Shown here: positions 1-64,000 of the stretch, piece after piece | How the letters are laid out: each line of letters begins with the position of its first letter | Position numbering within the stretch: position 1 is the first letter of the stretch | Source: Bacteroidales bacterium | GTDB lineage: Bacteria > Bacteroidota > Bacteroidia > Bacteroidales > F082 | Direction of reading: 5' to 3' | Length of the DNA: 64,000 nt | Assembly (NCBI GenBank): GCA_017549805.1 | Contig: JAFYNJ010000009.1 | Location: 124,001 to 188,000, forward strand | Notes under the pieces: generated by a model | The model's database searches: none | What the model was told of the DNA's origin: nothing | Seen by the model: only the letters and a program-made list of their open reading frames with translations | Made by a program: the position numbers and the translations under genes

Positions 1-1
1 C

Positions 2-307
2 ATTGAGTCGCTCTACAACAAGATGAAGGACAACAAGTACCGCGTTAGCCGTGCCACACTATACAACACCATCGAACTGCTCCTGGATTGCAATCTGGTG
101 ATCAAACACCAGTTCGGACACAACTGCGCACAATACGAGCGATCCTACAAGTTCAGGCAGCACGACCATTTCGTGGATCTCGACACCGGTCAGGTATTGG
201 AGTATTGCGACCCGCGTTTGCAGGAAATCCAAAAGGCCATCGAAGAGGAGTTTGGCGTGGAGGTGACGCATCATTCGTTGATATTCTATGGACATAAGAA
301 GAGTTGA
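2..307 (+). CDS. Fur-family transcriptional regulator, 3' part only
   Basis: The reading frame is open from base 2, so the gene begins before the window; the ATG at 23 is internal. About 101 residues are visible. They contain the winged-helix recognition segment (SRATLYNTIELL) and the dimerisation domain (HDHF, then EFGVEVTHHSLIFYGH), as in Fur/PerR metal- or peroxide-sensing repressors. The CxxC that usually follows the HHHF motif is replaced by VDLDTG, so the structural zinc site on that side looks absent; one Cys remains in EYCDP. It lies 48 nt upstream of purA with no visible promoter between, so the two are probably co-transcribed. Family assignment is firm; which metal or signal it senses cannot be read. 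Confidence 0.85.
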   Translation: MESLYNKMKDNKYRVSRATLYNTIELLLDCNLVIKHQFGHNCAQYERSYKFRQHDHFVDLDTGQVLEYCDPRLQEIQKAIEEEFGVEVTHHSLIFYGHKKS

Positions 308-355
308 GAGTTTAGAGTTTAGAGTTGAGAGATTTTAATAGATAAATATTTAAAA

Positions 356-1633
356 ATGAATAAAATAGACATTTTATTGGGTCTCCAATGGGGAGACGAG
401 GGAAAAGGCAAGGTGGTGGATGCACTCACCCCGAATTACGACATCGTGGCGAGATTCCAAGGCGGTCCCAACGCCGGACACACCATTGAGTTCGAAGGCA
501 AAAAGTTCGTGTTGCACAACATCCCGTCGGGCGTGCTCACGCCAGACTGCATCAACCTCATCGGCAACGGCGTCATCATCGAGCCGCATATCCTGAAAGG
601 CGAGATTGAAGGCTTGAATGTGGCCGGATTCGACCTCAGCAAGACCCTGATGATTGCCAACCGCGCCCACCTCATCCTGCCCACCCATCGCGCTATGGAT
701 GCTGCCAACGAAAAGGCCTTGGGCAAGATGAAAGTCGGCACCACGCTGAAAGGCATCGGTCCAACCTACACCGACAAGACCGCCCGAAGAGGCCTTCGCA
801 TCGGCGACATCAACTCGGCCGACTTCCGCGAGAAATACGAACACCTGAAACAGATCCATCTGCAACAGATCGCTGGGATGGGCTTTGAAATGAACGGCTT
901 CCAACTCGACGGCATGGACTTTGCCGAATACGAGAAGCTGTGGTTTGAAGGCATTGAATTCCTGAAACAATACCAGTTTGTTGACGGGGAATATTTCATC
1001 AACGAGGCCCTCGATGCCGGCAAGAAAGTACTCGCCGAAGGTGCACAAGGATCCATGCTCGACGTGGATTTCGGCAGCTATCCTTTCGTCACTTCGTCGA
1101 ATGTGATTGCGGCAGGCGTTTGCTCCGGTTTGGGCGTCGCCCCGAGTCGCATCGGCAAGGTATATGGCATCTTCAAGGCCTATTGCACCCGTGTAGGAAC
1201 AGGCCCCTTCCCCACCGAATTGTTTAACGAGACGGGAGATTTGCTCCGTCAGAACGGCCACGAGTTTGGTGCCACCACAGGCCGTCCACGCCGCTGCGGC
1301 TGGCTCGACCTGCCTGCGTTGAAATACGCCGTCATGCTCAGCGGCGTCACCGACCTGATGATGATGAAATCCGACGTGATGGATGATTTCGAGACCATCA
1401 AGGTGGCCACCGCTTATCGTTACAACGGACAAGAAACCAAGCAACTGCCCTTTGCCGCCTGCACCGAGACCATGGAGCCGATTTACCAGGAGCTCCCAGG
1501 ATGGAGGGAGAAGATAGAAGACAGAATTCCTGAAAAACTTGAAAAATATATCCAATTCATTGAAAATTACGTCGGAGTGCCGATCAAATTCGTTTCCTAC
1601 GGTCCCGACAGAACACAAAATATCATTAGGTAG
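356..1633 (+). CDS. purA: Adenylosuccinate synthetase
   Basis: Converts IMP, aspartate and GTP to adenylosuccinate, the first committed step from IMP to AMP, in the cytoplasm. At 425 residues it matches the family's usual length. The N-terminal GTP-binding loop GDEGKGK is at residues 13-19 with the catalytic Asp14. His42 lies in GGPNAGHT, and the IMP-binding stretch GIGPTYTDKTARRGLRIGD follows. The C-terminal half has the GATTGRPRRCGWLD segment typical of the family. It follows the Fur-family gene closely and precedes an ATP-grasp gene by 36 nt. A run of purine-rich short repeats lies on both sides of the gene (308-340 and 1634-1669). Confidence 0.98.
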   Translation: MNKIDILLGLQWGDEGKGKVVDALTPNYDIVARFQGGPNAGHTIEFEGKKFVLHNIPSGVLTPDCINLIGNGVIIEPHILKGEIEGLNVAGFDLSKTLMIANRAHLILPTHRAMDAANEKALGKMKVGTTLKGIGPTYTDKTARRGLRIGDINSADFREKYEHLKQIHLQQIAGMGFEMNGFQLDGMDFAEYEKLWFEGIEFLKQYQFVDGEYFINEALDAGKKVLAEGAQGSMLDVDFGSYPFVTSSNVIAAGVCSGLGVAPSRIGKVYGIFKAYCTRVGTGPFPTELFNETGDLLRQNGHEFGATTGRPRRCGWLDLPALKYAVMLSGVTDLMMMKSDVMDDFETIKVATAYRYNGQETKQLPFAACTETMEPIYQELPGWREKIEDRIPEKLEKYIQFIENYVGVPIKFVSYGPDRTQNIIR

Positions 1634-1669
1634 AAGTCAGAAGACAGAAGTAAGAAGAAAGAAGAAATT

Positions 1670-2821
1670 ATGATCATCCTTGAAAAACCCTACGTTTCGG
1701 CTCCCTTAGTAGAATATCTTGAAGAAAACCAAATCCCTGTCCTTCACAACGACATGGCCGAATTGCTGAAGCAACAAGGCCACCATCTCAACCTGCTAAA
1801 CGACCAACAATTCGTTGAAAAATACCAGCAAAACGGCAAGCTTTATGCCGTCTCAGAGAATGCTTTGGTGTGGCTCTATGCCCAGTTGCCCGAATCGGAG
1901 CTGGTGAAGAAGGTCAAGATCCTGAAGGACAAGGCCGAATTCCGTCGCATCTGCCAGCAAATCTACCCTGACTTCTATTACAAAGAAGTGGAGATGAAAG
2001 CTTTGCGGAGCCTCAAACCAGAAGAATTGCCATTGCCTTTGGTGTTGAAGCCAGCCGTGGGTTTCTTGAGTGTCGGCGTGTATATCGTAAGAAGTAAGGA
2101 AGAATGGCAAGCCGCCTTGGACGACATCGACAAGAATTTTGCCAAGCAATGCGCGGTGTTTCCCGAGACCGTGGTGCGCAGTGAGAAGTTTGTGCTGGAA
2201 CAATTCATCGAAGGCGAGGAATACGCCGTGGATGCCTATTATGATGCCGATGGCAAGCCCAACATCATCAACATTTTCCATCACATCTTCAAGAGTGAGA
2301 CCGACGTGAGCGACCGCCTCTACTGCATGAGCAAGCAGATCTTTGAGGCCAACTATCCCGCTTTCAACCAGTTCTGCATCGATTTGAACGCTGTGTTGCA
2401 GTTGAAGAACTTCCCCATGCACGTGGAGTTCCGCGTGGACAAAAACACGGGGCGCGCCATCCCAATCGAGGTAAATCCGCTGCGTTTCGCCGGCATGTGT
2501 CTCAACGACCTCACCCGACACACCTGCGGCTTGTTGCCTGTGAAGGCCTTCTTCGAAGGCACCCATCCCGACTATGCTACGATGTGGAATGGCATCGAGA
2601 ACGATGTGTTCAGTTTTGTGGTATTGGACAAGCCATACGAAACCGACAAGGCATTAGATTTTGAAGCCATCAAGAAGCATTTCCACGGTGTGTTGGAGAC
2701 CCGCGACATCAAGAACCCCGCGATGAGCATCTGGGGGTTCCTGTTCACGAAAACCACCCCTGAACACCGCGGGGAACTTCAAGAGATCCTACACTCCAGT
2801 TTGGAAGCGTTTATGGTTTGA
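1670..2821 (+). CDS. ATP-grasp domain enzyme of unknown substrate
   Basis: 383 residues with the layout of a carboxylate-amine/thiol ligase of the ATP-grasp fold. The ATP-binding lysine stretch is LPLVLKPAVGFLSVGV (about 120-136), FVLEQFIEGEEYAVDAYYD forms the central strand with acidic residues, and the metal-binding end is AIPIEVNPLRFAGM, where Glu and Asn would bind magnesium. Enzymes of this fold activate a carboxylate as acyl-phosphate and join it to a nucleophile. The substrate cannot be inferred. The position after purA, 36 nt away and without a clear promoter, suggests co-transcription but not necessarily a purine role. Confidence 0.8.
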   Translation: MIILEKPYVSAPLVEYLEENQIPVLHNDMAELLKQQGHHLNLLNDQQFVEKYQQNGKLYAVSENALVWLYAQLPESELVKKVKILKDKAEFRRICQQIYPDFYYKEVEMKALRSLKPEELPLPLVLKPAVGFLSVGVYIVRSKEEWQAALDDIDKNFAKQCAVFPETVVRSEKFVLEQFIEGEEYAVDAYYDADGKPNIINIFHHIFKSETDVSDRLYCMSKQIFEANYPAFNQFCIDLNAVLQLKNFPMHVEFRVDKNTGRAIPIEVNPLRFAGMCLNDLTRHTCGLLPVKAFFEGTHPDYATMWNGIENDVFSFVVLDKPYETDKALDFEAIKKHFHGVLETRDIKNPAMSIWGFLFTKTTPEHRGELQEILHSSLEAFMV

Positions 2822-2830
2822 AAAAAACAT

Positions 2831-2838
2831 TATCTTTG
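2831..2838 (+). promoter_or_regulatory. -7 promoter box of the transglutaminase-like gene
   Basis: TATCTTTG fits the Bacteroidota -7 consensus TAnnTTTG. It begins only 10 nt after the previous stop and 25 nt before the ATG at 2856, so this gene has its own promoter. Confidence 0.65.
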
Positions 2839-2855
2839 CCGAAAACAACGGCATC

Positions 2856-5378
2856 ATGAAAAACTGGACTTTCATCACTTTGACGATTGCAGTGCTACTG
2901 TTTGCAGGTTGCACCGAAAAAACCTCTCAAACAAGCTTCAGTGAAGAAGCAGCCATTGAATTCCTTTATCAATACATGCCCCTCAGCGATAGTGTGGATT
3001 ACAACGAGGACTATATCCGCGAGTGTGTCCACTATGCTTTCAAGGCCAAAGAAGAAATGCCTTGGGGCAACAACATCCCTGAACGGGAATTCAAGCATTT
3101 TGTGCTGCCACCAAGGGTGAACAACGAGAACCTCGACCGGTTCAGAGCCACCTATTATGAAGAGTTGAAGGCCAGAGTAAAAGACCTCTCCTTGTATGAT
3201 GCCGTGCCGGAAGTGAACCACTGGTGCCACGAACATGTGAGCTACAAAGGTTCCGACAGTCGCACCAGCGCCCCAATGGCCACCATCAAGACCTCGTGGG
3301 GTCGCTGCGGCGAAGAGTCCACGTTACTGGTAACGGCGCTACGCACCGTAGGCATTCCTGCAAGGCAAGTTTACACTCCTCGCTGGGCCCATTGCGATGA
3401 CAATCATGCTTGGGTGGAGGCATACGTGGACGGAGGATGGCATTTCCTCGGTGCCTGCGAACCTGAACCTGTGCTGGATTTGGGTTGGTTCAACGAGCCT
3501 GCTTCGCGCGCCTTGCTGCTTCACACCAGGGTTTTCGGCGATTACGACGGTCCCGAAGAAGTGATTAGTCGCAACAGCAATTATACCGAAATCAACGTGG
3601 TCGATAATTATGGCAAGACCGCCAAAACCACGTTCACCGTGGTGGATGTTGATGGAATGCCACAACCAGGTCTGACCGTCGAATTCAAGATTTATAACTA
3701 CGCCGAGTTCTGCACCGTGGTGCGCAAGACCACCGACGAGAACGGACAGACCTGGCTCACTTCAGGATTGGGCTGCATGATGGCGTATGCTGCCAAAGAC
3801 GGAAAGTTCGGCTTCCAAGTCTTCAAGGCAGGAGAGCAAGATGAGTTGACTATTATGCTTGATCATCAAGAAGGCACAATGGACAGCTTTGAGTTCGACA
3901 TGGTGCCGCCTGCACCCTCTTCTTTATCGCCTGAAGTCACTCCCGAGATGCGCGCTGAGAACGACCGCCGCATTCACTTTGAGGATTCGGTACGAAACGC
4001 CTATATCAAGGCATGTCAAGATGCTCAAAAAGAGATCATTTCCAATACAGGAAACAAGACCCTGTGCAGCCTTTATGAGAAGACTTGGGGCAACTACCAG
4101 ACCATCGCCGATTTCGTGAAGTATGCTCAAGAAAACAAACTGGAAATCAAGGCTGTGGAATTGCTTCAAGCCATCTCTGACAAAGACTTGCGAGACATTA
4201 CCTTTGAAGTTCTGCAAGACCATTTTGATCACACACCCGACCTTACCTCCTCGATCATCTCCATGCCTCCCGAACTATACAAAGAATACATCCTCAATCC
4301 TCGTGTCAGCAACGAGATGATCGCTCCGTGGCGCAAAACCCTCACGGAATTCTTCCCTGAATCGGAAAGGCAAAAATACCATGACAGCCCTGCCATGCTG
4401 GTGGAATGGGTCAAGGAAAACATCCTTGTCAACGATGAGCTGAACCCACAGCGCATTCCCATCTCCCCAGTAGGTGTGCTAAAAGCCCGTAAGGCAGACC
4501 GCCACTCGCGTGACATCCTTTTTGTGGCCATGGCCCGCAGCTTGGGCATCGCCGCACAAATCAATCCCGTGAACGGCAATGTGGAATACAACCATCAAGG
4601 ACAATGGACCAAAGTCGATTTTGAAACCGCGGAGCCAAACAATACTGGCATCGGCTGGCTGGATCTTTGCTACAAACCCAATGCTGCCATTGCCAATCCA
4701 AAGTACTACACCCACTTCAGCATCAAGAAATTCGATGGCGGCAGCTTCAAACTGCTCGCTTACGACGCACAGGATCCAGGTATTGACGATGGCATGACGC
4801 TTTCCTCTTTCAAGCATCCGCTTCCTTTGGAACCAGGCTATTACATCCTCACTTCAGGCAACCGCTTACCCGATGGTACAGCATTGACCCACAGCGAGTT
4901 CTTCACCATCAAGCCTAACGAAACCACCAAAGTAGATCTTGTTTTAAGGGAGCAACGGAACGAGCTCCAAGTCATCGGCCATTTCGATGCTGGCGACCTC
5001 ACAAAGGACCTTGAAGGCCATTACATCCTCGGCCTTCTCGACCAGGGCAGTGAACCCACCACCCATGCCATGCAGGACATCGGTGCCTTTAGCAAGGCTT
5101 TCGAAGAAAACGGCATTCCGTTGTTCTTCCTATTCGATTCCGAAGCGTCCTTTGAAAAGTTCAAATTAAGAAACTTTAACGCACTTCCAAACAACATTGT
5201 TTTTGGTCTTTTCGATGACAATTTGTTGAAAGGAATTACCGATGATTTGCATCTTGAAAACACCAACCTGCCCATTTTCATCCTTGCCAATGCTGACAAC
5301 AGGGAGGTTTTGTTTTTGACCCAAGGCTATACCATTGGTTTGGGAGAACAACTCTTGCAGATGCTGTCCAAGATCTAA
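2856..5378 (+). CDS. Transglutaminase-like lipoprotein with C-terminal thioredoxin-like region
   Basis: 840 residues. The N-terminus is a lipoprotein signal (hydrophobic stretch ending LLFAGC, lipid Cys at 19), so the protein is expected on a membrane facing the periplasm or outside. The transglutaminase/protease core lies at about 140-215: Cys151 in GRCGEES and His184 in DDNHAWVEAY. The place where the third catalytic residue (Asp) normally stands, about 15 residues after the His, is Gly199 in WHFLGACEPEP, so the triad may use a nearby acidic residue. A long middle region (about 220-690) has beta-rich repeats and a second helical domain. The last ~150 residues look like a degenerate thioredoxin fold without a CxxC. 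Likely a peptidase-like or peptide-binding surface protein; substrate unknown. Confidence 0.75.
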   Translation: MKNWTFITLTIAVLLFAGCTEKTSQTSFSEEAAIEFLYQYMPLSDSVDYNEDYIRECVHYAFKAKEEMPWGNNIPEREFKHFVLPPRVNNENLDRFRATYYEELKARVKDLSLYDAVPEVNHWCHEHVSYKGSDSRTSAPMATIKTSWGRCGEESTLLVTALRTVGIPARQVYTPRWAHCDDNHAWVEAYVDGGWHFLGACEPEPVLDLGWFNEPASRALLLHTRVFGDYDGPEEVISRNSNYTEINVVDNYGKTAKTTFTVVDVDGMPQPGLTVEFKIYNYAEFCTVVRKTTDENGQTWLTSGLGCMMAYAAKDGKFGFQVFKAGEQDELTIMLDHQEGTMDSFEFDMVPPAPSSLSPEVTPEMRAENDRRIHFEDSVRNAYIKACQDAQKEIISNTGNKTLCSLYEKTWGNYQTIADFVKYAQENKLEIKAVELLQAISDKDLRDITFEVLQDHFDHTPDLTSSIISMPPELYKEYILNPRVSNEMIAPWRKTLTEFFPESERQKYHDSPAMLVEWVKENILVNDELNPQRIPISPVGVLKARKADRHSRDILFVAMARSLGIAAQINPVNGNVEYNHQGQWTKVDFETAEPNNTGIGWLDLCYKPNAAIANPKYYTHFSIKKFDGGSFKLLAYDAQDPGIDDGMTLSSFKHPLPLEPGYYILTSGNRLPDGTALTHSEFFTIKPNETTKVDLVLREQRNELQVIGHFDAGDLTKDLEGHYILGLLDQGSEPTTHAMQDIGAFSKAFEENGIPLFFLFDSEASFEKFKLRNFNALPNNIVFGLFDDNLLKGITDDLHLENTNLPIFILANADNREVLFLTQGYTIGLGEQLLQMLSKI

Positions 5379-5418
5379 AGGGATCCCGTATTTTATTAAT
5401 TTCATTTAACATTTTTTG

Positions 5419-5440
5419 AATAGTTCATATTCAAACTATT
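5419..5440. promoter_or_regulatory. Inverted repeat upstream of the first C25 peptidase
   Basis: AATAGTT and AACTATT, 7-bp arms separated by 8 bp, end 2 bp before the -7 box at 5443. The position between the expected -33 and -7 elements would suit an operator. No regulator can be assigned. Confidence 0.35.
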
Positions 5441-5442
5441 TG

Positions 5443-5450
5443 TATTTTTG
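5443..5450 (+). promoter_or_regulatory. -7 promoter box of the first C25 peptidase
   Basis: TATTTTTG fits TAnnTTTG. It lies 70 nt before the ATG at 5521, implying an untranslated leader of about 60 nt that is very AT-rich. Confidence 0.65.
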
Positions 5451-5520
5451 CCACCTATATTTAAAAAGCAAAATAGTAATTACAATTAAATCATAAAATT
5501 CTAATAATCAAATTTTTACA

Positions 5521-8500
5521 ATGAAAAAAGCATTACTATTGTTTTTTGTGATGGTAATAGGCGCAACTGCCTTTGCCCAGACAAAAATCCAGCTCCGTTC
5601 AGCCGACAAGGCTCAATGTGTAAAGAGCGACATGACAAGTCTCAAGGCCTCGTTCTCCTTCTCAGGCATTGAGGCTTTCGAAGTGCAAAACGATCGCGGT
5701 TCTTTCTCCTCGATCACGATGCCCAACACCGTCGCTGGCGGCAATGTGGGTGATCCTCAGATTCCCGTGATCAACGAGCTCATCGCCGTTCCTTTCGGGG
5801 CCACCCCCAACATCCGAGTGACCAACTATTCCACTACGGATTACAACCTTGAGGAATTTGGCATCCACAAACTGACTCCCCGTCAGCCCGATGTCATGAA
5901 AAATGAAAAACCTGAATTTGTCTATAACGAATCCGCTTACCAGAAGCGCGGCCTCAGCTCGGAGCCTATGGCTCGAGTCAGCGTGAATGGCACCATGCGC
6001 GGTGTTCAAGTAGGTCAGTTTAGCATTGAACCTGTCAGCTACGACCCCATGAACAACACGCTCCGTGTGTTTAACAATATCGAAGTGGAAGTCAGTTTTG
6101 ATGGCGCAGATGCCAAAGCCACCGAAGACATGCTGGTAAAGACTTACAGCCCTTACTTCGACATCCTTTACAAGCAGTTGTTTAACGAAAGGGCCGTGCG
6201 TGATGTTTACGAGGACCATCCTGACCTTTGGAAGAGTCCTGTAAAGATGTTGGTCATCGCCAACCGTATGTTCGAGGAATGCATCCAAGATTGGGTCGCT
6301 TGGAAGACCATGAAAGGTATTTATGTGGATGTGAACTATACCGACAATATCGGCACCACCTCTTCCGCTATTCAGAGTTTCATCCAAAACAAGTATGCAC
6401 AAGATGCACCAACCTTCCTCGTCATCATGGGTGACAAGGACCAAGTGGCGCCCAGCGTTGCTTCTGCCAGCAAGACTTCTTGTGTTGCCGACCTTTATTA
6501 TTCAAGTGTTGACGGTGACGAATTCGTCGATATGTACCACAGCCGTATCTCCGCTGAGACCACGCAACAAATGACGACCATCCTTAACAAGGCTCTGGAA
6601 TATGAGCAATATACCATGCCCGACCCGAGCTATTTGAACAATGTGCTCCTCATCGCTGGCGAAGACAGCGGTTGGGGGGTCACTGTGGGTCGTCCTACTA
6701 TTTGGTATGCCACCAACTATTACTACAACGCTGAACACGGCTTCGACAATGTGTATGAGTTCAGCCATGGCACCTACACCAATTGCTACGAACCGCTGAG
6801 CTCTGGTGTCGGCTTTGCCAACTATACTGCCCACGGCAGCAAGACCAGTTGGGCTGGTCCGGAATTCAGTGTCAGTGATGTCGCCAACCTGACCAACGCG
6901 CACAAGTACTTCCTCGCCATTGGCAACTGCTGTCAATCGGGCGACTGGGGCTACAGCACCACCTGCTTTGGTGAGTCGTTGGTTCGTGCTGAGAACAAGG
7001 GAGCTTACGCTTATATTGGCTCTTGCCCAAACACCACATGGAAAAACGACTATTACTTTGGAGTAGGTCCGACCAACCGCGCCGATGGCACCATGCCTTC
7101 ATACGAAGAGACTGGTCTTGGCATTTACGACGCCATCTGGATGGATGATGTTTATAACACCGTAAATTCCATCCTTTATGTCGGCCTTCTTGCTGGCAAC
7201 GCTGCCGGAGCCCTGGGATATGAGCTTCATAGCGAAACGCTTTACTACTGGCAAGCCTATCATGTCATCGGCGATGGTTCCATTATGCCTTACCGTGTGC
7301 AGCCTACGGCTAACAACGTCAGCCACATGGCCATCCTTCCTATCGGCATGTCCACCTACGAAGTAAGTGCCCTTCCAGGTTCCTACGTTGCTATCAGCAA
7401 AGACGGCGTGCTTCACGGCACTGCCCTTGTGGGTGAGACGGGAACTGTCCAAGTACCGATTACTCCTGTCACCTCTAGCGGTGATGTCACCATCTGCGTG
7501 ACCGCTCCCCAGCGTATTCCTTACATTCAAACCGTTCCAGCTGCTGCCCTTGAAGGCGCTTACATTGCAATGGACAGCTTTACGCCCACTGCCACCCATG
7601 TCGGCGACAACACCAACCTGAGCATCACCTTCAAGAATGTGGGTACAGATGCCACCTCAGGCAACACCAATATTACCTTAACCTCTGATGATGTTGATAT
7701 TCTTCAAGGCACAGGCAGCTTCGGCGCTTTGGCAGCTGAAGCCACCACCACCGTGAGCGGTTTCAGCTTCAAGATTGCTGAAGGTGTGGCCGACGGTACC
7801 AATGTCACGATACATTATACCGCTGTAAACGGTGAAGACACCTACGAAGGCAACATCGTTGTAAAGGCTAACGAAGCCAAGTTGGAGTATGCTGGAATGG
7901 CTTGGAACGGTGGATTCGCTCCAGGTGAGAACCTTACTTTGTCTGCCAAGTTCAAGAACACTGGTCATTACCAAGCTACCAATGCGGTGATTGAATTGAT
8001 GACTACTGCCAGCAACTATATCAACATCAGCACGCAGCAGGTGACAGCCGGCACCCTTGAGGTGGGTCAGGAGGTCACGTTCGACTTCAGCGTCACCATC
8101 GCTGCCGACTGCCCAGAGACCGCTGTGATTCCCGTCATCTTCACGATGACCGCCGACGGCGGCCTTACCGCCACAGGTACCGAGAACTTGAAGAATTCCT
8201 GCAATGTTATCTTTAACCTTATTGATAGCTATGGTGATGGATGGAATGGTGCCGCATTGGTTGTCAGTTTTGATGACGGTTCTGATTCACAGAACTTGAC
8301 CTTCTCGTCAGGCAATTCGGCTTCCTACACCTTGGAAATTGGCAATGGCGTCCATGTCACTTTGACTTGGAGTTCAGGTAGCTATGATGGCGAATGCTCC
8401 TTCAACGTGCAATACGAAGGCGACCTGATGATCTTCCAGCAAACCACCAGACCCAGTGCTGGTGTCCTTTATGAATTCGACTGCAACTGTGCAGCTGCCT

Positions 8501-11079
8501 CGCAAACCTACACGGTCACCGTTTCCTCCGAAAACACGGAGCATGGCACGGTTAGTGGCGGTGGCGAGTACAGCTTTGGCCAGTCATGCACCGTGACTGC
8601 CACTCCTGTCGAAGGCTACTATTTCGCAGGATGGCTCCAAGACGGCGAAGTGGTTACTGGAGCTGGTGCTACCTACACCTTCATTGTCAACGACAACATC
8701 AACCTTGTCGCCACCTTTGCAGAGGGACTCATGATCGGCGACGGAAGCTCTACTACGGACCAATATCTGCCGAGCTACAGCTACTACAACTACACCCTTT
8801 CCCAACAGATTTACACTGCTGAGGAACTCGGCTCCGCCGGCCTTATCAATAGCATCGCCTTCTTCAACGGAGGCGAGACCAAGACACGCAACTACGATGT
8901 TTACATGGTCGGCACGACCAAGAGCGCATTCACAGGTGCCACCGACTGGGTGACCGTCACTTCGGACAACCTGGTGTTCAGCGGCAGTGTTGAAATAACC
9001 GCCAACGACTGGACCACCATCGAGTTCAACAATCCTTTTGTTTACGACGGTGTCTCCAATGTTGTCCTTGTCGTTGACGACAACACAGGATCCTATAGTC
9101 AAGGTCTGCTCTGTCTCGTATTCGACGCATCGAGCCAGGCACTCCGCATCTACAGCGATGGAACTAACTACAACCCGCTTGCTCCCTCAAGCTACAGCGG
9201 TACGGTCATGAACGTGAAGAACCAGCTGATGGTCACGAAGACCGCGCTGGACGGCTGCGTGAACTCGGCACCTACAGGTTTGGAAGTGAGCGATATCACA
9301 AGCAATGCAGCCACCGTGACTTGGACAGGATTCAGCGAAAGCTACAATGTGATGCTGGGTATCTCCAACACCGCCACCTTGGTGGACGAAGACTTTGCCG
9401 ATGGCATTCCTACTGACTGGGTCAACAGCTCTGACTATCCGTGGAGCATCGTTGACGGCCACATGGAAAGTGGCAACGCAGGCGTGTCAAGCTCGACATC
9501 CAGCATTTCGTTCACCGCGACCTTACTTGCCGGCGGCACGATCGAGTTCGATGCCGAGTGCATGGGTGAGGGCACGTCAACCTATTGGGACCATGGCGAC
9601 TTCTACATCGACGAGGAGAGAATGATCTATGCTGGTGCCAACATTTCGGGTTGGAATCACTACAGCTTCGAAGTGGCAGCAGGCGAGCACACCTTCACCT
9701 GGTCGTACACCAAGGACGGTTCGGTGGATAATACGGGCGACTACTTCGCTGTGGACAACGTGGTGATGATGTCGGTCGATGTGAACTGGGACGAACCCGT
9801 GGCAGTTGAGGATGCCGAATACGACTTCACGGGCCTGAATCCCGAGACGGAATATTGCGTGAAGGTGCAGGGTATTTGTGATGACACCGAATCTGCATGG
9901 AGCAGTTTGGTGTACTTCACTACTGCTGAAGGACCTCAGGTTTCTACCTTCAATCTGCCCATCGAAGCCTACACCAACATCAGCGGCTACTACCTCATCG
10001 CTTCACCTGTCGGGGAAGTTGCAGTTGAGAACGTGACCAACTTGTTTGCCAACAACTTCGACCTCTACTACTTCGACCAATCCCAAAACAAAGAGTGGAT
10101 CAACTACAAACAAGGTGAAGGGAACAACACTGGTTTCACCACCCTCGAACTCGGAAAGGGCTACCTCTATGCCAACAGCCAAGATATCGAGCTCACCTTC
10201 TCGGGCACGCCTATCAGTAGCGAAGAGCCCTACGAGGTTGAATTGGACTATATCGCTAATGCAGAATTCGCTGGCGTGAACCTCATTGGCAACCCGTTCG
10301 CCGAAGAAGCTTACCTCGTCAGTGAAGATGGAACAGGTCAAGCATACTACAGACTGAATCCTTCCAACAACACGTTTGAAGCCATTGATAACGATGCCGC
10401 CATCGCAGCTATGGAAGGTATCCTTTACAGCACTGCAGATGGAACTTCCGTCTATTTCAGCACAACGGTTCCCACCACCGAGAAGGGCAACCTGAATATC
10501 ACGGTCAGCCAAGGCCGCAGTATGGTTGACAACGCCATCGTCCGCTTCGGCGAAGGCAACACCCTCAAGAAGTTCAGCTTCCGCGAGAACAGCACCAAGG
10601 TCTATATCCCGCAGAACGGCAATGACTATGCTGTGGTCAACGCTGGCGAGATGGGCGAAATGCCTGTCAACTTCAAGGCTGAGAAGAACGGCTCCTACAA
10701 TTTGAGCTTCACCACTAAGAACGTCGAGTTCACCTACCTGCACCTTATCGACAACCTGACGGGTGCCGACATCGACCTGTTGAAGCAGCCGAGCTACAGC
10801 TTCGAGGCTAAGACTTCTGATTACGCAAGCCGCTTCCGTCTGGTGTTTGCCACCGGCAATGCTTCGGACGACAACTTCGCATTCTATAGCAATGGCAATC
10901 TCATCATCAACAACACTGGAGATGCCACCTTGCAAGTCGTCGATGTCATTGGTCGTGTCATCAGCAGCCAAAATATCAACGGCAGCCAGAATGTCCGCAT
11001 CAATGCCAACAGCGGTGTCTATATGTTACGTTTGATCAACGGCAATAACACTAGAACACAAAAGATTGTGGTGAGATAA
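5521..11079 (+). CDS. Gingipain-family C25 cysteine peptidase with canonical T9SS type A tail
   Basis: 1852 residues. The order is: Sec signal peptide 1-20 (ends TAFAQ); C25 propeptide to about 235; C25 catalytic domain about 240-610 with His438 (NYTAHGS) and Cys470/Cys471 (AIGNCC), matching the His/Cys dyad of gingipains; an Ig-like domain; CARDB-like domains about 680-890; a DSYGDGWNGA domain near 900; one InlB-type repeat near 1000-1070; the YLP/QIYTA module about 1072-1245; an FN3 domain interrupted by a jelly-roll insertion (about 1285-1420); a domain with LIASPVGE and GVNLIGNPFAEE; and a type A T9SS sorting domain (last ~60 residues, ending QKIVVR). Secretion through T9SS and surface attachment are expected. 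Cleavage specificity (Arg or Lys) cannot be read. A terminator follows. Confidence 0.88.
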   Translation: MKKALLLFFVMVIGATAFAQTKIQLRSADKAQCVKSDMTSLKASFSFSGIEAFEVQNDRGSFSSITMPNTVAGGNVGDPQIPVINELIAVPFGATPNIRVTNYSTTDYNLEEFGIHKLTPRQPDVMKNEKPEFVYNESAYQKRGLSSEPMARVSVNGTMRGVQVGQFSIEPVSYDPMNNTLRVFNNIEVEVSFDGADAKATEDMLVKTYSPYFDILYKQLFNERAVRDVYEDHPDLWKSPVKMLVIANRMFEECIQDWVAWKTMKGIYVDVNYTDNIGTTSSAIQSFIQNKYAQDAPTFLVIMGDKDQVAPSVASASKTSCVADLYYSSVDGDEFVDMYHSRISAETTQQMTTILNKALEYEQYTMPDPSYLNNVLLIAGEDSGWGVTVGRPTIWYATNYYYNAEHGFDNVYEFSHGTYTNCYEPLSSGVGFANYTAHGSKTSWAGPEFSVSDVANLTNAHKYFLAIGNCCQSGDWGYSTTCFGESLVRAENKGAYAYIGSCPNTTWKNDYYFGVGPTNRADGTMPSYEETGLGIYDAIWMDDVYNTVNSILYVGLLAGNAAGALGYELHSETLYYWQAYHVIGDGSIMPYRVQPTANNVSHMAILPIGMSTYEVSALPGSYVAISKDGVLHGTALVGETGTVQVPITPVTSSGDVTICVTAPQRIPYIQTVPAAALEGAYIAMDSFTPTATHVGDNTNLSITFKNVGTDATSGNTNITLTSDDVDILQGTGSFGALAAEATTTVSGFSFKIAEGVADGTNVTIHYTAVNGEDTYEGNIVVKANEAKLEYAGMAWNGGFAPGENLTLSAKFKNTGHYQATNAVIELMTTASNYINISTQQVTAGTLEVGQEVTFDFSVTIAADCPETAVIPVIFTMTADGGLTATGTENLKNSCNVIFNLIDSYGDGWNGAALVVSFDDGSDSQNLTFSSGNSASYTLEIGNGVHVTLTWSSGSYDGECSFNVQYEGDLMIFQQTTRPSAGVLYEFDCNCAAASQTYTVTVSSENTEHGTVSGGGEYSFGQSCTVTATPVEGYYFAGWLQDGEVVTGAGATYTFIVNDNINLVATFAEGLMIGDGSSTTDQYLPSYSYYNYTLSQQIYTAEELGSAGLINSIAFFNGGETKTRNYDVYMVGTTKSAFTGATDWVTVTSDNLVFSGSVEITANDWTTIEFNNPFVYDGVSNVVLVVDDNTGSYSQGLLCLVFDASSQALRIYSDGTNYNPLAPSSYSGTVMNVKNQLMVTKTALDGCVNSAPTGLEVSDITSNAATVTWTGFSESYNVMLGISNTATLVDEDFADGIPTDWVNSSDYPWSIVDGHMESGNAGVSSSTSSISFTATLLAGGTIEFDAECMGEGTSTYWDHGDFYIDEERMIYAGANISGWNHYSFEVAAGEHTFTWSYTKDGSVDNTGDYFAVDNVVMMSVDVNWDEPVAVEDAEYDFTGLNPETEYCVKVQGICDDTESAWSSLVYFTTAEGPQVSTFNLPIEAYTNISGYYLIASPVGEVAVENVTNLFANNFDLYYFDQSQNKEWINYKQGEGNNTGFTTLELGKGYLYANSQDIELTFSGTPISSEEPYEVELDYIANAEFAGVNLIGNPFAEEAYLVSEDGTGQAYYRLNPSNNTFEAIDNDAAIAAMEGILYSTADGTSVYFSTTVPTTEKGNLNITVSQGRSMVDNAIVRFGEGNTLKKFSFRENSTKVYIPQNGNDYAVVNAGEMGEMPVNFKAEKNGSYNLSFTTKNVEFTYLHLIDNLTGADIDLLKQPSYSFEAKTSDYASRFRLVFATGNASDDNFAFYSNGNLIINNTGDATLQVVDVIGRVISSQNINGSQNVRINANSGVYMLRLINGNNTRTQKIVVR

Positions 11080-11100
11080 ACCTTCTCTTCCCTTTCTTTC

Positions 11101-11132
11101 AAAAAAAGGATGTCCGTTGGGCATCCTTTTTT
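11101..11132 (+). terminator. Intrinsic terminator after the first C25 gene
   Basis: AAAGGATG pairs with CATCCTTT around a short loop, followed by a T run. It ends the transcript of the 5521 gene before the promoter at 11154. Confidence 0.85.
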
Positions 11133-11153
11133 GTGTGATTTATCAAATTATCT

Positions 11154-11161
11154 TATCTTTG
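11154..11161 (+). promoter_or_regulatory. -7 promoter box of the second C25 peptidase
   Basis: TATCTTTG fits TAnnTTTG, 30 nt before the ATG at 11192. Confidence 0.65.
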
Positions 11162-11191
11162 CGCTCTTTTTATAAACTTAATTAATTTAAC

Positions 11192-14100
11192 ATGATACAT
11201 CGCAACAACGCCCTGCTATCCATCCTTATTGTCTTTGTTTCGACTTTTACTGCTTTCGGCCAACAATGGATTCCACTTTCGAGTGATAAGCCGGAGCCCA
11301 TCGAAACCGAACTCATCTCCTCTTCGGAAGATGCCATCACGGTTCATCTTCAAGTCGGAGGTTTTTACAGTATTACGGTAAACACGCCCCGTGGACAAGC
11401 AAACGTCATCAGCATTCCAAAGGCAGTCAACACTTTAAATGCCGGCGATCCCAATTTGCCAATGTATGCCATCCCTGCTATCATAGGAGACCAGGCAAAC
11501 ATGAGCATTAAGGTCGATCATGCTCAGTACACCGACTTCGAAAACATAGAGATTGCTCCTTCCAAAGGCGACTTTCCACGGAGCATCGATCCTTCTTCTG
11601 TACCATACACTTACGGTGAAGCCTATCGACACAACGCTTTTTACCCTGAAGTCACCGCTGGTCTTTATGAGCCTTACATACTACGCGATTTCCGCGGACA
11701 AAACATGGTGGTCTATCCCTTTGCCTACAATCCTATAACCAAAACGCTTCGCGTGTATCACGACTTGACCCTGACCATGTTTCGGGATGGGACGAGCAAG
11801 GTTAACTGCATCGAAACCCGCCGTGACAACACTGTCAGAATCGATCCCGATTTCAAGAACATCTATGAGAACCACTTCATCAACTACCATCAGGCATTGA
11901 ATCGATACACACCTGTGGAGGAAGAAGGCGACATGCTCATCATCTGCCATGATGCCTTCATGGATGCCATGACGGATTTCGTCCATTGGAAGCAAACCCG
12001 CGGCATCCAGACCACTATTGTGCCCATGAGCAGCGTCGGATCGGTTGCCAACGACATCCAAGGGTTCGTCATGGATCAATACAACGCCAATCCGAATTTG
12101 ACATACGTCCTTCTTGTGGGTGACGATGCTCAGATTCCCGGTACTTATTTCAGAGCTGAAACAACCTACAGTGACTGGAGCGGAAAAGGCGACAACATTT
12201 ATGGTCAAGTAGCCGGCGGCGACTTATATAACGACATCTTTGTCGGCCGTTTCTCCGCCAATACAGTCGCTCAAGTGGCCACCCAGGTGGAACGCACCAT
12301 CTATTACGAACGCGACATGGATTCCACGGCCACCTGGCTGGAAAACGGTGAAGGCATGGCAGCATACTCTGCCGAAAGCGGCCATTACGGGGAAACTGAT
12401 TATGGCCACATGGAAAACATCCGATTGGATCTGCTCAGCTATCATTATACCACTGTGTTTCAAGATTATGACGACGTTTCGGGTTACACTTGTTCCGTAT
12501 CCTCTATCAACCAGCATCTCAACAACGGTGTTGGCATCTTGAATTACATCAACCATGGCAATGAGCAGATGTGGTCTGTGGCTTCCTATTGCAATGAGAA
12601 CATCAATACTTTGGTCAACGACAACAAACTGCCTTTCATCTGGTCAACTGCCTGCAAGGTCGGCAAATACGACAACACCTATACCGACCATGGTTCAGGC
12701 TTTACCGTGGGTCAAGAAGACGACTGTATGGCCGAAGCCTGGATGCATGCCACCAACCCTGCCACCAACGCCCCAACAGGTGCTATTGGAGGCATGTTCT
12801 CCTATATTTCACAACCCTGGCAGCCGCCCATGTACGGACAAGACGAGATGGTTGACATCCTCATTGAGAGTTATGAAAGCAATATCAAGCACACCTTAGG
12901 CGGCACTTCCATCAATGGTATCATGGCCATCATCGACCAATACGGCGCATCCGATATCAACGCCTATGCCACCCATCAAGGTTGGGTGCTTTACGGCGAC
13001 CCGTCCTTGATGCTTCACACCAAAGCACCCGAAGTCATGGAAGTCACACACAGTGGCAACATTGCACCCACGGAAACGGCTTACATGGTAAATGTCACCA
13101 ATGGAGAAGGTGCTGTGGTCACGATTACCCGCAACCATGAGATTCTTGGCACGGCCAAGGTGGAAAACGGTGTTGCCAACATCACTATTTCAGCACCGGG
13201 TGCCGACTATCCCGAGCTCACCCTTTGTGTGTTTGGTTTCAACAAAGTCACCTATCTGGGCAGTATCACCGTCAACACCGGTTCGCAATACACGATCGCG
13301 GCCATAGCAAATCCAACTAACGGTGGTGTCATCACAGGTGCAGGCGCCTATTACGAAAACCAGACCTGCACTTTGACCGCTACTCCCAATGTCGGATATG
13401 TGTTTGCCAACTGGGAACAGGAAGGCGACGTGATCAGCAACGACCCAACCTACAGTTTCACCGTCAACGGCGATGCAGAATTCACGGCCAATTTCATAGC
13501 GTTGACCAACCACAGCATCAACTGCACGGCCAGCAGCGAGGGCAATATCCTTGTTGACAAAGCCACGGCTTTCCTAGGTGAGTCTGTTACCATCGGCACC
13601 CAACCGGCAGATGGTTACAGCTTCTCTTCTTGGACTGTCACCGATGCCAACAACAATCCCATCACGGTCACCGACAACCAATTTGTCATGCCCGACAGCG
13701 ACGTCACTGTTGCCGCCACGTATGTTGTTGGTTATACCATCAGTCTTGCCGAAGTGATGTACGGTAGCATCAGCGCCAACAAAACTTCCGCCGCACAAGG
13801 CGTTACTGTCACCTTGACGGCCACGCCATCCAACGGCTATCAGCTTAGTGCATGGAAAGTATATCGGACTGACGATGTGAACACTGTTGTCACCGTCAAC
13901 GGCAACAGCTTCACCATGCCCGACCACAACGTCACAGTCAGTGCCGTGTTCAGCTTGCAGCCTGGCGGCGAGATCAGCATCGGAAGCGGGACAACAACCA
14001 GCTATTATCTGCCCACTTTCGAAAGTTATCGGTATTCACTTTCTGAGCAAATCTACACTGCAAACGAAGTGGGTGGTGCGGGAACCATCACCACCATTGC

Positions 14101-15382
14101 CTTCTATTCTTCTGCCCAAAAAACCATTACCCGTTCAATTGACATTTATTTGAAAAGCACGGATAAGTCGGAGTTTACCAGCTTAACGGACTGGGAGAAT
14201 GTCTCCACACTCTATCGCGTGTTTTCAGGCAATGTCAGCTTCAACACTTCTGGATGGACCACCATCAACCTCACAACTCCGTTTGAGTATGACGGCGCCA
14301 GCAACGTGCTTGTTTGCGTTGACGACCACACAGGACAGGGGCTGGATTCCTACAACCGTTTCTACACTTTTTCGACGGGCAGCAACAGAGCCTTGGTAAC
14401 TTTCCGTGATGGCTCAGCAGCCTTTAATCCGGCAACGGCCAATATATATTCTGGAACAAGGTTTACTTATAACAACCAAATCAAGTTCACCAAGTCGGTG
14501 ACAGGCTGCCAAGAATCGTTGTCGCTTTCCACGGAGCAGTTGTTTGGTTTTCGTTACGAAGAAGGAGAAGGCCCCTCTGAAACGCAAAGCTTCAGTGTTA
14601 TCGGCGCTAACCTCACCGAAGATGTAACCCTGAATGTCTCCTCTCATTTTGAGATCAGCCTAACGGAAAGCGGAAGCTATGGTTCCTCGCTTGTTTTGAA
14701 TCCAACAAACGGACAAGTGGCCAGCATGGTATTTGTCCGTTTGAAGGAAGGATGGGGACCCGGCCGTTACGGCGATGAATCACTGACCCTGAGTTCAGGA
14801 ACTATCAGCCGCGACATTAACCTCAGCGGTGAAGTCACTGGTGAAACACCCCTCATCACCACCACGCAGAACTGCACTTTGATGGCCGGCGCTAACTGGT
14901 TCTCAACCAACGTGGAGATTACCCTCGACGATCTCAAGGCAGCTCTCTTGGAAGCGTTGCCTAACGCCACTAACATCGTCATCAGGGCAAAGACCCAAAA
15001 CACCAAATACAACGGCTCCTCTTGGAAAGGCAACTTGACTTGGGATCTGTCAAAGATGTACTTGATTACTGTTGAAGATGCCTGCGAGATCACTTTGGAA
15101 GGCGAACTCATCAACCCCGAAGATCACCCCGCCACCATCTTGGGCGGCCAATCCAACTGGATTGCGTTCCCTGTCAACGAGGAAATGACGCTCAACGAGG
15201 CTTTCGCAGGCTTTAATGCCGTCAATGGTGATGTGGTCAAATCCAAGTCGGGCAACGCCAGATACACAGGCACTACCTGGAAAGCATCGGGACTTACTAA
15301 ACTTGAACCCGGAAAGGGGTACCTCTTCAGTTCGAATTCATCAGAAAACAGAACTCTGGTCTTCCCTTCTGGCAAGAAATAA
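11192..15382 (+). CDS. C25 cysteine peptidase ending in the WNWW-type C-terminal module
   Basis: 1396 residues. Signal peptide 1-24 (ends TAFGQ); C25 propeptide to about 240; catalytic domain about 245-620 with His455 (YINHGNEQMW) and Cys488 (WSTACKVG); an Ig-like segment; three InlB-type repeats (about 698-925); the YLP/QIYTA module (about 928-1105); a beta domain (about 1110-1225) shared with the 30442 protein; and a C-terminal module from about 1228 containing GANWFS, LSKMYLI, SNWIAFPV and LEPGKGYLF. No standard T9SS tail is present. The catalytic region is closer to the 30442 peptidase than to the 5521 and 20916 ones (NHG and TACKVG against TAHG and GNCC), so the block holds two C25 subtypes. 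Confidence 0.87.
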   Translation: MIHRNNALLSILIVFVSTFTAFGQQWIPLSSDKPEPIETELISSSEDAITVHLQVGGFYSITVNTPRGQANVISIPKAVNTLNAGDPNLPMYAIPAIIGDQANMSIKVDHAQYTDFENIEIAPSKGDFPRSIDPSSVPYTYGEAYRHNAFYPEVTAGLYEPYILRDFRGQNMVVYPFAYNPITKTLRVYHDLTLTMFRDGTSKVNCIETRRDNTVRIDPDFKNIYENHFINYHQALNRYTPVEEEGDMLIICHDAFMDAMTDFVHWKQTRGIQTTIVPMSSVGSVANDIQGFVMDQYNANPNLTYVLLVGDDAQIPGTYFRAETTYSDWSGKGDNIYGQVAGGDLYNDIFVGRFSANTVAQVATQVERTIYYERDMDSTATWLENGEGMAAYSAESGHYGETDYGHMENIRLDLLSYHYTTVFQDYDDVSGYTCSVSSINQHLNNGVGILNYINHGNEQMWSVASYCNENINTLVNDNKLPFIWSTACKVGKYDNTYTDHGSGFTVGQEDDCMAEAWMHATNPATNAPTGAIGGMFSYISQPWQPPMYGQDEMVDILIESYESNIKHTLGGTSINGIMAIIDQYGASDINAYATHQGWVLYGDPSLMLHTKAPEVMEVTHSGNIAPTETAYMVNVTNGEGAVVTITRNHEILGTAKVENGVANITISAPGADYPELTLCVFGFNKVTYLGSITVNTGSQYTIAAIANPTNGGVITGAGAYYENQTCTLTATPNVGYVFANWEQEGDVISNDPTYSFTVNGDAEFTANFIALTNHSINCTASSEGNILVDKATAFLGESVTIGTQPADGYSFSSWTVTDANNNPITVTDNQFVMPDSDVTVAATYVVGYTISLAEVMYGSISANKTSAAQGVTVTLTATPSNGYQLSAWKVYRTDDVNTVVTVNGNSFTMPDHNVTVSAVFSLQPGGEISIGSGTTTSYYLPTFESYRYSLSEQIYTANEVGGAGTITTIAFYSSAQKTITRSIDIYLKSTDKSEFTSLTDWENVSTLYRVFSGNVSFNTSGWTTINLTTPFEYDGASNVLVCVDDHTGQGLDSYNRFYTFSTGSNRALVTFRDGSAAFNPATANIYSGTRFTYNNQIKFTKSVTGCQESLSLSTEQLFGFRYEEGEGPSETQSFSVIGANLTEDVTLNVSSHFEISLTESGSYGSSLVLNPTNGQVASMVFVRLKEGWGPGRYGDESLTLSSGTISRDINLSGEVTGETPLITTTQNCTLMAGANWFSTNVEITLDDLKAALLEALPNATNIVIRAKTQNTKYNGSSWKGNLTWDLSKMYLITVEDACEITLEGELINPEDHPATILGGQSNWIAFPVNEEMTLNEAFAGFNAVNGDVVKSKSGNARYTGTTWKASGLTKLEPGKGYLFSSNSSENRTLVFPSGKK

Positions 15383-15408
15383 TCCCTTAACTCCAGACTG
15401 CATCAATG

Positions 15409-15441
15409 AAGCGGCCGCCTGAATTCAGGCGGCCGCTTTTT
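15409..15441 (+). terminator. 30-bp perfect palindrome plus T run
   Basis: A perfect palindrome (15409-15438) centred on GAATTC with GCGGCCGCC arms, followed by TTTTT. It ends the 11192 transcript. The minus side lacks a T run, so it probably acts poorly on the convergent AraC gene. Its arms and the ~19 nt before it are repeated after the 16481 gene. Confidence 0.85.
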
Positions 15442-15455
15442 ATGTAAATGCATTG

Positions 15456-16334
15456 TTATTCTCTGAATTTCTTGGGTGAGACCCCTGTGCTCATCTTGAA
15501 ATACCTTGAAAAGGAGGTTGCGTCATCGAAGCCCAACTGCTGGCTGATTTGTTGGATGGTAAGGTCGGGGCGATAATGCAATAGCGTTTTGGCCTGGATG
15601 ACGATATAACTGGCTATGCACTGACCAGCGCTGATGCCCATTTCCTTTTTGATGAGACTTCCGAAGTATTTCGGTGAAAGGCAGAGCAACTGTGCGTAAT
15701 ACCGCACCTCGCGGTTCTCTTTATAATGCAGCGAAAGCAAGTCATAAAAACGCTTGAACAACAAGCTGCCGCCCACTGTGTCAGTGCCGGGCTGTTGGCG
15801 CTCAGTGACATCGTCGATCTGCCGGAAATTGTCAACCAATTTCGACATTACGTCAAGGACGCCTATGGTCAACTCCTTTTGTGATGGAAAACCGATACAA
15901 AGAATCGACTTCAAAAGCCTAATTGTATTGCAAATGCAGTGATAATGCTCCTCACTGAGATGGAAGCATGGCTGACTGTGGAACACGAGACTGTTTCCGT
16001 AGGTGAGGCGTGGACGTAATTCGTTGTAGTAACTTGATGAGATAATGAGGAGGGAGGACCGATAGTCTTCCGAGGTTTCCTTGGCCAATATGGGATGGTC
16101 AGGATAGACCAAGGAGAAATCGTGGGCACAAAACTTTATCGGCTTCATGTCATATTCTCCAATTGAATAGCCCTGGTGACAAATGACGATGACTAGGTGG
16201 GGCGATACAAAAGGTATGTCGGAAGATGGCAACCTCTCAACATCTTCAATTAAGAGGACACCGCGTTCCTCAATTTCCTTGTCCAATGCAACAACAGGAT
16301 GAGGCGAATGGAATGTTGAAGCGCTTTTATTCAT
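15456..16334 (-). CDS. AraC-family transcriptional regulator
   Basis: 292 residues. The C-terminal ~100 residues carry the double helix-turn-helix of AraC proteins: VRYYAQLLCLSPKYFGSLIKK for the first and LTIQQISQQLGFDDATSFS then FKMSTGVSPKKFR for the second. The N-terminal ~190 residues form a sensing domain of the cupin-like kind with no recognisable ligand. The start is set at ATG 16334: the longer frame from 16367 would begin upstream of the -7 box at 16356-16363. It is divergent from the beta-helix adhesin gene and shares a 146-nt region with it that has a 13-bp direct repeat, so it probably controls that gene and itself. Confidence 0.9.
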   Translation of the reverse strand: MNKSASTFHSPHPVVALDKEIEERGVLLIEDVERLPSSDIPFVSPHLVIVICHQGYSIGEYDMKPIKFCAHDFSLVYPDHPILAKETSEDYRSSLLIISSSYYNELRPRLTYGNSLVFHSQPCFHLSEEHYHCICNTIRLLKSILCIGFPSQKELTIGVLDVMSKLVDNFRQIDDVTERQQPGTDTVGGSLLFKRFYDLLSLHYKENREVRYYAQLLCLSPKYFGSLIKKEMGISAGQCIASYIVIQAKTLLHYRPDLTIQQISQQLGFDDATSFSRYFKMSTGVSPKKFRE

Positions 16335-16338
16335 GCTA

Positions 16339-16404
16339 TTCCGACCTTTTGTTTGCAAAAATAGCATAATTTCTTTAAAACAAGCCTAATTTTCCGACCT
16401 TTTG
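16339..16404. repeat. 13-bp direct repeat in the AraC divergent promoter region
   Basis: TTCCGACCTTTTG occurs exactly at 16339-16351 and 16392-16404, start-to-start 53 bp (about five helical turns). A looser copy ending in the same TTTTG lies at 16413-16424. The first copy sits between the AraC -7 box and its ATG; the second and third sit upstream of the 16481 gene. This arrangement is what AraC-type regulators use; binding is inferred. Confidence 0.55.
16356..16363 (-). promoter_or_regulatory. -7 promoter box of the AraC-family gene
   Basis: On the minus strand TATTTTTG fits TAnnTTTG, 21 nt before the ATG at 16334. Confidence 0.6.
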
Positions 16405-16450
16405 ACATGTTGTTTCGTCTTTTGGTGGAAGCTGTTACATAATTACATAA

Positions 16451-16458
16451 TACTTTTG
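16451..16458 (+). promoter_or_regulatory. -7 promoter box of the beta-helix adhesin gene
   Basis: TACTTTTG fits TAnnTTTG. The start of transcription would fall near 16465, which rules out the TTG at 16463 as start codon and supports ATG 16481. Confidence 0.6.
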
Positions 16459-16480
16459 CAGTTTGTTAAAATTTCTTATC

Positions 16481-19400
16481 ATGAAAAGATTGTTTTTCGC
16501 ATTTTTGATGGTAGCTGTCAGTCTATCTGCTTGGGCTGACAACAGTGTCACCGTCAACTATAATGGCACCACGGCCACAGTGACTGTTGATGACAATGTA
16601 GCTCAGTATCTGACCGTTACGCAAAGCGGAGCGCATGTTTCAATAGCACAAAGCAGCGCCGTGACAGAAGAGATCACCTACACCCTCAGCGGCACATCAA
16701 GCGATGGCGAGTTTTACATGTCGGGTTCCTATAAAGCGACCATTGAGCTTAACGGACTCACATTGACCAATGCAACACCTGTGTATAGCGGTGCTGCCGT
16801 ACATATCCAAAACAGCAAGCGTATCAATGTGAAAGTTATTACGGGTACCACCAACACCCTTTCCGATGCAGCGAGCGGCTCACAAAAAGGCTGCCTTTAT
16901 GTGAAGGGACACGCTGAGTTCAAGCAATATGGCACTCTTAATGTTGTGGGCAATGTAAGCCATGCTATCAAGGCGGGTGAATACATCTCCATCAAAAACG
17001 CCACCATCAATGTTACGTCGGCTGTGGGTGACGGTATTTCTTGCAATCAATATTTCCTTATGGAAAGTGGCACTGTCAACATCAGCGGCACTGGCGACGA
17101 CGGCATCCAATGCGACCTTGATGGAACAACATCGACCGGCATGACCGTCAACCACGAGGATGAAGATTCGGGCAATGTATATATCAGCGGAGGCAACATC
17201 ACGATCAACTGCCCTGCCACTGCTGCCAAAGGCATCAAGAGCGTGGGCGATGTCTATATATCCGACAATCCTGTCATCAACGTCACCACTACTGGCCATG
17301 GCATGTGGGATACGACCGACTTGGAGACCAAAGCTGCTTGCGGTTTGAATGCCGATGGCAATATCACCATCAGTGGCGGTACAATCACACTCTCTGCCAC
17401 GGGATCGGGAGGCAAAGGCATGAGTTGCGATGGTTTTCTGACTATCAGCGGGGGAAACACCACGGTTTCGACATCAGGTGGCTTGTATTTCAATAATGGA
17501 TCAAACGAGCAAATAAATTATAGCGGTGATGTTGAAAACGTAGATAACAATTATTATTCTTCTCCGAAAGGCGTTAAAGCCGGTACCAAGACCACTTCGG
17601 GATACAATACCACCTATAGTGGAGGCATCGACATCAGCGGTGGCACCATCAGCGTCACTACCACCGGAAACAATGCCGAGGGCATCGAGAGCAAGAACTA
17701 CCTCAACATCACTGGCGGCGAAGTCACCGTGGACGCCCATGACGACGGCATCAATGCGGCACAAGACTTGACCATTACGGACGGCTATGTTTATGCGCGA
17801 GGCAGCAACAATGACGGAATCGATGCCAATGGTGACGTTTTCATCCAAGGCGGACTTATCTATGCTGTTGGTGCTAACTCGCCAGAGGTGGCTATCGATG
17901 CCAACTCCGAGGAACAAAAGAAATTCTATTTCACAGGAGGCACCCTTATCGCCATCGGCGGATTGGAACGGGGCAGTGATCTCCAGCAATCTTGCTATCA
18001 AGCCTCATCATGGAGTTCCAACAGATGGTATTCGCTGACTTTCGGCAACGACGTCATTGCATTCAAGACACCGGCAAGCGGCGGTTCCCCCTTGGTGGTA
18101 TCGGCAGCGTCAACCCCAACCGTCAAGAGCAATGTCACGGTCAGCAGTGGCACCAGCATCTTCGAAGGCAGATGTTACCTTGATGCCACTGTCAGTGGCG
18201 GTGCCGACGTCAGCCTTAGCCAATACACCAGTGGTGGTGGCGGCGGACCTGGTCCAGGCCAAAACTATACCATCACGGCGACAGCAAGTCCTTCGGCAGG
18301 CGGAAGCGTGAGTGGCGCAGGTACTTATCCCAGAAATGCCACATGCACCCTAACAGCCACAGCCAACACTGGATACACCTTCAGCAAATGGACCAAGAAC
18401 GGCCAGCAGGTCAGCACCAATGCCACTTATAGTTTCCAGGTGACGGGGAATGCGTCATACGTGGCCAACTTCACGCAACAAACAACGACATACACCATCA
18501 CGGCAACGGCTAATCCGACCAATGGCGGTAGCGTGACAGGCGGCGGCACCTATACCTCAGGGAGCACTGCTACATTGACGGCTTCGGCCAACACGGGTTA
18601 CGCCTTTACCAACTGGACCAAGAACGGCACTGTGGTCTCAACCAACGCTACCTATAGCTTTACAGTGAATGGGAATGCGTCTTATGTCGCCAACTTCATC
18701 ACAATCCCTACCGATCCCTTCACGGTGACTGTCGCTGCCAACAACGATAATTATGGCTCCGTGAGCGGCGGAGGCGAATTCTACTATGGTGAATCATGCA
18801 CCGTGACCGCCACACCTGCCGATGGCTATATGTTCACCAGTTGGACCAACAACGGCGATATGGTCGCCACCAACGCTGAATACACCTTCAATGTGACCGA
18901 CAATGTGGACTTGGTAGCCTATTTCTCAGAAGGCATCATGATTGGCAGCGGTACCGAGACGAGTCAATATCTGCCAAGCTACAATTATTATAAATACACC
19001 CTATCCGAGCAAATCTACACTCCAGCCGAATTGGGCGGTGCAGGCCTCATCACCAGTATCGCCTTCTACAACGGCGGTGCTGAGAAGACCCGCACCTACG
19101 ACTTCTACATGAAGTCCACGACAAAGAACTCCTTCACGGGCAAGACCGACTGGATTGCCGTTTCCGCTGACGACAAGGTGTTCAGTGGCAGCGTCACCAT
19201 GATTGCCAACGACTGGACAACCATCACCTTCAGCACTCCGTTTGTCTATGACGGCACCTCCAATGTGGTATTGGTTGCCGATGATAATACTGGAAGTTAC
19301 ACGCAATCTCCTCATATGTCCTGCCGTGTGTTCACTGCCACAAGTCAAGCCCTTTATTACTATGACGACAACACCAATTTCAATCCCTTGTCGCCTCCAA

Positions 19401-20689
19401 CCACTTCAGGTTCTTCCTCCAGTTGGAGTGGGGCAACCAACGATGTGTTGTCGGTGAAGAACCAACTCATCATCACCAAGGAATCCTTGGGCGATTGCGT
19501 GCGTCCCACCAGCCTTACCGCCACCGAGGTCGGCCCCGACTTTGTCAAGCTGAGCTGGACTGGTTACAGTGAAAGCTACAATGTGCAACTGGGTATTCCT
19601 TCCTTCATGATTAGCGAAACCTTTGACAACGGAATCCCTGCCGACTGGACCAATGATGCCAGCTATGCCTGGACGATTGTGGACGGCCATATCCAGAGCG
19701 GTAACGGCGGCATGTCAAACTCGACCTCCAGCATCTCGGTCACCGTGACCTATCCCGCCGATGGAACCATCAGCTTTGATTTCTGGTCAAGAGGCGAAGG
19801 CAGCGACTCCAATGACTGGGACAAGAGCCGCTTCTATATCGACGGCGAACTGATGTTTGATTATGGTCAACACACCGAATGGGAGTCTTACAGCACTGTA
19901 GTTACCGCAGGCACCCACACCTTCAAATGGGAATACAAGAAAGACGGCTCGGTGGATCCCACGGGCGACTACTTCGCCGTTGACAATGTCTTGATGAAAT
20001 CAGGCGAGACCGACTGGAACGATCCCGTTGCCGTCGAAGATGTTGAATGCAGTTTCACCGGCCTCACACCCGAGACCACCTACTGCGTAAGGGTACAGGG
20101 CGTTTGCGCCGACACTGAGACTGAATGGAGCGAAGCCGTTTTGTTCACCACCGAGGAACTCACCACATTGACTCAAACCATTTCTTTGGCTGCAGGTACC
20201 AATTGGTTCTCAACCTATCTTGAAATCACCTTGGATGATCTCAAGTCCGCCCTTGTAGAAGCGTTGCCTAACGCCACCAACATTGTCATCAAGTCAAAGA
20301 CCCAAAATGTCAAATACAACGGCACCTCTTGGAGAGGTACTTTGACTTGGGATTTGTCAAAGATGTATTTGATTACTATTGAAGACGCCTGCGAGATCAC
20401 TTTGGAAGGCGAGCCCATCAACCCTGCAGATCATCCCGCCACCATCTTGAGCGGCCAATCTAACTGGATCGCTTTCCCGGTCAACGAGGAAATGACGCTC
20501 GACGAGGCCTTCGCAGACTTTAATGCCGTCAATGGCGATGTGGTCAAATCCAAGTCGGGCAATGCCAAATACAACGGCTCCTCTTGGAGAGCATCGGGAC
20601 TTACTATACTTGAACCCGGGAAGGGCTACCTCTTCAGTTCGAATTCATCAGAAAACAGAACTTTGGTCTTCCCTTCTAGTAAGAAATGA
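16481..20689 (+). CDS. Cthe_2159-like beta-helix (carbohydrate-binding) surface protein with WNWW-type C-terminal module
   Basis: 1402 residues. Signal peptide 1-20 (ends LSAWA). Residues about 20-580 form a parallel beta-helix with recurring DGI and ISGG turns (GDGISCNQ, GDDGIQCD, HDDGINAAQD, NNDGIDANGD), as in the Cthe_2159 family of polysaccharide-binding proteins. A Gly-rich linker (GGGGGPGPG) leads to three InlB-type repeats, one YLP/QIYTA module, an FN3 domain interrupted by a jelly-roll insertion, and the C-terminal module with GTNWFS, SNWIAFPV and LEPGKGYLF. The last ~170 residues and the 3' flank are nearly identical to the 11192 gene. Probably a glycan-binding adhesin rather than an enzyme. 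It is the only non-enzyme among the WNWW-tailed proteins. Confidence 0.8.
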   Translation: MKRLFFAFLMVAVSLSAWADNSVTVNYNGTTATVTVDDNVAQYLTVTQSGAHVSIAQSSAVTEEITYTLSGTSSDGEFYMSGSYKATIELNGLTLTNATPVYSGAAVHIQNSKRINVKVITGTTNTLSDAASGSQKGCLYVKGHAEFKQYGTLNVVGNVSHAIKAGEYISIKNATINVTSAVGDGISCNQYFLMESGTVNISGTGDDGIQCDLDGTTSTGMTVNHEDEDSGNVYISGGNITINCPATAAKGIKSVGDVYISDNPVINVTTTGHGMWDTTDLETKAACGLNADGNITISGGTITLSATGSGGKGMSCDGFLTISGGNTTVSTSGGLYFNNGSNEQINYSGDVENVDNNYYSSPKGVKAGTKTTSGYNTTYSGGIDISGGTISVTTTGNNAEGIESKNYLNITGGEVTVDAHDDGINAAQDLTITDGYVYARGSNNDGIDANGDVFIQGGLIYAVGANSPEVAIDANSEEQKKFYFTGGTLIAIGGLERGSDLQQSCYQASSWSSNRWYSLTFGNDVIAFKTPASGGSPLVVSAASTPTVKSNVTVSSGTSIFEGRCYLDATVSGGADVSLSQYTSGGGGGPGPGQNYTITATASPSAGGSVSGAGTYPRNATCTLTATANTGYTFSKWTKNGQQVSTNATYSFQVTGNASYVANFTQQTTTYTITATANPTNGGSVTGGGTYTSGSTATLTASANTGYAFTNWTKNGTVVSTNATYSFTVNGNASYVANFITIPTDPFTVTVAANNDNYGSVSGGGEFYYGESCTVTATPADGYMFTSWTNNGDMVATNAEYTFNVTDNVDLVAYFSEGIMIGSGTETSQYLPSYNYYKYTLSEQIYTPAELGGAGLITSIAFYNGGAEKTRTYDFYMKSTTKNSFTGKTDWIAVSADDKVFSGSVTMIANDWTTITFSTPFVYDGTSNVVLVADDNTGSYTQSPHMSCRVFTATSQALYYYDDNTNFNPLSPPTTSGSSSSWSGATNDVLSVKNQLIITKESLGDCVRPTSLTATEVGPDFVKLSWTGYSESYNVQLGIPSFMISETFDNGIPADWTNDASYAWTIVDGHIQSGNGGMSNSTSSISVTVTYPADGTISFDFWSRGEGSDSNDWDKSRFYIDGELMFDYGQHTEWESYSTVVTAGTHTFKWEYKKDGSVDPTGDYFAVDNVLMKSGETDWNDPVAVEDVECSFTGLTPETTYCVRVQGVCADTETEWSEAVLFTTEELTTLTQTISLAAGTNWFSTYLEITLDDLKSALVEALPNATNIVIKSKTQNVKYNGTSWRGTLTWDLSKMYLITIEDACEITLEGEPINPADHPATILSGQSNWIAFPVNEEMTLDEAFADFNAVNGDVVKSKSGNAKYNGSSWRASGLTILEPGKGYLFSSNSSENRTLVFPSSKK

Positions 20690-20715
20690 ACCATTAATTT
20701 CAGACTGTATCAATG

Positions 20716-20747
20716 AAGCGGCCGCCTTTAAAGGCGGCCGCTTTCTT
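20716..20747 (+). terminator. 28-bp perfect palindrome terminator
   Basis: Perfect palindrome 20716-20743 with GCGGCCGCC arms around TTTAAA, then a T-rich tail. Same arms and same preceding ~19 nt as the terminator at 15409. Confidence 0.8.
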
Positions 20748-20828
20748 TATCCACCTACACCTTTGTTCTTGTTGAAAACCTTGTTTAAAAATATTATTAA
20801 TAAATAATAACTTTTCAAATTAATTTAC

Positions 20829-20836
20829 TATCTTTG
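20829..20836 (+). promoter_or_regulatory. -7 promoter box of the third C25 peptidase
   Basis: TATCTTTG fits TAnnTTTG, 80 nt before the ATG at 20916. The leader of about 70 nt is AT-rich, as for the 5521 gene. Confidence 0.65.
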
Positions 20837-20915
20837 CAAGTTTTCTTTTGATAAAATGCATAATTAACAAAAATTTTTAAATAAATTTTATACAAACATT
20901 CAAATTATTTAATTT

Positions 20916-23900
20916 ATGAAAAAAGTATTATTCTTGTGTCTTGCCTTGGTGATTGGCTGCACTGCCTTTGCCCAGTCCAAGATACAGCTCCGTTCGACCG
21001 ACAAGGCCGAATGTGTCAAGAGTGACATGAACAGCCTCAGGGCTTCATTCTCATTCTCAACCATTGAAGCCGAGAACATGGACACCAAAAGTGGTGAGTT
21101 CTCTTGGCTTTCCATGCCCAACACCGTTCTCGGCGGCAATGAGGGTGATCCTCAAATCCCCGTCGTGAACGAATTGATCGCTGTCCCTGTTGGTGCCAAC
21201 CCCACCATCCGTGTGACGAGCTACAGCAGCACTGACTACAAGCTCAATGAATTGGGCGTGAAAACCCTGATTCCCCGTCAGCCTTCATTGAGGAAAGACA
21301 AGAAGCCCGAGGAAGTACCCTTTGTTTACAATGCTGCAGCTTACCAAACCCGTGGCATGCGCTCTGAACCTCAAGCCTCTGTCAGTGTTGTGGGCACCAT
21401 GCGCGGTGTTCAACTCGGCAAGATGACCATCGAGCCTGTGAGCTACGACCCCGTCAACAACACCTTGCGCGTGTTCAACGATATCGAAGTGGAAGTGAGC
21501 TTCGACGGTGCCAACGCCAAGGCTACCGAAGACCTGCTCGTTGAAACCTACAGCCCTTATTTCAACGTCATCTATAAGCAACTATTCAATGAAAGAGCTA
21601 TCCGCGATGCCTATAGTGCCCACCCGGACCTCTATACAACCCCGGTAAAGATGCTCGTCGTAACCACCTCAACCTACGCCAACAGCGATGCTTTCAACAA
21701 CTGGCTGACTTGGAAGAAGCAAAAGGGTATTGATGTGGACGTGCAGACCGTAGCCAGTGGCGCTACTGCTTCCACCATCAAGAACACCATTTACTCAAGA
21801 TATAATGCCAACCACCCGTCATTCCTGGTTATCGTTGGCGACGAAACCGTTGTCACCTACTACCAGTTGTGGGATTATGATAGCAATTACGGTAATGCAG
21901 CCACTGACTTGGAATACGCTTCTGTCGATGGCGACGTCTATCACGACATGTTCATTAGCCGTATCCCGGTATCGTCCACCACGGAACTCAGCAACTATGT
22001 CAACAAGGCCTTGACCTATGAGAAATACACCATGTCCGACCCGAGCTATCTGAACAATGTCTTGCTCATCGCCGGTGCGGATAATACTTGGGCTCCGAAA
22101 GTCGGAAGACCTACCATCAACTATGCTGCCGACAACTATTTCAACACGGCACATGGTTTTACCAATGTATATAAGTATGTGAGCAGCACTTATACTGGCT
22201 GCTACAACTACCTGAGTTCTGGTGTTGGTTTCGCTAACTATACCGCTCACGGCGACATTCAGGAATGGTATAACCCAAACTTTACCAATGACGATGTCAA
22301 CAACTTGACCAATAACGACAAGTACTTCTGGGCCATGGGCAACTGCTGTTTGACCTGTAATTTCAAAAACGCCCAAAACAGTCAAGTCTGTTACGGCGAA
22401 ACCATGATCCGTGCCGCTAATAAGGCTGCTTTCGGTTATATCGGATCTGTTCCGGAATCCTACTGGTATGAGGACTATTACTTTGGCGTGGGTGCCACCA
22501 GCACCATGAGCACAACCCCGTCCATGTCACAAACCACTCTCGGCGTTTACGACATGATGTTTGACGACAGCGGCTTCAACACCTTGAACGCCGTTCCTTT
22601 TGCCGGCAATGTGGCCGTCACTTACGCCCATGCCAACAGCTTTACCAGCAGTGTTACCGACGAATACTACTGGAGAGCTTACCAGTGCTTCGGCGACGGT
22701 TCCATCATGCCTTACCATACCCAACCTGCTGCCAACAATGTGAGCCACGCCAACACCATTAACATCGGTGTCAGCACCTTTGCTGTAAGCGCCGATAACG
22801 GTTCTTACGTTGCTATCACCAAGAACAATGAAATCCTCGGTGTCGCAGAAGTGATTTCTGGCAACACAGTTAACGTGCCGATTTCTGGCCTCACCACTGC
22901 CGGAGATGTGATGATTGTGGTCACTCGCCAGCAACGCCAGCCCTACATCACGACTATCCAGGCCATTTCCAACAATGGTCCCTATATCAGCCTCAACAGC
23001 TATACGCCCAACACTGCCCTCATCGGTGAAAGCACCAACCTGAGCCTCACCTTCCAGAACGTGGGTAACACTGCTACCTCTGGCACCACCACGGTGACCT
23101 TGTCTTCCTCGGATGCCACCTTTGGCGTGAACAGCAAGACCTTCAGCACCTTGGCTGCCAATGCCACCACCACGGTGAGCGGCTTCAGCTTCACTCTTAA
23201 TAATGGCTTGACCTTGGGTAGCCCTGTCACCTTCCACTACACCGCAGTCAACGGCAGCAACACATGGGAAGGCGACTTCACTATCACGCCCAACCAAATC
23301 TTCACGGTGGGTGTATCTGCCAACAATGCCAATTATGGCACTGTCAGCGGCGGCGGCCAATACAACTACGACGAGTCCTGCACCGTAACCGCCACGCCTG
23401 CCGATGGCTATATGTTCACCAGCTGGACCCAGAATGGCAACGTGGTTTCGACCAATGCCTCATACACTTTCAATGTGACCAGCGATGTGGAGTTGGTGGC
23501 CAATTTCGCTTCAGGTGTCATGATTGGCGACGGTGGCACTTCCACGAACGAGTTCTTGCCGAGCTACAACTATTACAATTACTCGCTTACAGAGCAGATC
23601 TATACCTCTGCTGAATTGGGTGGCGCAGGTATCATCACCAGCATTGCCTTCTATAACGGCGGTACTGCAAAGACCCGTACCTATGACTTCTACATGAAGG
23701 CCACGACGAAGAGCACCTTCACGGGCGCAACCGACTGGATTGCCGTTTCCGCAAGCGATAAAGTGTTCAGCGGTAGCGTCACCATGGTGGCCGGTGACTG
23801 GACAACCATCACCTTCAGCACCCCGTTCGTCTATGACGGCACCTCCAATGTGGTATTGGTTGCTGACGACAACACGGGTACTTATACGAATTCACCTCAC

Positions 23901-25544
23901 ATGAGCTGCCGTGTGTTCACCGCCACGAACCAAGCCCTTTATGCCTACAATGACAACACCAACTTCAACCCGCTGTCACCCCCGACTTCTTCCAGCTCCA
24001 ACAATGCTGTTGTTTCATCGAAGAACCAAATTGTTCTCACAAAAGAGCCTATTCCTACCGAATCTTTCAATATTACGGTCAGCGTGAACCCGGCACAGGC
24101 TGGTACTGCGAGCGGTGGCGGCGAGTATCAATTCGGCGAGACCTGCACAGTTTCTGTCAGAGTGAATGAGGGTTATACCTTCACAGGTTGGACCGAAAAT
24201 GGCAATGTGGTCTCTACTGAATTGTCATTTAGTTTTACTGCTACGTGTGCCAGAGACCTCGTGGCCAACTTCATCCAGGCCATTGAAATTGGCACGGATT
24301 ATTCAACTCACAATTACCTGCCCACCTACAACTATTATAATTATTCCATGACCGAACAGATCTACACAGCTGATGAAATCGGCATGGCAGGCACCATCAA
24401 TAGCATCGCCTTCTACAACGAAGGAGCTGAGAAGACCCGTACTTTGGACTTCTATCTGAAAGCTACCGACAAGACCTCCTTCTCCAGCAAGACCGATTGG
24501 GTTACGGTAGCCGCTTCCGACAAGGTGTTCAGCGGTGAGTTCACTCTTGCTGCCAATACTTGGTCCTTCGTCAACTTCACTACTCCGTTTGAGTATGATG
24601 GCACCTCCAACCTGGTTTTGGTTGTTGATGACAACACCGGTAGCTATACCAGCTCGCCTCATTTGGCTTGCTCGGTTTACAATGCCAATGGAAATCAAAC
24701 CATCTATATCTATTCTGACGGCACCAACTACAACCCTGCATCGCCCACGACCTCGCAAAGCAGTAACTATGCAACGCTCTCTGTGAAGAACCACATTCTC
24801 ATGGGCATCGAGGCCGCCAACATCAACTACTATGACATCACAGTCAGTGCCAATCCAACGGAGGGTGGTACTGTCGAAGGCGCAGGCAACTATGCTGAAA
24901 ATTCCACTGCCACGCTGACGGCTAGGGCTAACGATGGTTATGCCTTCGTTAATTGGACCAAGAACGGCAATGAAGTCTCCACCGATGCTGAATACAGCTT
25001 CACTGTGACTGAGGAAGCCGAATATGTTGCCAACTTTGTGGAGGTGATTGAGCAAACCATCACGTTTATCAAAGGATGGAACTGGTGGTCACCGAATGAG
25101 GTTATCTCTTTGGCCGACCTTGAAGAAGCTTTGGGCACCAATGGCGTGAAGATTCAAGCTCAAGACGGCAGTTTGGCTTCCTATTCCTCCAATGGATGGA
25201 GTGGATCATTAACACTTGAAGTGGGTAAGATGTACAAGATCCAAACCAGTGCAGCTTGCACCATCACTGTTACTGGAGCCATCGTCGATCCAGCCGATTA
25301 TCCTATTACACTGGTCTATGGTGTCAACTGGATTGGCTTCATCGGCACCGAGGAGATGAGCCTCAATGAAGCGTTTACAGAAGCAACAAACCTCGACGTT
25401 ATCAAGACTCAAACCGGTAACGCCGTCTATTATCAAGGCAAGGGCTGGAAGGGCACAATCAGCAATCTGAAACCTGGCCAAGGCTTGATCTACAAGTCGA
25501 AAAACCAGCAACCCCGAACCTTTACCTATCCTTCTGCTAAATAA
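20916..25544 (+). CDS. C25 cysteine peptidase with two YLP modules and a WNWW-type C-terminal module
   Basis: 1542 residues. Signal peptide 1-20 (ends TAFAQ). The propeptide and catalytic domain are a close paralogue of the 5521 protein (both start with KIQLRS after the signal), with His445 (NYTAHGD) and Cys477/Cys478 (MGNCC). After an Ig-like and a CARDB-like domain come three InlB-type repeats alternating with two YLP/QIYTA modules (about 867-1045 and 1120-1300), then the C-terminal module from about 1377 (GWNWWS, LEVGKMYKI, VNWIGFIG). It keeps the enzyme part of the 5521 gene but carries the other type of tail, a clear case of tail exchange. Confidence 0.87.
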   Translation: MKKVLFLCLALVIGCTAFAQSKIQLRSTDKAECVKSDMNSLRASFSFSTIEAENMDTKSGEFSWLSMPNTVLGGNEGDPQIPVVNELIAVPVGANPTIRVTSYSSTDYKLNELGVKTLIPRQPSLRKDKKPEEVPFVYNAAAYQTRGMRSEPQASVSVVGTMRGVQLGKMTIEPVSYDPVNNTLRVFNDIEVEVSFDGANAKATEDLLVETYSPYFNVIYKQLFNERAIRDAYSAHPDLYTTPVKMLVVTTSTYANSDAFNNWLTWKKQKGIDVDVQTVASGATASTIKNTIYSRYNANHPSFLVIVGDETVVTYYQLWDYDSNYGNAATDLEYASVDGDVYHDMFISRIPVSSTTELSNYVNKALTYEKYTMSDPSYLNNVLLIAGADNTWAPKVGRPTINYAADNYFNTAHGFTNVYKYVSSTYTGCYNYLSSGVGFANYTAHGDIQEWYNPNFTNDDVNNLTNNDKYFWAMGNCCLTCNFKNAQNSQVCYGETMIRAANKAAFGYIGSVPESYWYEDYYFGVGATSTMSTTPSMSQTTLGVYDMMFDDSGFNTLNAVPFAGNVAVTYAHANSFTSSVTDEYYWRAYQCFGDGSIMPYHTQPAANNVSHANTINIGVSTFAVSADNGSYVAITKNNEILGVAEVISGNTVNVPISGLTTAGDVMIVVTRQQRQPYITTIQAISNNGPYISLNSYTPNTALIGESTNLSLTFQNVGNTATSGTTTVTLSSSDATFGVNSKTFSTLAANATTTVSGFSFTLNNGLTLGSPVTFHYTAVNGSNTWEGDFTITPNQIFTVGVSANNANYGTVSGGGQYNYDESCTVTATPADGYMFTSWTQNGNVVSTNASYTFNVTSDVELVANFASGVMIGDGGTSTNEFLPSYNYYNYSLTEQIYTSAELGGAGIITSIAFYNGGTAKTRTYDFYMKATTKSTFTGATDWIAVSASDKVFSGSVTMVAGDWTTITFSTPFVYDGTSNVVLVADDNTGTYTNSPHMSCRVFTATNQALYAYNDNTNFNPLSPPTSSSSNNAVVSSKNQIVLTKEPIPTESFNITVSVNPAQAGTASGGGEYQFGETCTVSVRVNEGYTFTGWTENGNVVSTELSFSFTATCARDLVANFIQAIEIGTDYSTHNYLPTYNYYNYSMTEQIYTADEIGMAGTINSIAFYNEGAEKTRTLDFYLKATDKTSFSSKTDWVTVAASDKVFSGEFTLAANTWSFVNFTTPFEYDGTSNLVLVVDDNTGSYTSSPHLACSVYNANGNQTIYIYSDGTNYNPASPTTSQSSNYATLSVKNHILMGIEAANINYYDITVSANPTEGGTVEGAGNYAENSTATLTARANDGYAFVNWTKNGNEVSTDAEYSFTVTEEAEYVANFVEVIEQTITFIKGWNWWSPNEVISLADLEEALGTNGVKIQAQDGSLASYSSNGWSGSLTLEVGKMYKIQTSAACTITVTGAIVDPADYPITLVYGVNWIGFIGTEEMSLNEAFTEATNLDVIKTQTGNAVYYQGKGWKGTISNLKPGQGLIYKSKNQQPRTFTYPSAK

Positions 25545-25563
25545 TGGAGGGCTTTTAGACATG

Positions 25564-25611
25564 AGACTTTGGAACTCCGAGCGTGGGAAACATGCTTGGA
25601 GTTCCAAGTCT
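25564..25611 (+). other. Long stable hairpin between the third C25 gene and the carboxypeptidase gene
   Basis: GACTT/AAGTC, GGAACTCC/GGAGTTCC and AGC/GCT form a stem of about 20 bp with one bulged T and a GGAAA loop. The downstream T run is weak, so it may be an imperfect terminator, a processing site or an mRNA-stabilising element. It lies 20 nt after the stop of the 20916 gene. Confidence 0.6.
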
Positions 25612-25668
25612 TGTATCAAAGCATATATTATTGCAAACTATTACACTTCAATAAATAAAGAATAAATA

Positions 25669-28446
25669 ATGAAGTTTTTACGTTTTGTAACCCTTCTTTG
25701 TGTTACAGCCATCAGCAGTGTAGTGAGTGCCCAAAGCCAAAGGGAACTCAGCCAACTTATGCGTGAACGCAACGAGTATTATTTCACACTCACTGTTGAC
25801 AACCCCAAAACAATACAAGCCATCAACGAGATTTGTTCTGTTGATGGCGTTAAAGGCAAGACCGTCGTTTGCTATGCCAATCAGCAACAATACGACAATT
25901 TACTCGAACTCGGCTATCAGCCTTCTTTACAAACCCCGCCTTCGCTTCGCGAGGAAGCCAAGATGTGGGAAGGTGGTGACCGTGCCACCTACGAGTGGGA
26001 CAGCTACCCGACCTACAGTCAATATCAATCCATGATGGAAGCCTACCCTGCTTCCGCAATTAGTGGCAGAACTTGCACCTTGATTACTTTGGGAACCCTT
26101 TCTTCGGGTCGCAAGATCATGGGTGTGCGCATCAATAACGGAACCACCACTGGCAAGCCAAAGTTTCTCTATAGTTCCACCATTCACGGTGACGAGACCA
26201 CTGGCTGGATCTTGATGCTTCGTCTTATCGACGAGCTTTGCACCAGCACCGACAGCCGTATCGTCAATTTGGTTGACAACTTGGATATTTTCATTTTCCC
26301 CAACACCAATCCTGACGGCACCTATTACGGCGGCAACAACACCGTCACTGGAGCTCGGCGCGCCAATGCCAATGGCATCGACATGAACCGCAACTATCCT
26401 GATCCTCACAGCAGCGCACATCCCGACGGAAATGCATACCAGACAGAAACCCAATGGTTTATGCAGCTTGCCGAGGACTATGCTTTCGTGATGGCAGCCA
26501 ACTATCACGGTGGTTCCGAATTGGTCAACTATCCTTGGGACAATACTTACACACGCCATGCCGATGATGCTTGGTGGCAGTATGTATCAAGAGAATACGC
26601 TAATCTTGCCCATGAGGTTAGCTCGAATTACATGACCGACGAAAACAACGGCATTACCAATGGTGCAGATTGGTACACCATCGGTGGCGGTCGTCAGGAT
26701 TACATGAACGGTTATCGCCAATGCCGCGAAGTCACCGTTGAATGCTCCACCACCAAGAACCCTACTGCTACCCAATTGCCTAGTTTCTGGAACTACAACC
26801 ATAACGCCATGCTGACCTACATGGAAGAATGCCTCAACGGCGTACATGGCAAGGTTGTTGATGCCAACACCAACCAAGTTCTTGATGGCGTGACCATCAC
26901 GGTGCAAGACCACGATGACGAATATTCAATCGTGAGCACTCACGAAGACGGCTACTTCCATCGTCCTATCAAGGGAGGAAGCTATACTCTCGCTTTCGAA
27001 AAAGAGGGCTATTGTATGCGGCTTATTGATATTACCGTGGCTGACGGTCAAAGGTTGGAACTGGACGACGTCCAACTCACACCCGGCAACTGCATAGTGC
27101 CGAACTTCTCTGCATCGACAACCAATGTCTCTCTGGGACAAAGCATCAGCTTCACCGATGCCTCATCCGGCACGATCGCTTCATGGAGCTGGACTTTTGA
27201 AGGTGCAACACCTTCCACCTCTACAGCACAAAACCCAACAGGCATCACCTATAACACGGCTGGCGACTATGACGTCACCCTTGTCATTACCGATGCCGAG
27301 GGCAACAGTGAGACCATGACCAAGAGCGATTATATCCATGTCGCAGAATCCATTACCATGCAAAATGGAACAGTAACGACTTGCAGCGGCTTGTTCTATG
27401 ACTCAGGTGGTGCAGACAACAACTACGGCAACCAACTTGATTACACGATGACCTTCTATCCTGGAAGCGATGATGCAAAAGTCAAAGTCGTCTTCTCGGA
27501 GTTTAGCACAGAATCAAATTATGACTTTCTATACATCTATGATGGCACCTCAACTTCTGCTACACAAATCGGACAGTATTCTGGCACAACAAGTCCTGGA
27601 ACTGTAACTGCTACGAATGCTGACGGCGCTTTGACTTTTAGATTCACCTCAGACCAATCAGTGAACAAAACCGGTTGGGTCGCCGCGATATCCTGCGTGT
27701 ATCCCGAACGCACTATCACTGCAACTGCCAATCCGACGGAAGGTGGTACCATCACTGGCGCAGGCACTTATACCCAAGGCGAAAGCTGCACCTTGACGGC
27801 CACGGCCAACGATGGCTATACCTTTGTCAACTGGACCGAAAACGATGAGGTAGTTTCCACTGAAGCTACTTATTCCTTCGAGGTTACCGCCGACAGGGAA
27901 TTGGTTGCCAACTTCGAGGAAGTCGTCACAACCATCACTCAGAATTCAACCTTCAGCAAGGGCTGGAACTGGTGGACCTTGAATGTGGATTCCGAAGATG
28001 CCTTGGCCGAACTCGAAGCAGCCTTGGGCAACAATGGTGTCCAAATTAAGGCTCAAGATGGTACCTTTGTCACTCATTCCACTTATGGATGGTCAGGTTC
28101 GCTTACCTCTCTCGAAGTAGGAAAGATGTATATGATTAAGGTCAACTCACCTTGCTCTATCTCCTTGGAGGGCACTGCCATTGATATGACCAGCCAAAAC
28201 ATCACCCTTTCACATGGCAGTAACTGGATTGGCTATTATGGCACGCAGACCATGACGGTGAATGCCGCCTTGGCCAACCTTTCGGCCACCGTGGGCGACA
28301 AGATTACCGCACAAAACGGCAATGTGGCCACTTATTCCAGTTATGGATGGAGTGGCACGCTCCAAGACCTTGTTCCCGGCGAGGGTTATCTATACAACTC
28401 GAAAGCCACCTCTGACGTCACCTTCACATTCACATCGGCACAATGA
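25669..28446 (+). CDS. M14 zinc carboxypeptidase with PKD, CUB-like and WNWW-type C-terminal domains
   Basis: 925 residues. Signal peptide 1-22; M14 catalytic domain about 110-395 with zinc ligands His173 and Glu176 (IHGDE) and His280 (NYHGG), substrate-binding DMNRNYPDP, and catalytic Glu358 (VTVEC). Next come a carboxypeptidase regulatory-like domain (VHGKVVDA to about 475), a PKD domain (about 477-560), a CUB-like domain (YNDFLYIYDG-type segment near 625), one InlB repeat, and the C-terminal module from about 755 (GWNWWT, LEVGKMYMI, SNWIGYYG, LVPGEGYLY). It removes C-terminal residues from peptides outside the cell. In P. gingivalis a secreted M14 enzyme (CPG70) trims C-terminal Lys/Arg; the same role is inferred here. 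Its stop overlaps the next start. Confidence 0.87.
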   Translation: MKFLRFVTLLCVTAISSVVSAQSQRELSQLMRERNEYYFTLTVDNPKTIQAINEICSVDGVKGKTVVCYANQQQYDNLLELGYQPSLQTPPSLREEAKMWEGGDRATYEWDSYPTYSQYQSMMEAYPASAISGRTCTLITLGTLSSGRKIMGVRINNGTTTGKPKFLYSSTIHGDETTGWILMLRLIDELCTSTDSRIVNLVDNLDIFIFPNTNPDGTYYGGNNTVTGARRANANGIDMNRNYPDPHSSAHPDGNAYQTETQWFMQLAEDYAFVMAANYHGGSELVNYPWDNTYTRHADDAWWQYVSREYANLAHEVSSNYMTDENNGITNGADWYTIGGGRQDYMNGYRQCREVTVECSTTKNPTATQLPSFWNYNHNAMLTYMEECLNGVHGKVVDANTNQVLDGVTITVQDHDDEYSIVSTHEDGYFHRPIKGGSYTLAFEKEGYCMRLIDITVADGQRLELDDVQLTPGNCIVPNFSASTTNVSLGQSISFTDASSGTIASWSWTFEGATPSTSTAQNPTGITYNTAGDYDVTLVITDAEGNSETMTKSDYIHVAESITMQNGTVTTCSGLFYDSGGADNNYGNQLDYTMTFYPGSDDAKVKVVFSEFSTESNYDFLYIYDGTSTSATQIGQYSGTTSPGTVTATNADGALTFRFTSDQSVNKTGWVAAISCVYPERTITATANPTEGGTITGAGTYTQGESCTLTATANDGYTFVNWTENDEVVSTEATYSFEVTADRELVANFEEVVTTITQNSTFSKGWNWWTLNVDSEDALAELEAALGNNGVQIKAQDGTFVTHSTYGWSGSLTSLEVGKMYMIKVNSPCSISLEGTAIDMTSQNITLSHGSNWIGYYGTQTMTVNAALANLSATVGDKITAQNGNVATYSSYGWSGTLQDLVPGEGYLYNSKATSDVTFTFTSAQ

Positions 28447-30413
28447 AAAACATCAAATTATTCGTTCTGGTTGGCTTGTTAATTGGTTTACCCTTTTTGA
28501 CCTTCGGCCAGGACTCCCAGAAGCCTGATTGGAAGAAACTACACTATCTCTCTGAAGAGGAGATGCTCTCGAAAGAGCGCAGCTCCATCTATCAAGAAAC
28601 TGACCCACCAGCGGGCGACTATGTCCGTTTCCCCGCTGAGTTTGAGCCCATGCAGGCGGTCACTATCCGTTACCCGCTTGGCATCCCCACCAGCCTTGTC
28701 AAACAACTTTCGGAACGCACAAAGGTATATTGCATTGTCACATCAAGCCAACAGAATAGCGCCAGAAGCACTTTCCAAAACGCTGGATGTAACATGAACA
28801 ACATCACCTATTATAATATGAGCACCGAGTCGTATTGGGTGCGCGACTATGGTCCATGGTACATCTTCAACGACCTGGAGCCTGCCATTGTTGACAATGC
28901 CTACAATAGGCCTCGCAACAACGACAACATGGTGCCTGTTTACATGGGTCAGCAATTGGGGCTTACCGTTTATGGCATGAACCTCACCCATACGGGCGGT
29001 AACATGATGGAAGACGGCCGTGGCGTTGGTGTCTCCGATGAGCTCATCTTGAACGAGAACAGCAACAACGAGAACAACGTTCGCACCAAGATGCGCAATT
29101 ATCTCGGCATCGACCCGTACCACATCACCATCGACCCGCAAGGCGACTACATCGCCCATGTGGACTGCTGGGGCAAGTTCTTGGCACCCGACAAGATTCT
29201 CATTGCGCAACTGCCAACTTCGAACAGCCATTACGCCGATTATGAGGAAGTGGCTGAGTTCTTTGCCAACACCAATTGCTGCTGGGGCTATCCCTACAAG
29301 GTGTATCGCGTGTATGAACCTGGTGGAAACACTGTTGCTCCATACACCAATAGTTTGATTGTTAACAAGACTGTCTTTGTCCCCTTAGGTAGCAACAACA
29401 CTTATAATAATGATGCTTTGGCGGTCTATCAGCAGGCTTTGCCTGGTTATGAGATCATCGGCGTCACTGGGGCAAGCAGCACTCCTTGGGAGAATACCGA
29501 TGCCCTTCACTGCCGCACCCGTGGCGTGATGGACTTCAACATGCTCTTTGTGGATCACCGCGATGTGGTCTTCGGCGAGCAACCCATGCAGGACTCCATC
29601 GCCATCACCAGCAAGTTCATTGCCTATAGCGGTCAAGCGTTGAAACAGGATTCGCTCTTGGTGTATTACAGCATCGACGGCGGCGCCTACCAGACGGCCA
29701 AGATGACTTCCACGGGCAACCTGTATGAGTATGTCGGCTACATCAAAGGCTACAATTATGGTTCCTCCATTGACTATTATGTCTTCGGAGCCGACGAATC
29801 GGGACACCGTTATTCGCAACCGGTTTTCGGAGCTGTAGAACCTCACCATTTCGACATTGAAGAAGGCAGCGGCACAACGACCACTGAACAAACCGTATCG
29901 CTTTCATCGGGCTGGAATTGGTGGACACCAGATGTCGATCTGGATGGTGCTACGCTGCTCTCCCTGATTGAAAACGGTCTGGGTGCAAACGGTGTCAAGA
30001 TCATGTCGCAGGACGGCAAATTTGCAACCCGCTCCACCTATGGATGGTCAGGTTCCCTCACCTCACTCGAAGTGGGCAAGATGTATATGATTCAAGTCAG
30101 TTCACCTTGCACCTTCTCCATTGAGGGCAATTTTGTCGATCTAACCAACCATAGCATCACCCTTTCATACGGCAACAACTGGATTGGCTATTTCGGTACA
30201 CAGCCCATGTCGGTGAATGCCGCCTTGGCCAACCTTCCGGCCACCGTGGGTGACAAGATCACCGGACAAGACGGTTCCATTGCCACCTATTCTAGGTATG
30301 GATGGAGCGGTCCTCTTCAAACGCTAGTTCCAGGTGGGGCTTATCTCTACAACTCGAAAGCCTCTTCCGATGTGACATTCACGTTTTCGACAAACAACAA
30401 ATACAACAAATAA
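28443..30413 (+). CDS. Secreted peptidylarginine deiminase, Porphyromonas PPAD-type, with WNWW-type C-terminal module
   Basis: 656 residues. Signal peptide 1-22; deiminase domain about 50-390; an Ig-like domain about 390-480; C-terminal module from about 485. The catalytic residues are all present: Asp135 (WVRDYGPW), His239 and Asp241 (AHVDCWGKF) and Cys357 (ALHCRTRG), against Asp130, His236, Asp238 and Cys351 in PPAD. Arg156 and Arg158 (YNRPR) match the pair that in PPAD holds the peptide's C-terminal carboxylate, so the enzyme should convert C-terminal arginine of peptides to citrulline, releasing ammonia. The start ATG overlaps the carboxypeptidase stop (ATGA), implying translational coupling. 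Agmatine deiminase is the main alternative; the signal peptide and Ig domain argue against it. Confidence 0.87.
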   Translation: MKNIKLFVLVGLLIGLPFLTFGQDSQKPDWKKLHYLSEEEMLSKERSSIYQETDPPAGDYVRFPAEFEPMQAVTIRYPLGIPTSLVKQLSERTKVYCIVTSSQQNSARSTFQNAGCNMNNITYYNMSTESYWVRDYGPWYIFNDLEPAIVDNAYNRPRNNDNMVPVYMGQQLGLTVYGMNLTHTGGNMMEDGRGVGVSDELILNENSNNENNVRTKMRNYLGIDPYHITIDPQGDYIAHVDCWGKFLAPDKILIAQLPTSNSHYADYEEVAEFFANTNCCWGYPYKVYRVYEPGGNTVAPYTNSLIVNKTVFVPLGSNNTYNNDALAVYQQALPGYEIIGVTGASSTPWENTDALHCRTRGVMDFNMLFVDHRDVVFGEQPMQDSIAITSKFIAYSGQALKQDSLLVYYSIDGGAYQTAKMTSTGNLYEYVGYIKGYNYGSSIDYYVFGADESGHRYSQPVFGAVEPHHFDIEEGSGTTTTEQTVSLSSGWNWWTPDVDLDGATLLSLIENGLGANGVKIMSQDGKFATRSTYGWSGSLTSLEVGKMYMIQVSSPCTFSIEGNFVDLTNHSITLSYGNNWIGYFGTQPMSVNAALANLPATVGDKITGQDGSIATYSRYGWSGPLQTLVPGGAYLYNSKASSDVTFTFSTNNKYNK

Positions 30414-30441
30414 ACACATTATTAATTAACCACTTAACTCA

Positions 30442-33400
30442 ATGAAAAAAAATCTATTGACCTTTGTGCTTTTGGTCCTCAGCACCGTGGCCTTTGCCCA
30501 GTTGCAGGCCACACCGCAGTGGAACAGCATCCTCAGCGACAAAGCTGAGACCTTCCGCACACAGCTCATCTCTTCTTCGGAGAGCAGCATCCAGGTGAAC
30601 GTTCAAGTTCCCGGCTTCTATGCCACCAGCGTTACCACTCCGAGAGGTGAAGCCAAGATCATCTCCATGCCTAAGGCAGTGAGTACTGCCCAAGCGGGCG
30701 AACCCAATGTCCCTATGACCGGTATCCCGGTAATGATCGGTGACAAGGCTCGTATGAACGTACGCGTGATCGATGCCCAATACATGGACTTCGAAGGCAT
30801 TGAAGTGGCTCCTTCCAAGGGCGACTTCCCTCGCTCCATCGATCCCGCCACTGTGCCTTACACCTACGGCGAATGCTACAGCCAGGACGCTTTCTTCCCG
30901 GCTAGCAATGTGAGTCTTTATGATCCCTACATCATCCGCGACTTCCGTGGTCAGAACATGGTGGTGTATCCCTTTGCCTACAACCCTGTCACCAAGACCC
31001 TCCGCGTGTATTACAACATGACCGTGGAGATGTACAAGGTGGATGACAAAGGCAGCAATGTCATCGAAAGCCGTCGCAGCAATGTGGTGAAGATGGACCA
31101 AGATTTCAAGAGTGTCTATCAGCGTCACTTCATCAACTATGAGGCTGGCATGTCCAAATATACAGCCTTGGATGAGGAAGGCGACTTGCTCATCATCTGC
31201 TACGACAACTTCATCAGCTACATGACCGACTTTGTCAACTGGAAAAAGACCCGTGGTATCAACACTACTATCGTTGGCACCACTACAGCTGGTTCCACAT
31301 ATTCGGCCATTAAGAACTATATTCAAAGCCAATATAATGCCAATAACAACATTACCCATGTGCTGCTTGTCGGCGATGTAGCCCAAATCCCAGGTTATTC
31401 ATACTCGGGCGGTGGATCTTCCTACAGCGGCTTGGGTGACAACGCTTACGGACAAATCGTAGGTAGTGACTACTACAACGATGTCTTCATCGGTCGTTTC
31501 TCGGCTCAGACCGCTGCTCAGGTGACCACTCAAGTCAACCGTGTCATTACCTACGAACGTGACCTCACCACTTCTGCTACTTGGCTGCAAAAAGCCGACG
31601 GTATTGCAAGAAACGAAGGCGGCTCTGGCCATAACGGTGAGGACGACTACGAGCACATGGACGTGATTCGTACCGACCTGCTCAATTACGGTTACAACAC
31701 CGTGTATCAGGACTACGAGAACTTAAGCGGTTATACTGGCACCGCCTCTTCCATCAGCAGTCACATCAACAGTGGTGTGGGTATCGTCAATTACTGCAAC
31801 CACGGCAACAACCAATTATGGGGCGTTGCAAGCTACAGCAACACTCAAGTCAACCAACTCACCAATAGCAACATGTTGCCTTTCATTTGGTCGGTGGCTT
31901 GCCTCGTTGGTAAATACGACAACACTTCGACATCCTATGGCAGTAACTACACCATTGGTCAAAACAACGACTGCTTCGCCGAGGCTTGGATGCACGCCAC
32001 TTACAGCAGTTCTGACCTAACGCCAACGGGTGCCATTGGTGCTTTGATGTCGTACATCAGTCAGCCTTGGATCCCGCCCATGTGGGCACAAGACGAGTGT
32101 GTTGATATCTTGGCTGGACTGTCTAGTTCAGGTGGGACTAAACACACTTGGGGTGGTCTTTCCATCAATGGACTATTTGGCATTTTCGATAACTATGGTA
32201 CAGACCAATCCGCTGTCGGCACTTACCAAGCATGGATTCTCTACGGTGACCCAAGTATGATGGTTCGTACCAAGACCCCACAGGCCATGACGGTGAATCA
32301 CAATGGCACCATCGCTCTTGGTTCTTCATCCTACGCAGTCAGCGTGAGTAATGGCAACGGTTCCGTAGCTACCATCACCGATGCCGACCACAACATATTG
32401 GGTAAGGCCACGGTGAGCAACGGCTCTGCCACCATCAACATCTCGGGCAACCTTACCCCCAACCAGGAACTGACCCTCTGCGTGTTTGGTTTTGATAAGG
32501 TGACTTATATGGGCACCATCACCGTTACTGGCGGCACGCAATACAACATCACCACTACCCAACCCCAACACGGCACCATCAGCGCTCCATCACAGGCCTA
32601 CGCCGGTGCCACAGTGACATTGACCGCCACACCTGAAACAGGTTACTGCCTCTCCAGCTGGACGGTCAAAGCCGGCAGCACGAACATCACGGTGACCAAC
32701 AACCAGTTCACCATGCCTGAAAGCAACGTGACGGTGACCGCCACCTTTGTCCAAGGCATGGCTGTCACACTGGCTCCAGTAACCAACGGCACCATCAGCG
32801 CCGATATGGCATACGCACTGCAAGGCAACACCGTTAACCTGACCGCCACACCTGCTTCGGGCTATGAGTTCAACGGCTGGGTGGTCTATAAGACTGGCGA
32901 TGCTACCACCTCGGTCACGGTGAGCAACAACAGCTTCACCATGCCTAACTATCCTGTCACCGTAAGCGCCATCTTCTTGGCTCCTGCTGGTGGCGATGTG
33001 ACCATTGGCGGTGACAACTCTGGCACCACCAATGGCGGTTATCTGCCAACCCATGTGTGGTATAAATATTCACTGACCCAACAAATCTATACCGCCGATG
33101 AGTTGGGCACCGCTGGCACCATTACTGCAATCAGTTTCTATTATGCTGGCTCAACCAGTTCGGGCGCCAGAACAATTCAGGTTTATTTGGCACATACCAC
33201 CAACGCCACCATCTCCTCATGGATGACTCAATCCAGCAGCAACTTAGTCTATTCGGGATCGCATGAATTCACCCAAGGTTGGAACACCATCACCTTGAGC
33301 ACACCATTCGCATACAACGGTACGAATAATGTAATCCTTACCTTTGATGACAACACAGGCAGCTATAGTGTAAGCTCCACGCAATCGTTCTACACCTACT

Positions 33401-35835
33401 CCACAGGATCCAATAGAGCTATCCGTTATTACAGCGACAGCAGCAACTTGTCTGCTACCAGCAGCAACTCCACTTCTGGAACCACGTTGCAATACAACAA
33501 CTATATCAAGATCACCAAGGAAGTCCCGAGCACTGAAGGCTACCTATCAGTGTCTCCCACCAACCTGACTGGCTTCCAAGCCACCTCTGGCGCCACGGCT
33601 TCCAACCCGCAGACTGTCGCCGTCATCGGCAGCAACCTCCAGGCCAACCTGACTGTTACCGCCCCCACGGGCTTTGAAGTCTGCGCCACCAGCAACGGCA
33701 CCTACAACAGCACGTTGACCCTGACTCCTTCCAATGGAAGCATCCAAGCCAATGTGTTTGTCCGCCTCAGCTCTAGCGTGAGCCCCGGCAACTACAATGG
33801 CAACATGACCTTGGCATCCGGCACGACCAGTGCCACAGTCAGCCTCAGCGGCACCGTTGACCAAGGAACTGGCACCTCTTACGAAATCACTGCCACTGCC
33901 AATCCAACCGCAGGCGGCACCATCACCGGTGCAGGCACCTACTATGAAAACGGCACTTGCACACTGGTCGCCACCGCCAACACTGGCTATACTTTCACCA
34001 ACTGGACGAAAAACGGCAGCGTAGTCTCTTCCAGCGCCAGCTACAGCTTCACTGTTAACCAGGCAAACGCAGGCGCTTACGTCGCCAACTTCACGCTCAA
34101 CAGCTACGAAGTCACCGCCACGGCTAACCCGAGCGCAGGTGGCACCATCTCCGGCACAGGCAGCTACGACCATGGCACCACCGCTAGCCTGACCGCTACA
34201 GCCAACGAAGGTTATACCTTCACTAACTGGACGAAGAACGGCGTGTCGGTGAGCACCAATGCCACCTATAGCTTTACCGTGACTCAAGCTACTGCTTTGG
34301 TTGCCAACTTCTCCATCAACAGCTATGACGTGACGGCCACGGCCAATCCTACCGACGGCGGCACCGTTACCGTCGGCGCTCGCAACAGAGACGACCTCGT
34401 TTATGACTTTGAAAACGGCTGGCAAGGCTGGACGACCTTCCAAGGTAGCACCACTTCCCCACACAGCTGGATGCATAACACGGAATATACTGCATACGAT
34501 TCCAACGGTAACCAAATTGTCCCGGAATGCCACAATTCTACTTCTGGCATGATGCTTTCCGAGTCTTACATTTCCGCCAGCACATCAGGAGGCTCGGATG
34601 CCACAGCAGTCACTCCTGACAACTACCTCGTTTCTCCGCAGTTCCGTTTAGGTGGAAGCTTCACCTTCTATGCCGCATCTCGAATGAGTAATTATCCTGC
34701 TGAGAAGTTCTCCGTATTGGTATCAGAGTCGGGCAACACCAGTGCCAGCGACTTCACTCATACTGAGTTGACAGTGACTTTGTCAGATAATAGCTGGAAC
34801 GAATACACCATCGACCTGAGCGATTACAGCGGCATGGGTTATGTGGCCATTCGTCACTGGGACTGCAACGACCAGCACTTGCTCTATATTGATGACGTCA
34901 CTATCGTGGAAGGTTTGAATCAGTCCACTGGCAGCGGCAACTTCAACTACGGCGAAACCTGCGTTGTGACCGCCACTCCGAATGCGGACTACAATTTCGT
35001 GAACTGGACTGAGAATGGCACACAAGTCAGCGCTGAGGCCACTTACAGCTTCACCGTCACCGGCGATCGCGACCTTGTGGCCAACTTCTCCCAAGTGTTG
35101 CCGACGTACTACACCATCAGCGTAACGGCTAACCCGAGCAACGGTGGTACCGTCACTGGCGGCGACAGCTATGTTGCAGGCAGCACCGCAACGCTGACCG
35201 CTACGGCCAACGAAGGCTACACCTTCACACAATGGCAGGACGGCAACACGGATAACCCGCGCACTATCACTGTAACAGGTGATGCCAGCTATACGGCCAA
35301 TTTCGCGGAAGTCATCACGACCGTCACGCAGACCTCAACATTCAGCACTGGTTGGAACTGGTGGACATTGACTATTGACACTGAAGATGCTTTGGCTGAA
35401 CTCGAAGCAGCTTTGGGCAGCAACGGTGTCCAGATCAAAGCTCAAGATGGTAGCATAGTCACTCATTCCTCCTACGGATGGTCAGGATCGCTTGGCTCTC
35501 TTGAAGTAGGAAAGATGTACTTGATCAAGGTCTCTTCAAATTGTTCAGTCTCCCTTGAAGGTACTGCCATTGACGTGACCGACCAGAGTATCACCCTTTC
35601 ACATGGTAACAACTGGATCGGCTATTATGGCACACAGACCATGTCGGTGAACGCCGCCTTGGCCAATCTCCAAGCCACCGTAGGTGACAAGATCACCGGA
35701 CAAGACGGCAAAGTGGCCACCTATTCCAGCTATGGATGGAGTGGCACACTCCAAAATCTTGTTCCTGGCGAGGGTTATCTCTACAACTCGAAGGCCACCT
35801 CTGACGTTACTTTCAAATTTGCATCGGCAAAATGA
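30442..35835 (+). CDS. C25 cysteine peptidase with six InlB repeats, nested adhesin domain and WNWW-type C-terminal module
   Basis: 1797 residues. Signal peptide 1-20 (ends TVAFAQ); C25 propeptide and catalytic domain of the 11192 subtype, with His454 (YCNHGNNQLW) and Cys487 (WSVACLVG); two degenerate and four standard InlB-type repeats; one YLP/QIYTA module (about 853-1030); a beta domain shared with 11192; a gingipain cleaved-adhesin-like domain (about 1316-1494, starting YDFENGWQGW and ending YIDDVTIVEG) placed inside one InlB repeat; and the C-terminal module from about 1625. The 28-nt gap after the deiminase gene has no promoter, so 25669, 28443 and 30442 probably form one operon. Confidence 0.87.
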   Translation: MKKNLLTFVLLVLSTVAFAQLQATPQWNSILSDKAETFRTQLISSSESSIQVNVQVPGFYATSVTTPRGEAKIISMPKAVSTAQAGEPNVPMTGIPVMIGDKARMNVRVIDAQYMDFEGIEVAPSKGDFPRSIDPATVPYTYGECYSQDAFFPASNVSLYDPYIIRDFRGQNMVVYPFAYNPVTKTLRVYYNMTVEMYKVDDKGSNVIESRRSNVVKMDQDFKSVYQRHFINYEAGMSKYTALDEEGDLLIICYDNFISYMTDFVNWKKTRGINTTIVGTTTAGSTYSAIKNYIQSQYNANNNITHVLLVGDVAQIPGYSYSGGGSSYSGLGDNAYGQIVGSDYYNDVFIGRFSAQTAAQVTTQVNRVITYERDLTTSATWLQKADGIARNEGGSGHNGEDDYEHMDVIRTDLLNYGYNTVYQDYENLSGYTGTASSISSHINSGVGIVNYCNHGNNQLWGVASYSNTQVNQLTNSNMLPFIWSVACLVGKYDNTSTSYGSNYTIGQNNDCFAEAWMHATYSSSDLTPTGAIGALMSYISQPWIPPMWAQDECVDILAGLSSSGGTKHTWGGLSINGLFGIFDNYGTDQSAVGTYQAWILYGDPSMMVRTKTPQAMTVNHNGTIALGSSSYAVSVSNGNGSVATITDADHNILGKATVSNGSATINISGNLTPNQELTLCVFGFDKVTYMGTITVTGGTQYNITTTQPQHGTISAPSQAYAGATVTLTATPETGYCLSSWTVKAGSTNITVTNNQFTMPESNVTVTATFVQGMAVTLAPVTNGTISADMAYALQGNTVNLTATPASGYEFNGWVVYKTGDATTSVTVSNNSFTMPNYPVTVSAIFLAPAGGDVTIGGDNSGTTNGGYLPTHVWYKYSLTQQIYTADELGTAGTITAISFYYAGSTSSGARTIQVYLAHTTNATISSWMTQSSSNLVYSGSHEFTQGWNTITLSTPFAYNGTNNVILTFDDNTGSYSVSSTQSFYTYSTGSNRAIRYYSDSSNLSATSSNSTSGTTLQYNNYIKITKEVPSTEGYLSVSPTNLTGFQATSGATASNPQTVAVIGSNLQANLTVTAPTGFEVCATSNGTYNSTLTLTPSNGSIQANVFVRLSSSVSPGNYNGNMTLASGTTSATVSLSGTVDQGTGTSYEITATANPTAGGTITGAGTYYENGTCTLVATANTGYTFTNWTKNGSVVSSSASYSFTVNQANAGAYVANFTLNSYEVTATANPSAGGTISGTGSYDHGTTASLTATANEGYTFTNWTKNGVSVSTNATYSFTVTQATALVANFSINSYDVTATANPTDGGTVTVGARNRDDLVYDFENGWQGWTTFQGSTTSPHSWMHNTEYTAYDSNGNQIVPECHNSTSGMMLSESYISASTSGGSDATAVTPDNYLVSPQFRLGGSFTFYAASRMSNYPAEKFSVLVSESGNTSASDFTHTELTVTLSDNSWNEYTIDLSDYSGMGYVAIRHWDCNDQHLLYIDDVTIVEGLNQSTGSGNFNYGETCVVTATPNADYNFVNWTENGTQVSAEATYSFTVTGDRDLVANFSQVLPTYYTISVTANPSNGGTVTGGDSYVAGSTATLTATANEGYTFTQWQDGNTDNPRTITVTGDASYTANFAEVITTVTQTSTFSTGWNWWTLTIDTEDALAELEAALGSNGVQIKAQDGSIVTHSSYGWSGSLGSLEVGKMYLIKVSSNCSVSLEGTAIDVTDQSITLSHGNNWIGYYGTQTMSVNAALANLQATVGDKITGQDGKVATYSSYGWSGTLQNLVPGEGYLYNSKATSDVTFKFASAK

Positions 35836-35888
35836 GAATCTGCCCCAAAAAAAGTGTTCTATCTTAAAAATAATTGGATTATTTATTG

Positions 35889-35896
35889 TAATTTTG
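35889..35896 (+). promoter_or_regulatory. -7 promoter box of the 35939 gene
   Basis: TAATTTTG fits TAnnTTTG, 43 nt before the ATG at 35939. Confidence 0.55.
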
Positions 35897-35938
35897 CAGC
35901 CTTAAATTTGAGTAAAAAATAAATCTATATCAAAAAAA

Positions 35939-37882
35939 ATGAAAAGAAAACTGATTATGTTTGTTGTGGCCTTGCTTCTTGGAGGTGAGGTGATGTATGC
36001 GCAGGATTTCCATTTTGCGCCCGACTTTGACTATCATGATTACACCATGCTTTACAGTGTCATTGGTCAGGTTTACTTCAATGGTGAAAAACAAAACAGC
36101 GACCAAGTTGAAGTGGCCTGTTTCGTTGGCGACGAATGCAGGGGAAGAGTCATGCTTATGGAGCCTTTCCCAAATGTACCTGACTTAGGTTATTTCGCTT
36201 ACCTTCCTTGTTATTATAACAATGTTGGTGAGACCTACACTTTCAAAGCATACGACCATGCCACTAGCAAAGAGTATGTAATTTGCGAAGAAACGGTTGT
36301 TGGCGATGAAGACGGCTATGGCGATGTCGATGATCCCTACGATCTTCATTTCACCAGAGAGGAAGAACCTACCATCGGTCCCGAGTATCCTTGGATACCC
36401 TCCACTGCCTATAGTGGCAATGGCATGGTAGTCACAGCCCAAATCCAAATCAACGGCCAGCTTGTTGACAGAGCCACCTACGAAGTGGGTGCCTTCTGCG
36501 GCGAAGAATGCCGTGGCACCTCACGTGAAAATGAAGAATACCCGAATCTCGTTGATTTCACAGAGGATGAACTGGGTTATTTCGCTTTCATGAACATCAT
36601 GGGCAATGATGGCGATGTCATCAACTTCTATCTGTATGATTTGGAAAGTGAAGAAATCGTCCCAGCTGTGTGTTCCACTACAATCACATTGGAAAACGAC
36701 GGCGAAGTCGGCGTAGATATCTATGGCGGCGACATCTTCGTCCTCAATTTCGAGACAGAACACTATACGAAGGATATCATTGGCTATGGAAACGGCAATG
36801 GTCACTATTATCTCATTGCTTCCCCCATCGGAGAAGTGAGTCCCGAGAATGTAGATAACATGCTGGCTAACAGCTATGACCTCTACTACTTCGACCAATC
36901 CCAAGACAAGGAATGGATCAACTACAATGGAGACCAGGAATTGAACCATGCAGGCGGTTTCAATCTGGAACCTGGCAAAGGTTACCTCTATGCCAACAGT
37001 GAGAATATCACGCTGACCTTCTACGGCACTCATAACGAAGGAGATGGTGAAGTGACCCTTACCAAGGATGGCAGTGCAGAATTCGCAGGTTGGAACCTCA
37101 TTGGCAACCCCTTTGCCGAAGACGCCTATATTGGTGGAAGAGCATTCTATAGAATGAACGAAGGCGGCACCGAAATCGAAGCTGCTACTGATGATGTCAT
37201 TGCTGCCATGGAAGGCATCTTCGTCATCGCTGAAGACGACGAAGAAACCTTGACTTTCAGCACAGAAGAACCTCAAAAGAGTGCTACCCTTGTGATGAAC
37301 ATCAGCCGCAACAACCGCGGTGGTGCCATCGACCGCGCCATCGTCCGCTTTGGCACGGGAAGCACCCTGCCCAAGTTCATGCTCAACAATGACAACACCA
37401 AGCTCTACATTCCTCAGGACAGCAAAGACTACGCAGTGGTCAATGCCAACGAGGACGGCGAGATGCCCGTCAACTTCAAGGCTTCCGAGAACGGCACCTA
37501 CCTCTTCTCCGTCAATGCTCAAGAGGTTGACTTCAGCTACCTCCACCTCATCGACAACCTGACCGGTGCTGATGTTGACTTGCTCGCCACCCCGAGCTAC
37601 TCCTTCGATGCCCGCGTTTCCGACTATGCCAGCCGTTTCAAACTGGTGTTCACCACCGGCAATGCCAATGGCAACAACTTTGCCTTCTACAACAACGGCA
37701 ACATCATCATCAACAACAATGGTGATGCCACCCTGCAAGTGGTTGACGTTACGGGTCGCATCGTGAAGAGCGAAAACATCAACGGCAGCGCCAACGTCAG
37801 TGTGAACGCCGCCCCTGGTGTTTACATGATCAACCTCATCAACGGCAACGATGTCAAGACACAGAAGATCGTCGTTGAATAA
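35939..37882 (+). CDS. Secreted protein with two tandem N-terminal repeats and a canonical T9SS type A tail
   Basis: 647 residues. Signal peptide 1-21 (ends VMYAQ). Residues about 22-135 and 140-265 are two copies of one domain, each with a V(A/G)xFxGxECRG core (VACFVGDECRG, VGAFCGEECRG) followed by LGYFA and a YxFKAYD/FYLYD strand. I do not recognise a named family. Residues about 285-450 match the LIASP/LIGNPFAEDAY domain that precedes the tail in the 5521 protein, and the last ~70 residues are a type A sorting domain ending QKIVVE. It closes the exported-protein block and ends at a strong terminator. Function unknown; no catalytic motif is visible. Confidence 0.75.
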   Translation: MKRKLIMFVVALLLGGEVMYAQDFHFAPDFDYHDYTMLYSVIGQVYFNGEKQNSDQVEVACFVGDECRGRVMLMEPFPNVPDLGYFAYLPCYYNNVGETYTFKAYDHATSKEYVICEETVVGDEDGYGDVDDPYDLHFTREEEPTIGPEYPWIPSTAYSGNGMVVTAQIQINGQLVDRATYEVGAFCGEECRGTSRENEEYPNLVDFTEDELGYFAFMNIMGNDGDVINFYLYDLESEEIVPAVCSTTITLENDGEVGVDIYGGDIFVLNFETEHYTKDIIGYGNGNGHYYLIASPIGEVSPENVDNMLANSYDLYYFDQSQDKEWINYNGDQELNHAGGFNLEPGKGYLYANSENITLTFYGTHNEGDGEVTLTKDGSAEFAGWNLIGNPFAEDAYIGGRAFYRMNEGGTEIEAATDDVIAAMEGIFVIAEDDEETLTFSTEEPQKSATLVMNISRNNRGGAIDRAIVRFGTGSTLPKFMLNNDNTKLYIPQDSKDYAVVNANEDGEMPVNFKASENGTYLFSVNAQEVDFSYLHLIDNLTGADVDLLATPSYSFDARVSDYASRFKLVFTTGNANGNNFAFYNNGNIIINNNGDATLQVVDVTGRIVKSENINGSANVSVNAAPGVYMINLINGNDVKTQKIVVE

Positions 37883-37903
37883 GCCATTCAACTGACATCA
37901 ACT

Positions 37904-37939
37904 AAAAATGGCTGCCACGATGTGGCAGCCATTTTTTTT
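37904..37939. terminator. Bidirectional terminator between the T9SS cargo gene and infB
   Basis: AAATGGCTGCCAC pairs with GTGGCAGCCATTT, a stem of about 15 bp with a 3-nt loop, and with T runs on both strands. It serves the plus-strand 35939 gene and the minus-strand infB operon. Confidence 0.9.
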
Positions 37940-37959
37940 GACTAGAAATCGCCCGAGCG

Positions 37960-40833
37960 TTAGAGCTTGCGGGCGATTTCCTTTTCGGTATAACCTTCGA
38001 TGATGTCGCCGACCTTGATGTCGTTGAAGTTCTCGATGTTGAGACCGCAGTCCATGCCGGCAGCGACCTCCTTGACATCGTCCTTATAACGCTTCAAGGA
38101 ACCGAGCGCACCCGTGTAGATCACGATGCCGTCGCGAATGATACGGATCTTCGTGTTGCGCGTGATCTTGCCGTCCAAGACCATACAGCCGGCGATGGTG
38201 CCGACCTTGCTGATCTTGAAGGTCTCGCGGATCTCGAGGTTGCAGGTGACCACTTCCTCGATCTCAGGCGCCAACATACCTTCGATGGCCGCCTTGATCT
38301 CTTCGATGGCCTGATAGATGATGGAGTAGATACGGATGTCGATCTTCTCCTGTTCGGCCAACTTGCGAGCCTGCACGGTAGGACGCACATTGAAGCCCAC
38401 GATGACGGCGTTGGAAGCCGAAGCCAACATGATGTCGGACTCGCTGATGGCACCCACCGACTTGTGGATGACATTGACCTGCACCTCCTCGGTGGAGAGC
38501 TTGAGCAGGGAGTCGGACAAAGCTTCGACGGAACCGTCCACGTCGGCCTTGACGATGATGTTGAGCTCCTTGAAGTCGCCGATAGCAATACGACGGCCGA
38601 TCTCGTCCAAGGTGATGTGCGGGCTGGTGCGGCGCGTTTGCTCGCGTTGCAGCTGCTCACGACGGTTGGCGATGTCTTTGACTTCGCGCTCGTCGGTCAT
38701 CACATTGAAGGTGTCGCCGGGCTGTGGAGCGCCGTTGAGACCCAACAGCAGCACAGGCGTGGATGGACCAGCCTCTTTGATCTTCTGGTTGTGGTCGTTG
38801 AACATGGCCTTCACCTTGCCGAATGTGGTACCTGCCAGCACCATGTCGCCAACGCGGAGGGTGCCGCTCTGCACCAGAATCTTGGCCACGTAGCCACGAC
38901 CCTTGTCGAGGGCTGATTCGATGACGGTGCCCTTGGCGAGCTTGTTGGGGTTGGCCTTCAGGTCGAGGAACTCGGCCTCCAGCAGCACCTTCTCCAGCAG
39001 TTCATCCACATGGAGACCGGTCTTGGCGGCGATTTCCTGTTCCTGATACTTACCACCCCAGCTTTCCACTAAGATATTCATCTTGGACAGCTGTTCACGG
39101 ATCTTGTCGGGGTTGGCCGTTGGCTTATCGATCTTGTTCAAGGCAAAGACAATCGGCACACCAGCGGCCTGTGCGTGGTTGATGGCCTCAACGGTCTGCG
39201 GCATCACATTGTCGTCGGTAGCGATGACGATGATGGCGACGTCGGTCATCTTGGCACCACGGGCACGCATGGCGGTGAACGCCTCGTGGCCAGGGGTATC
39301 GAGGAAGGTGATCTTCTTGCCGCTGGCTGTGGTCACCTCGTAGGCACCAATGTGCTGGGTAATACCTCCCGCCTCGCCTGCCACCACATTGGTGTTGCGG
39401 ATGTAGTCGAGGAGCTTGGTCTTACCATGGTCGACGTGACCCATGACAGTGACGACGGGAGCACGAGGCACCATGTCTTCTTCATGGTCCACCTCTTCAG
39501 TCTCGGCGATGGCTTCCTGCACATCGGCGCTGACGAAGTCAACCTGATAGCCAAACTCGCTGGCCACCACCGACAGGGCCTCAGCATCGAGGCGCTGGTT
39601 GATGGATACAGGCATGCCCAAACCCATGCAGGTGGCGATGACCTTGGTCACCGGCACGCCCATCATGACAGCCAAGTCGTTGGCGGTAACGAACTCCGTG
39701 ACCTTCAAGATGGATTTCTCCTCCTGCTGGCGCATCTGTTCTTCCATCATGCTGCCGGCAACCTGCTGACGTTTCTCACGACGGTGCTTGGAAGTCTTGG
39801 ATTTACCCAGCGGCGACAAGCGAGCCAAGGTGTCCTTGATCTGCTTCGAGATTTCTTCGTCGGAGAGTTCCACCTTTTCCTCGCGTTTCGGTTGAGGTCT
39901 GCCTTTGTCCTTCTTGGGATTCTTTTTGTTGGGATCGTTAGGTTGACCCTTGGCGCCCTTGCCTTTGCCCTTGTTGTCCACAATGGTTTCGGAAGAGCCT
40001 TCGGGTTTTCCGCCGATGCGTTTGCGTTTCTTCTTTTTGGAGTCGCTCTCCGAGGAGGCCACAGGCTGTTGCTTGGAGCGTTTGCGCTCTTCGGGAAGTT
40101 CGATCTTGTCGAGGATTTTCGGGCCTTCCAGCTTCTTGACTTCTGTCTTGATGAACTTAGGCTCGGCAGCGGCTTGTTCCGCCTTTTTGGCTTCTTCGGC
40201 CTTCAAAGCTTCAAGAGCTTTCTTCTCGACTTCGGCTTTCTTGGCTTCCTCAGCCTTCTTTTGCTCCGCTTTCTTTTCAGCGGCGTCGCGTTCAGCCTTT
40301 TCCTTGGCTTCGCGCTGCTTCTCCTCTTTGGTTTTCTTGTCAGGACGCGTCTTAGGATTCAGGCTCTCCAAGTCAATCTTGCCGACCACCTTAATGGGGC
40401 TTTCCTTCTCTTCTTCCTTCTTCTCTTCAACGGGTTCTGTCACAGCTGGCTTGGGTGTTTCCTTTGCCTTGGGCTTTTCGGCCTTGGGCTCTTTACGCTG
40501 TGTTTCCTTGACTATGGTGCTGGTGCGGATGAACACTTCTTCGTTGTCATCCTCCTCCTTGTTGTTTACAGACGTTTGCACAGTTGAATCCACCGAAACG
40601 GATCCTCCTTTATAGGAGAGGTCGCCGAGTTTCTTCGCCTCGTTCTTCACTTCCCTTTCGCCCTGGTATTCCTTCACGAGGAGCGCATACATCTCCGAGG
40701 TAAGCTTCGTGTTGGGCGACGAGTCCACCTGGAAGCCTTTCTTGGCAAGGAAATCCAGGATGGTTCCCATTCCCACGTTGAATTCCTTTGCCGCTTTCGA
40801 CAATCGGATGGTGAAATTAGTTTCTTCGGACAT
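37960..40833 (-). CDS. infB: Translation initiation factor IF-2
   Basis: 957 residues. IF-2 is the GTPase that brings initiator tRNA to the 30S subunit. The N-terminus has the IF2_N helix bundle ([21 protein letters not shown]), then a Lys/Glu/Ala-rich low-complexity stretch to about 330, a second IF2_N-like segment ([20 protein letters not shown]), and the GTPase domain with [12 protein letters not shown] (G1), DTPGHEAF (G3) and NKID (G4), followed by the C-terminal beta-barrel domains. A strong ribosome-binding site (AAGGAGG) precedes the ATG at 40833. It is 14 nt downstream of nusA in the operon. Confidence 0.97.
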
Positions 40834-40847
40834 ACTTCCTCCTTCTT

Positions 40848-42104
40848 TTAGTTATCGTTTTCAAATTCGGCCTTGAGGATCTTGAAGACGTTGTTGACGG
40901 TCTCAATCTCCAAGTCGGCGCGGCGGGCCACTTCCTCAGGATTGATGGCCAGCACTTGTTTGGCGGTGTCGCAACCGATACCCACGAGGGCGTCGATGAC
41001 CCACTGCTCGATTTCATCGGAGAATTCCTGAAGATCCACATCCTCTTCGTCAGGAGTGATCTCACTGTTGCGATAGACATCGATGTTGTAGCCCGTCAAC
41101 TTGCCGGCCAGCTTGATATTGTAGCCACCTTTGCCGATGGCGAGGCTCACCTGGTCATTATCCATATAGACGTTGGCAAGCATGTTTTCGTTGTCGAGCA
41201 CAATGCTGCTGATCTTCGCTGGGCTGAGGGCCCTGGAGATGAAGAGGGTCGGGTTGGTGGTCCAGTTGATGACGTCGATGTTCTCGTTGCGGAGCTCACG
41301 GACGATGCCATGGATGCGGGAGCCCTTCATACCGACGCAGGCGCCGACGGGGTCGATGCGGTCGTCGTAGGATTCCACGGCAATCTTGGCGCGCTGACCG
41401 GGTTCGCGGACGATCTTCTTAATGGTAATCAAGCCATCGTAAACCTCGGGAACCTCAGCTTCGAAAAGACGCTGCAGGAAGATCTCTGAAGTACGGGAAA
41501 GGGTGATGACCGGGGAACCGTTGACGTTTTCAACGCTCTTCACGATGGCTCGGACGCTCTCACCTTTCTTATAAATATCGGATGGGATCTGCTCGCTGCG
41601 AGGCAGGATGAGCTCGATGTTCTCATCGTCAATGGCCACGATCTCGCGTTTCCACACATGGTTGACTTCGGCGTTGATGATCTCGCCCACCTTGTCCTTG
41701 TACTTCTGGAAGATGTTCTCTTTCTGGTACTCGCTGATCTTGGTCTGAAGGTTCTGGCGCAGGGCGAGGATGTCGCGGCGGCCGAAGCTTTCGATCTTGA
41801 GGATCTCTGACACATCGTCGCCTACCTCAAAGTCGGGTTCGATGCGGATGGCATCGGAGAGCTTGATTTGGCGCAACGGATCCTCGAGTTCGTCATCGTC
41901 AACCACGGTACGGTTGTGATAAATCTCAAAGTCGCCCTTGTCAACGTTGACGATGATGTCGATGAAGTCCTCGGTATCGGTGTCGAACTTTTTGTTCAAC
42001 ATGCCTCTGAACACATCTTCGATGATGCGCATCATGGCTTCACGGTCGATGTTCTTGAATTCCTTGAATTCGGAGAATGTTTCAACTAATTTGTAATTTT
42101 CCAT
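40848..42104 (-). CDS. nusA: Transcription termination/antitermination factor NusA
   Basis: 418 residues. NusA binds RNA polymerase and RNA and modulates pausing, termination and antitermination. The order is: N-terminal polymerase-binding domain, S1 domain ([25 protein letters not shown]), and KH domains ([24 protein letters not shown]; then [15 protein letters not shown]). An acidic C-terminal segment ([20 protein letters not shown]) leads to a short helical repeat. It sits 32 nt after rimP in the conserved rimP-nusA-infB order. Confidence 0.97.
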
Positions 42105-42136
42105 TATATTTTAGATTTCAAATTTATAATTCCAGA

Positions 42137-42592
42137 TTAAAAAACGATTGCTGGTTTGAGTTCGGTTGTCTTGCGATCCATGACGAGCTTGGTCGGCTCT
42201 TCTGCGGCTTTTTTCTTTGAGGTTTTCTTGGGTGCCGGCATGATTTCAACCTTTTCGGCGTCGAAGCCGATAAGTTTGCCTTGCATCTTGCCCATTTCCT
42301 TAGTCTTCACCTCGACATCCTTGCCGACATACTTTTGCAGTTGGCGATCCAGCTTAAGGGCGCCGCTGAGGCCCCATGAGAGCACGCTCAGTTCGAAGTC
42401 CTCCACATCGCGGTCCATCTTGCTTTCGACAAAGCGGCTGATGGCCACGCACTGGTCGATGTTGACGGCTGAATCGGCATCGACATACACTTCGATGACG
42501 TTGGCCGGTTTCACCTTCACTTCCACCAAAAAGAGGTCGGTGCCTTGGATGGCTTCTTCAGCCAATGTCGCAATTTGTTCTTTGTTGATCAT
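42137..42592 (-). CDS. rimP: Ribosome maturation factor RimP
   Basis: 151 residues. It helps assemble the 30S ribosomal subunit. The N-terminal alpha/beta domain ends in VEVYVDADSAVNIDQCVAIS and VLSWGLSGALK, the Bacteroidota form of the RimP signature. The second, Sm-like domain carries QKYVGKDVEVK and MGKMQGKLIGFDAEKVEI; the Lys-rich tail is common in this group. It is the first protein gene after tRNA-Gln, only 19 nt after that gene's terminator-like hairpin, leaving almost no room for a separate promoter. Confidence 0.93.
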   Translation of the reverse strand: MINKEQIATLAEEAIQGTDLFLVEVKVKPANVIEVYVDADSAVNIDQCVAISRFVESKMDRDVEDFELSVLSWGLSGALKLDRQLQKYVGKDVEVKTKEMGKMQGKLIGFDAEKVEIMPAPKKTSKKKAAEEPTKLVMDRKTTELKPAIVF

Positions 42593-42611
42593 ATCATTGT
42601 TTTTTTACAAC

Positions 42612-42643
42612 AAAAAAACCTGTTACATTCCGTAGCAGGTTTT
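42612..42643 (-). terminator. Terminator or attenuator between tRNA-Gln and rimP
   Basis: On the minus strand AAAACCTG pairs with CAGGTTTT, extended by TAC/GTA past one mismatch, with a GGAAT loop and a run of seven T. It ends the tRNA transcript. Partial read-through would feed rimP-nusA-infB. Confidence 0.8.
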
Positions 42644-42660
42644 CTCCACTTCCAACTTTG

Positions 42661-42731
42661 TTGTCGAGCAAGGATTCGAACCTTGACAGGCAGAACCAAA
42701 ATCTGCAGTGCTGCCATTACACCACTCGACA
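42661..42731 (-). tRNA. tRNA-Gln (anticodon TTG)
   Basis: 71 nt. The acceptor stem is TGTCGAG/CTCGACA (7 bp), the anticodon stem GCAGA/TCTGC with loop TTTTGGT giving anticodon TTG, and the T-arm carries GGTTCGAATCC. The discriminator base is A and no CCA is encoded. A -7 box lies upstream and a terminator downstream. Confidence 0.95.
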
Positions 42732-42755
42732 CCTTCATTCATCTGAATGCGGGTG

Positions 42756-42763
42756 CAAAGATA
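42756..42763 (-). promoter_or_regulatory. -7 promoter box of tRNA-Gln
   Basis: On the minus strand TATCTTTG fits TAnnTTTG, 24 nt before the tRNA 5' end. It may also drive rimP-nusA-infB. Confidence 0.65.
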
Positions 42764-42806
42764 CGGCTTTTTTTATTCTGCGCAAGCGTTTTTTTGAGAT
42801 TTTTTG

Positions 42807-42814
42807 TATTTTTG
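42807..42814 (+). promoter_or_regulatory. -7 promoter box of the DUF2723 gene
   Basis: TATTTTTG fits TAnnTTTG, 20 nt before the ATG at 42835. Confidence 0.65.
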
Positions 42815-42834
42815 CGCTTTCAATAAAAGAAGTC

Positions 42835-45800
42835 ATGACTTTCAAAAAGCTGAACAACATCATTGGATGGTTGGTGGGCATTGTTGCCACCGTCGTCTAT
42901 TTCCTTACCATGGAGCCCACTGTGAGTTGGTGGGACTGTGGTGAGTACATATCCACCTCGTTTAAGTTGCAAGTAGGTCACCCTCCTGGGGCCCCCTTGT
43001 TCCAGATGATTGCGCGATTCTTCACGCTGTTTGCTGGTGGCGACGTGACCAAGGCGGCCATGATGGTCAACGGCATGTCTGCCATTTGCAGCGGATTGAC
43101 GATTACCTTCCTGTTCTGGAGCATCACGATGATTGCCCGTAAGATTTGGATGAAAGAAGGTGAGGAATCCCCCATGCGCAACAAGGTGGGTGTGTTGGTT
43201 GCAGCTGCCATCGGTGCCTTGGCCTATACCTTCACCGAGTCGTTTTGGTTCAACGCCGTCGAAGGCGAAGTTTATGCCATGTCGTCGTTCTTCACTGCCG
43301 TCACTTTCTGGGCCATCCTGAAATGGGAGCGTGTCGCCGACAAGCCCGACAGCAACCGTTGGATCATCCTGATTGCCTTCCTTATCGGTCTTTCCATCGG
43401 TGTCCACCTGCTCAACTTGCTCTGCATCCCGGCTTTCGTGTATGTGGTTTACTTCAAGAAATGGGAAAAAACCAACTTCAAGGGTTTCTTGGTCGCAGGC
43501 TTGGTTTCAGTGGCGCTGCTGTGGCTCATCAACTCCTTCCTCATCCCGCAAATTGTCAACATGGCGGGTAAGATGGAGCTCTTTTTCGTCAACAGCCTCC
43601 ACGCACCGTTCAACCTCGGCACCATCGTCTATTTCGCCATCTTGGTCGGCCTCATTATATGGGGATTGAGTTACACCACCAAGCGCAAGAAGGTCATTGG
43701 CAATATCGCCATCCTGTCGTTCATGTTCATCCTGATTGGCTATTCAACCTTCTTCATGCTTGTGATTCGCGCCAATACCAATACTCCTATTAATGAAAAC
43801 GAACCCAAGGATGCACTTTCCATGCTCTCCTACTTGAACCGCGAGCAGTATGGATCGTGGCCCCTACTCTATGGTCCCTATTATAACGCCCCCATCTCCA
43901 ACGCTTCCGATGGCAAGCCCATCTATGTCAAGGATAAGAAGGCGCGTCGCTATGTGATCACTGACGACAAGAAGCTCACCCAACCGGAATATCCTTCCGA
44001 GATGAAGACCCTGTTCCCCCGCATGTGGAGCAACCAGGCAAAGCATGTGCAGATGTACGAGTCGTACCGCAAGGACAAGCGCGGCGTGGTACAAGGCAAC
44101 AAAGTCACCGTGCGATCCATCGACGGGACTTCACAAGTCGTCAACAAACCCACTTTCGGACAGAACCTCAAGTTCTTCATCAACTATCAGTGCAACTGGA
44201 TGTATTGGCGTTATTTCATGTGGAATTTCGTCGGTCGCCAAAACGATATCGAGAGCCAGGGAGAACTGGAACATGGCAACTGGATCAGCGGCATCAACTT
44301 TATCGACGAGGCGCGTCTCGGCGACCAGCGCAACATCCCCGACTGCCTGCAGAACCCAGGTCGTACCAAATACTATTTCCTGCCGCTCATTCTCGGCCTT
44401 TGCGGCTTGTTCTGGCTGCTCAAGAAGGACCTGAAATCGAGTTGGATCATCTTCCTGCTCTTCATCATGACGGGTCTTGCCATTGTGGTCTATCTGAACC
44501 AGACGCCCTATCAGCCCCGTGAGCGCGACTATTCCTACGCAGGCTCCTTCTATGCCTTCGCCATCTGGATCGGCCTCGGCGTGCTGGCACTCATCGACTG
44601 GATTGAACGTCTTACCAAGAGCAAGAACCTGGTGACTACCGTGCTGGTCGGCTTGATCTGCCTCATCGCCGTGCCTTGCCTCATGGCCTCACAAGGCTGG
44701 GAGGAACATAACCGTCACGGCAAGACTTCCGCTCGCGACTGGGCCAAGAACTATCTAGCACAGCTGCCGCCCAACTCAGTCATCTTCACCCGCGGCGACA
44801 ACGACACCTTCCCTTTGTGGTACATCCAGGAAGTGGAAGGCTTCCGTACCGACGTGCGCGTGGTCAACTACATGCTCTCTTCAGGCTACTGGTATGCCCA
44901 CCAAATGGGCCGTAAGGTGTACGATTCCGAGAAGCTATCGCTAACCTTGTCGCCCAGCGAATATGACAACGGCGTCAACGAATCGCTCCGCGTTTTCGAG
45001 GAAGAGAACCTCAAGGGCAAGTATGTGGAACTGAAAGACCTGATTGACTTCATCCACAATCCTAAGGCCGTCAAGTATTACACCAATGGATCCTCCACGC
45101 ACTATGTCCCTGTCAAAACCCTGAAGTTGACAGTTGACAAAGAGGCATGCATCCGTAACGGCGTCGTGCCAGAAAGCATGCAAGACAGGATTGTCGATGA
45201 GATCCGCTGGGAAATGAAGGACTCCTATCTTTACAAGAACGGATTGCTGTTGCTCGACTTCATGGCCAGCAACAACTGGGAACGCCCGGTTTATTTCACT
45301 TCGTTCAGCGACATGGCTTCGGTGCTTGGCATCCAGGAATACCTCCACATGGAAGGTCTCGCCTACCGTTTCATCCCTGTGAAGGCTGAAGACTATTACA
45401 AAGGTCTTGGCGGTGTGTATCGTGAAGGTTGTTACGACCTATTGGTCAACAAAGCCCAGTGGGGCAACTTGAACCAAGACGGTGTCGTGCCTGACCGCGA
45501 GAGCATCCGTAACAGCGAGTTTGCCCGCCAAGCATACGTCCGCCTTGCCCAGAGCTTGGTGAACCATCAGGAATACGACTCTGCCGTCATCGTCATGGAC
45601 AAGTTCCAGGAGTTCTTCCCGAACGAGAAGTTCCCCTACGAGCTTCGCCTGTACCAATTCCCCGAACTGTACTATGTTTGCGGCGCCAACGACAAAGGCG
45701 ACGACTTCATGCGCAAGCTGGTTAAAAACTGCTGCGACAAGGTTGACTACTACAGCAACATGAAGCAGCGTTTCGTGGAATACTACGAAGATGAGATTGA

Positions 45801-45924
45801 CGAGCAGCTCAGCATCTTGCGACAGATGCAGTTGACTGCGAAACAATACGACCGTACGGAGATGAAAAACCAGCTGGATTCCATCCTATCCGACTATCTG
45901 ACAAAATTCTATTTGACGGATTGA
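42835..45924 (+). CDS. DUF2723-family multi-pass membrane protein
   Basis: 1029 residues. The family signature is near the N-terminus: MEPTVSWWDCGEYISTSFKLQVGHPPGAPLF, with Trp-Asp-Cys-Gly-Glu and His-Pro-Pro-Gly-Ala-Pro. About ten or more hydrophobic segments fill the first ~600 residues. A second conserved block follows (NQTPYQPRERDYSYAGSFYAFAIWIG), and the last ~400 residues are soluble with FTRGDNDTFPLWY and a helical C-terminus. The family is related to eukaryotic TMEM260 and is thought to transfer sugars to proteins across the membrane; the exact reaction here is unknown. The start is ATG 42835: a longer frame from 42658 would read through the antisense of tRNA-Gln and lie upstream of the promoter. 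The 3' end overlaps lgt by 16 nt, tail to tail. Confidence 0.85.
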   Translation: MTFKKLNNIIGWLVGIVATVVYFLTMEPTVSWWDCGEYISTSFKLQVGHPPGAPLFQMIARFFTLFAGGDVTKAAMMVNGMSAICSGLTITFLFWSITMIARKIWMKEGEESPMRNKVGVLVAAAIGALAYTFTESFWFNAVEGEVYAMSSFFTAVTFWAILKWERVADKPDSNRWIILIAFLIGLSIGVHLLNLLCIPAFVYVVYFKKWEKTNFKGFLVAGLVSVALLWLINSFLIPQIVNMAGKMELFFVNSLHAPFNLGTIVYFAILVGLIIWGLSYTTKRKKVIGNIAILSFMFILIGYSTFFMLVIRANTNTPINENEPKDALSMLSYLNREQYGSWPLLYGPYYNAPISNASDGKPIYVKDKKARRYVITDDKKLTQPEYPSEMKTLFPRMWSNQAKHVQMYESYRKDKRGVVQGNKVTVRSIDGTSQVVNKPTFGQNLKFFINYQCNWMYWRYFMWNFVGRQNDIESQGELEHGNWISGINFIDEARLGDQRNIPDCLQNPGRTKYYFLPLILGLCGLFWLLKKDLKSSWIIFLLFIMTGLAIVVYLNQTPYQPRERDYSYAGSFYAFAIWIGLGVLALIDWIERLTKSKNLVTTVLVGLICLIAVPCLMASQGWEEHNRHGKTSARDWAKNYLAQLPPNSVIFTRGDNDTFPLWYIQEVEGFRTDVRVVNYMLSSGYWYAHQMGRKVYDSEKLSLTLSPSEYDNGVNESLRVFEEENLKGKYVELKDLIDFIHNPKAVKYYTNGSSTHYVPVKTLKLTVDKEACIRNGVVPESMQDRIVDEIRWEMKDSYLYKNGLLLLDFMASNNWERPVYFTSFSDMASVLGIQEYLHMEGLAYRFIPVKAEDYYKGLGGVYREGCYDLLVNKAQWGNLNQDGVVPDRESIRNSEFARQAYVRLAQSLVNHQEYDSAVIVMDKFQEFFPNEKFPYELRLYQFPELYYVCGANDKGDDFMRKLVKNCCDKVDYYSNMKQRFVEYYEDEIDEQLSILRQMQLTAKQYDRTEMKNQLDSILSDYLTKFYLTD

Positions 45925-46766
45925 CGTCTGAATGACCTTACGATCATCACGATGCCGACAATGACGAAGGGAACGCTGAGCCATTGTCCCATGTCGAATG
46001 TCATGTTCTTCTCGAAAGCCACCTGAACGTTCTTCAGGAACTCGATGCCGATGCGCGAGCCAAAGATGATGACGAGGAAAGTGCCAAACATCAAACCGGG
46101 ACGCCTGTCGCCCAGGTCACGCTTGAAATACATCCACAACAGCAAGACCATGGTTACGAGACAGAAGAAAGCCTCGTAAAGTCCCGTGGGATGGCAAGGC
46201 AGCAATTGTCCGTCGGGACCGGGAAACTGTTCCTGTCCACGCACAAACACAAAGCCCCAGGGCAGGGTTGTGGGCGTGCCGTAGATCTCAGAGTTGAACA
46301 CATTGCCCAAGCGGATCAAGGCACCGACCAGACACACTGGGATGACAATACGATCGAGAATCCAAAGATAGGTGATATACTGTTTTTCGGTTTTCTCCTT
46401 CTTGGTGGATTTGTTGAACTTGCGCACATAGAGCCACAAGCCGATCAAGATGCCGATGGCACCGCCGTGGCTGGCAAGACCGCCTTCCCATATCTTAAGC
46501 ATCTCCAATGGCTTGGAAAGGTAATACTCCGGCTCATAAAACAGGCAATGACCTAGACGGGCTCCGATGACGGTGGATACCAGCATGTAGAGCAGCAACG
46601 AGTCCATGGACCATTCGGGCATTTTCTCGTGCTTATACACCCTACTCATCAAGATATAACCCAACAAGAAACCCACTGCCCAGCAGATGCCGTACCAGCG
46701 AACCTGCAACGGGCCCAACGAAAAGGCAACAGGATCAACGTTCCAAGTGATGTAGTTCAAAACCAT
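45909..46766 (-). CDS. lgt: Prolipoprotein diacylglyceryl transferase
   Basis: 285 residues, seven predicted membrane segments. Lgt attaches diacylglycerol to the lipobox cysteine of prolipoproteins in the inner membrane, the first step of lipoprotein maturation. Diagnostic stretches are QVRWYGICWAVGFLLGY, GGLASHGGAIG, the signature GALIRLGNVFNSEIYG with its essential Arg, and HPTGLYEA. The window holds several likely substrates (lipoproteins at 2856, 49590, 52958 and 56802). It has its own promoter 16 nt before the ATG. Confidence 0.96.
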   Translation of the reverse strand: MVLNYITWNVDPVAFSLGPLQVRWYGICWAVGFLLGYILMSRVYKHEKMPEWSMDSLLLYMLVSTVIGARLGHCLFYEPEYYLSKPLEMLKIWEGGLASHGGAIGILIGLWLYVRKFNKSTKKEKTEKQYITYLWILDRIVIPVCLVGALIRLGNVFNSEIYGTPTTLPWGFVFVRGQEQFPGPDGQLLPCHPTGLYEAFFCLVTMVLLLWMYFKRDLGDRRPGLMFGTFLVIIFGSRIGIEFLKNVQVAFEKNMTFDMGQWLSVPFVIVGIVMIVRSFRRQSVK

Positions 46767-46782
46767 ACTCGCAAAATTTTTG

Positions 46783-46790
46783 CAAAGATA
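46783..46790 (-). promoter_or_regulatory. -7 promoter box of lgt
   Basis: On the minus strand TATCTTTG fits TAnnTTTG. Only 16 nt separate it from the ATG, so the leader is very short. Confidence 0.65.
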
Positions 46791-46825
46791 GTTTTTTTTA
46801 GGAGACAGGAGTCAGAAGTCGGAAG

Positions 46826-47593
46826 TCAGAAACTTTTTTGCTTGATAGTAGAGAAACCATCTGAAACTGATTCATTCAGTTGGGCGAGCTCAACCTTTAC
46901 AGATCGCCAGCTCTCTTTCAACATGCCTCCAAAACTGTCGAATTGTCCGTCGGTCATCACAAGGAAACCCCTTCGAAGTAACGACAGTTCCCTATCATCC
47001 ATATCTGGTTGTTGATAAGCCATGAACTCCGGTTCACTTATATCAGATGCCATAAGAACGGATGGGAAAAACTGGGACGAAAGACTTGAGACTCCCTTGG
47101 GCTGCAATTCCGCCAACAGCGGCACTTCCACCATCTCGGATGCCCTAGTGCTCACTGAAACCTTAGGATCTTGGGATTGTTTTGGGGCAGGTTTGGTTTG
47201 CTTCGGAACGATGAAACGTGCTTGGCTTTCCGCCAGGAGCATGGGTTCCTCAACCACCTCCTGGGCACCGATCGGCTTCAGTTCTGCTGTCATCTCCAGA
47301 TCCCGTAATCTCGATCCCGGTTTCCAAACCAAGACGAACAGCAAGGCAACAGCCGCTGCTGCCGAGGCAATCTTGACAAACATGGGAATCACCTTGGGCT
47401 TGTGTTTAAGCGTTTCCTTGTTCTCAAAAACGACGGCAGGTGCCGTGAGTTGAGGCATCTCTTCGGTAAGCTCCGTCCAATCCAAGCCTTGGGCTTCCAC
47501 GAAAGCCTTGAGCTGCGCCGTTTCTTCAGCGTTCAGATTCCCATCCAAATAGTCGAGGAGATAGGCTTCGTAATTGTCGATGTTGATGTTCAT
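46826..47593 (-). CDS. Membrane-anchored anti-sigma factor-like protein
   Basis: 255 residues. The N-terminal ~65 residues resemble a cytoplasmic sigma-binding region (NYEAYLLDYLDGNLNAEETAQLKAF). One transmembrane segment lies at about 70-90 (MFVKIASAAAAVALLFVLVW), and the remaining ~165 residues should lie in the periplasm with no recognised domain. The start overlaps the sigma gene's stop (ATGA), the usual arrangement of an ECF sigma factor and its partner. The anti-sigma role is inferred mainly from this pairing and topology. Confidence 0.75.
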   Translation of the reverse strand: MNINIDNYEAYLLDYLDGNLNAEETAQLKAFVEAQGLDWTELTEEMPQLTAPAVVFENKETLKHKPKVIPMFVKIASAAAAVALLFVLVWKPGSRLRDLEMTAELKPIGAQEVVEEPMLLAESQARFIVPKQTKPAPKQSQDPKVSVSTRASEMVEVPLLAELQPKGVSSLSSQFFPSVLMASDISEPEFMAYQQPDMDDRELSLLRRGFLVMTDGQFDSFGGMLKESWRSVKVELAQLNESVSDGFSTIKQKSF

Positions 47594-48090
47594 GACTCGA
47601 GATCTATGAGATTGTTGATGTTCTTGATGATGTTTTTAATCGCGGTGCGTGCGCGGAAGATGTTCACCTTGACTTGCGATTCGCTTTGTCCGGTGATTTG
47701 GCCGATTTCCTGATAGCTGTAGCCCTCATAGTCGCGCAGCGTCAAGGCGATGCGCTGCATTTCGGGCAGGGTGGCCAAAGCCTTTCCGAGAATTTCGTTG
47801 ACATCGGGATAAGGCATGTGGGCGTTGTCGTCGGCCAGCGGAAGACGCTCATCCATTTCAGTGACCAGGGATTGTTTCCTGAACCGGTCGATCATGGCAT
47901 GATGCGCTGTAGTGAAGAGATAGGATTTTGCCTTGTCAAACTCCACCGAATCGAGTCTCTCCCACACCTTGGCGAAGCTGTCCTGAACAACATCTTCGGC
48001 CTCCTCGCGGTTGCGCAAGGAGGCCAGAGCGAAGCGGAACAGCCCGTCGGCGTATTGATCTACGCAAGTGTTATATTGGGAGCGTGTCAC
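47590..48090 (-). CDS. ECF-type RNA polymerase sigma factor
   Basis: 166 residues. Region 2 is at about 10-75 (RNREEAEDVVQDSFAKVWERL; KSYLFTTAHHAMIDRFRK) and region 4 at about 105-160 (LATLPEMQRIALTLRDYEGYSYQEIGQITG; SQVKVNIFRARTAIK). ECF sigma factors direct RNA polymerase to a small regulon, usually for envelope stress or nutrient sensing. It is 17 nt downstream of the GIN-barrel gene and overlaps its putative anti-sigma gene, so all three are likely one operon. Confidence 0.93.
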   Translation of the reverse strand: MTRSQYNTCVDQYADGLFRFALASLRNREEAEDVVQDSFAKVWERLDSVEFDKAKSYLFTTAHHAMIDRFRKQSLVTEMDERLPLADDNAHMPYPDVNEILGKALATLPEMQRIALTLRDYEGYSYQEIGQITGQSESQVKVNIFRARTAIKNIIKNINNLIDLES

Positions 48091-48107
48091 AAATACGGTT
48101 CTTTCTA

Positions 48108-49511
48108 TTAGAACAACAGGGTGAATCCTACATTGAAGGTATGTGTAGAGGGTCCTTTGCCTTCGACAAACAAGGGAAGCAAGTTGTAACTGGCGAAGAA
48201 GCCCATGTCGCTACCGCCGGCACGCAAGGTGGCATCCAGCTTGAGAAGGTTCGAGTAATAGTCGCCATGCGACTTTTCCTTATATTTGTCCATGAACTTG
48301 ATCTTCATCCAGGTGTCCACCTTGATGCCGCCAGTGACACCCGCTGCGATGAAGAACCCACGGGTCGGTCTGACTTCAATCATCAAAGGAGCTTGGATGT
48401 AGAGCATGCCGAGCTTGCTTTTCTTCAGTTTGCCCTCCACGCTCTCGTCGATCAATTCATATTCCAAGTGTTCGTCGCCTTTGTAAAGCCACACTGGGTT
48501 GTCGAAGCTGTAGTTGTTCCATCCCAAACCGATACCGGTGTAAAGACCTGCATCATGGTTGCGATTGAAGGCGATGCCCACATCGGCGATGTTGAAGTTG
48601 AACACCCAGCTTCTCAAGGGACGCAGCTCCAAATAGTTGAAGTCCGCTTTGGCCAGTTCGTTGCCAAGGAGCATGTTCAGTCCCATGTCGATGCCACCCC
48701 AGTGGGGATCAAAGAGCAAGGATCTCTGTTGAGGTTTCTCGGCTGGTTTCTGCCCTGGGAAGTGATCACCCGGTTTTTTCTCCGGGGCGGGACCATCATG
48801 ACGGTCACGAGGAGCCCGGCCTTCCATCTGGCGTTCCACCTGTTCGCCCCATTCTTCCATGTGGCGACCCCATTCTTCCATGCCTTCGCCCCAACGTTCC
48901 ATGTCGCTGGCGAAGCTATCCCAATCGACCGAGTCAGCAAGACGTTCCAAGTTGACACCCAGTTCGGCAAGCAGATCAGAGAGACCGGCCAAGTTGGGGA
49001 CGGCACGTTTGCCACCCAACCTGACGTGCGGAACTTCCAATCGCTTGGTGTTCACGTCGCCCGAACCATTGTTCTCCACATAGAGGTTGTAACACTTGCC
49101 ACGCAACACCAGGTCACCGCTGCCGTTCATATAGGCATTCACGTTGTCGTAGTTCAAGTCCAGCTTAGTATCGCCGGAGCTGTTGAAAACCACGTCAAGG
49201 TCTTTTCCGTGAAGCGGCCCAGAGGTAATCACGTCGCCACTGGAGTTGACGATCAGGTGCTCCAGACCTGCCATGATCACATAGTAGTCGTCACTTCCAT
49301 TAACGACAAGCACACTGTCTTCAATAAGACAATCCTTGTTTGATTCATAAATACGATTGTACTCGTTGGTAACATCTTGCCTTAGAGAAATGTCGCCTGA
49401 ACTATTGACAATCAGGGTATTGACTTCCTTATTGGTTCGGATTTGGTCTTTTTGCGCCATAGCGACTCCCATGATCAGAAGTGCGAGCGCGGTGAATAAT
49501 AGCTTTTTCAT
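48108..49511 (-). CDS. GIN-domain protein with Trp-Gly heptad repeats and a C-terminal outer-membrane barrel
   Basis: 467 residues. Signal peptide 1-19 (ends VAMAQ). Residues about 20-160 form a short beta-helix of the GIN/DUF2807 kind with recurring NSSGD or NGSGD turns. Residues about 205-235 hold a run of 7-residue repeats of the type MEEWGxx (MERWGEG, MEEWGRH, MEEWGEQ). A Pro/Lys-rich linker follows, then from about 270 an outer-membrane beta-barrel with alternating hydrophobic strands ending in FNVGFTLLF, a terminal Phe as in barrel proteins. It precedes the sigma and anti-sigma genes and could be the surface sensor or target of that pair; this role is inferred. Confidence 0.72.
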   Translation of the reverse strand: MKKLLFTALALLIMGVAMAQKDQIRTNKEVNTLIVNSSGDISLRQDVTNEYNRIYESNKDCLIEDSVLVVNGSDDYYVIMAGLEHLIVNSSGDVITSGPLHGKDLDVVFNSSGDTKLDLNYDNVNAYMNGSGDLVLRGKCYNLYVENNGSGDVNTKRLEVPHVRLGGKRAVPNLAGLSDLLAELGVNLERLADSVDWDSFASDMERWGEGMEEWGRHMEEWGEQVERQMEGRAPRDRHDGPAPEKKPGDHFPGQKPAEKPQQRSLLFDPHWGGIDMGLNMLLGNELAKADFNYLELRPLRSWVFNFNIADVGIAFNRNHDAGLYTGIGLGWNNYSFDNPVWLYKGDEHLEYELIDESVEGKLKKSKLGMLYIQAPLMIEVRPTRGFFIAAGVTGGIKVDTWMKIKFMDKYKEKSHGDYYSNLLKLDATLRAGGSDMGFFASYNLLPLFVEGKGPSTHTFNVGFTLLF

Positions 49512-49589
49512 TGTTGAATTGTTTATTTGTTGATTTGTTTCTTATTGTTCTCCGAAAAACAACTATAAGACGAATCAACATGAAAAAAG

Positions 49590-52127
49590 TTACAAACTGC
49601 GAGCAGAAAAAACGAATATTTTTTCTGGAAGGACCGGTGTGAAGGTAACACGGCGGGTTTGGCCTGCTTCCAAATCAAAGCAATTATCGGAGAAAACGCC
49701 GTAACCGCCTGTACTAACCACCTGAACATCCTTGGCGAAGACATCCGATTTCACATCGACTTGGATGACATCCCCTTCTTTCTGTATGGAGAGATCCAGC
49801 TTGGCTTCGGGTAGTTGCAGGTGTTTTGGATAGACCAGATAGCAAAAACGCTCGGCGAGCAATGTCTCCGACTCCATCAGCTCAAGTTTCAGGTAAACCT
49901 TCTTAAGGTCCACATTCCTCAAGCATTCACTCAAGCCTTCCACATAGTATTTTCTGTTTTTGTTGGCGCCCAGCTCGACCTTCACAGTCTGTTCAAACAA
50001 GGTTTGTCCATCGAAGTCTTTCACGGAAACCAACAACATCCCATCGATACCGCGAAGCATATCGGAGGTCACAAATACTTGGTTGTCGTTCCGGTCAAAA
50101 GAAAGCAACACGGGGGCGTAGAGTGTCTTCAATTGATCATAAAAGACTTTGGGAGTGCCATTATAGTCGATGGCCGACCAGGATGTAACAGGCCAGGCAT
50201 CGTTGAGCTGCCAAAAGAGTGTGCCCATGTTGTAAGGCTTGGCGGTGCGATGTGCCTCTATGGCGATCTCCATGCCATAGGCTTGGGAACGTTGGCTCAG
50301 ATTGACATATTCCTCAAAGGTATGTGCTTTCGGAAAGTAACGTTCGATGAAATCGTTGATCTGTCGGGTGCCACGGGCGTGTTTCTGATGTGCCGCCAAG
50401 AAGGCGTTCTTTTTTATCATCGAATACAGGTCGTCACCCTCATAGTCGCACAATGCCTTGAACTCGGCATTGTCGCCGGCTGCCGCTTTCAATGTGTTGA
50501 TGTCGGGATACGACTGGTAGCCGTATTCGCTATTGAAGCGTCCCACTTTCTCGCGATAGGCCTCGTAAGGCTGTTCGCCCCACCACACGCCCCAGTAGTG
50601 CACATCGCCTTGGGTCAGGCTCTCGGGTCTTCCCCAACCTTTCGAAGGCGAGCTAGGCCAATAGGGACGGGTGCCGTCATAGAGATCGACCACCATCGGC
50701 AGGATCTGTTCGAAGAGTCGGTCATAGCCAGCCTTGATGGCTTGGTCGTCCTCCGCCGACCAGCCCAACGACTGTTGCCAGCCCCAGTTGTAATAGCCTT
50801 CGGAGATCTCGTTGCCACCACACCATAACGCTAACGACGGATGCGAAGCCAAGCGTTTCACCTGTTCCAAGGCCTCCAACTTGGCATTGTCGAGGAAAGC
50901 CTCGTCGTAAGGATACATCGTGCCTGCATACATGAAGTCCTCCCAGACCAGGATGCCGAGCGAGTCGCAGATGTTGAAGAAGTCATCAGACGGATAGATG
51001 CCGCCGCCCCAGACACGCAGCATGTTGAAGTGAGCGTCTTTGGCCAAATGGAGCAGCTTCAGGGTATTGTTGTGGTCGATCCAGGTCTCGATCATCTCTT
51101 CAGGAACATAGTTGGCTCCCTTGGCATAGAACGGTTCGCCATTCACCTTGAAATAGAATGAGGACCCAACTTCATCCAGTTCCTGCACCAGCTGAACGGT
51201 CTTGATGCCTGTACGGACCATCTTGGAATCAAGTAGCTTGTCCTTGTCTTTCAGCACGACTTCGAAATCGTAGAGCGGTTGCTCCCCCATCTCGTTGGGC
51301 CACCACAAACGCGGGTTATCGACAATGAAATCGAACAGCTTGTGCTGGTCGCCTTTCTCCATTTGGAACGGGAAGCTTTGGAACAGTTCCCCGTTGGTCT
51401 TGATCTCAGCGACCATCTCGCCCGAAGCGGTACTCTCGACATCGATATGAAGGGTCAGAACGGCTTTTTCTTCCGACACCTCTTTAGAAACGATATAAGC
51501 GTTTTCAAGCCTGGCATCCGACCAGCCGACGAGCTTGACGGGCTTCCAGATGCCTACATTCTTGTATTTCGGGGCCCAGTCCCAGCCATGCTGATAGGGT
51601 GCCTTGCGTGTGACAGCGTATTTCTCGGGGAGGCGTGGCCGTTGTTGGTCATAGAGCGCCTGTTGAAGGCTATCGTACCGGGGAAAACTGACCACGAGCA
51701 CGTTATCCTTGGCCTTTAAGAGTTGTTTTACATCTGCCTTCCAGGTTCGGAACTGATTATTGGCATCAAAAAGCTTCTCCCCGTTCAAAGTCACCGAAGC
51801 GTAGGTGTCGATGCCTTCGAACACCAGCTCAACAGCGTCTTGTCCGAGCATGTTGCTTTTGACATTGAAATGCGTGGTGTAGGTCCAAGGATGGTCGGAG
51901 ATCCACAGCAGCTCGTCTTCGACAGTACCGCTGTAGGGATCCGGAATGTACCTTGCGTTAAAGAGGGTTTGCTGCACTACGGAAGGGACCGTGAAATGCC
52001 GAAGGGTGTCCAAGGTGTCGCTTGCCAGCGTCCAACCACGATCAAGGTATTGTTCGAAAATGTAATTGCGATTCGTGCAGGATGCCAGAGCGATGAAGAC
52101 GGCGAAGAATAAGGCGATTCGTTTCAT
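49590..52127 (-). CDS. GH2 beta-mannosidase, lipoprotein
   Basis: 845 residues. Lipoprotein signal with lipid Cys17 (IALASC). The jelly-roll sugar-binding, Ig-like and TIM-barrel domains of GH2 follow in order. WVWEDFMYAG-type sequence (LVWEDFMYAGTMYPY) is typical of beta-mannosidases. The acid/base Glu440 lies in WCGGNE and the nucleophile Glu534 in FNSEYGYQSYP. It removes terminal beta-linked mannose from oligosaccharides such as N-glycan cores or mannans, outside or in the periplasm. The ATG overlaps the cutC stop by one base (TAATG), so the two are co-translated. There is no SusC/SusD pair beside it, so this is not a typical polysaccharide utilisation locus. Confidence 0.9.
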   Translation of the reverse strand: MKRIALFFAVFIALASCTNRNYIFEQYLDRGWTLASDTLDTLRHFTVPSVVQQTLFNARYIPDPYSGTVEDELLWISDHPWTYTTHFNVKSNMLGQDAVELVFEGIDTYASVTLNGEKLFDANNQFRTWKADVKQLLKAKDNVLVVSFPRYDSLQQALYDQQRPRLPEKYAVTRKAPYQHGWDWAPKYKNVGIWKPVKLVGWSDARLENAYIVSKEVSEEKAVLTLHIDVESTASGEMVAEIKTNGELFQSFPFQMEKGDQHKLFDFIVDNPRLWWPNEMGEQPLYDFEVVLKDKDKLLDSKMVRTGIKTVQLVQELDEVGSSFYFKVNGEPFYAKGANYVPEEMIETWIDHNNTLKLLHLAKDAHFNMLRVWGGGIYPSDDFFNICDSLGILVWEDFMYAGTMYPYDEAFLDNAKLEALEQVKRLASHPSLALWCGGNEISEGYYNWGWQQSLGWSAEDDQAIKAGYDRLFEQILPMVVDLYDGTRPYWPSSPSKGWGRPESLTQGDVHYWGVWWGEQPYEAYREKVGRFNSEYGYQSYPDINTLKAAAGDNAEFKALCDYEGDDLYSMIKKNAFLAAHQKHARGTRQINDFIERYFPKAHTFEEYVNLSQRSQAYGMEIAIEAHRTAKPYNMGTLFWQLNDAWPVTSWSAIDYNGTPKVFYDQLKTLYAPVLLSFDRNDNQVFVTSDMLRGIDGMLLVSVKDFDGQTLFEQTVKVELGANKNRKYYVEGLSECLRNVDLKKVYLKLELMESETLLAERFCYLVYPKHLQLPEAKLDLSIQKEGDVIQVDVKSDVFAKDVQVVSTGGYGVFSDNCFDLEAGQTRRVTFTPVLPEKIFVFSARSL

Positions 52128-52858
52128 TATGGGTTAATCAGTTTTTCCATCTCATAAATGATGTCGTAATTCGATTCTGTCCACACCATCGAAGCGCCTG
52201 TTGCGTCCTTCTGGTTGGGATAAAGCTGTTCGTTGAACCGCGGCACCCAATGGCCCAGGGAGGCATGCACGTTGACCACGCCCGTTTGGTTGACGATGTC
52301 CATCACATTGCCAAGGTTGATGCCGCCGCCAGGCATGATGGCAATTTTGTCGCCATAGCGCAGCTGCATCTCGGCGATCATCGGGATACCCTCCTCGGCA
52401 GTGGGTTTGCCACCCGAGGTCAGCACCTTGTCGAAGCCCAGCTCAATAAGTTGTTCCATAGCTTCAAAAGGCTTCACGCAGGCGTCGATGGCGCGATGGA
52501 AGGTAAACTTCAGCCCCTCTCCTGCTTCCATCAAGACTTTCAAGGAATCTACATCCAGCATGCCCTCGTTGTTCAGAGCCCCGATCACCACGCCTTCAAA
52601 GCCCAGCTTCTTGCAGAGCAGGATATCGGTCTTCATGACTTCAACTTCCTCTTCATTATAGATGTAGTTGCCCGGTCGCGGCCTGATGAGCACACGGATG
52701 GGGATGAAAGAAAGGTCGATGGCTTTGGCCATCGTTCCGAAGGAAGGCGTGAGGCCACCCACTTCGAGGGCCTCGCAGAGTTCGACACATTGTGCGCAGC
52801 CGTCCATGGCGTTGCGCAGGGATGGTATGCCGTTGGCACAGATTTCTAGACGGATCAT
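52127..52858 (-). CDS. cutC: CutC family TIM-barrel protein
   Basis: 243 residues from ATG 52858, the usual length. It begins RLEICANG and contains CAQCVELCEALEVGGLTPS, VLIRPRPGNYIYNEEE, FHRAID, LTSGGKPTAEEG and IMPGGGINLGNV, all family hallmarks. CutC was named for copper homeostasis, but its biochemical function is not settled. The longer frame from 52939 is rejected because the -7 box at 52876-52883 lies inside it. Coupled to the downstream beta-mannosidase by a TAATG overlap. Confidence 0.92.
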   Translation of the reverse strand: MIRLEICANGIPSLRNAMDGCAQCVELCEALEVGGLTPSFGTMAKAIDLSFIPIRVLIRPRPGNYIYNEEEVEVMKTDILLCKKLGFEGVVIGALNNEGMLDVDSLKVLMEAGEGLKFTFHRAIDACVKPFEAMEQLIELGFDKVLTSGGKPTAEEGIPMIAEMQLRYGDKIAIMPGGGINLGNVMDIVNQTGVVNVHASLGHWVPRFNEQLYPNQKDATGASMVWTESNYDIIYEMEKLINP

Positions 52859-52875
52859 AGTTCTTAAATTTTGGA

Positions 52876-52883
52876 CAAAGATA
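52876..52883 (-). promoter_or_regulatory. -7 promoter box of cutC and the beta-mannosidase
   Basis: On the minus strand TATCTTTG fits TAnnTTTG, 17 nt before the cutC ATG. Confidence 0.65.
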
Positions 52884-52905
52884 GTGGTTTTATCGAAAAA
52901 AGCAG

Positions 52906-52913
52906 TATTTTTG
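52906..52913 (+). promoter_or_regulatory. -7 promoter box of the small lipoprotein gene
   Basis: TATTTTTG fits TAnnTTTG, 44 nt before ATG 52958. It is divergent from the cutC promoter 22 bp away. Confidence 0.6.
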
Positions 52914-52957
52914 GCTATGGACAAGTTATTGAGAAACACTTTATCAAAACAATCAAT

Positions 52958-53362
52958 ATGAAAAAGACCTTGAAAATCATGATGATGCTTGCATTAGTAA
53001 GCATCTTCGGCGCTTGCACCAACGCAAATTCCAACACGAATTCCAACTTGCCTTCAGACAGCAAACAAGACAAAGCCTCCATTGTGGGAAAATGGAAAGG
53101 AGTCAAGCTTGTCAAATATGGGAAAACAGACGAAGGCATGACCGAGCTTCTCCAATCCTCCATCTACGAATTCAAGGAAGACGGAACGATGTTGTGGTAT
53201 TATGAAAACGAGGTCATCGAAACACAAACCTATACTATCAATGGCAACACTCTGTCGATTGAAGACTCCAAGGACTACACCATCAAAACCTTGACAAAGG
53301 ATAAGCTAATTTTGGAGCGGTCCGAATCTGAAGAGATTTCCGAGTACGAGCGGGTGAAATAA
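52958..53362 (+). CDS. Small lipocalin-like lipoprotein
   Basis: 134 residues from ATG 52958. Lipoprotein signal with lipid Cys20 (SIFGAC) and a Ser/Asn-rich tether. The body is IVGKWKGVKLVKYGK, YEFKEDGTMLWYY, YTINGNTLSIED and LTKDKLILER, the strand pattern of small lipocalin-like domains common in Bacteroidota. Ligand unknown. A longer frame from 52871 starts upstream of the promoter and is rejected. Confidence 0.75.
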   Translation: MKKTLKIMMMLALVSIFGACTNANSNTNSNLPSDSKQDKASIVGKWKGVKLVKYGKTDEGMTELLQSSIYEFKEDGTMLWYYENEVIETQTYTINGNTLSIEDSKDYTIKTLTKDKLILERSESEEISEYERVK

Positions 53363-53423
53363 AGTTGAGCCTCAAAGAAGGCGGTTTTTCCTGCTTTTGG
53401 GTTGTGTTTTTGGTGAAAATGTA

Positions 53424-53431
53424 TAACTTTG
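53424..53431 (+). promoter_or_regulatory. -7 promoter box of the MNT/HEPN pair
   Basis: TAACTTTG fits TAnnTTTG, with a TTG 19 nt upstream (53402-53404), the expected -33 spacing. It lies 28 nt before ATG 53460. Confidence 0.65.
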
Positions 53432-53459
53432 CATTATCTATACCCTAATACTGGCACTA

Positions 53460-53771
53460 ATGAGCAAACAAACCCTAATGATGATTCAGCTGATAGCTGA
53501 GTATTTCAAGACCCAACCGGTGTTGAAGGCGTGGTTGTTCGGTTCGTATGCCCGGGGGGAGCAACATGCTGACAGCGATGTGGACATCCTCGTGGTTTTC
53601 GACCAAAAAACTGGCAAGGGCGTGAGTTTGTTGAAACACATTGGCATTGCCTTGGATTTGGAAGATCTGCTTGGTAAAAAAGTGGATTTGGTTACCGATG
53701 GCACTTTGCTTCCTTTCGTTCGTGAGTCCGCTGAAAAAGATAAGGTTTTGATTTATGAGAGAGCCAGTTAA
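53460..53771 (+). CDS. mntA: MNT-type nucleotidyltransferase, antitoxin of a HEPN/MNT pair
   Basis: 103 residues, a minimal nucleotidyltransferase. The core motif is GSYARGEQHADSDVD, with Gly28-Ser29 and the metal-binding Asp40 and Asp42 (GSx10DxD). In characterised pairs MntA silences the HEPN toxin by adding AMP to a tyrosine. The 3' end overlaps the HEPN gene by 17 nt, so the two are translationally coupled. Confidence 0.9.
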   Translation: MSKQTLMMIQLIAEYFKTQPVLKAWLFGSYARGEQHADSDVDILVVFDQKTGKGVSLLKHIGIALDLEDLLGKKVDLVTDGTLLPFVRESAEKDKVLIYERAS

Positions 53772-54108
53772 AGATACGGGAAGACTTCTCCATATCCTTG
53801 AGAGCATCGACAATATCTATGAATTTGCCGACAGGAAGACCTTTGAGCAAATTGAAGGTGACAAGATGCGTTTCTTTGCCATAGTTTATCAGCTGGTTGT
53901 CATTGGCGAAGCCGCCAACATGCTGACCAAAGAGTTTCGTCATGAACACCCGCAGACGCCTTGGCGCGAGATTGTCAGTATGCGCAACTTTATCGTACAC
54001 GGCTATAATGTCGTCGATAAAACCGAGGTTTGGTCGGTGATTGAAAATGATTTGGGACCATTGAAACAACAGATCGAACAATATATTAGTGAACTTGAAT
54101 GTGAATAA
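53755..54108 (+). CDS. hepT: HEPN (HepT/DUF86) toxin
   Basis: 117 residues, all helical. The RNase motif Rx4-6H is RNFIVH (Arg77-His82), followed by Gly-Tyr84, so the full Rx4HxY form is present; the Tyr is the residue that MntA AMPylates in characterised pairs. GEAANMLTKEF is also typical of the family. HepT proteins cleave RNA and arrest growth when free of their antitoxin. The pair opens the small accessory island. Confidence 0.9.
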   Translation: MREPVKDTGRLLHILESIDNIYEFADRKTFEQIEGDKMRFFAIVYQLVVIGEAANMLTKEFRHEHPQTPWREIVSMRNFIVHGYNVVDKTEVWSVIENDLGPLKQQIEQYISELECE

Positions 54109-54174
54109 AACCACTCAACTATAAAGAAAGAGAATAACTAACATATTATAAAACAAAGCATTAGCTATTATTTC

Positions 54175-54350
54175 GCGTTTAGCCAAGAGCCTCGGAAACT
54201 ATTTGGAAATAAACAATCAGAAATAATACCTGGCAGTCTTTCAATTGGAAGACCTCACGAGTAGGATAATGCAATGCTTGTACCGATTAGGTGCAGGCAA
54301 CTTGTTTACTCGTAGAGGTTTCCGTCCGAGGCCGCCTCTCAGCTAAACGC
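54175..54350. ncRNA. Candidate structured RNA or structured DNA element in the 308-nt gap
   Basis: The outer stem GCGTTTAGC/GCTAAACGC (54175-54183 with 54342-54350) continues inward through AGAG/CTCT, CCTCGG/CCGAGG and AAAC/GTTT: 23 pairs interrupted by two 4-nt bulges on one side. Inside lie GTCTTTC/GGAAGAC (54236-54253), CTC-ACGAGTA/TACTCGT-a-GAG (54254-54263 with 54307-54317), and GCTTGTACC/GGTGCAGGC (54276-54284 with 54290-54298, two G-U pairs). GGTGCAGGC can also pair with GCTTGCACC at 54359-54367, followed by a T run at 54373. The rest of the 54109-54416 gap shows nothing else clear. Plus strand is favoured by the G-U pairs and T run. No known RNA family recognised. Confidence 0.45.
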
Positions 54351-54416
54351 AATAAGGGGCTTGCACCTTCCTTTTTGCGTTGGCGGATTGATAGCGTTGC
54401 AATCACTATCAATCAC

Positions 54417-55475
54417 ATGGCAAACAAAAACCTAAATCAGGCGAAAAACGCAAAAAAGGATGAATTCTACACCCAGCTTGTTGATATTGAGAACGAATTA
54501 AAGCATTACAAAAATCATTTCAAAGGCAAAACGGTGCTGTGTAACTGTGATGATCCTCGTGTGAGTAACTTCTTTCATTATTTCAGCTACAACTTCGAGC
54601 AATTGGGTTTGAAGAAACTAATCACCACTTGCTATAAGAACCAAAATCGCGACCTTTTCAGCCAAAACAATTCGGAACAAGCCATTTGGTTGGAGTATTA
54701 TGGAGATCGTAATGGCAACCGAGTGCCTAATCCAGAGGAAATTGGTATTCATTATTTCAAGGGTGATGGTGATTTCCGTTCGCAAGAGTGTATTGAGTTG
54801 TTAAAGGAAGCCGATATTGTAGTGACGAATCCTCCGTTTTCACTGTTTCGAGAATATGTGGCTCAATTGATGAAATATAATAAGCGTTTTTTGATTTTGG
54901 GCAATCAAAATGCTCTCCATTATAAAGAAGTATTTCCTTTAATTAAACATAATCTGATCTGGCTTGGCTATTCTTCTCCGAAACTATTTCAGATACCAGA
55001 AGATGCAGAGGGAAAATCCCTAAAAATAGTTAATGGTGTTCGATATCAGCAATTTGGCAATATTAAATGGTTTACCAATCTAGATATTCAAAAACGGCAT
55101 GAAGATGTCATACTATACAAGTCGTATAATCCGAATGAATATCCGAAATATGAAAACTATGATGCAATTGATGTGAGATCAGTTAGTGATATTCCTTTGG
55201 ATTACGATGGTATTATGGGTGTTCCCGACTCATTTCTTGATGTTTTTAATCCAGCACAATTTGACATAATTGGGATTGGAAGTGGTGATTTGGCAAAACA
55301 AATAGGGGTAACAAAAAACTATAGAGGAAGAACTGATATTGCTTTGAAAGTAAATGGGGTTAATTCATGTCCTTATAGCCGCATCCTTATCCGTCGCCGG
55401 AAGGCCGAACCACATCGGATTGTCACCTACAATCAAGACGAAAAGTCTTTTTCAATGGCAGCTGATGCCAAGTAA
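54417..55475 (+). CDS. EcoRI-family adenine-specific DNA methyltransferase
   Basis: 352 residues from ATG 54417. The N-terminus NAKKDEFYTQLVDIENELKHY and VLCNCDDPRVSNFFHYF are typical of the EcoRI methylase family. The catalytic motif is Asn138-Pro-Pro-Phe in DIVVTNPPFSLF, indicating N6-adenine methylation with S-adenosylmethionine. A C-terminal GIGSGDLAKQIG segment follows. The middle of the gene (about 54880-55370) is clearly more AT-rich than the surrounding genes, which suggests horizontal transfer. The next gene is a DUF262-HNH nuclease, a plausible partner. A frame extension from 54291 would overlap the structured element and is not supported. Confidence 0.87.
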   Translation: MANKNLNQAKNAKKDEFYTQLVDIENELKHYKNHFKGKTVLCNCDDPRVSNFFHYFSYNFEQLGLKKLITTCYKNQNRDLFSQNNSEQAIWLEYYGDRNGNRVPNPEEIGIHYFKGDGDFRSQECIELLKEADIVVTNPPFSLFREYVAQLMKYNKRFLILGNQNALHYKEVFPLIKHNLIWLGYSSPKLFQIPEDAEGKSLKIVNGVRYQQFGNIKWFTNLDIQKRHEDVILYKSYNPNEYPKYENYDAIDVRSVSDIPLDYDGIMGVPDSFLDVFNPAQFDIIGIGSGDLAKQIGVTKNYRGRTDIALKVNGVNSCPYSRILIRRRKAEPHRIVTYNQDEKSFSMAADAK

Positions 55476-55480
55476 CGGCC

Positions 55481-55567
55481 GGCCTGAAAGGCCAAAAGCT
55501 ATTAGCCCAGGGCAACGCCCTGGGTCACAAATGAACACGAAATACATACGCCCTGAAGGGGCAAAAG
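55481..55567. repeat. REP-like palindromic element
   Basis: Three small hairpins in 82 nt: GGCC-TGAAA-GGCC (55481-55493), CCCAGGGC-AAC-GCCCTGGG (55506-55524) and GCCC-TGAAG-GGGC (55550-55562). The two outer ones are each followed by AAAAGC, making a near-direct repeat around the central palindrome. Such elements are dispersed in many Bacteroidota genomes. It fills most of the gap between the methyltransferase and nuclease genes. Confidence 0.6.
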
Positions 55568-55582
55568 CAAACCGAGATACAA

Positions 55583-56674
55583 ATGAACATCGAACTCCAC
55601 AAAATCACTGTCCGCGAACTAACCAATGGCTATGTGGACAATAACGAAAACGGCGTGCGTGCTTACGGTGGCAAACTTGATGTGCGTCCGCCTTTTCAAC
55701 GCGAATTCGTCTATAAGGAGAAACAGCGCGATGCCGTTATCGATACGCTCACGCAGGGCTTCCCGCTCAATGTGATGTATTGGGCGGTGCGTGAGGATGG
55801 CACCTTCGAGATCATTGATGGGCAGCAGCGTACTATCAGTATCTGCCAATACGTCAACGGCGACTTCGCTTTCGATTTCCGCTATTTTCACAATCTCCAA
55901 CAAGACGAACAAGATCAGATTCTCAACTATGAGTTGCAGGTGTACATCTGTAGCGGTACCGATAGTGAGAAGTTGAAATGGTTCAAGACCATCAACATCG
56001 CGGGGGAGGAGCTTACAGATCAGGAGTTGCGCAATGCGGTGTATGCCGGGCCTTGGGTGTCCGACGCCAAACGCTATTTCAGCAAGAATGGATGCCCCGC
56101 AGCGAAAATCGGCAGCGACTACCTCACGGGGTCGGCCATCCGCCAGGATTATCTGGAAACTGCCATTGACTGGATCTCGGACGGCAACATCGAGCTCTAT
56201 ATGTCGAACCATCAGCACGATGCGAACGCTGCGCCCTTGTGGCAGTTCTTCCAGTCGGTCATCACCTGGGTTGACACCACGTTCCGCCCGACCAAGGAAC
56301 GCAAGAAGATCATGAAAGGCGTGGAGTGGGGAATTCTTTATAAACAATACAAAGACGAAGTGATTGACTACAACAAGGTCGATGAAGAGGTAAAGCGCCT
56401 CATCCTCGATGATGACGTGACCAAGAAGACAGGTATTTATCCTTACATCCTCACTCGCAAGGAGAAGCATTTGTCCATCCGTACCTTCACCGATGCTCAG
56501 AAACTGTCGGCTTACGAAAGCCAGATGGGTTTCTGCGCCGACTGCGGCCAGCATTTCGAGCTCTTCCAGATGGAGGCAGACCACATCACGCCATGGCACC
56601 TCGGTGGTCGCACCGTCGCCGAGAACTGCCAGATGCTCTGCCGAGAGTGCAATCGGAGGAAAAGCGGAAAGTAG
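55583..56674 (+). CDS. DUF262 (GmrS-like) protein with C-terminal HNH nuclease domain
   Basis: 363 residues. The DUF262 domain occupies about 1-230, with PPFQREFVYKEKQRDAVIDTL and the nucleotide-site motif DGQQRTIS near residue 80. The HNH domain is at the C-terminus: zinc cysteines Cys318 and Cys321 (CADC) and Cys353 and Cys356 (CREC), catalytic His334 in ADHITPWH, and CNRRKSGK. DUF262 proteins include the GmrSD modification-dependent restriction enzymes and SspE-type NTP-driven nickases. Next to an adenine methyltransferase this could be the nuclease of a restriction-modification pair, or a nuclease that senses phage DNA. GC content matches the host better than that of the methyltransferase. 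Confidence 0.85.
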   Translation: MNIELHKITVRELTNGYVDNNENGVRAYGGKLDVRPPFQREFVYKEKQRDAVIDTLTQGFPLNVMYWAVREDGTFEIIDGQQRTISICQYVNGDFAFDFRYFHNLQQDEQDQILNYELQVYICSGTDSEKLKWFKTINIAGEELTDQELRNAVYAGPWVSDAKRYFSKNGCPAAKIGSDYLTGSAIRQDYLETAIDWISDGNIELYMSNHQHDANAAPLWQFFQSVITWVDTTFRPTKERKKIMKGVEWGILYKQYKDEVIDYNKVDEEVKRLILDDDVTKKTGIYPYILTRKEKHLSIRTFTDAQKLSAYESQMGFCADCGQHFELFQMEADHITPWHLGGRTVAENCQMLCRECNRRKSGK

Positions 56675-56732
56675 CTCAACCAAATCAAAAAGCAGGAAAA
56701 ACCTTCCCCGGGCTGGGTGCGTGGGCCTTTTG

Positions 56733-56759
56733 GTTACTTTTCTGCCCGAGAAAAGTAAC
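56733..56759. repeat. Inverted repeat GTTACTTTTC/GAAAAGTAAC
   Basis: 10-bp perfect arms around TGCCCGA, 8 bp before the -7 box of the lipoprotein gene. It could be an operator, or a dispersed repeat that also ends upstream transcription. Confidence 0.5.
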
Positions 56760-56766
56760 AAATTGC

Positions 56767-56774
56767 TATCTTTG
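56767..56774 (+). promoter_or_regulatory. -7 promoter box of the 56802 lipoprotein and mutS2
   Basis: TATCTTTG fits TAnnTTTG, 27 nt before ATG 56802. Confidence 0.65.
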
Positions 56775-56801
56775 CGCCCGCAAAACCTAATAACTATCAA
56801 A

Positions 56802-57308
56802 ATGAAAAAAGCATTCATGATTGCAGCAGCCGCTGCCATGCTGTTCGCCGCATGCGGCAACAACAACACCAAAACCGACAACCAACAAGCTCAGAACGAG
56901 CCCGTCGTTGAAGAACCTGTAGTGGAAGAACCCGCCGTTCCCGAGATGCAGAACTGGGACCACTATGACTGGCACATGAACCTGCCCGCCGAGGGATGGA
57001 AGGTCAGCAACGCCTACTCCGAGATGGGCATCGAGTATTTGGAAGACTGGTCCGACTTCAATGTAAAGGACTGGACTGAGGATGACTATGATCAATTCCT
57101 CACCAAATATCCCGCTGGAGATTATCTGGAAGACATCGTCACGGGCGACTACACATGGAAAGTCATCCCCAACATCGGGAAGTATAAGTTGTCCTTCTTC
57201 ACCTACAACCCCGACCGTAAGATGGCAGTCCGTGTAGGCTCTGAGGATATAGACGATCCCAAGGACGAACGAGTGTTGACCGTTCTCCGTGGCTTCGGTT
57301 TCAATTGA
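56802..57308 (+). CDS. Lipoprotein of unknown function
   Basis: 168 residues from ATG 56802. Lipoprotein signal with lipid Cys19 (LFAAC), a Asn/Gln/Thr-rich tether, then an acidic Pro/Val/Glu stretch (EPVVEEPVVEEPAVPE). The body contains WDHYDWHMNLPAEGW, DFNVKDWTEDDYDQFL and ends VLTVLRGFGFN; no family is recognised. It is 36 nt upstream of mutS2 and probably shares its transcript, without an obvious functional tie. Confidence 0.75.
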   Translation: MKKAFMIAAAAAMLFAACGNNNTKTDNQQAQNEPVVEEPVVEEPAVPEMQNWDHYDWHMNLPAEGWKVSNAYSEMGIEYLEDWSDFNVKDWTEDDYDQFLTKYPAGDYLEDIVTGDYTWKVIPNIGKYKLSFFTYNPDRKMAVRVGSEDIDDPKDERVLTVLRGFGFN

Positions 57309-57344
57309 TTCAGAACGGCCACAGGGAAATAGTATCAACACAAT

Positions 57345-59735
57345 ATGATTTATCCGGAACGCTTCGAGCAGAAAATCGGGTTCACCCACATCCGGGAAGC
57401 CGTCAAAGGGCACTGCATCAGCGCCATGGGACTGGAACAGACCGAAGCGATGGACTTCAGCAATGATCGCGAAGCCATCGAGCGGAGCCTCGACCAGACC
57501 GTGGAGTTCATGCAGTTGCTGCAAAACGGCGTGCCTTTCCCCGTAAGGGACTACCACGACCTGCGCGAAGCGTTCCAACATATCAAAATCCCAGGGACGA
57601 GCATCAGCCTGGAAGAGCTGTTCGCCCTCAAGCCCTCTTTGAACGCCCTCAGCTACATCTTGAAATTCGGGCAATCGGATGCGAGAGTGGACTACCCCGA
57701 GCTATGTGCCCTCACCGAAGGCATCGAGGTCGATCCCATCGTATTTAGCGAAGCCAACCGCCTCGTTGATGACAAAGGTGAGATGCCTGACAACGCCTCC
57801 CCTGAGCTGGCTGAGATCCGTCGTGACATCCACCGCAAGTCGGGCGGCATCGAGCGGCGCATCCGCCAAATCATGAGCGATGCCAAGACCTCGGGATGGG
57901 TTGATCCCAAAGCCGAGATCACCATCCGCGACGGACGCATGGTGATTCCCGTCAGGGCAGGTGATAAACGTGCCTTGAAAGGCTTCATCCACGACGAGTC
58001 GGCCACGGGACAGACGGTGTATATTGAGCCCTCCGAGATCGTGGAGACCTCCAACGAGATCAAGGAGTTGGAATATGCCGAACGCCGCGAGGTGAACCGC
58101 ATCTTGATGCAGTTTACCGATCGTATCAGGCCTTCGTTGCCAGAGCTACTAAAGGCCTGGAACCTGCTCGGACAGCTCGACTTCATCCGCGCCAAGGCCA
58201 TTCTCAGCCAGGATATTGGCGGCGTGAAGCCCATCATTCATGAGACACCCTACTTCAGGTGGATCCAGGCCCGACATCCCATCTTGGAACAAAAGCTGAA
58301 GTCGCAAGGCAAATATATTGTTCCTTTGGATCTTAACCTCGACCAAGAGAACCGCATCTTGGTCATCTCGGGACCCAACGCCGGCGGCAAGTCGGTATGC
58401 CTCAAGACCACCGGCTTGATTCAATACATGTTGCAATGCGGACTCTGTGTTCCCATGCATGTGGATTCGGAATGCGGACTTTTCAAGAGTCTCTTTATCG
58501 ACATCGGCGATGAGCAAAGCATCCTCGACGACCTCTCCACCTACAGCTCCCATCTGCGCAACATGAAGGTGCTGCTGGAGCATGCCGATGAGCATTCGCT
58601 CTTCCTCATCGACGAGTTCGGTACTGGTACCGAGCCCCAGTTGGGCGGTGCCATCGCCGAGGCCATCCTATTGGAGTTGAACAGGAAAAAGGTCTTCGGC
58701 ATCGTCACCACCCACTATGCCAACTTGAAACTATTGGCCGACCACCACGAAGGCATCGTCAACGGCGCCATGCTGTTCGACACCAAATTCATGCAGCCCA
58801 TGTACATTATGGTGACAGGCAAGCCCGGCAGCTCTTTTGCCTTTGAGATTGCCCGCAAGATTGGCTTCCCTCAAAACATTTTGGACGATGCCACCCATAT
58901 CACTGGCGAGCAACATCTGAAGTTCGAACAACAGCTGCAACAGTTGGAAGTCGACAAAAAAGCCATCAAGAAAAAGGAACGCGAGTTGCAGGTGGCCGAC
59001 ACCCTGCTCAGCGAGGTGGTAGAGAAGTATAAGAAACTGCTCAACGAGCTGGAAGGCAAAAAGAAACAATACCTCCGCGACGCCGCCAGCGAGGCGCAGG
59101 AACTCATCGACAAGGCCAACAGCAGCATCGAACGCACCATCCGCGAGATCAAGGAGGCACAAGCCGAGAAGGAACGCACCAAGGAGATCCGTCAAGAACT
59201 GAAGAAGACCAAGGAGGAGATCGCCGAAACGGCCAAGAAAGCCTCCGAGCCAAAGCAACCCAAACCCAACGACGGTACCCTGAAGGTCGGCGACACGGTG
59301 TGCATCGACGAGATGGAGATCGTGGGCGAGATTGTTGCCATCAGCGACACCGATGCCACCATCCTGTTCGACACCGTGAAGCTACGCACCAGCCCCGACA
59401 AGCTCAGAAAGGTAAGCCGTGCCGAAGGACGCAAGGTCATCCGCAAATGGCAGTCGGGACTCGCCGACGACCTCAGTGAGAAGGCCGAACACTTCGATCT
59501 GACGCTGGATGTGAGAGGAAAACGCGCCGAAGAGGCTTTGGATGCCGTAGCCAAATACCTCGACGAGGCCAAGCTGCTCAGCATCAAGGAGGTGAGCATC
59601 CTGCACGGGAAAGGCAATGGCATCCTACGCAAGCTGATCAGAGAGTTTCTCAGCCGCGACCACGAGGTAAAAAAATTCACCGACGCCTCCCTAGAGACAG
59701 GAGGCGCGGGAATTACAAGAATTACGTTGAACTAG
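57345..59735 (+). CDS. mutS2: Endonuclease MutS2
   Basis: 796 residues. It has the MutS core and clamp without the mismatch-recognition domain, Walker A SGPNAGGKS (about 342-350), Walker B LFLIDEFGTG (about 421), a long coiled coil (about 520-640), and a C-terminal Smr domain with LDVRG and HGKGNGILR. MutS2 proteins suppress recombination or act on collided ribosomes; which role applies in Bacteroidota is open. It stops 1 nt before the end of the convergent YeaQ-type gene. Confidence 0.95.
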   Translation: MIYPERFEQKIGFTHIREAVKGHCISAMGLEQTEAMDFSNDREAIERSLDQTVEFMQLLQNGVPFPVRDYHDLREAFQHIKIPGTSISLEELFALKPSLNALSYILKFGQSDARVDYPELCALTEGIEVDPIVFSEANRLVDDKGEMPDNASPELAEIRRDIHRKSGGIERRIRQIMSDAKTSGWVDPKAEITIRDGRMVIPVRAGDKRALKGFIHDESATGQTVYIEPSEIVETSNEIKELEYAERREVNRILMQFTDRIRPSLPELLKAWNLLGQLDFIRAKAILSQDIGGVKPIIHETPYFRWIQARHPILEQKLKSQGKYIVPLDLNLDQENRILVISGPNAGGKSVCLKTTGLIQYMLQCGLCVPMHVDSECGLFKSLFIDIGDEQSILDDLSTYSSHLRNMKVLLEHADEHSLFLIDEFGTGTEPQLGGAIAEAILLELNRKKVFGIVTTHYANLKLLADHHEGIVNGAMLFDTKFMQPMYIMVTGKPGSSFAFEIARKIGFPQNILDDATHITGEQHLKFEQQLQQLEVDKKAIKKKERELQVADTLLSEVVEKYKKLLNELEGKKKQYLRDAASEAQELIDKANSSIERTIREIKEAQAEKERTKEIRQELKKTKEEIAETAKKASEPKQPKPNDGTLKVGDTVCIDEMEIVGEIVAISDTDATILFDTVKLRTSPDKLRKVSRAEGRKVIRKWQSGLADDLSEKAEHFDLTLDVRGKRAEEALDAVAKYLDEAKLLSIKEVSILHGKGNGILRKLIREFLSRDHEVKKFTDASLETGGAGITRITLN

Positions 59736-59736
59736 T

Positions 59737-59964
59737 TTATTTCTTTCTTCTAAACAGCGAAAGAACGAGGAGCAGCAGGACGGCGCCTACCGTGCCAACC
59801 AGCAGCTGGCCCCAGAACGATCCGCTGGCACTCAGTCCAAGAAGGCTGAACACCCAGCTGCCGAGGAAGCCGCCGATAACACCTACGATGATGCAAAGCA
59901 ACAGGCCCATGCCTTTGCCCATGAGCTTGCCGGCAATCCATCCGGCGAGTGCTCCAATAACCAA
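59737..59964 (-). CDS. GlsB/YeaQ/YmgE-type small membrane protein, start codon damaged or non-standard
   Basis: 75 residues from TTG 59964. Two or three membrane helices with the family pattern IGALAGWIAGKLMGKG and VGVIGGFLGSWVF, ending in basic RRKK; often stress-associated, function unknown. The family's usual start would lie about 8 residues upstream (LGILVSLVIG is in frame there) but that stretch has no ATG or GTG. An ATG at 59986 is one base out of frame, and removing one base just after it would restore an 84-residue protein beginning MLGILVSLVIG. So this is either TTG-initiated, a frameshifted gene or a sequence error. Confidence 0.65.
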   Translation of the reverse strand: MVIGALAGWIAGKLMGKGMGLLLCIIVGVIGGFLGSWVFSLLGLSASGSFWGQLLVGTVGAVLLLLVLSLFRRKK

Positions 59965-60019
59965 TGATACGAGAATACCTAACCATAGTTTTAAGTTTTA
60001 AGTTGTTCAGTTATTCAGT

Positions 60020-60643
60020 TTATAGTCCGGTTGTTTTCAGATAGTTTTCCAATTCTTTGTTCTGCTGCTCGATATAGTCGAGAAGCTCTTCGCGTCCTTG
60101 CTTGTTCTCCGACGAAGTGATAAAGATTGGCGGCAACTCCTCCCAATCCTCCAACAAGCGCTTTTTGTAGGCCTCCACGTTCCTGTCCAACTCCGCCTTG
60201 CTCAGTTTGTCGGCCTTCGTAAACACGATGCAGAACGGCACCTGGTTTTCGCCCAGCCATTCCATGAAGCCGATGTCGCTGTTCTGCGGCTCGATGCGTG
60301 AGTCCACCAGCACAAAGGTGCAAATCAGGTTGCGACGACGGGAGATGTAGTTGGCCAGCATAACCCGCCATTCTTCCCTCGATTTCTTGGAGCGTTGCGC
60401 ATAGCCGTAGCCTGGCAAGTCAACAAGATACCACGCATCATTGACCACGAAATGGTTGATGGCGATGGTCTTGCCCGGTGTCGAAGAGGTCTTGGCCAAT
60501 CCCTTGCGTTGCACCAAGGCATTGATCAGCGACGACTTCCCCACGTTGGACCGCCCGATGAAGGCGTACTCTGGCATGTTGTCCTTGGGCAGCTTGTCGA
60601 ACTTGGTGTTGCTGCAAATGAAGCGCGCGTCTTTGATTATCAT
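60020..60643 (-). CDS. engB: Ribosome biogenesis GTP-binding protein EngB/YsxC
   Basis: 207 residues, the usual length. GTPase motifs: GRSNVGKSS (G1), STPGKT (G2), DLPGYGYA (G3) and TKADK (G4), then [12 protein letters not shown] (G5). EngB assists 50S subunit assembly. It starts 4 nt after the glsB stop and so belongs to the glsA-glsB-engB transcript. Confidence 0.95.
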
Positions 60644-60647
60644 GGGA

Positions 60648-61625
60648 TCAGCTTAAGTGTAAGGGTTTTTCATTAGGATCGAATTCGGCGTGACGCTCAT
60701 ATTTTTCCATAAAGATGTCCTTGATGGTGACCAGGATACCCGTTTCCTCCACGTTGCCGAAGGGCGGATTGACGGCTGTACCGAACGAGCGCATGGTGGA
60801 CGACAGGCTCATGTAGGCGTTGACCAAAGGCGGCACCGCGGCACCGCGTTCACGAACGTTCTTTACCAAAATCTTATAGTTTTCCTGATAGTTCTTCCCC
60901 GTGAAGATGCCCTTGAGCTTCTCCTCGTCCATCACGATGGGCAACTCCAACTCAGGCCAAGGCTTGAGCAGATGGTCTGGATCCGGGAAATTCATCTTCA
61001 TGAAATACAATATCATGTCGCGCGACTCCCTTTCCAGCTGCGGATACATCGTGACCTTGCCAAAGAAATATTTCGCTTGGGGATAGGCGCTGCAGAGGAA
61101 GCCTAAGCCGTCCCACAGGTTGTCGAGGGAATAGATTCCCTTCGAGAAATTCTTCGAAGGCTGGTAATCGGGCTGCACGAAGGATCGTCCGAGCTCAATG
61201 GTGTAAGGCAGGTATTCATCGACGAACTTCTCCGAATATTGGAAGAGTTCTCCCGTAGGGGTATCGACGCGACCGTCGGCACCTAGACGCACCTTGTCGC
61301 AAAGCAGGAAACGGTAGCCTCCGACGATGGCCTTATCGAAAGGATTCCAAACGAAGAGCTGTTCGAAGTAGTTCTCCTCACAGTCGTCGAATGCATCCAA
61401 GTCGCAATCCAACCCAGTTCCACCGCCCGAATCGCGGAAGCTGATCTCACGTAGGCGGCCAATCTCACGCATGACATTGGGGGCATTGAACGCATTAACA
61501 ATGTAAATCTCATTCTTGCCATTGTTCGTCTTCCTGATGAACCGCTCCATGGTCAGTTCTTCAAGAATCTTTTCTACGGGTATGGGGTCAATGATCTTGT
61601 TCATGGCAACGTTGTTGATAATCAT
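60648..61625 (-). CDS. glsB: GNAT/hemolysin-type N-acyltransferase, probably glycine-lipid synthase GlsB
   Basis: 325 residues. [28 protein letters not shown] and [12 protein letters not shown] are hallmarks of the OlsB-like acyl-ACP N-acyltransferase family. It overlaps the upstream PlsC-like gene by 4 nt (ATGA). In Bacteroides thetaiotaomicron an adjacent pair of this kind, GlsB (N-acyl transfer to glycine) and GlsA (O-acyl transfer), makes glycine lipids; the same order and pairing are seen here. Ornithine as the amino acid cannot be excluded from sequence alone. Confidence 0.82.
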
Positions 61626-62500
61626 GGTATTTGATAGTCTTGTTCCGGGTCAAAGACCAGATTGGGATCGTTGGCCAGGTGATAGGAGAAGCAGCGCAGC
61701 TTTTCAGCCCATTCCGCATCGGTGTGGCGACTGTCGAAAGTCTGATAGGGAATCGGCTTGCCGAAAACGATGGTAAGGGTTTTGTTTCGTTGCTTGAAAA
61801 ACTCGTCGGCAAGGAAGGCCATTTCGATGTTGACCTTGATCTTGAGACGTTTGCGCAAGCGGGCAAGGTTGTAGAAGAACTTCGTGTTGTGTCCGTCGAT
61901 ATGTGTTGGGATGATGTCGCGATGGTATTCCTTTGATTTGGTGATGAAGGTCTTTTTCCAGTCGAGATCCATGATCTTGCCGCCTTTCACCTTGCGCGAG
62001 CAAAGCCCGAAGGGGAAATAGCAGATGGCACGGTCGCCGGCAAAAGTCTCGTTGAACAGGCGGAGATTCTCTGCCCGGTTAGCGACGCCCTTCCCCACCT
62101 TGTTGACCGGGATGAAGATTGGCTGGAGGTTCTTGATAAACAGCAGAAAATCGTTGACTGGCGTGACGGGATCGGGACAATAGGTGCCCACCGTGCCGAT
62201 GAGGGCGATGCCGTCGAGGCCACCCAAAGGATGGTTCGAAGCCACCAGCACACGCTCGGAGGCTGTCAGGTTTTCCTCGCCTTTCGTCACGACATTCAGG
62301 TTGAAATCCTTCACCACTGCCTGGACAAACTCCACTCCCTGCAGGTCGCCATACTTGCTCAAGATGGTGTTGATGTCCTCCTCGTGCAGCAGACGCTGGA
62401 TACGTCGAAACAACCAATTCGGCATCCTTTTCATTAACTTGGGAGCCTTGGCTTCGAAGATCTGCCTGAAATCAATCAAGTTGCCGTATTTATCCTCCAT
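61622..62500 (-). CDS. glsA: PlsC-type O-acyltransferase, probably glycine-lipid synthase GlsA
   Basis: 292 residues from ATG 62500. The acyltransferase motif is NHPLGGLD with five residues between His and Asp rather than the usual four; later motifs include FIPVNKVG and ICYFPFGLCSRK. It would add the second, ester-linked fatty acid to the N-acyl amino acid made by GlsB. The frame can be extended to a TTG at 62533, but the -7 box at 62531-62538 overlaps that codon, so ATG 62500 is chosen. Confidence 0.82.
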   Translation of the reverse strand: MEDKYGNLIDFRQIFEAKAPKLMKRMPNWLFRRIQRLLHEEDINTILSKYGDLQGVEFVQAVVKDFNLNVVTKGEENLTASERVLVASNHPLGGLDGIALIGTVGTYCPDPVTPVNDFLLFIKNLQPIFIPVNKVGKGVANRAENLRLFNETFAGDRAICYFPFGLCSRKVKGGKIMDLDWKKTFITKSKEYHRDIIPTHIDGHNTKFFYNLARLRKRLKIKVNIEMAFLADEFFKQRNKTLTIVFGKPIPYQTFDSRHTDAEWAEKLRCFSYHLANDPNLVFDPEQDYQIP

Positions 62501-62530
62501 AGGCAAATAAAAAATATTCTTAACAAAGTA

Positions 62531-62538
62531 CAAAATTA
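62531..62538 (-). promoter_or_regulatory. -7 promoter box of glsA-glsB-engB
   Basis: On the minus strand TAATTTTG fits TAnnTTTG, 30 nt before ATG 62500. Confidence 0.55.
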
Positions 62539-62715
62539 AAAAATTGAATCCGAATATGCTTCAATTATCGAGAAAGTTTTTGATTCCACTCTCGAAATGA
62601 ACAGCAACACGGCATTGTTGATAACTTTAAATAATTGATTTACAATAAATTAACATGTATTAACAAACCTGTTGATAATTCTGTTGAAAACTAATCGGCT
62701 AAAAAGCCCAAAAAA

Positions 62716-62740
62716 GTGGGTAAAAGTGGGAAATGGTGGG
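62716..62740 (+). promoter_or_regulatory. MraZ operator
   Basis: Three GTGGG units at 62716, 62726 and 62736 with exact 10-bp spacing, 11 bp before the -7 box. MraZ binds such repeats upstream of its own operon, so autoregulation of the dcw cluster is expected. Confidence 0.88.
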
Positions 62741-62751
62741 GAAAAATGCAT

Positions 62752-62759
62752 TATCTTTG
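62752..62759 (+). promoter_or_regulatory. -7 promoter box of mraZ-rsmH
   Basis: TATCTTTG fits TAnnTTTG, 21 nt before ATG 62781. A frame beginning at GTG 62733 overlaps the operator and is rejected. Confidence 0.7.
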
Positions 62760-62780
62760 CTCGAAAATTCGGAAAAAGAC

Positions 62781-63245
62781 ATGAGTAACCCTACCGGAAC
62801 ATTCACTTGCAAGCTCGATTCGAAAGGCAGATTGATGCTGCCCGCCGATTTCAGGGAGCAGCTGGGAAGCCAGGCCGAAGAGGATTTCATCCTCCGTCCC
62901 GGCCTGCACGGCACCTACCTGGAGCTCTACACCGTCAGCGACTGGAATCGGCGCAGGGACATCCTGATGCAAGTCAACACTTTCGACCGCAGGAAGTTGG
63001 ACATCATGCGTAAGTACCTCGACGGGGTCAAGCGCGTGAAGCTCGATGCCAGCGGAAGAATCCAGATTCCCAAGGAACTTCTCGACCGCAGCGGTTTGGT
63101 CAAGGATATCGTCATCGACTCCATGTTCACCAACATGGAAATCTGGGACAAGACCAAGTACGACGAACGCGTCAACGAGATCAGCACCGAGGATCTGGCC
63201 AAGGGCGTCGAGGATTTGTTCTCAGGGTTGAACTTCGGTCTGTAA
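62781..63245 (+). CDS. mraZ: Transcriptional regulator MraZ
   Basis: 154 residues from ATG 62781. Two AbrB-like swapped-hairpin repeats: GTFTCKLDSKGRLMLPADFR and VKLDASGRIQIPKELLDRS. MraZ is a ring-forming DNA-binding protein that represses the division and cell-wall cluster it heads. The upstream triple GTGGG operator supports autoregulation. rsmH follows after 33 nt. Confidence 0.96.
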   Translation: MSNPTGTFTCKLDSKGRLMLPADFREQLGSQAEEDFILRPGLHGTYLELYTVSDWNRRRDILMQVNTFDRRKLDIMRKYLDGVKRVKLDASGRIQIPKELLDRSGLVKDIVIDSMFTNMEIWDKTKYDERVNEISTEDLAKGVEDLFSGLNFGL

Positions 63246-63278
63246 CCGACAAGTGCAAACTGTCAACTTCAAACTCTT

Positions 63279-64000
63279 ATGTATCATATTCCGGTGTTGT
63301 TGGAAGCGTGTATGAACGGATTGAACATCCATCCTGATGGCGTCTATGCCGACGTCACCTTCGGGGGTGGAGGTCATTCCCGTGCCATCATGGAGCGTCT
63401 CAGCACCGGACATCTGTATGCGTTCGACCAAGATGAAGATGCCGCCAAGAATGTCATCAACGACGAGCGGTTTACCTTTATTCCCCAAAACTTCAGCTAT
63501 TTCAAGAACTTCATCCAGCTGTACCACAACGGCAAGATCGACGGCATCCTCGCCGACCTCGGGGTCTCCTCGCATCAGTTCGACACGCCCGAAAAAGGCT
63601 TCTCTACCCGTTTCGAGGGCAAACTCGACATGCGCATGAGCCAGTCGAACCCCGTCGATGCCGCCACCGTGGTCAATACCTATGACCATGCCGCCCTGAC
63701 CAAGGTGCTGAGCCTCTACGGCGAGGTGCAGAACGCCCATCTGGTGGCATCCGACATCATCATGGCACGCGACAACGCGCCTATCGAGACCACCTCCCAA
63801 CTCAAGGAAGCGGTGCAAGGACGGCTCCCCCACGGACGCGAAAACAAGGTGTTGGCACAGATTTTCCAAGCCCTCCGCATCGAAGTGAACCAAGAGATGG
63901 ACGCGCTGGAGCGTTTCCTCTCGCAATGCGCCGATGTGCTCAAACCCGGCGGTCGTCTCGTAGTGCTTTCATACCACTCATTGGAAGACCGGCTGGTGAA
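63279..64000 (+). CDS. rsmH: 16S rRNA (cytosine-1402-N4) methyltransferase, 5' part
   Basis: The gene runs off the window; 240 residues are visible. It begins YHIPVLLEACMNGL and has the S-adenosylmethionine-binding stretch DVTFGGGGHS, AFDQDED, LADLGVSSHQFD, RPxDMRMSQ-type FEGKLDMRMSQSN, and VLKPGGRLVVLSYHSLEDRLV at the end. It methylates C1402 of 16S rRNA. Second gene of the dcw cluster after mraZ. Confidence 0.96.
   Translation, partial: MYHIPVLLEACMNGLNIHPDGVYADVTFGGGGHSRAIMERLSTGHLYAFDQDEDAAKNVINDERFTFIPQNFSYFKNFIQLYHNGKIDGILADLGVSSHQFDTPEKGFSTRFEGKLDMRMSQSNPVDAATVVNTYDHAALTKVLSLYGEVQNAHLVASDIIMARDNAPIETTSQLKEAVQGRLPHGRENKVLAQIFQALRIEVNQEMDALERFLSQCADVLKPGGRLVVLSYHSLEDRLV

What the first reader, a model, noticed from the sequence alone, without database searches (positions are those of the whole stretch)
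5521..37882. 32-kb exported proteolysis and citrullination locus: four gingipain-family peptidases, M14 carboxypeptidase and PPAD-type deiminase together
The sequence shows four C25 peptidases with intact His/Cys dyads (438/470-471, 455/488, 445/477-478, 454/487), an M14 carboxypeptidase with all ligands, and a deiminase with all PPAD catalytic residues, interleaved with one adhesin, one AraC regulator and one T9SS cargo. In P. gingivalis, gingipains, CPG70 and PPAD act on the same peptide ends, but to my knowledge they are not one gene block. I infer a dedicated extracellular peptide-processing system: endoproteolysis, trimming, then C-terminal arginine deimination.
Basis: partly seen in the sequence, partly recalled or inferred. 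Interest (0 to 1): 0.85.

Follow-up and report, generated by a model that had tools for sequence, protein, structure and literature searches.

The report
Gingipain and citrullinase gene island
An uncultured, probably gut-dwelling Bacteroidales bacterium carries, side by side in one 32-kb stretch, relatives of the protein-cutting and citrulline-making enzymes known from the gum pathogen Porphyromonas gingivalis, which suggests that this enzyme kit may also serve ordinary gut life and not only disease.

Summary
Observation confirmed. Window 5521-37882 encodes two Lys-gingipain-type and two Arg-gingipain-type C25 peptidases (dyads and S1-pocket signatures intact), an M14B-like carboxypeptidase overlapping by 4 nt a homologue of P. 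gingivalis peptidylarginine deiminase (PPAD; E 1e-104, all nine checked residues kept, including those that confine PPAD to C-terminal arginine), an AraC regulator, a Cthe_2159-domain protein and a T9SS cargo. Named relatives of the host are uncultured Bacteroidales-type MAGs, many from ruminants and horses. The block is an accessory island in the transglutaminase/IF-2 convergent gap, which is 29-75 bp in six relatives. PPAD lies beside C25 genes in at least six genomes of the genus; five of these PPADs form one clade, separate from a stand-alone PPAD that is widespread in the family and had no detected gingipain-like C25 nearby in 21 loci examined. Export, activity and co-expression are untested. 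New arrangement of known families; the main interest is PPAD plus gingipains as a possible commensal system.

The parts
5521..11079 (+). C25 peptidase, Lys-gingipain (Kgp) type; prodomain, catalytic and Ig-like domains, InlB-B and fn3-like repeats, type A T9SS tail
   Evidence: Pfam; best PDB match Kgp 4rbm E 3e-139; H438/C471, D382 (= Kgp D388), D510 (= Kgp D516); TIGR04183 E 1.7e-08
11192..15382 (+). C25 peptidase, Arg-gingipain (Rgp) type, ends in XCTD
   Evidence: best PDB match RgpB 1cvr E 1.4e-78; D403 (= D163), M547 (= M288), H455/C488, prodomain R130
15456..16367 (-). AraC-family regulator, only minus-strand gene of the block
   Evidence: HTH_18 E 1.6e-18
16481..20689 (+). Cthe_2159-domain protein with InlB-B repeats and XCTD (ORF opens at TTG 16463; first ATG, before a likely signal peptide, at 16481)
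   Evidence: PF14262 E 1.5e-49; start region read
20916..25544 (+). C25 peptidase, Lys-gingipain type, ends in XCTD
   Evidence: Kgp 4rbm E 8e-108; D389, D520, H445/C478
25669..28446 (+). M14B-like metallocarboxypeptidase with CarboxypepD_reg, PKD, CUB and InlB-B domains, ends in XCTD
   Evidence: PF00246 E 2.9e-51; best PDB matches CPD 1h8l E 8e-46, CPM, CPN
28443..30413 (+). PPAD-type peptidylarginine deiminase, overlaps the M14 gene by 4 nt (ATGA), ends in XCTD
   Evidence: PPAD 4yt9 E 1.4e-104 over residues 50-480; W132, D135, R156, R158, Y236, H239, D241, N303, C357; overlap
30442..35835 (+). C25 peptidase, Arg-gingipain type, with InlB-B repeats, a Cleaved_Adhesin domain and XCTD
   Evidence: RgpB 1cvr E 4.5e-83; Kgp adhesin-domain chain 4itc E 8e-10; D402, M547, H454/C487, prodomain R131
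35939..37882 (+). T9SS cargo of unknown function with type A tail; relatives close the block in G523 and G462
   Evidence: TIGR04183 E 1e-08
2856..5378 (+). Flank: transglutaminase-core protein, left border of the island
   Evidence: PF01841; matched in 96 of 99 genus genomes
37960..40833 (-). Flank: translation initiation factor IF-2, right border of the island
   Evidence: TIGR00487 E 8e-237

Best explanation
The block is an accessory surface-peptidase island of a gut Bacteroidales. Kgp-type and Rgp-type C25 peptidases, made as zymogens with prodomains, cut proteins after Lys and Arg at the cell surface or outside. The fresh C-terminal Lys/Arg ends then meet two competing enzymes: an M14B-like carboxypeptidase that clips off the basic residue (free amino acid for uptake), and a PPAD-type deiminase that turns a C-terminal Arg into citrulline and ammonia, leaving an end that a basic-specific carboxypeptidase should no longer remove. 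The likely service is protein and amino-acid nutrition, with PPAD capping peptide ends and possibly the island's own Arg-terminated processing products. Shown here: gene content, intact residues, specificity signatures, recurrence in relatives, presence at a gap that is nearly empty in other species, a T9SS translocon gene in the genome. Inferred: export route of the XCTD proteins, enzyme activities, competition, nutritional purpose.
For: C25 typing: two Kgp-type and two Rgp-type, every dyad intact. PPAD homology over the deiminase plus Ig-like chain, with the residues that confine it to C-terminal Arg (role of R152 and Y233 from passages of PMC9559808). M14 nearest to CPD/CPM/CPN. M14-PPAD 4-nt overlap and 28 nt to the next Rgp-type gene. 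PPAD beside C25 in G523, G451, G452, G488 and G450; five of the six PPADs form one 100/100 clade. Same-strand order Kgp-type, M14, PPAD, Rgp-type, 35939-type cargo repeated in G523. SprA/Sov gene, 107 type A tail matches and three S46 dipeptidyl-peptidases in the genome, which fits surface proteolysis.
Against: PPAD is often not clustered: no C25 was detected in 0 of 21 ... i.e. none of 21 stand-alone loci has a C25 found by BLAST with the window domains (that search misses divergent C25s, as it did for two in G000:C5). G462 has the island without PPAD. Rgp-type C25s were found in only 3 of 6 PPAD clusters (G488, G451, G450 show Kgp-type only, in stretches that end at region or contig borders). 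A PPAD 78% identical over its C-terminal part lies, split over two frames, without C25 in 40 kb in G441. Six of eight proteins lack a recognised T9SS tail. No activity or expression data.
Confidence: 0.62

Rival explanations
1. A peptidase hot spot without functional coupling: the transglutaminase/IF-2 gap is a permissive site where exported-protein genes with shared modules (InlB-B, XCTD) accumulate by duplication and recombination; PPAD was caught up by chance.
For: The gap holds different things: 29-75 bp in six genomes, 396 bp in one, 1.5-2.9 kb in four, 13.4 kb without a match to the window's genes in G451, 25.5 kb of M14 and C25 in G462. Repeats of about 60-84% DNA identity link island genes. 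Gene orders differ between genomes. PPAD has a stand-alone life in the family.
Against: In G523, G488 and G451 the PPAD-C25 blocks lie on contigs other than the one with this gap, so linkage follows the genes and not only the site. Five clustered PPADs form one clade that stays beside C25s although gene order changes. M14-PPAD overlap.
Confidence: 0.25
2. Protection or maturation role: PPAD caps C-terminal Arg of the bacterium's own surface proteins and of gingipain processing products, shielding them from trimming, and the M14 tunes the same ends; nutrition is secondary.
For: In P. gingivalis an Arg-gingipain itself is found citrullinated (PMC6147916, passages), and a protective role against gingipains is cited in PMC10329627 (passages). 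The prodomain Arg equivalent to RgpB R126 is kept in both Rgp-type proteins, so Arg-terminated products are expected.
Against: Stand-alone PPADs give no sign of a fixed neighbour, though C25s are present in 173 of 173 family genomes. Not testable here.
Confidence: 0.2
3. The deiminase is not a peptide enzyme but an agmatine deiminase-like enzyme that happens to be exported.
For: NCBIfam agmatine deiminase models match weakly, far below cut-off (53 bits against 381.8).
Against: PPAD matches at 354 bits over 430 residues including the Ig-like part; signal-peptide-like start; R152, R154 and Y233 equivalents kept.
Confidence: 0.03

Closest known systems
P. gingivalis PPAD (PDB 4yt9)
   Same: Deiminase plus Ig-like chain align end to end; all nine residues checked are kept
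   Different: The clustered copy ends in XCTD instead of a type A T9SS tail and overlaps a carboxypeptidase gene; in the tree the P. gingivalis sequence falls outside the clade of this family's PPADs
Lys-gingipain Kgp (4rbm) and Arg-gingipain RgpB (1cvr)
   Same: Prodomain, catalytic domain and Ig-like domain; dyads and S1 residues (D388/D516 type, D163/M288 type)
   Different: Two of each type in one block; C-terminal parts are InlB-B repeats and XCTD, with one Cleaved_Adhesin domain at 30442-35835
Metallocarboxypeptidases D, M and N (M14B); P. gingivalis CPG70 (recalled, not compared)
   Same: M14 catalytic domain followed by a carboxypeptidase regulatory-like domain
   Different: Extra PKD, CUB, InlB-B and XCTD domains
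Gingipain R / PPAD interplay in P. gingivalis (PMC9559808, passages)
   Same: Arg-specific cleavage exposes C-terminal Arg, PPAD citrullinates it
   Different: There the genes are scattered (recalled); here they are one block, with Lys-type C25s and M14, in another Bacteroidales lineage

Membership tests
PPAD (Porphyromonas-type peptidylarginine deiminase) | Catalytic Asp130, His236, Asp238, Cys351 and Asn297 | tested here: met
   Present in the window protein and in 135 of 135 aligned rows (roles partly recalled)
PPAD (Porphyromonas-type peptidylarginine deiminase) | Arg152, Arg154, Tyr233 that restrict it to C-terminal Arg | tested here: met
   Present in the window protein; 127 of 135 rows keep both Arg; Tyr233 is absent from all 26 distant rows L017-L042
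PPAD (Porphyromonas-type peptidylarginine deiminase) | Deiminase plus Ig-like domain architecture | tested here: met
   One alignment over chain residues 2-427 of 4yt9; by sequence only
PPAD (Porphyromonas-type peptidylarginine deiminase) | T9SS type A C-terminal tail | tested here: not met
   Clustered copy ends in XCTD; the stand-alone copy at G000:C32 has one (E 1.7e-13). Membership is claimed for the enzyme domains, not for the tail
PPAD (Porphyromonas-type peptidylarginine deiminase) | Citrullination of C-terminal Arg peptides | not testable with these tools
   needs enzyme assay
Gingipains (C25) | His/Cys dyad and Arg- or Lys-type S1 pocket residues | tested here: met
   two Rgp-type, two Kgp-type; Kgp D388/D516 roles recalled, RgpB D163/M288 from PMC9559808 passages
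Gingipains (C25) | Propeptide_C25 and Peptidase_C25_C domains | tested here: met
   all four proteins
Gingipains (C25) | T9SS type A tail | tested here: inconclusive
   present in 5521-11079 only; the other three end in XCTD, whose role is unknown
M14B basic carboxypeptidase | M14 catalytic residues and closest similarity to CPD/CPM/CPN | tested here: met
M14B basic carboxypeptidase | Removal of C-terminal Lys/Arg | not testable with these tools
   needs assay
T9SS substrate set | T9SS translocon in the genome | tested here: met
   SprA/Sov TIGR04189 match, 2504 bits; other T9SS components not tested

The most novel reading that the evidence does not exclude
PPAD and gingipains form an old, ordinary gut-commensal peptide-processing system in which Arg-specific cleavage is followed by a choice between trimming and citrulline capping; P. 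gingivalis carries a scattered, later version, so that citrullination is not primarily a virulence trait, and ruminant and hindgut Bacteroidales are a large unrecognised source of C-terminally citrullinated peptides.
Probability: 0.3. Interest if true: 0.82.

Novelty: new variant of a known kind. Interest (0 to 1): 0.62.

Why it matters
Papers seen in part call PPAD unique to pathogenic Porphyromonas (PMC6147916, abstract passage; a section title of PMC9559808) and its function in P. gingivalis physiology not clear (PMC6367333, start of abstract in the listing), although PMC8826395 (passages) already notes that pPAD genes are more widespread than thought. A family of uncultured Bacteroidales in which most genomes have PPAD, and blocks where PPAD sits with Arg- and Lys-gingipain-type peptidases and a carboxypeptidase, give a setting outside Porphyromonas in which the purpose of bacterial citrullination can be tested, and point to a possible gut source of citrullinated peptides, a topic in rheumatoid arthritis research.

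Tried and rejected
Agmatine deiminase reading of the deiminase: rejected. Foreign DNA by composition: G+C of the 2-kb bins over the block is 0.467-0.536, inside the range of the rest of the window. No tRNA at the borders and no inverted repeat of 60 bases or more in 1-44000 (shorter ones not sought). Bacteroidetes promoter pattern (recalled) TTTG-N19-21-TANNTTTG: one hit, upstream of 11192, chance expectation 0.51, so no use. XCTD as a disguised type A tail: hhalign finds only 25 shared columns with the pre-tail domain of 35939-37882; in two relatives XCTD is followed by a canonical-looking tail, so it is a module and not proven to be a sorting signal. Structure prediction of XCTD failed and was then switched off. 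MAG names gave no paper. The first tree lacked four of the clustered PPADs because identical copies had been dropped; rebuilt. One search read minus-strand loci on the wrong strand, so only its plus-strand rows are usable; redone. The BLAST typing uses the four window C25 domains and missed two divergent C25s in G000:C5 that Pfam finds, so 'no C25' there means no gingipain-like C25 detected.
Full report
WHAT IS THERE. The block runs from 5521 to 37882 between a transglutaminase-core gene (2856-5378) and IF-2 on the other strand (37960-40833). It holds nine genes, eight on the plus strand, with -4 to 226 bases between neighbours; the M14 stop and the PPAD start overlap as ATGA, and the next C25 begins 28 bases after PPAD. 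Eight proteins open with a signal-peptide-like start (read by eye; no predictor was run).

THE C25 PEPTIDASES. All four have the C25 prodomain, catalytic and Ig-like domains. By sequence, 5521 and 20916 are nearest Kgp (E 3e-139 and 8e-108), while 11192 and 30442 are nearest RgpB (E 1e-78 and 5e-83). I aligned 33 C25 rows: Kgp, RgpB, the four window domains and 27 from G523, G451, G452, G488, G450, G462 and other loci of the own genome. The His/Cys dyad is kept in 33 of 33. Without the two references, 16 of 31 have the Kgp pattern (Asp at 388 and 516), 9 of 31 have the Rgp pattern (Asp163; Met288 in 8 of these 9, Gln in one), and 6 of 31 fit neither (about 20% identity to both); PorU-like proteins, themselves C25, may be among the last (recalled). 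The roles of RgpB Asp163 and Met288 are from passages of PMC9559808, Asp163 also from PMC4357240; those of Kgp D388 and D516 are recalled. The own genome has 15 C25, nine of gingipain type: four Kgp-type, five Rgp-type.

THE DEIMINASE. It matches PPAD 4yt9 at E 1e-104 over residues 50-480. In 135 aligned rows (window, P. gingivalis and homologues, after dropping identical sequences and those covering under 280 positions) D130, H236, D238, N297 and C351 are kept in 135 of 135, R152 and R154 together in 127, and all nine residues in 103. Five rows, second genes in tandem with a stand-alone PPAD where the neighbour was seen, have R152E and W127F.

THE CARBOXYPEPTIDASE. Its best solved relatives are CPD, CPM and CPN, the basic-specific M14B group (recalled). 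Such an enzyme would remove the arginine that PPAD needs, so I read the two as competing fates of one peptide end and not as a fixed sequence.

HOST AND SPREAD. The window's own sample is not named. In the family, 153 of 173 genomes match the full-length query at E 1e-20 or better. Nine of these are weaker than 1e-90 (counted by eye) and could be XCTD-only matches, since XCTD alone reached 1e-72 in the own genome; that leaves 144 of 173. In an even sample of the phylum 27 of 395 genomes match, the own genome among them, and none of the five other same-order genomes listed. In the tree of 57 rows the family's PPADs form a clade (97/85) and P. gingivalis PPAD joins it from outside (92/82; long branch, so its place is unsure).

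TWO LIVES OF PPAD. The own genome has a clustered PPAD and a stand-alone one at C32. One search covers 25 further PPAD loci: four relatives of the window copy, 4 of 4 with C25 next to PPAD and 3 of 4 with M14; and 21 stand-alone loci (own C32, ten of the genus, ten of other genera), 0 of 21 with a C25 detected by BLAST with the window domains and 1 of 21 with a weak M14 (24%) about 12.5 kb off. Flanks were about 20 kb a side, shorter on one side for a few (for instance G508, G461, G437). Of eight more PPAD-bearing stretches of 11-40 kb one, G450, has PPAD beside C25s; G441 has a PPAD split over two frames with no C25 in 40 kb; three have tandem PPADs. So PPAD beside C25 stands in at least six genomes including the window; the other PPADs of the genus were not examined. 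Five of these six PPADs form a 100/100 clade, G450 lies outside it.

AN ISLAND. I fetched the stretch after the transglutaminase gene in 20 chosen genomes of the 96 with that gene. IF-2 follows in 13: after 29-75 bp in six, 396 bp in one, 1.5-2.9 kb in four, 13.4 kb without a match to the window's genes in G451, and 25.5 kb in G462, whose block is M14, four C25 and a 35939-type cargo without PPAD. One contig ends just after an M14 gene (G509); in six IF-2 is not within 20 kb. M14 also follows this transglutaminase gene in G452, G463, G477, G501, G519 and, twice, G450; C25s follow on the same contig in G452, G501 and G519, while the contigs of G463, G477 and G450 break soon after. In the window the gap is 32,581 bp. 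The window block therefore looks like an accessory island at a permissive convergent gap; yet the PPAD-C25 blocks of G523 and G488 lie on other contigs, their own gaps being 1.6 kb and 75 bp.

C-TERMINAL DOMAINS. XCTD occurs at 19 places in the own genome, some at contig ends or on duplicated contigs, against 107 type A tail matches. The eight XCTD loci checked end within a residue of the domain. Of 13 XCTD matches in named relatives two are followed by 201 residues with a canonical-looking tail, and 29 of 395 phylum genomes, the own one included, have it. Whether a terminal XCTD directs secretion is open.

LITERATURE. The listings of searches on PPAD homologues, rumen PAD, gingipains in rumen and PPAD phylogeny (at most 20 papers shown each) name no paper on this gene block or on PPAD in this lineage; the library is open-access papers only. 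PMC8826395 (passages) says pPAD genes are more widespread than thought, so spread as such is not new. PMC5114307 (passages) lists a 'Peptidylarginine deiminase and related enzymes' category in a rumen metagenome; that category also covers agmatine deiminases (recalled).

CAUTIONS. The window genome is a MAG with 7.58% estimated contamination; the block lies on one 221-kb contig. Specificities and export are inferred from sequence.

Noticed in passing
window 27922-28443, 29886-30410, 14870-15379, 25047-25541, 35317-35832, 20180-20686: Shared ~165-aa C-terminal two-repeat domain (XCTD) without a Pfam or NCBIfam match at E 0.01, terminal in this genome, followed by a canonical-looking tail in two relatives; candidate new sorting or anchoring module.
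   Followed up: partly
L265 (G457:C18), L266 (G500:C27), L269 (G495:C33), L165, L176: Second PPADs with W127F and R152E, a 100/100 clade nested in the stand-alone PPADs; loss of the C-terminal-carboxylate Arg suggests changed specificity.
   Followed up: partly
G000:C25 9-19.5 kb (L106) and G000:C11 35-47 kb (L108, L109): Two more loci with mixed Kgp-type and Rgp-type C25s in the own genome; an S46 dipeptidyl-peptidase lies beside the C11 pair.
   Followed up: no
L259 (G441:C3): PPAD homologue split over two overlapping frames, 78% and 64% identical to the window copy, with no C25 in 40 kb; possible decaying copy or assembly error.
   Followed up: no
G000 contigs C8/C30 and C19/C33: Same scores at matching places on contig pairs: duplicated stretches, perhaps linked with the reported contamination of this MAG.
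   Followed up: no
L017-L020 (family f23): PPAD homologues of 39-45% identity in a distant family, with Ala at the Tyr233 position.
   Followed up: partly
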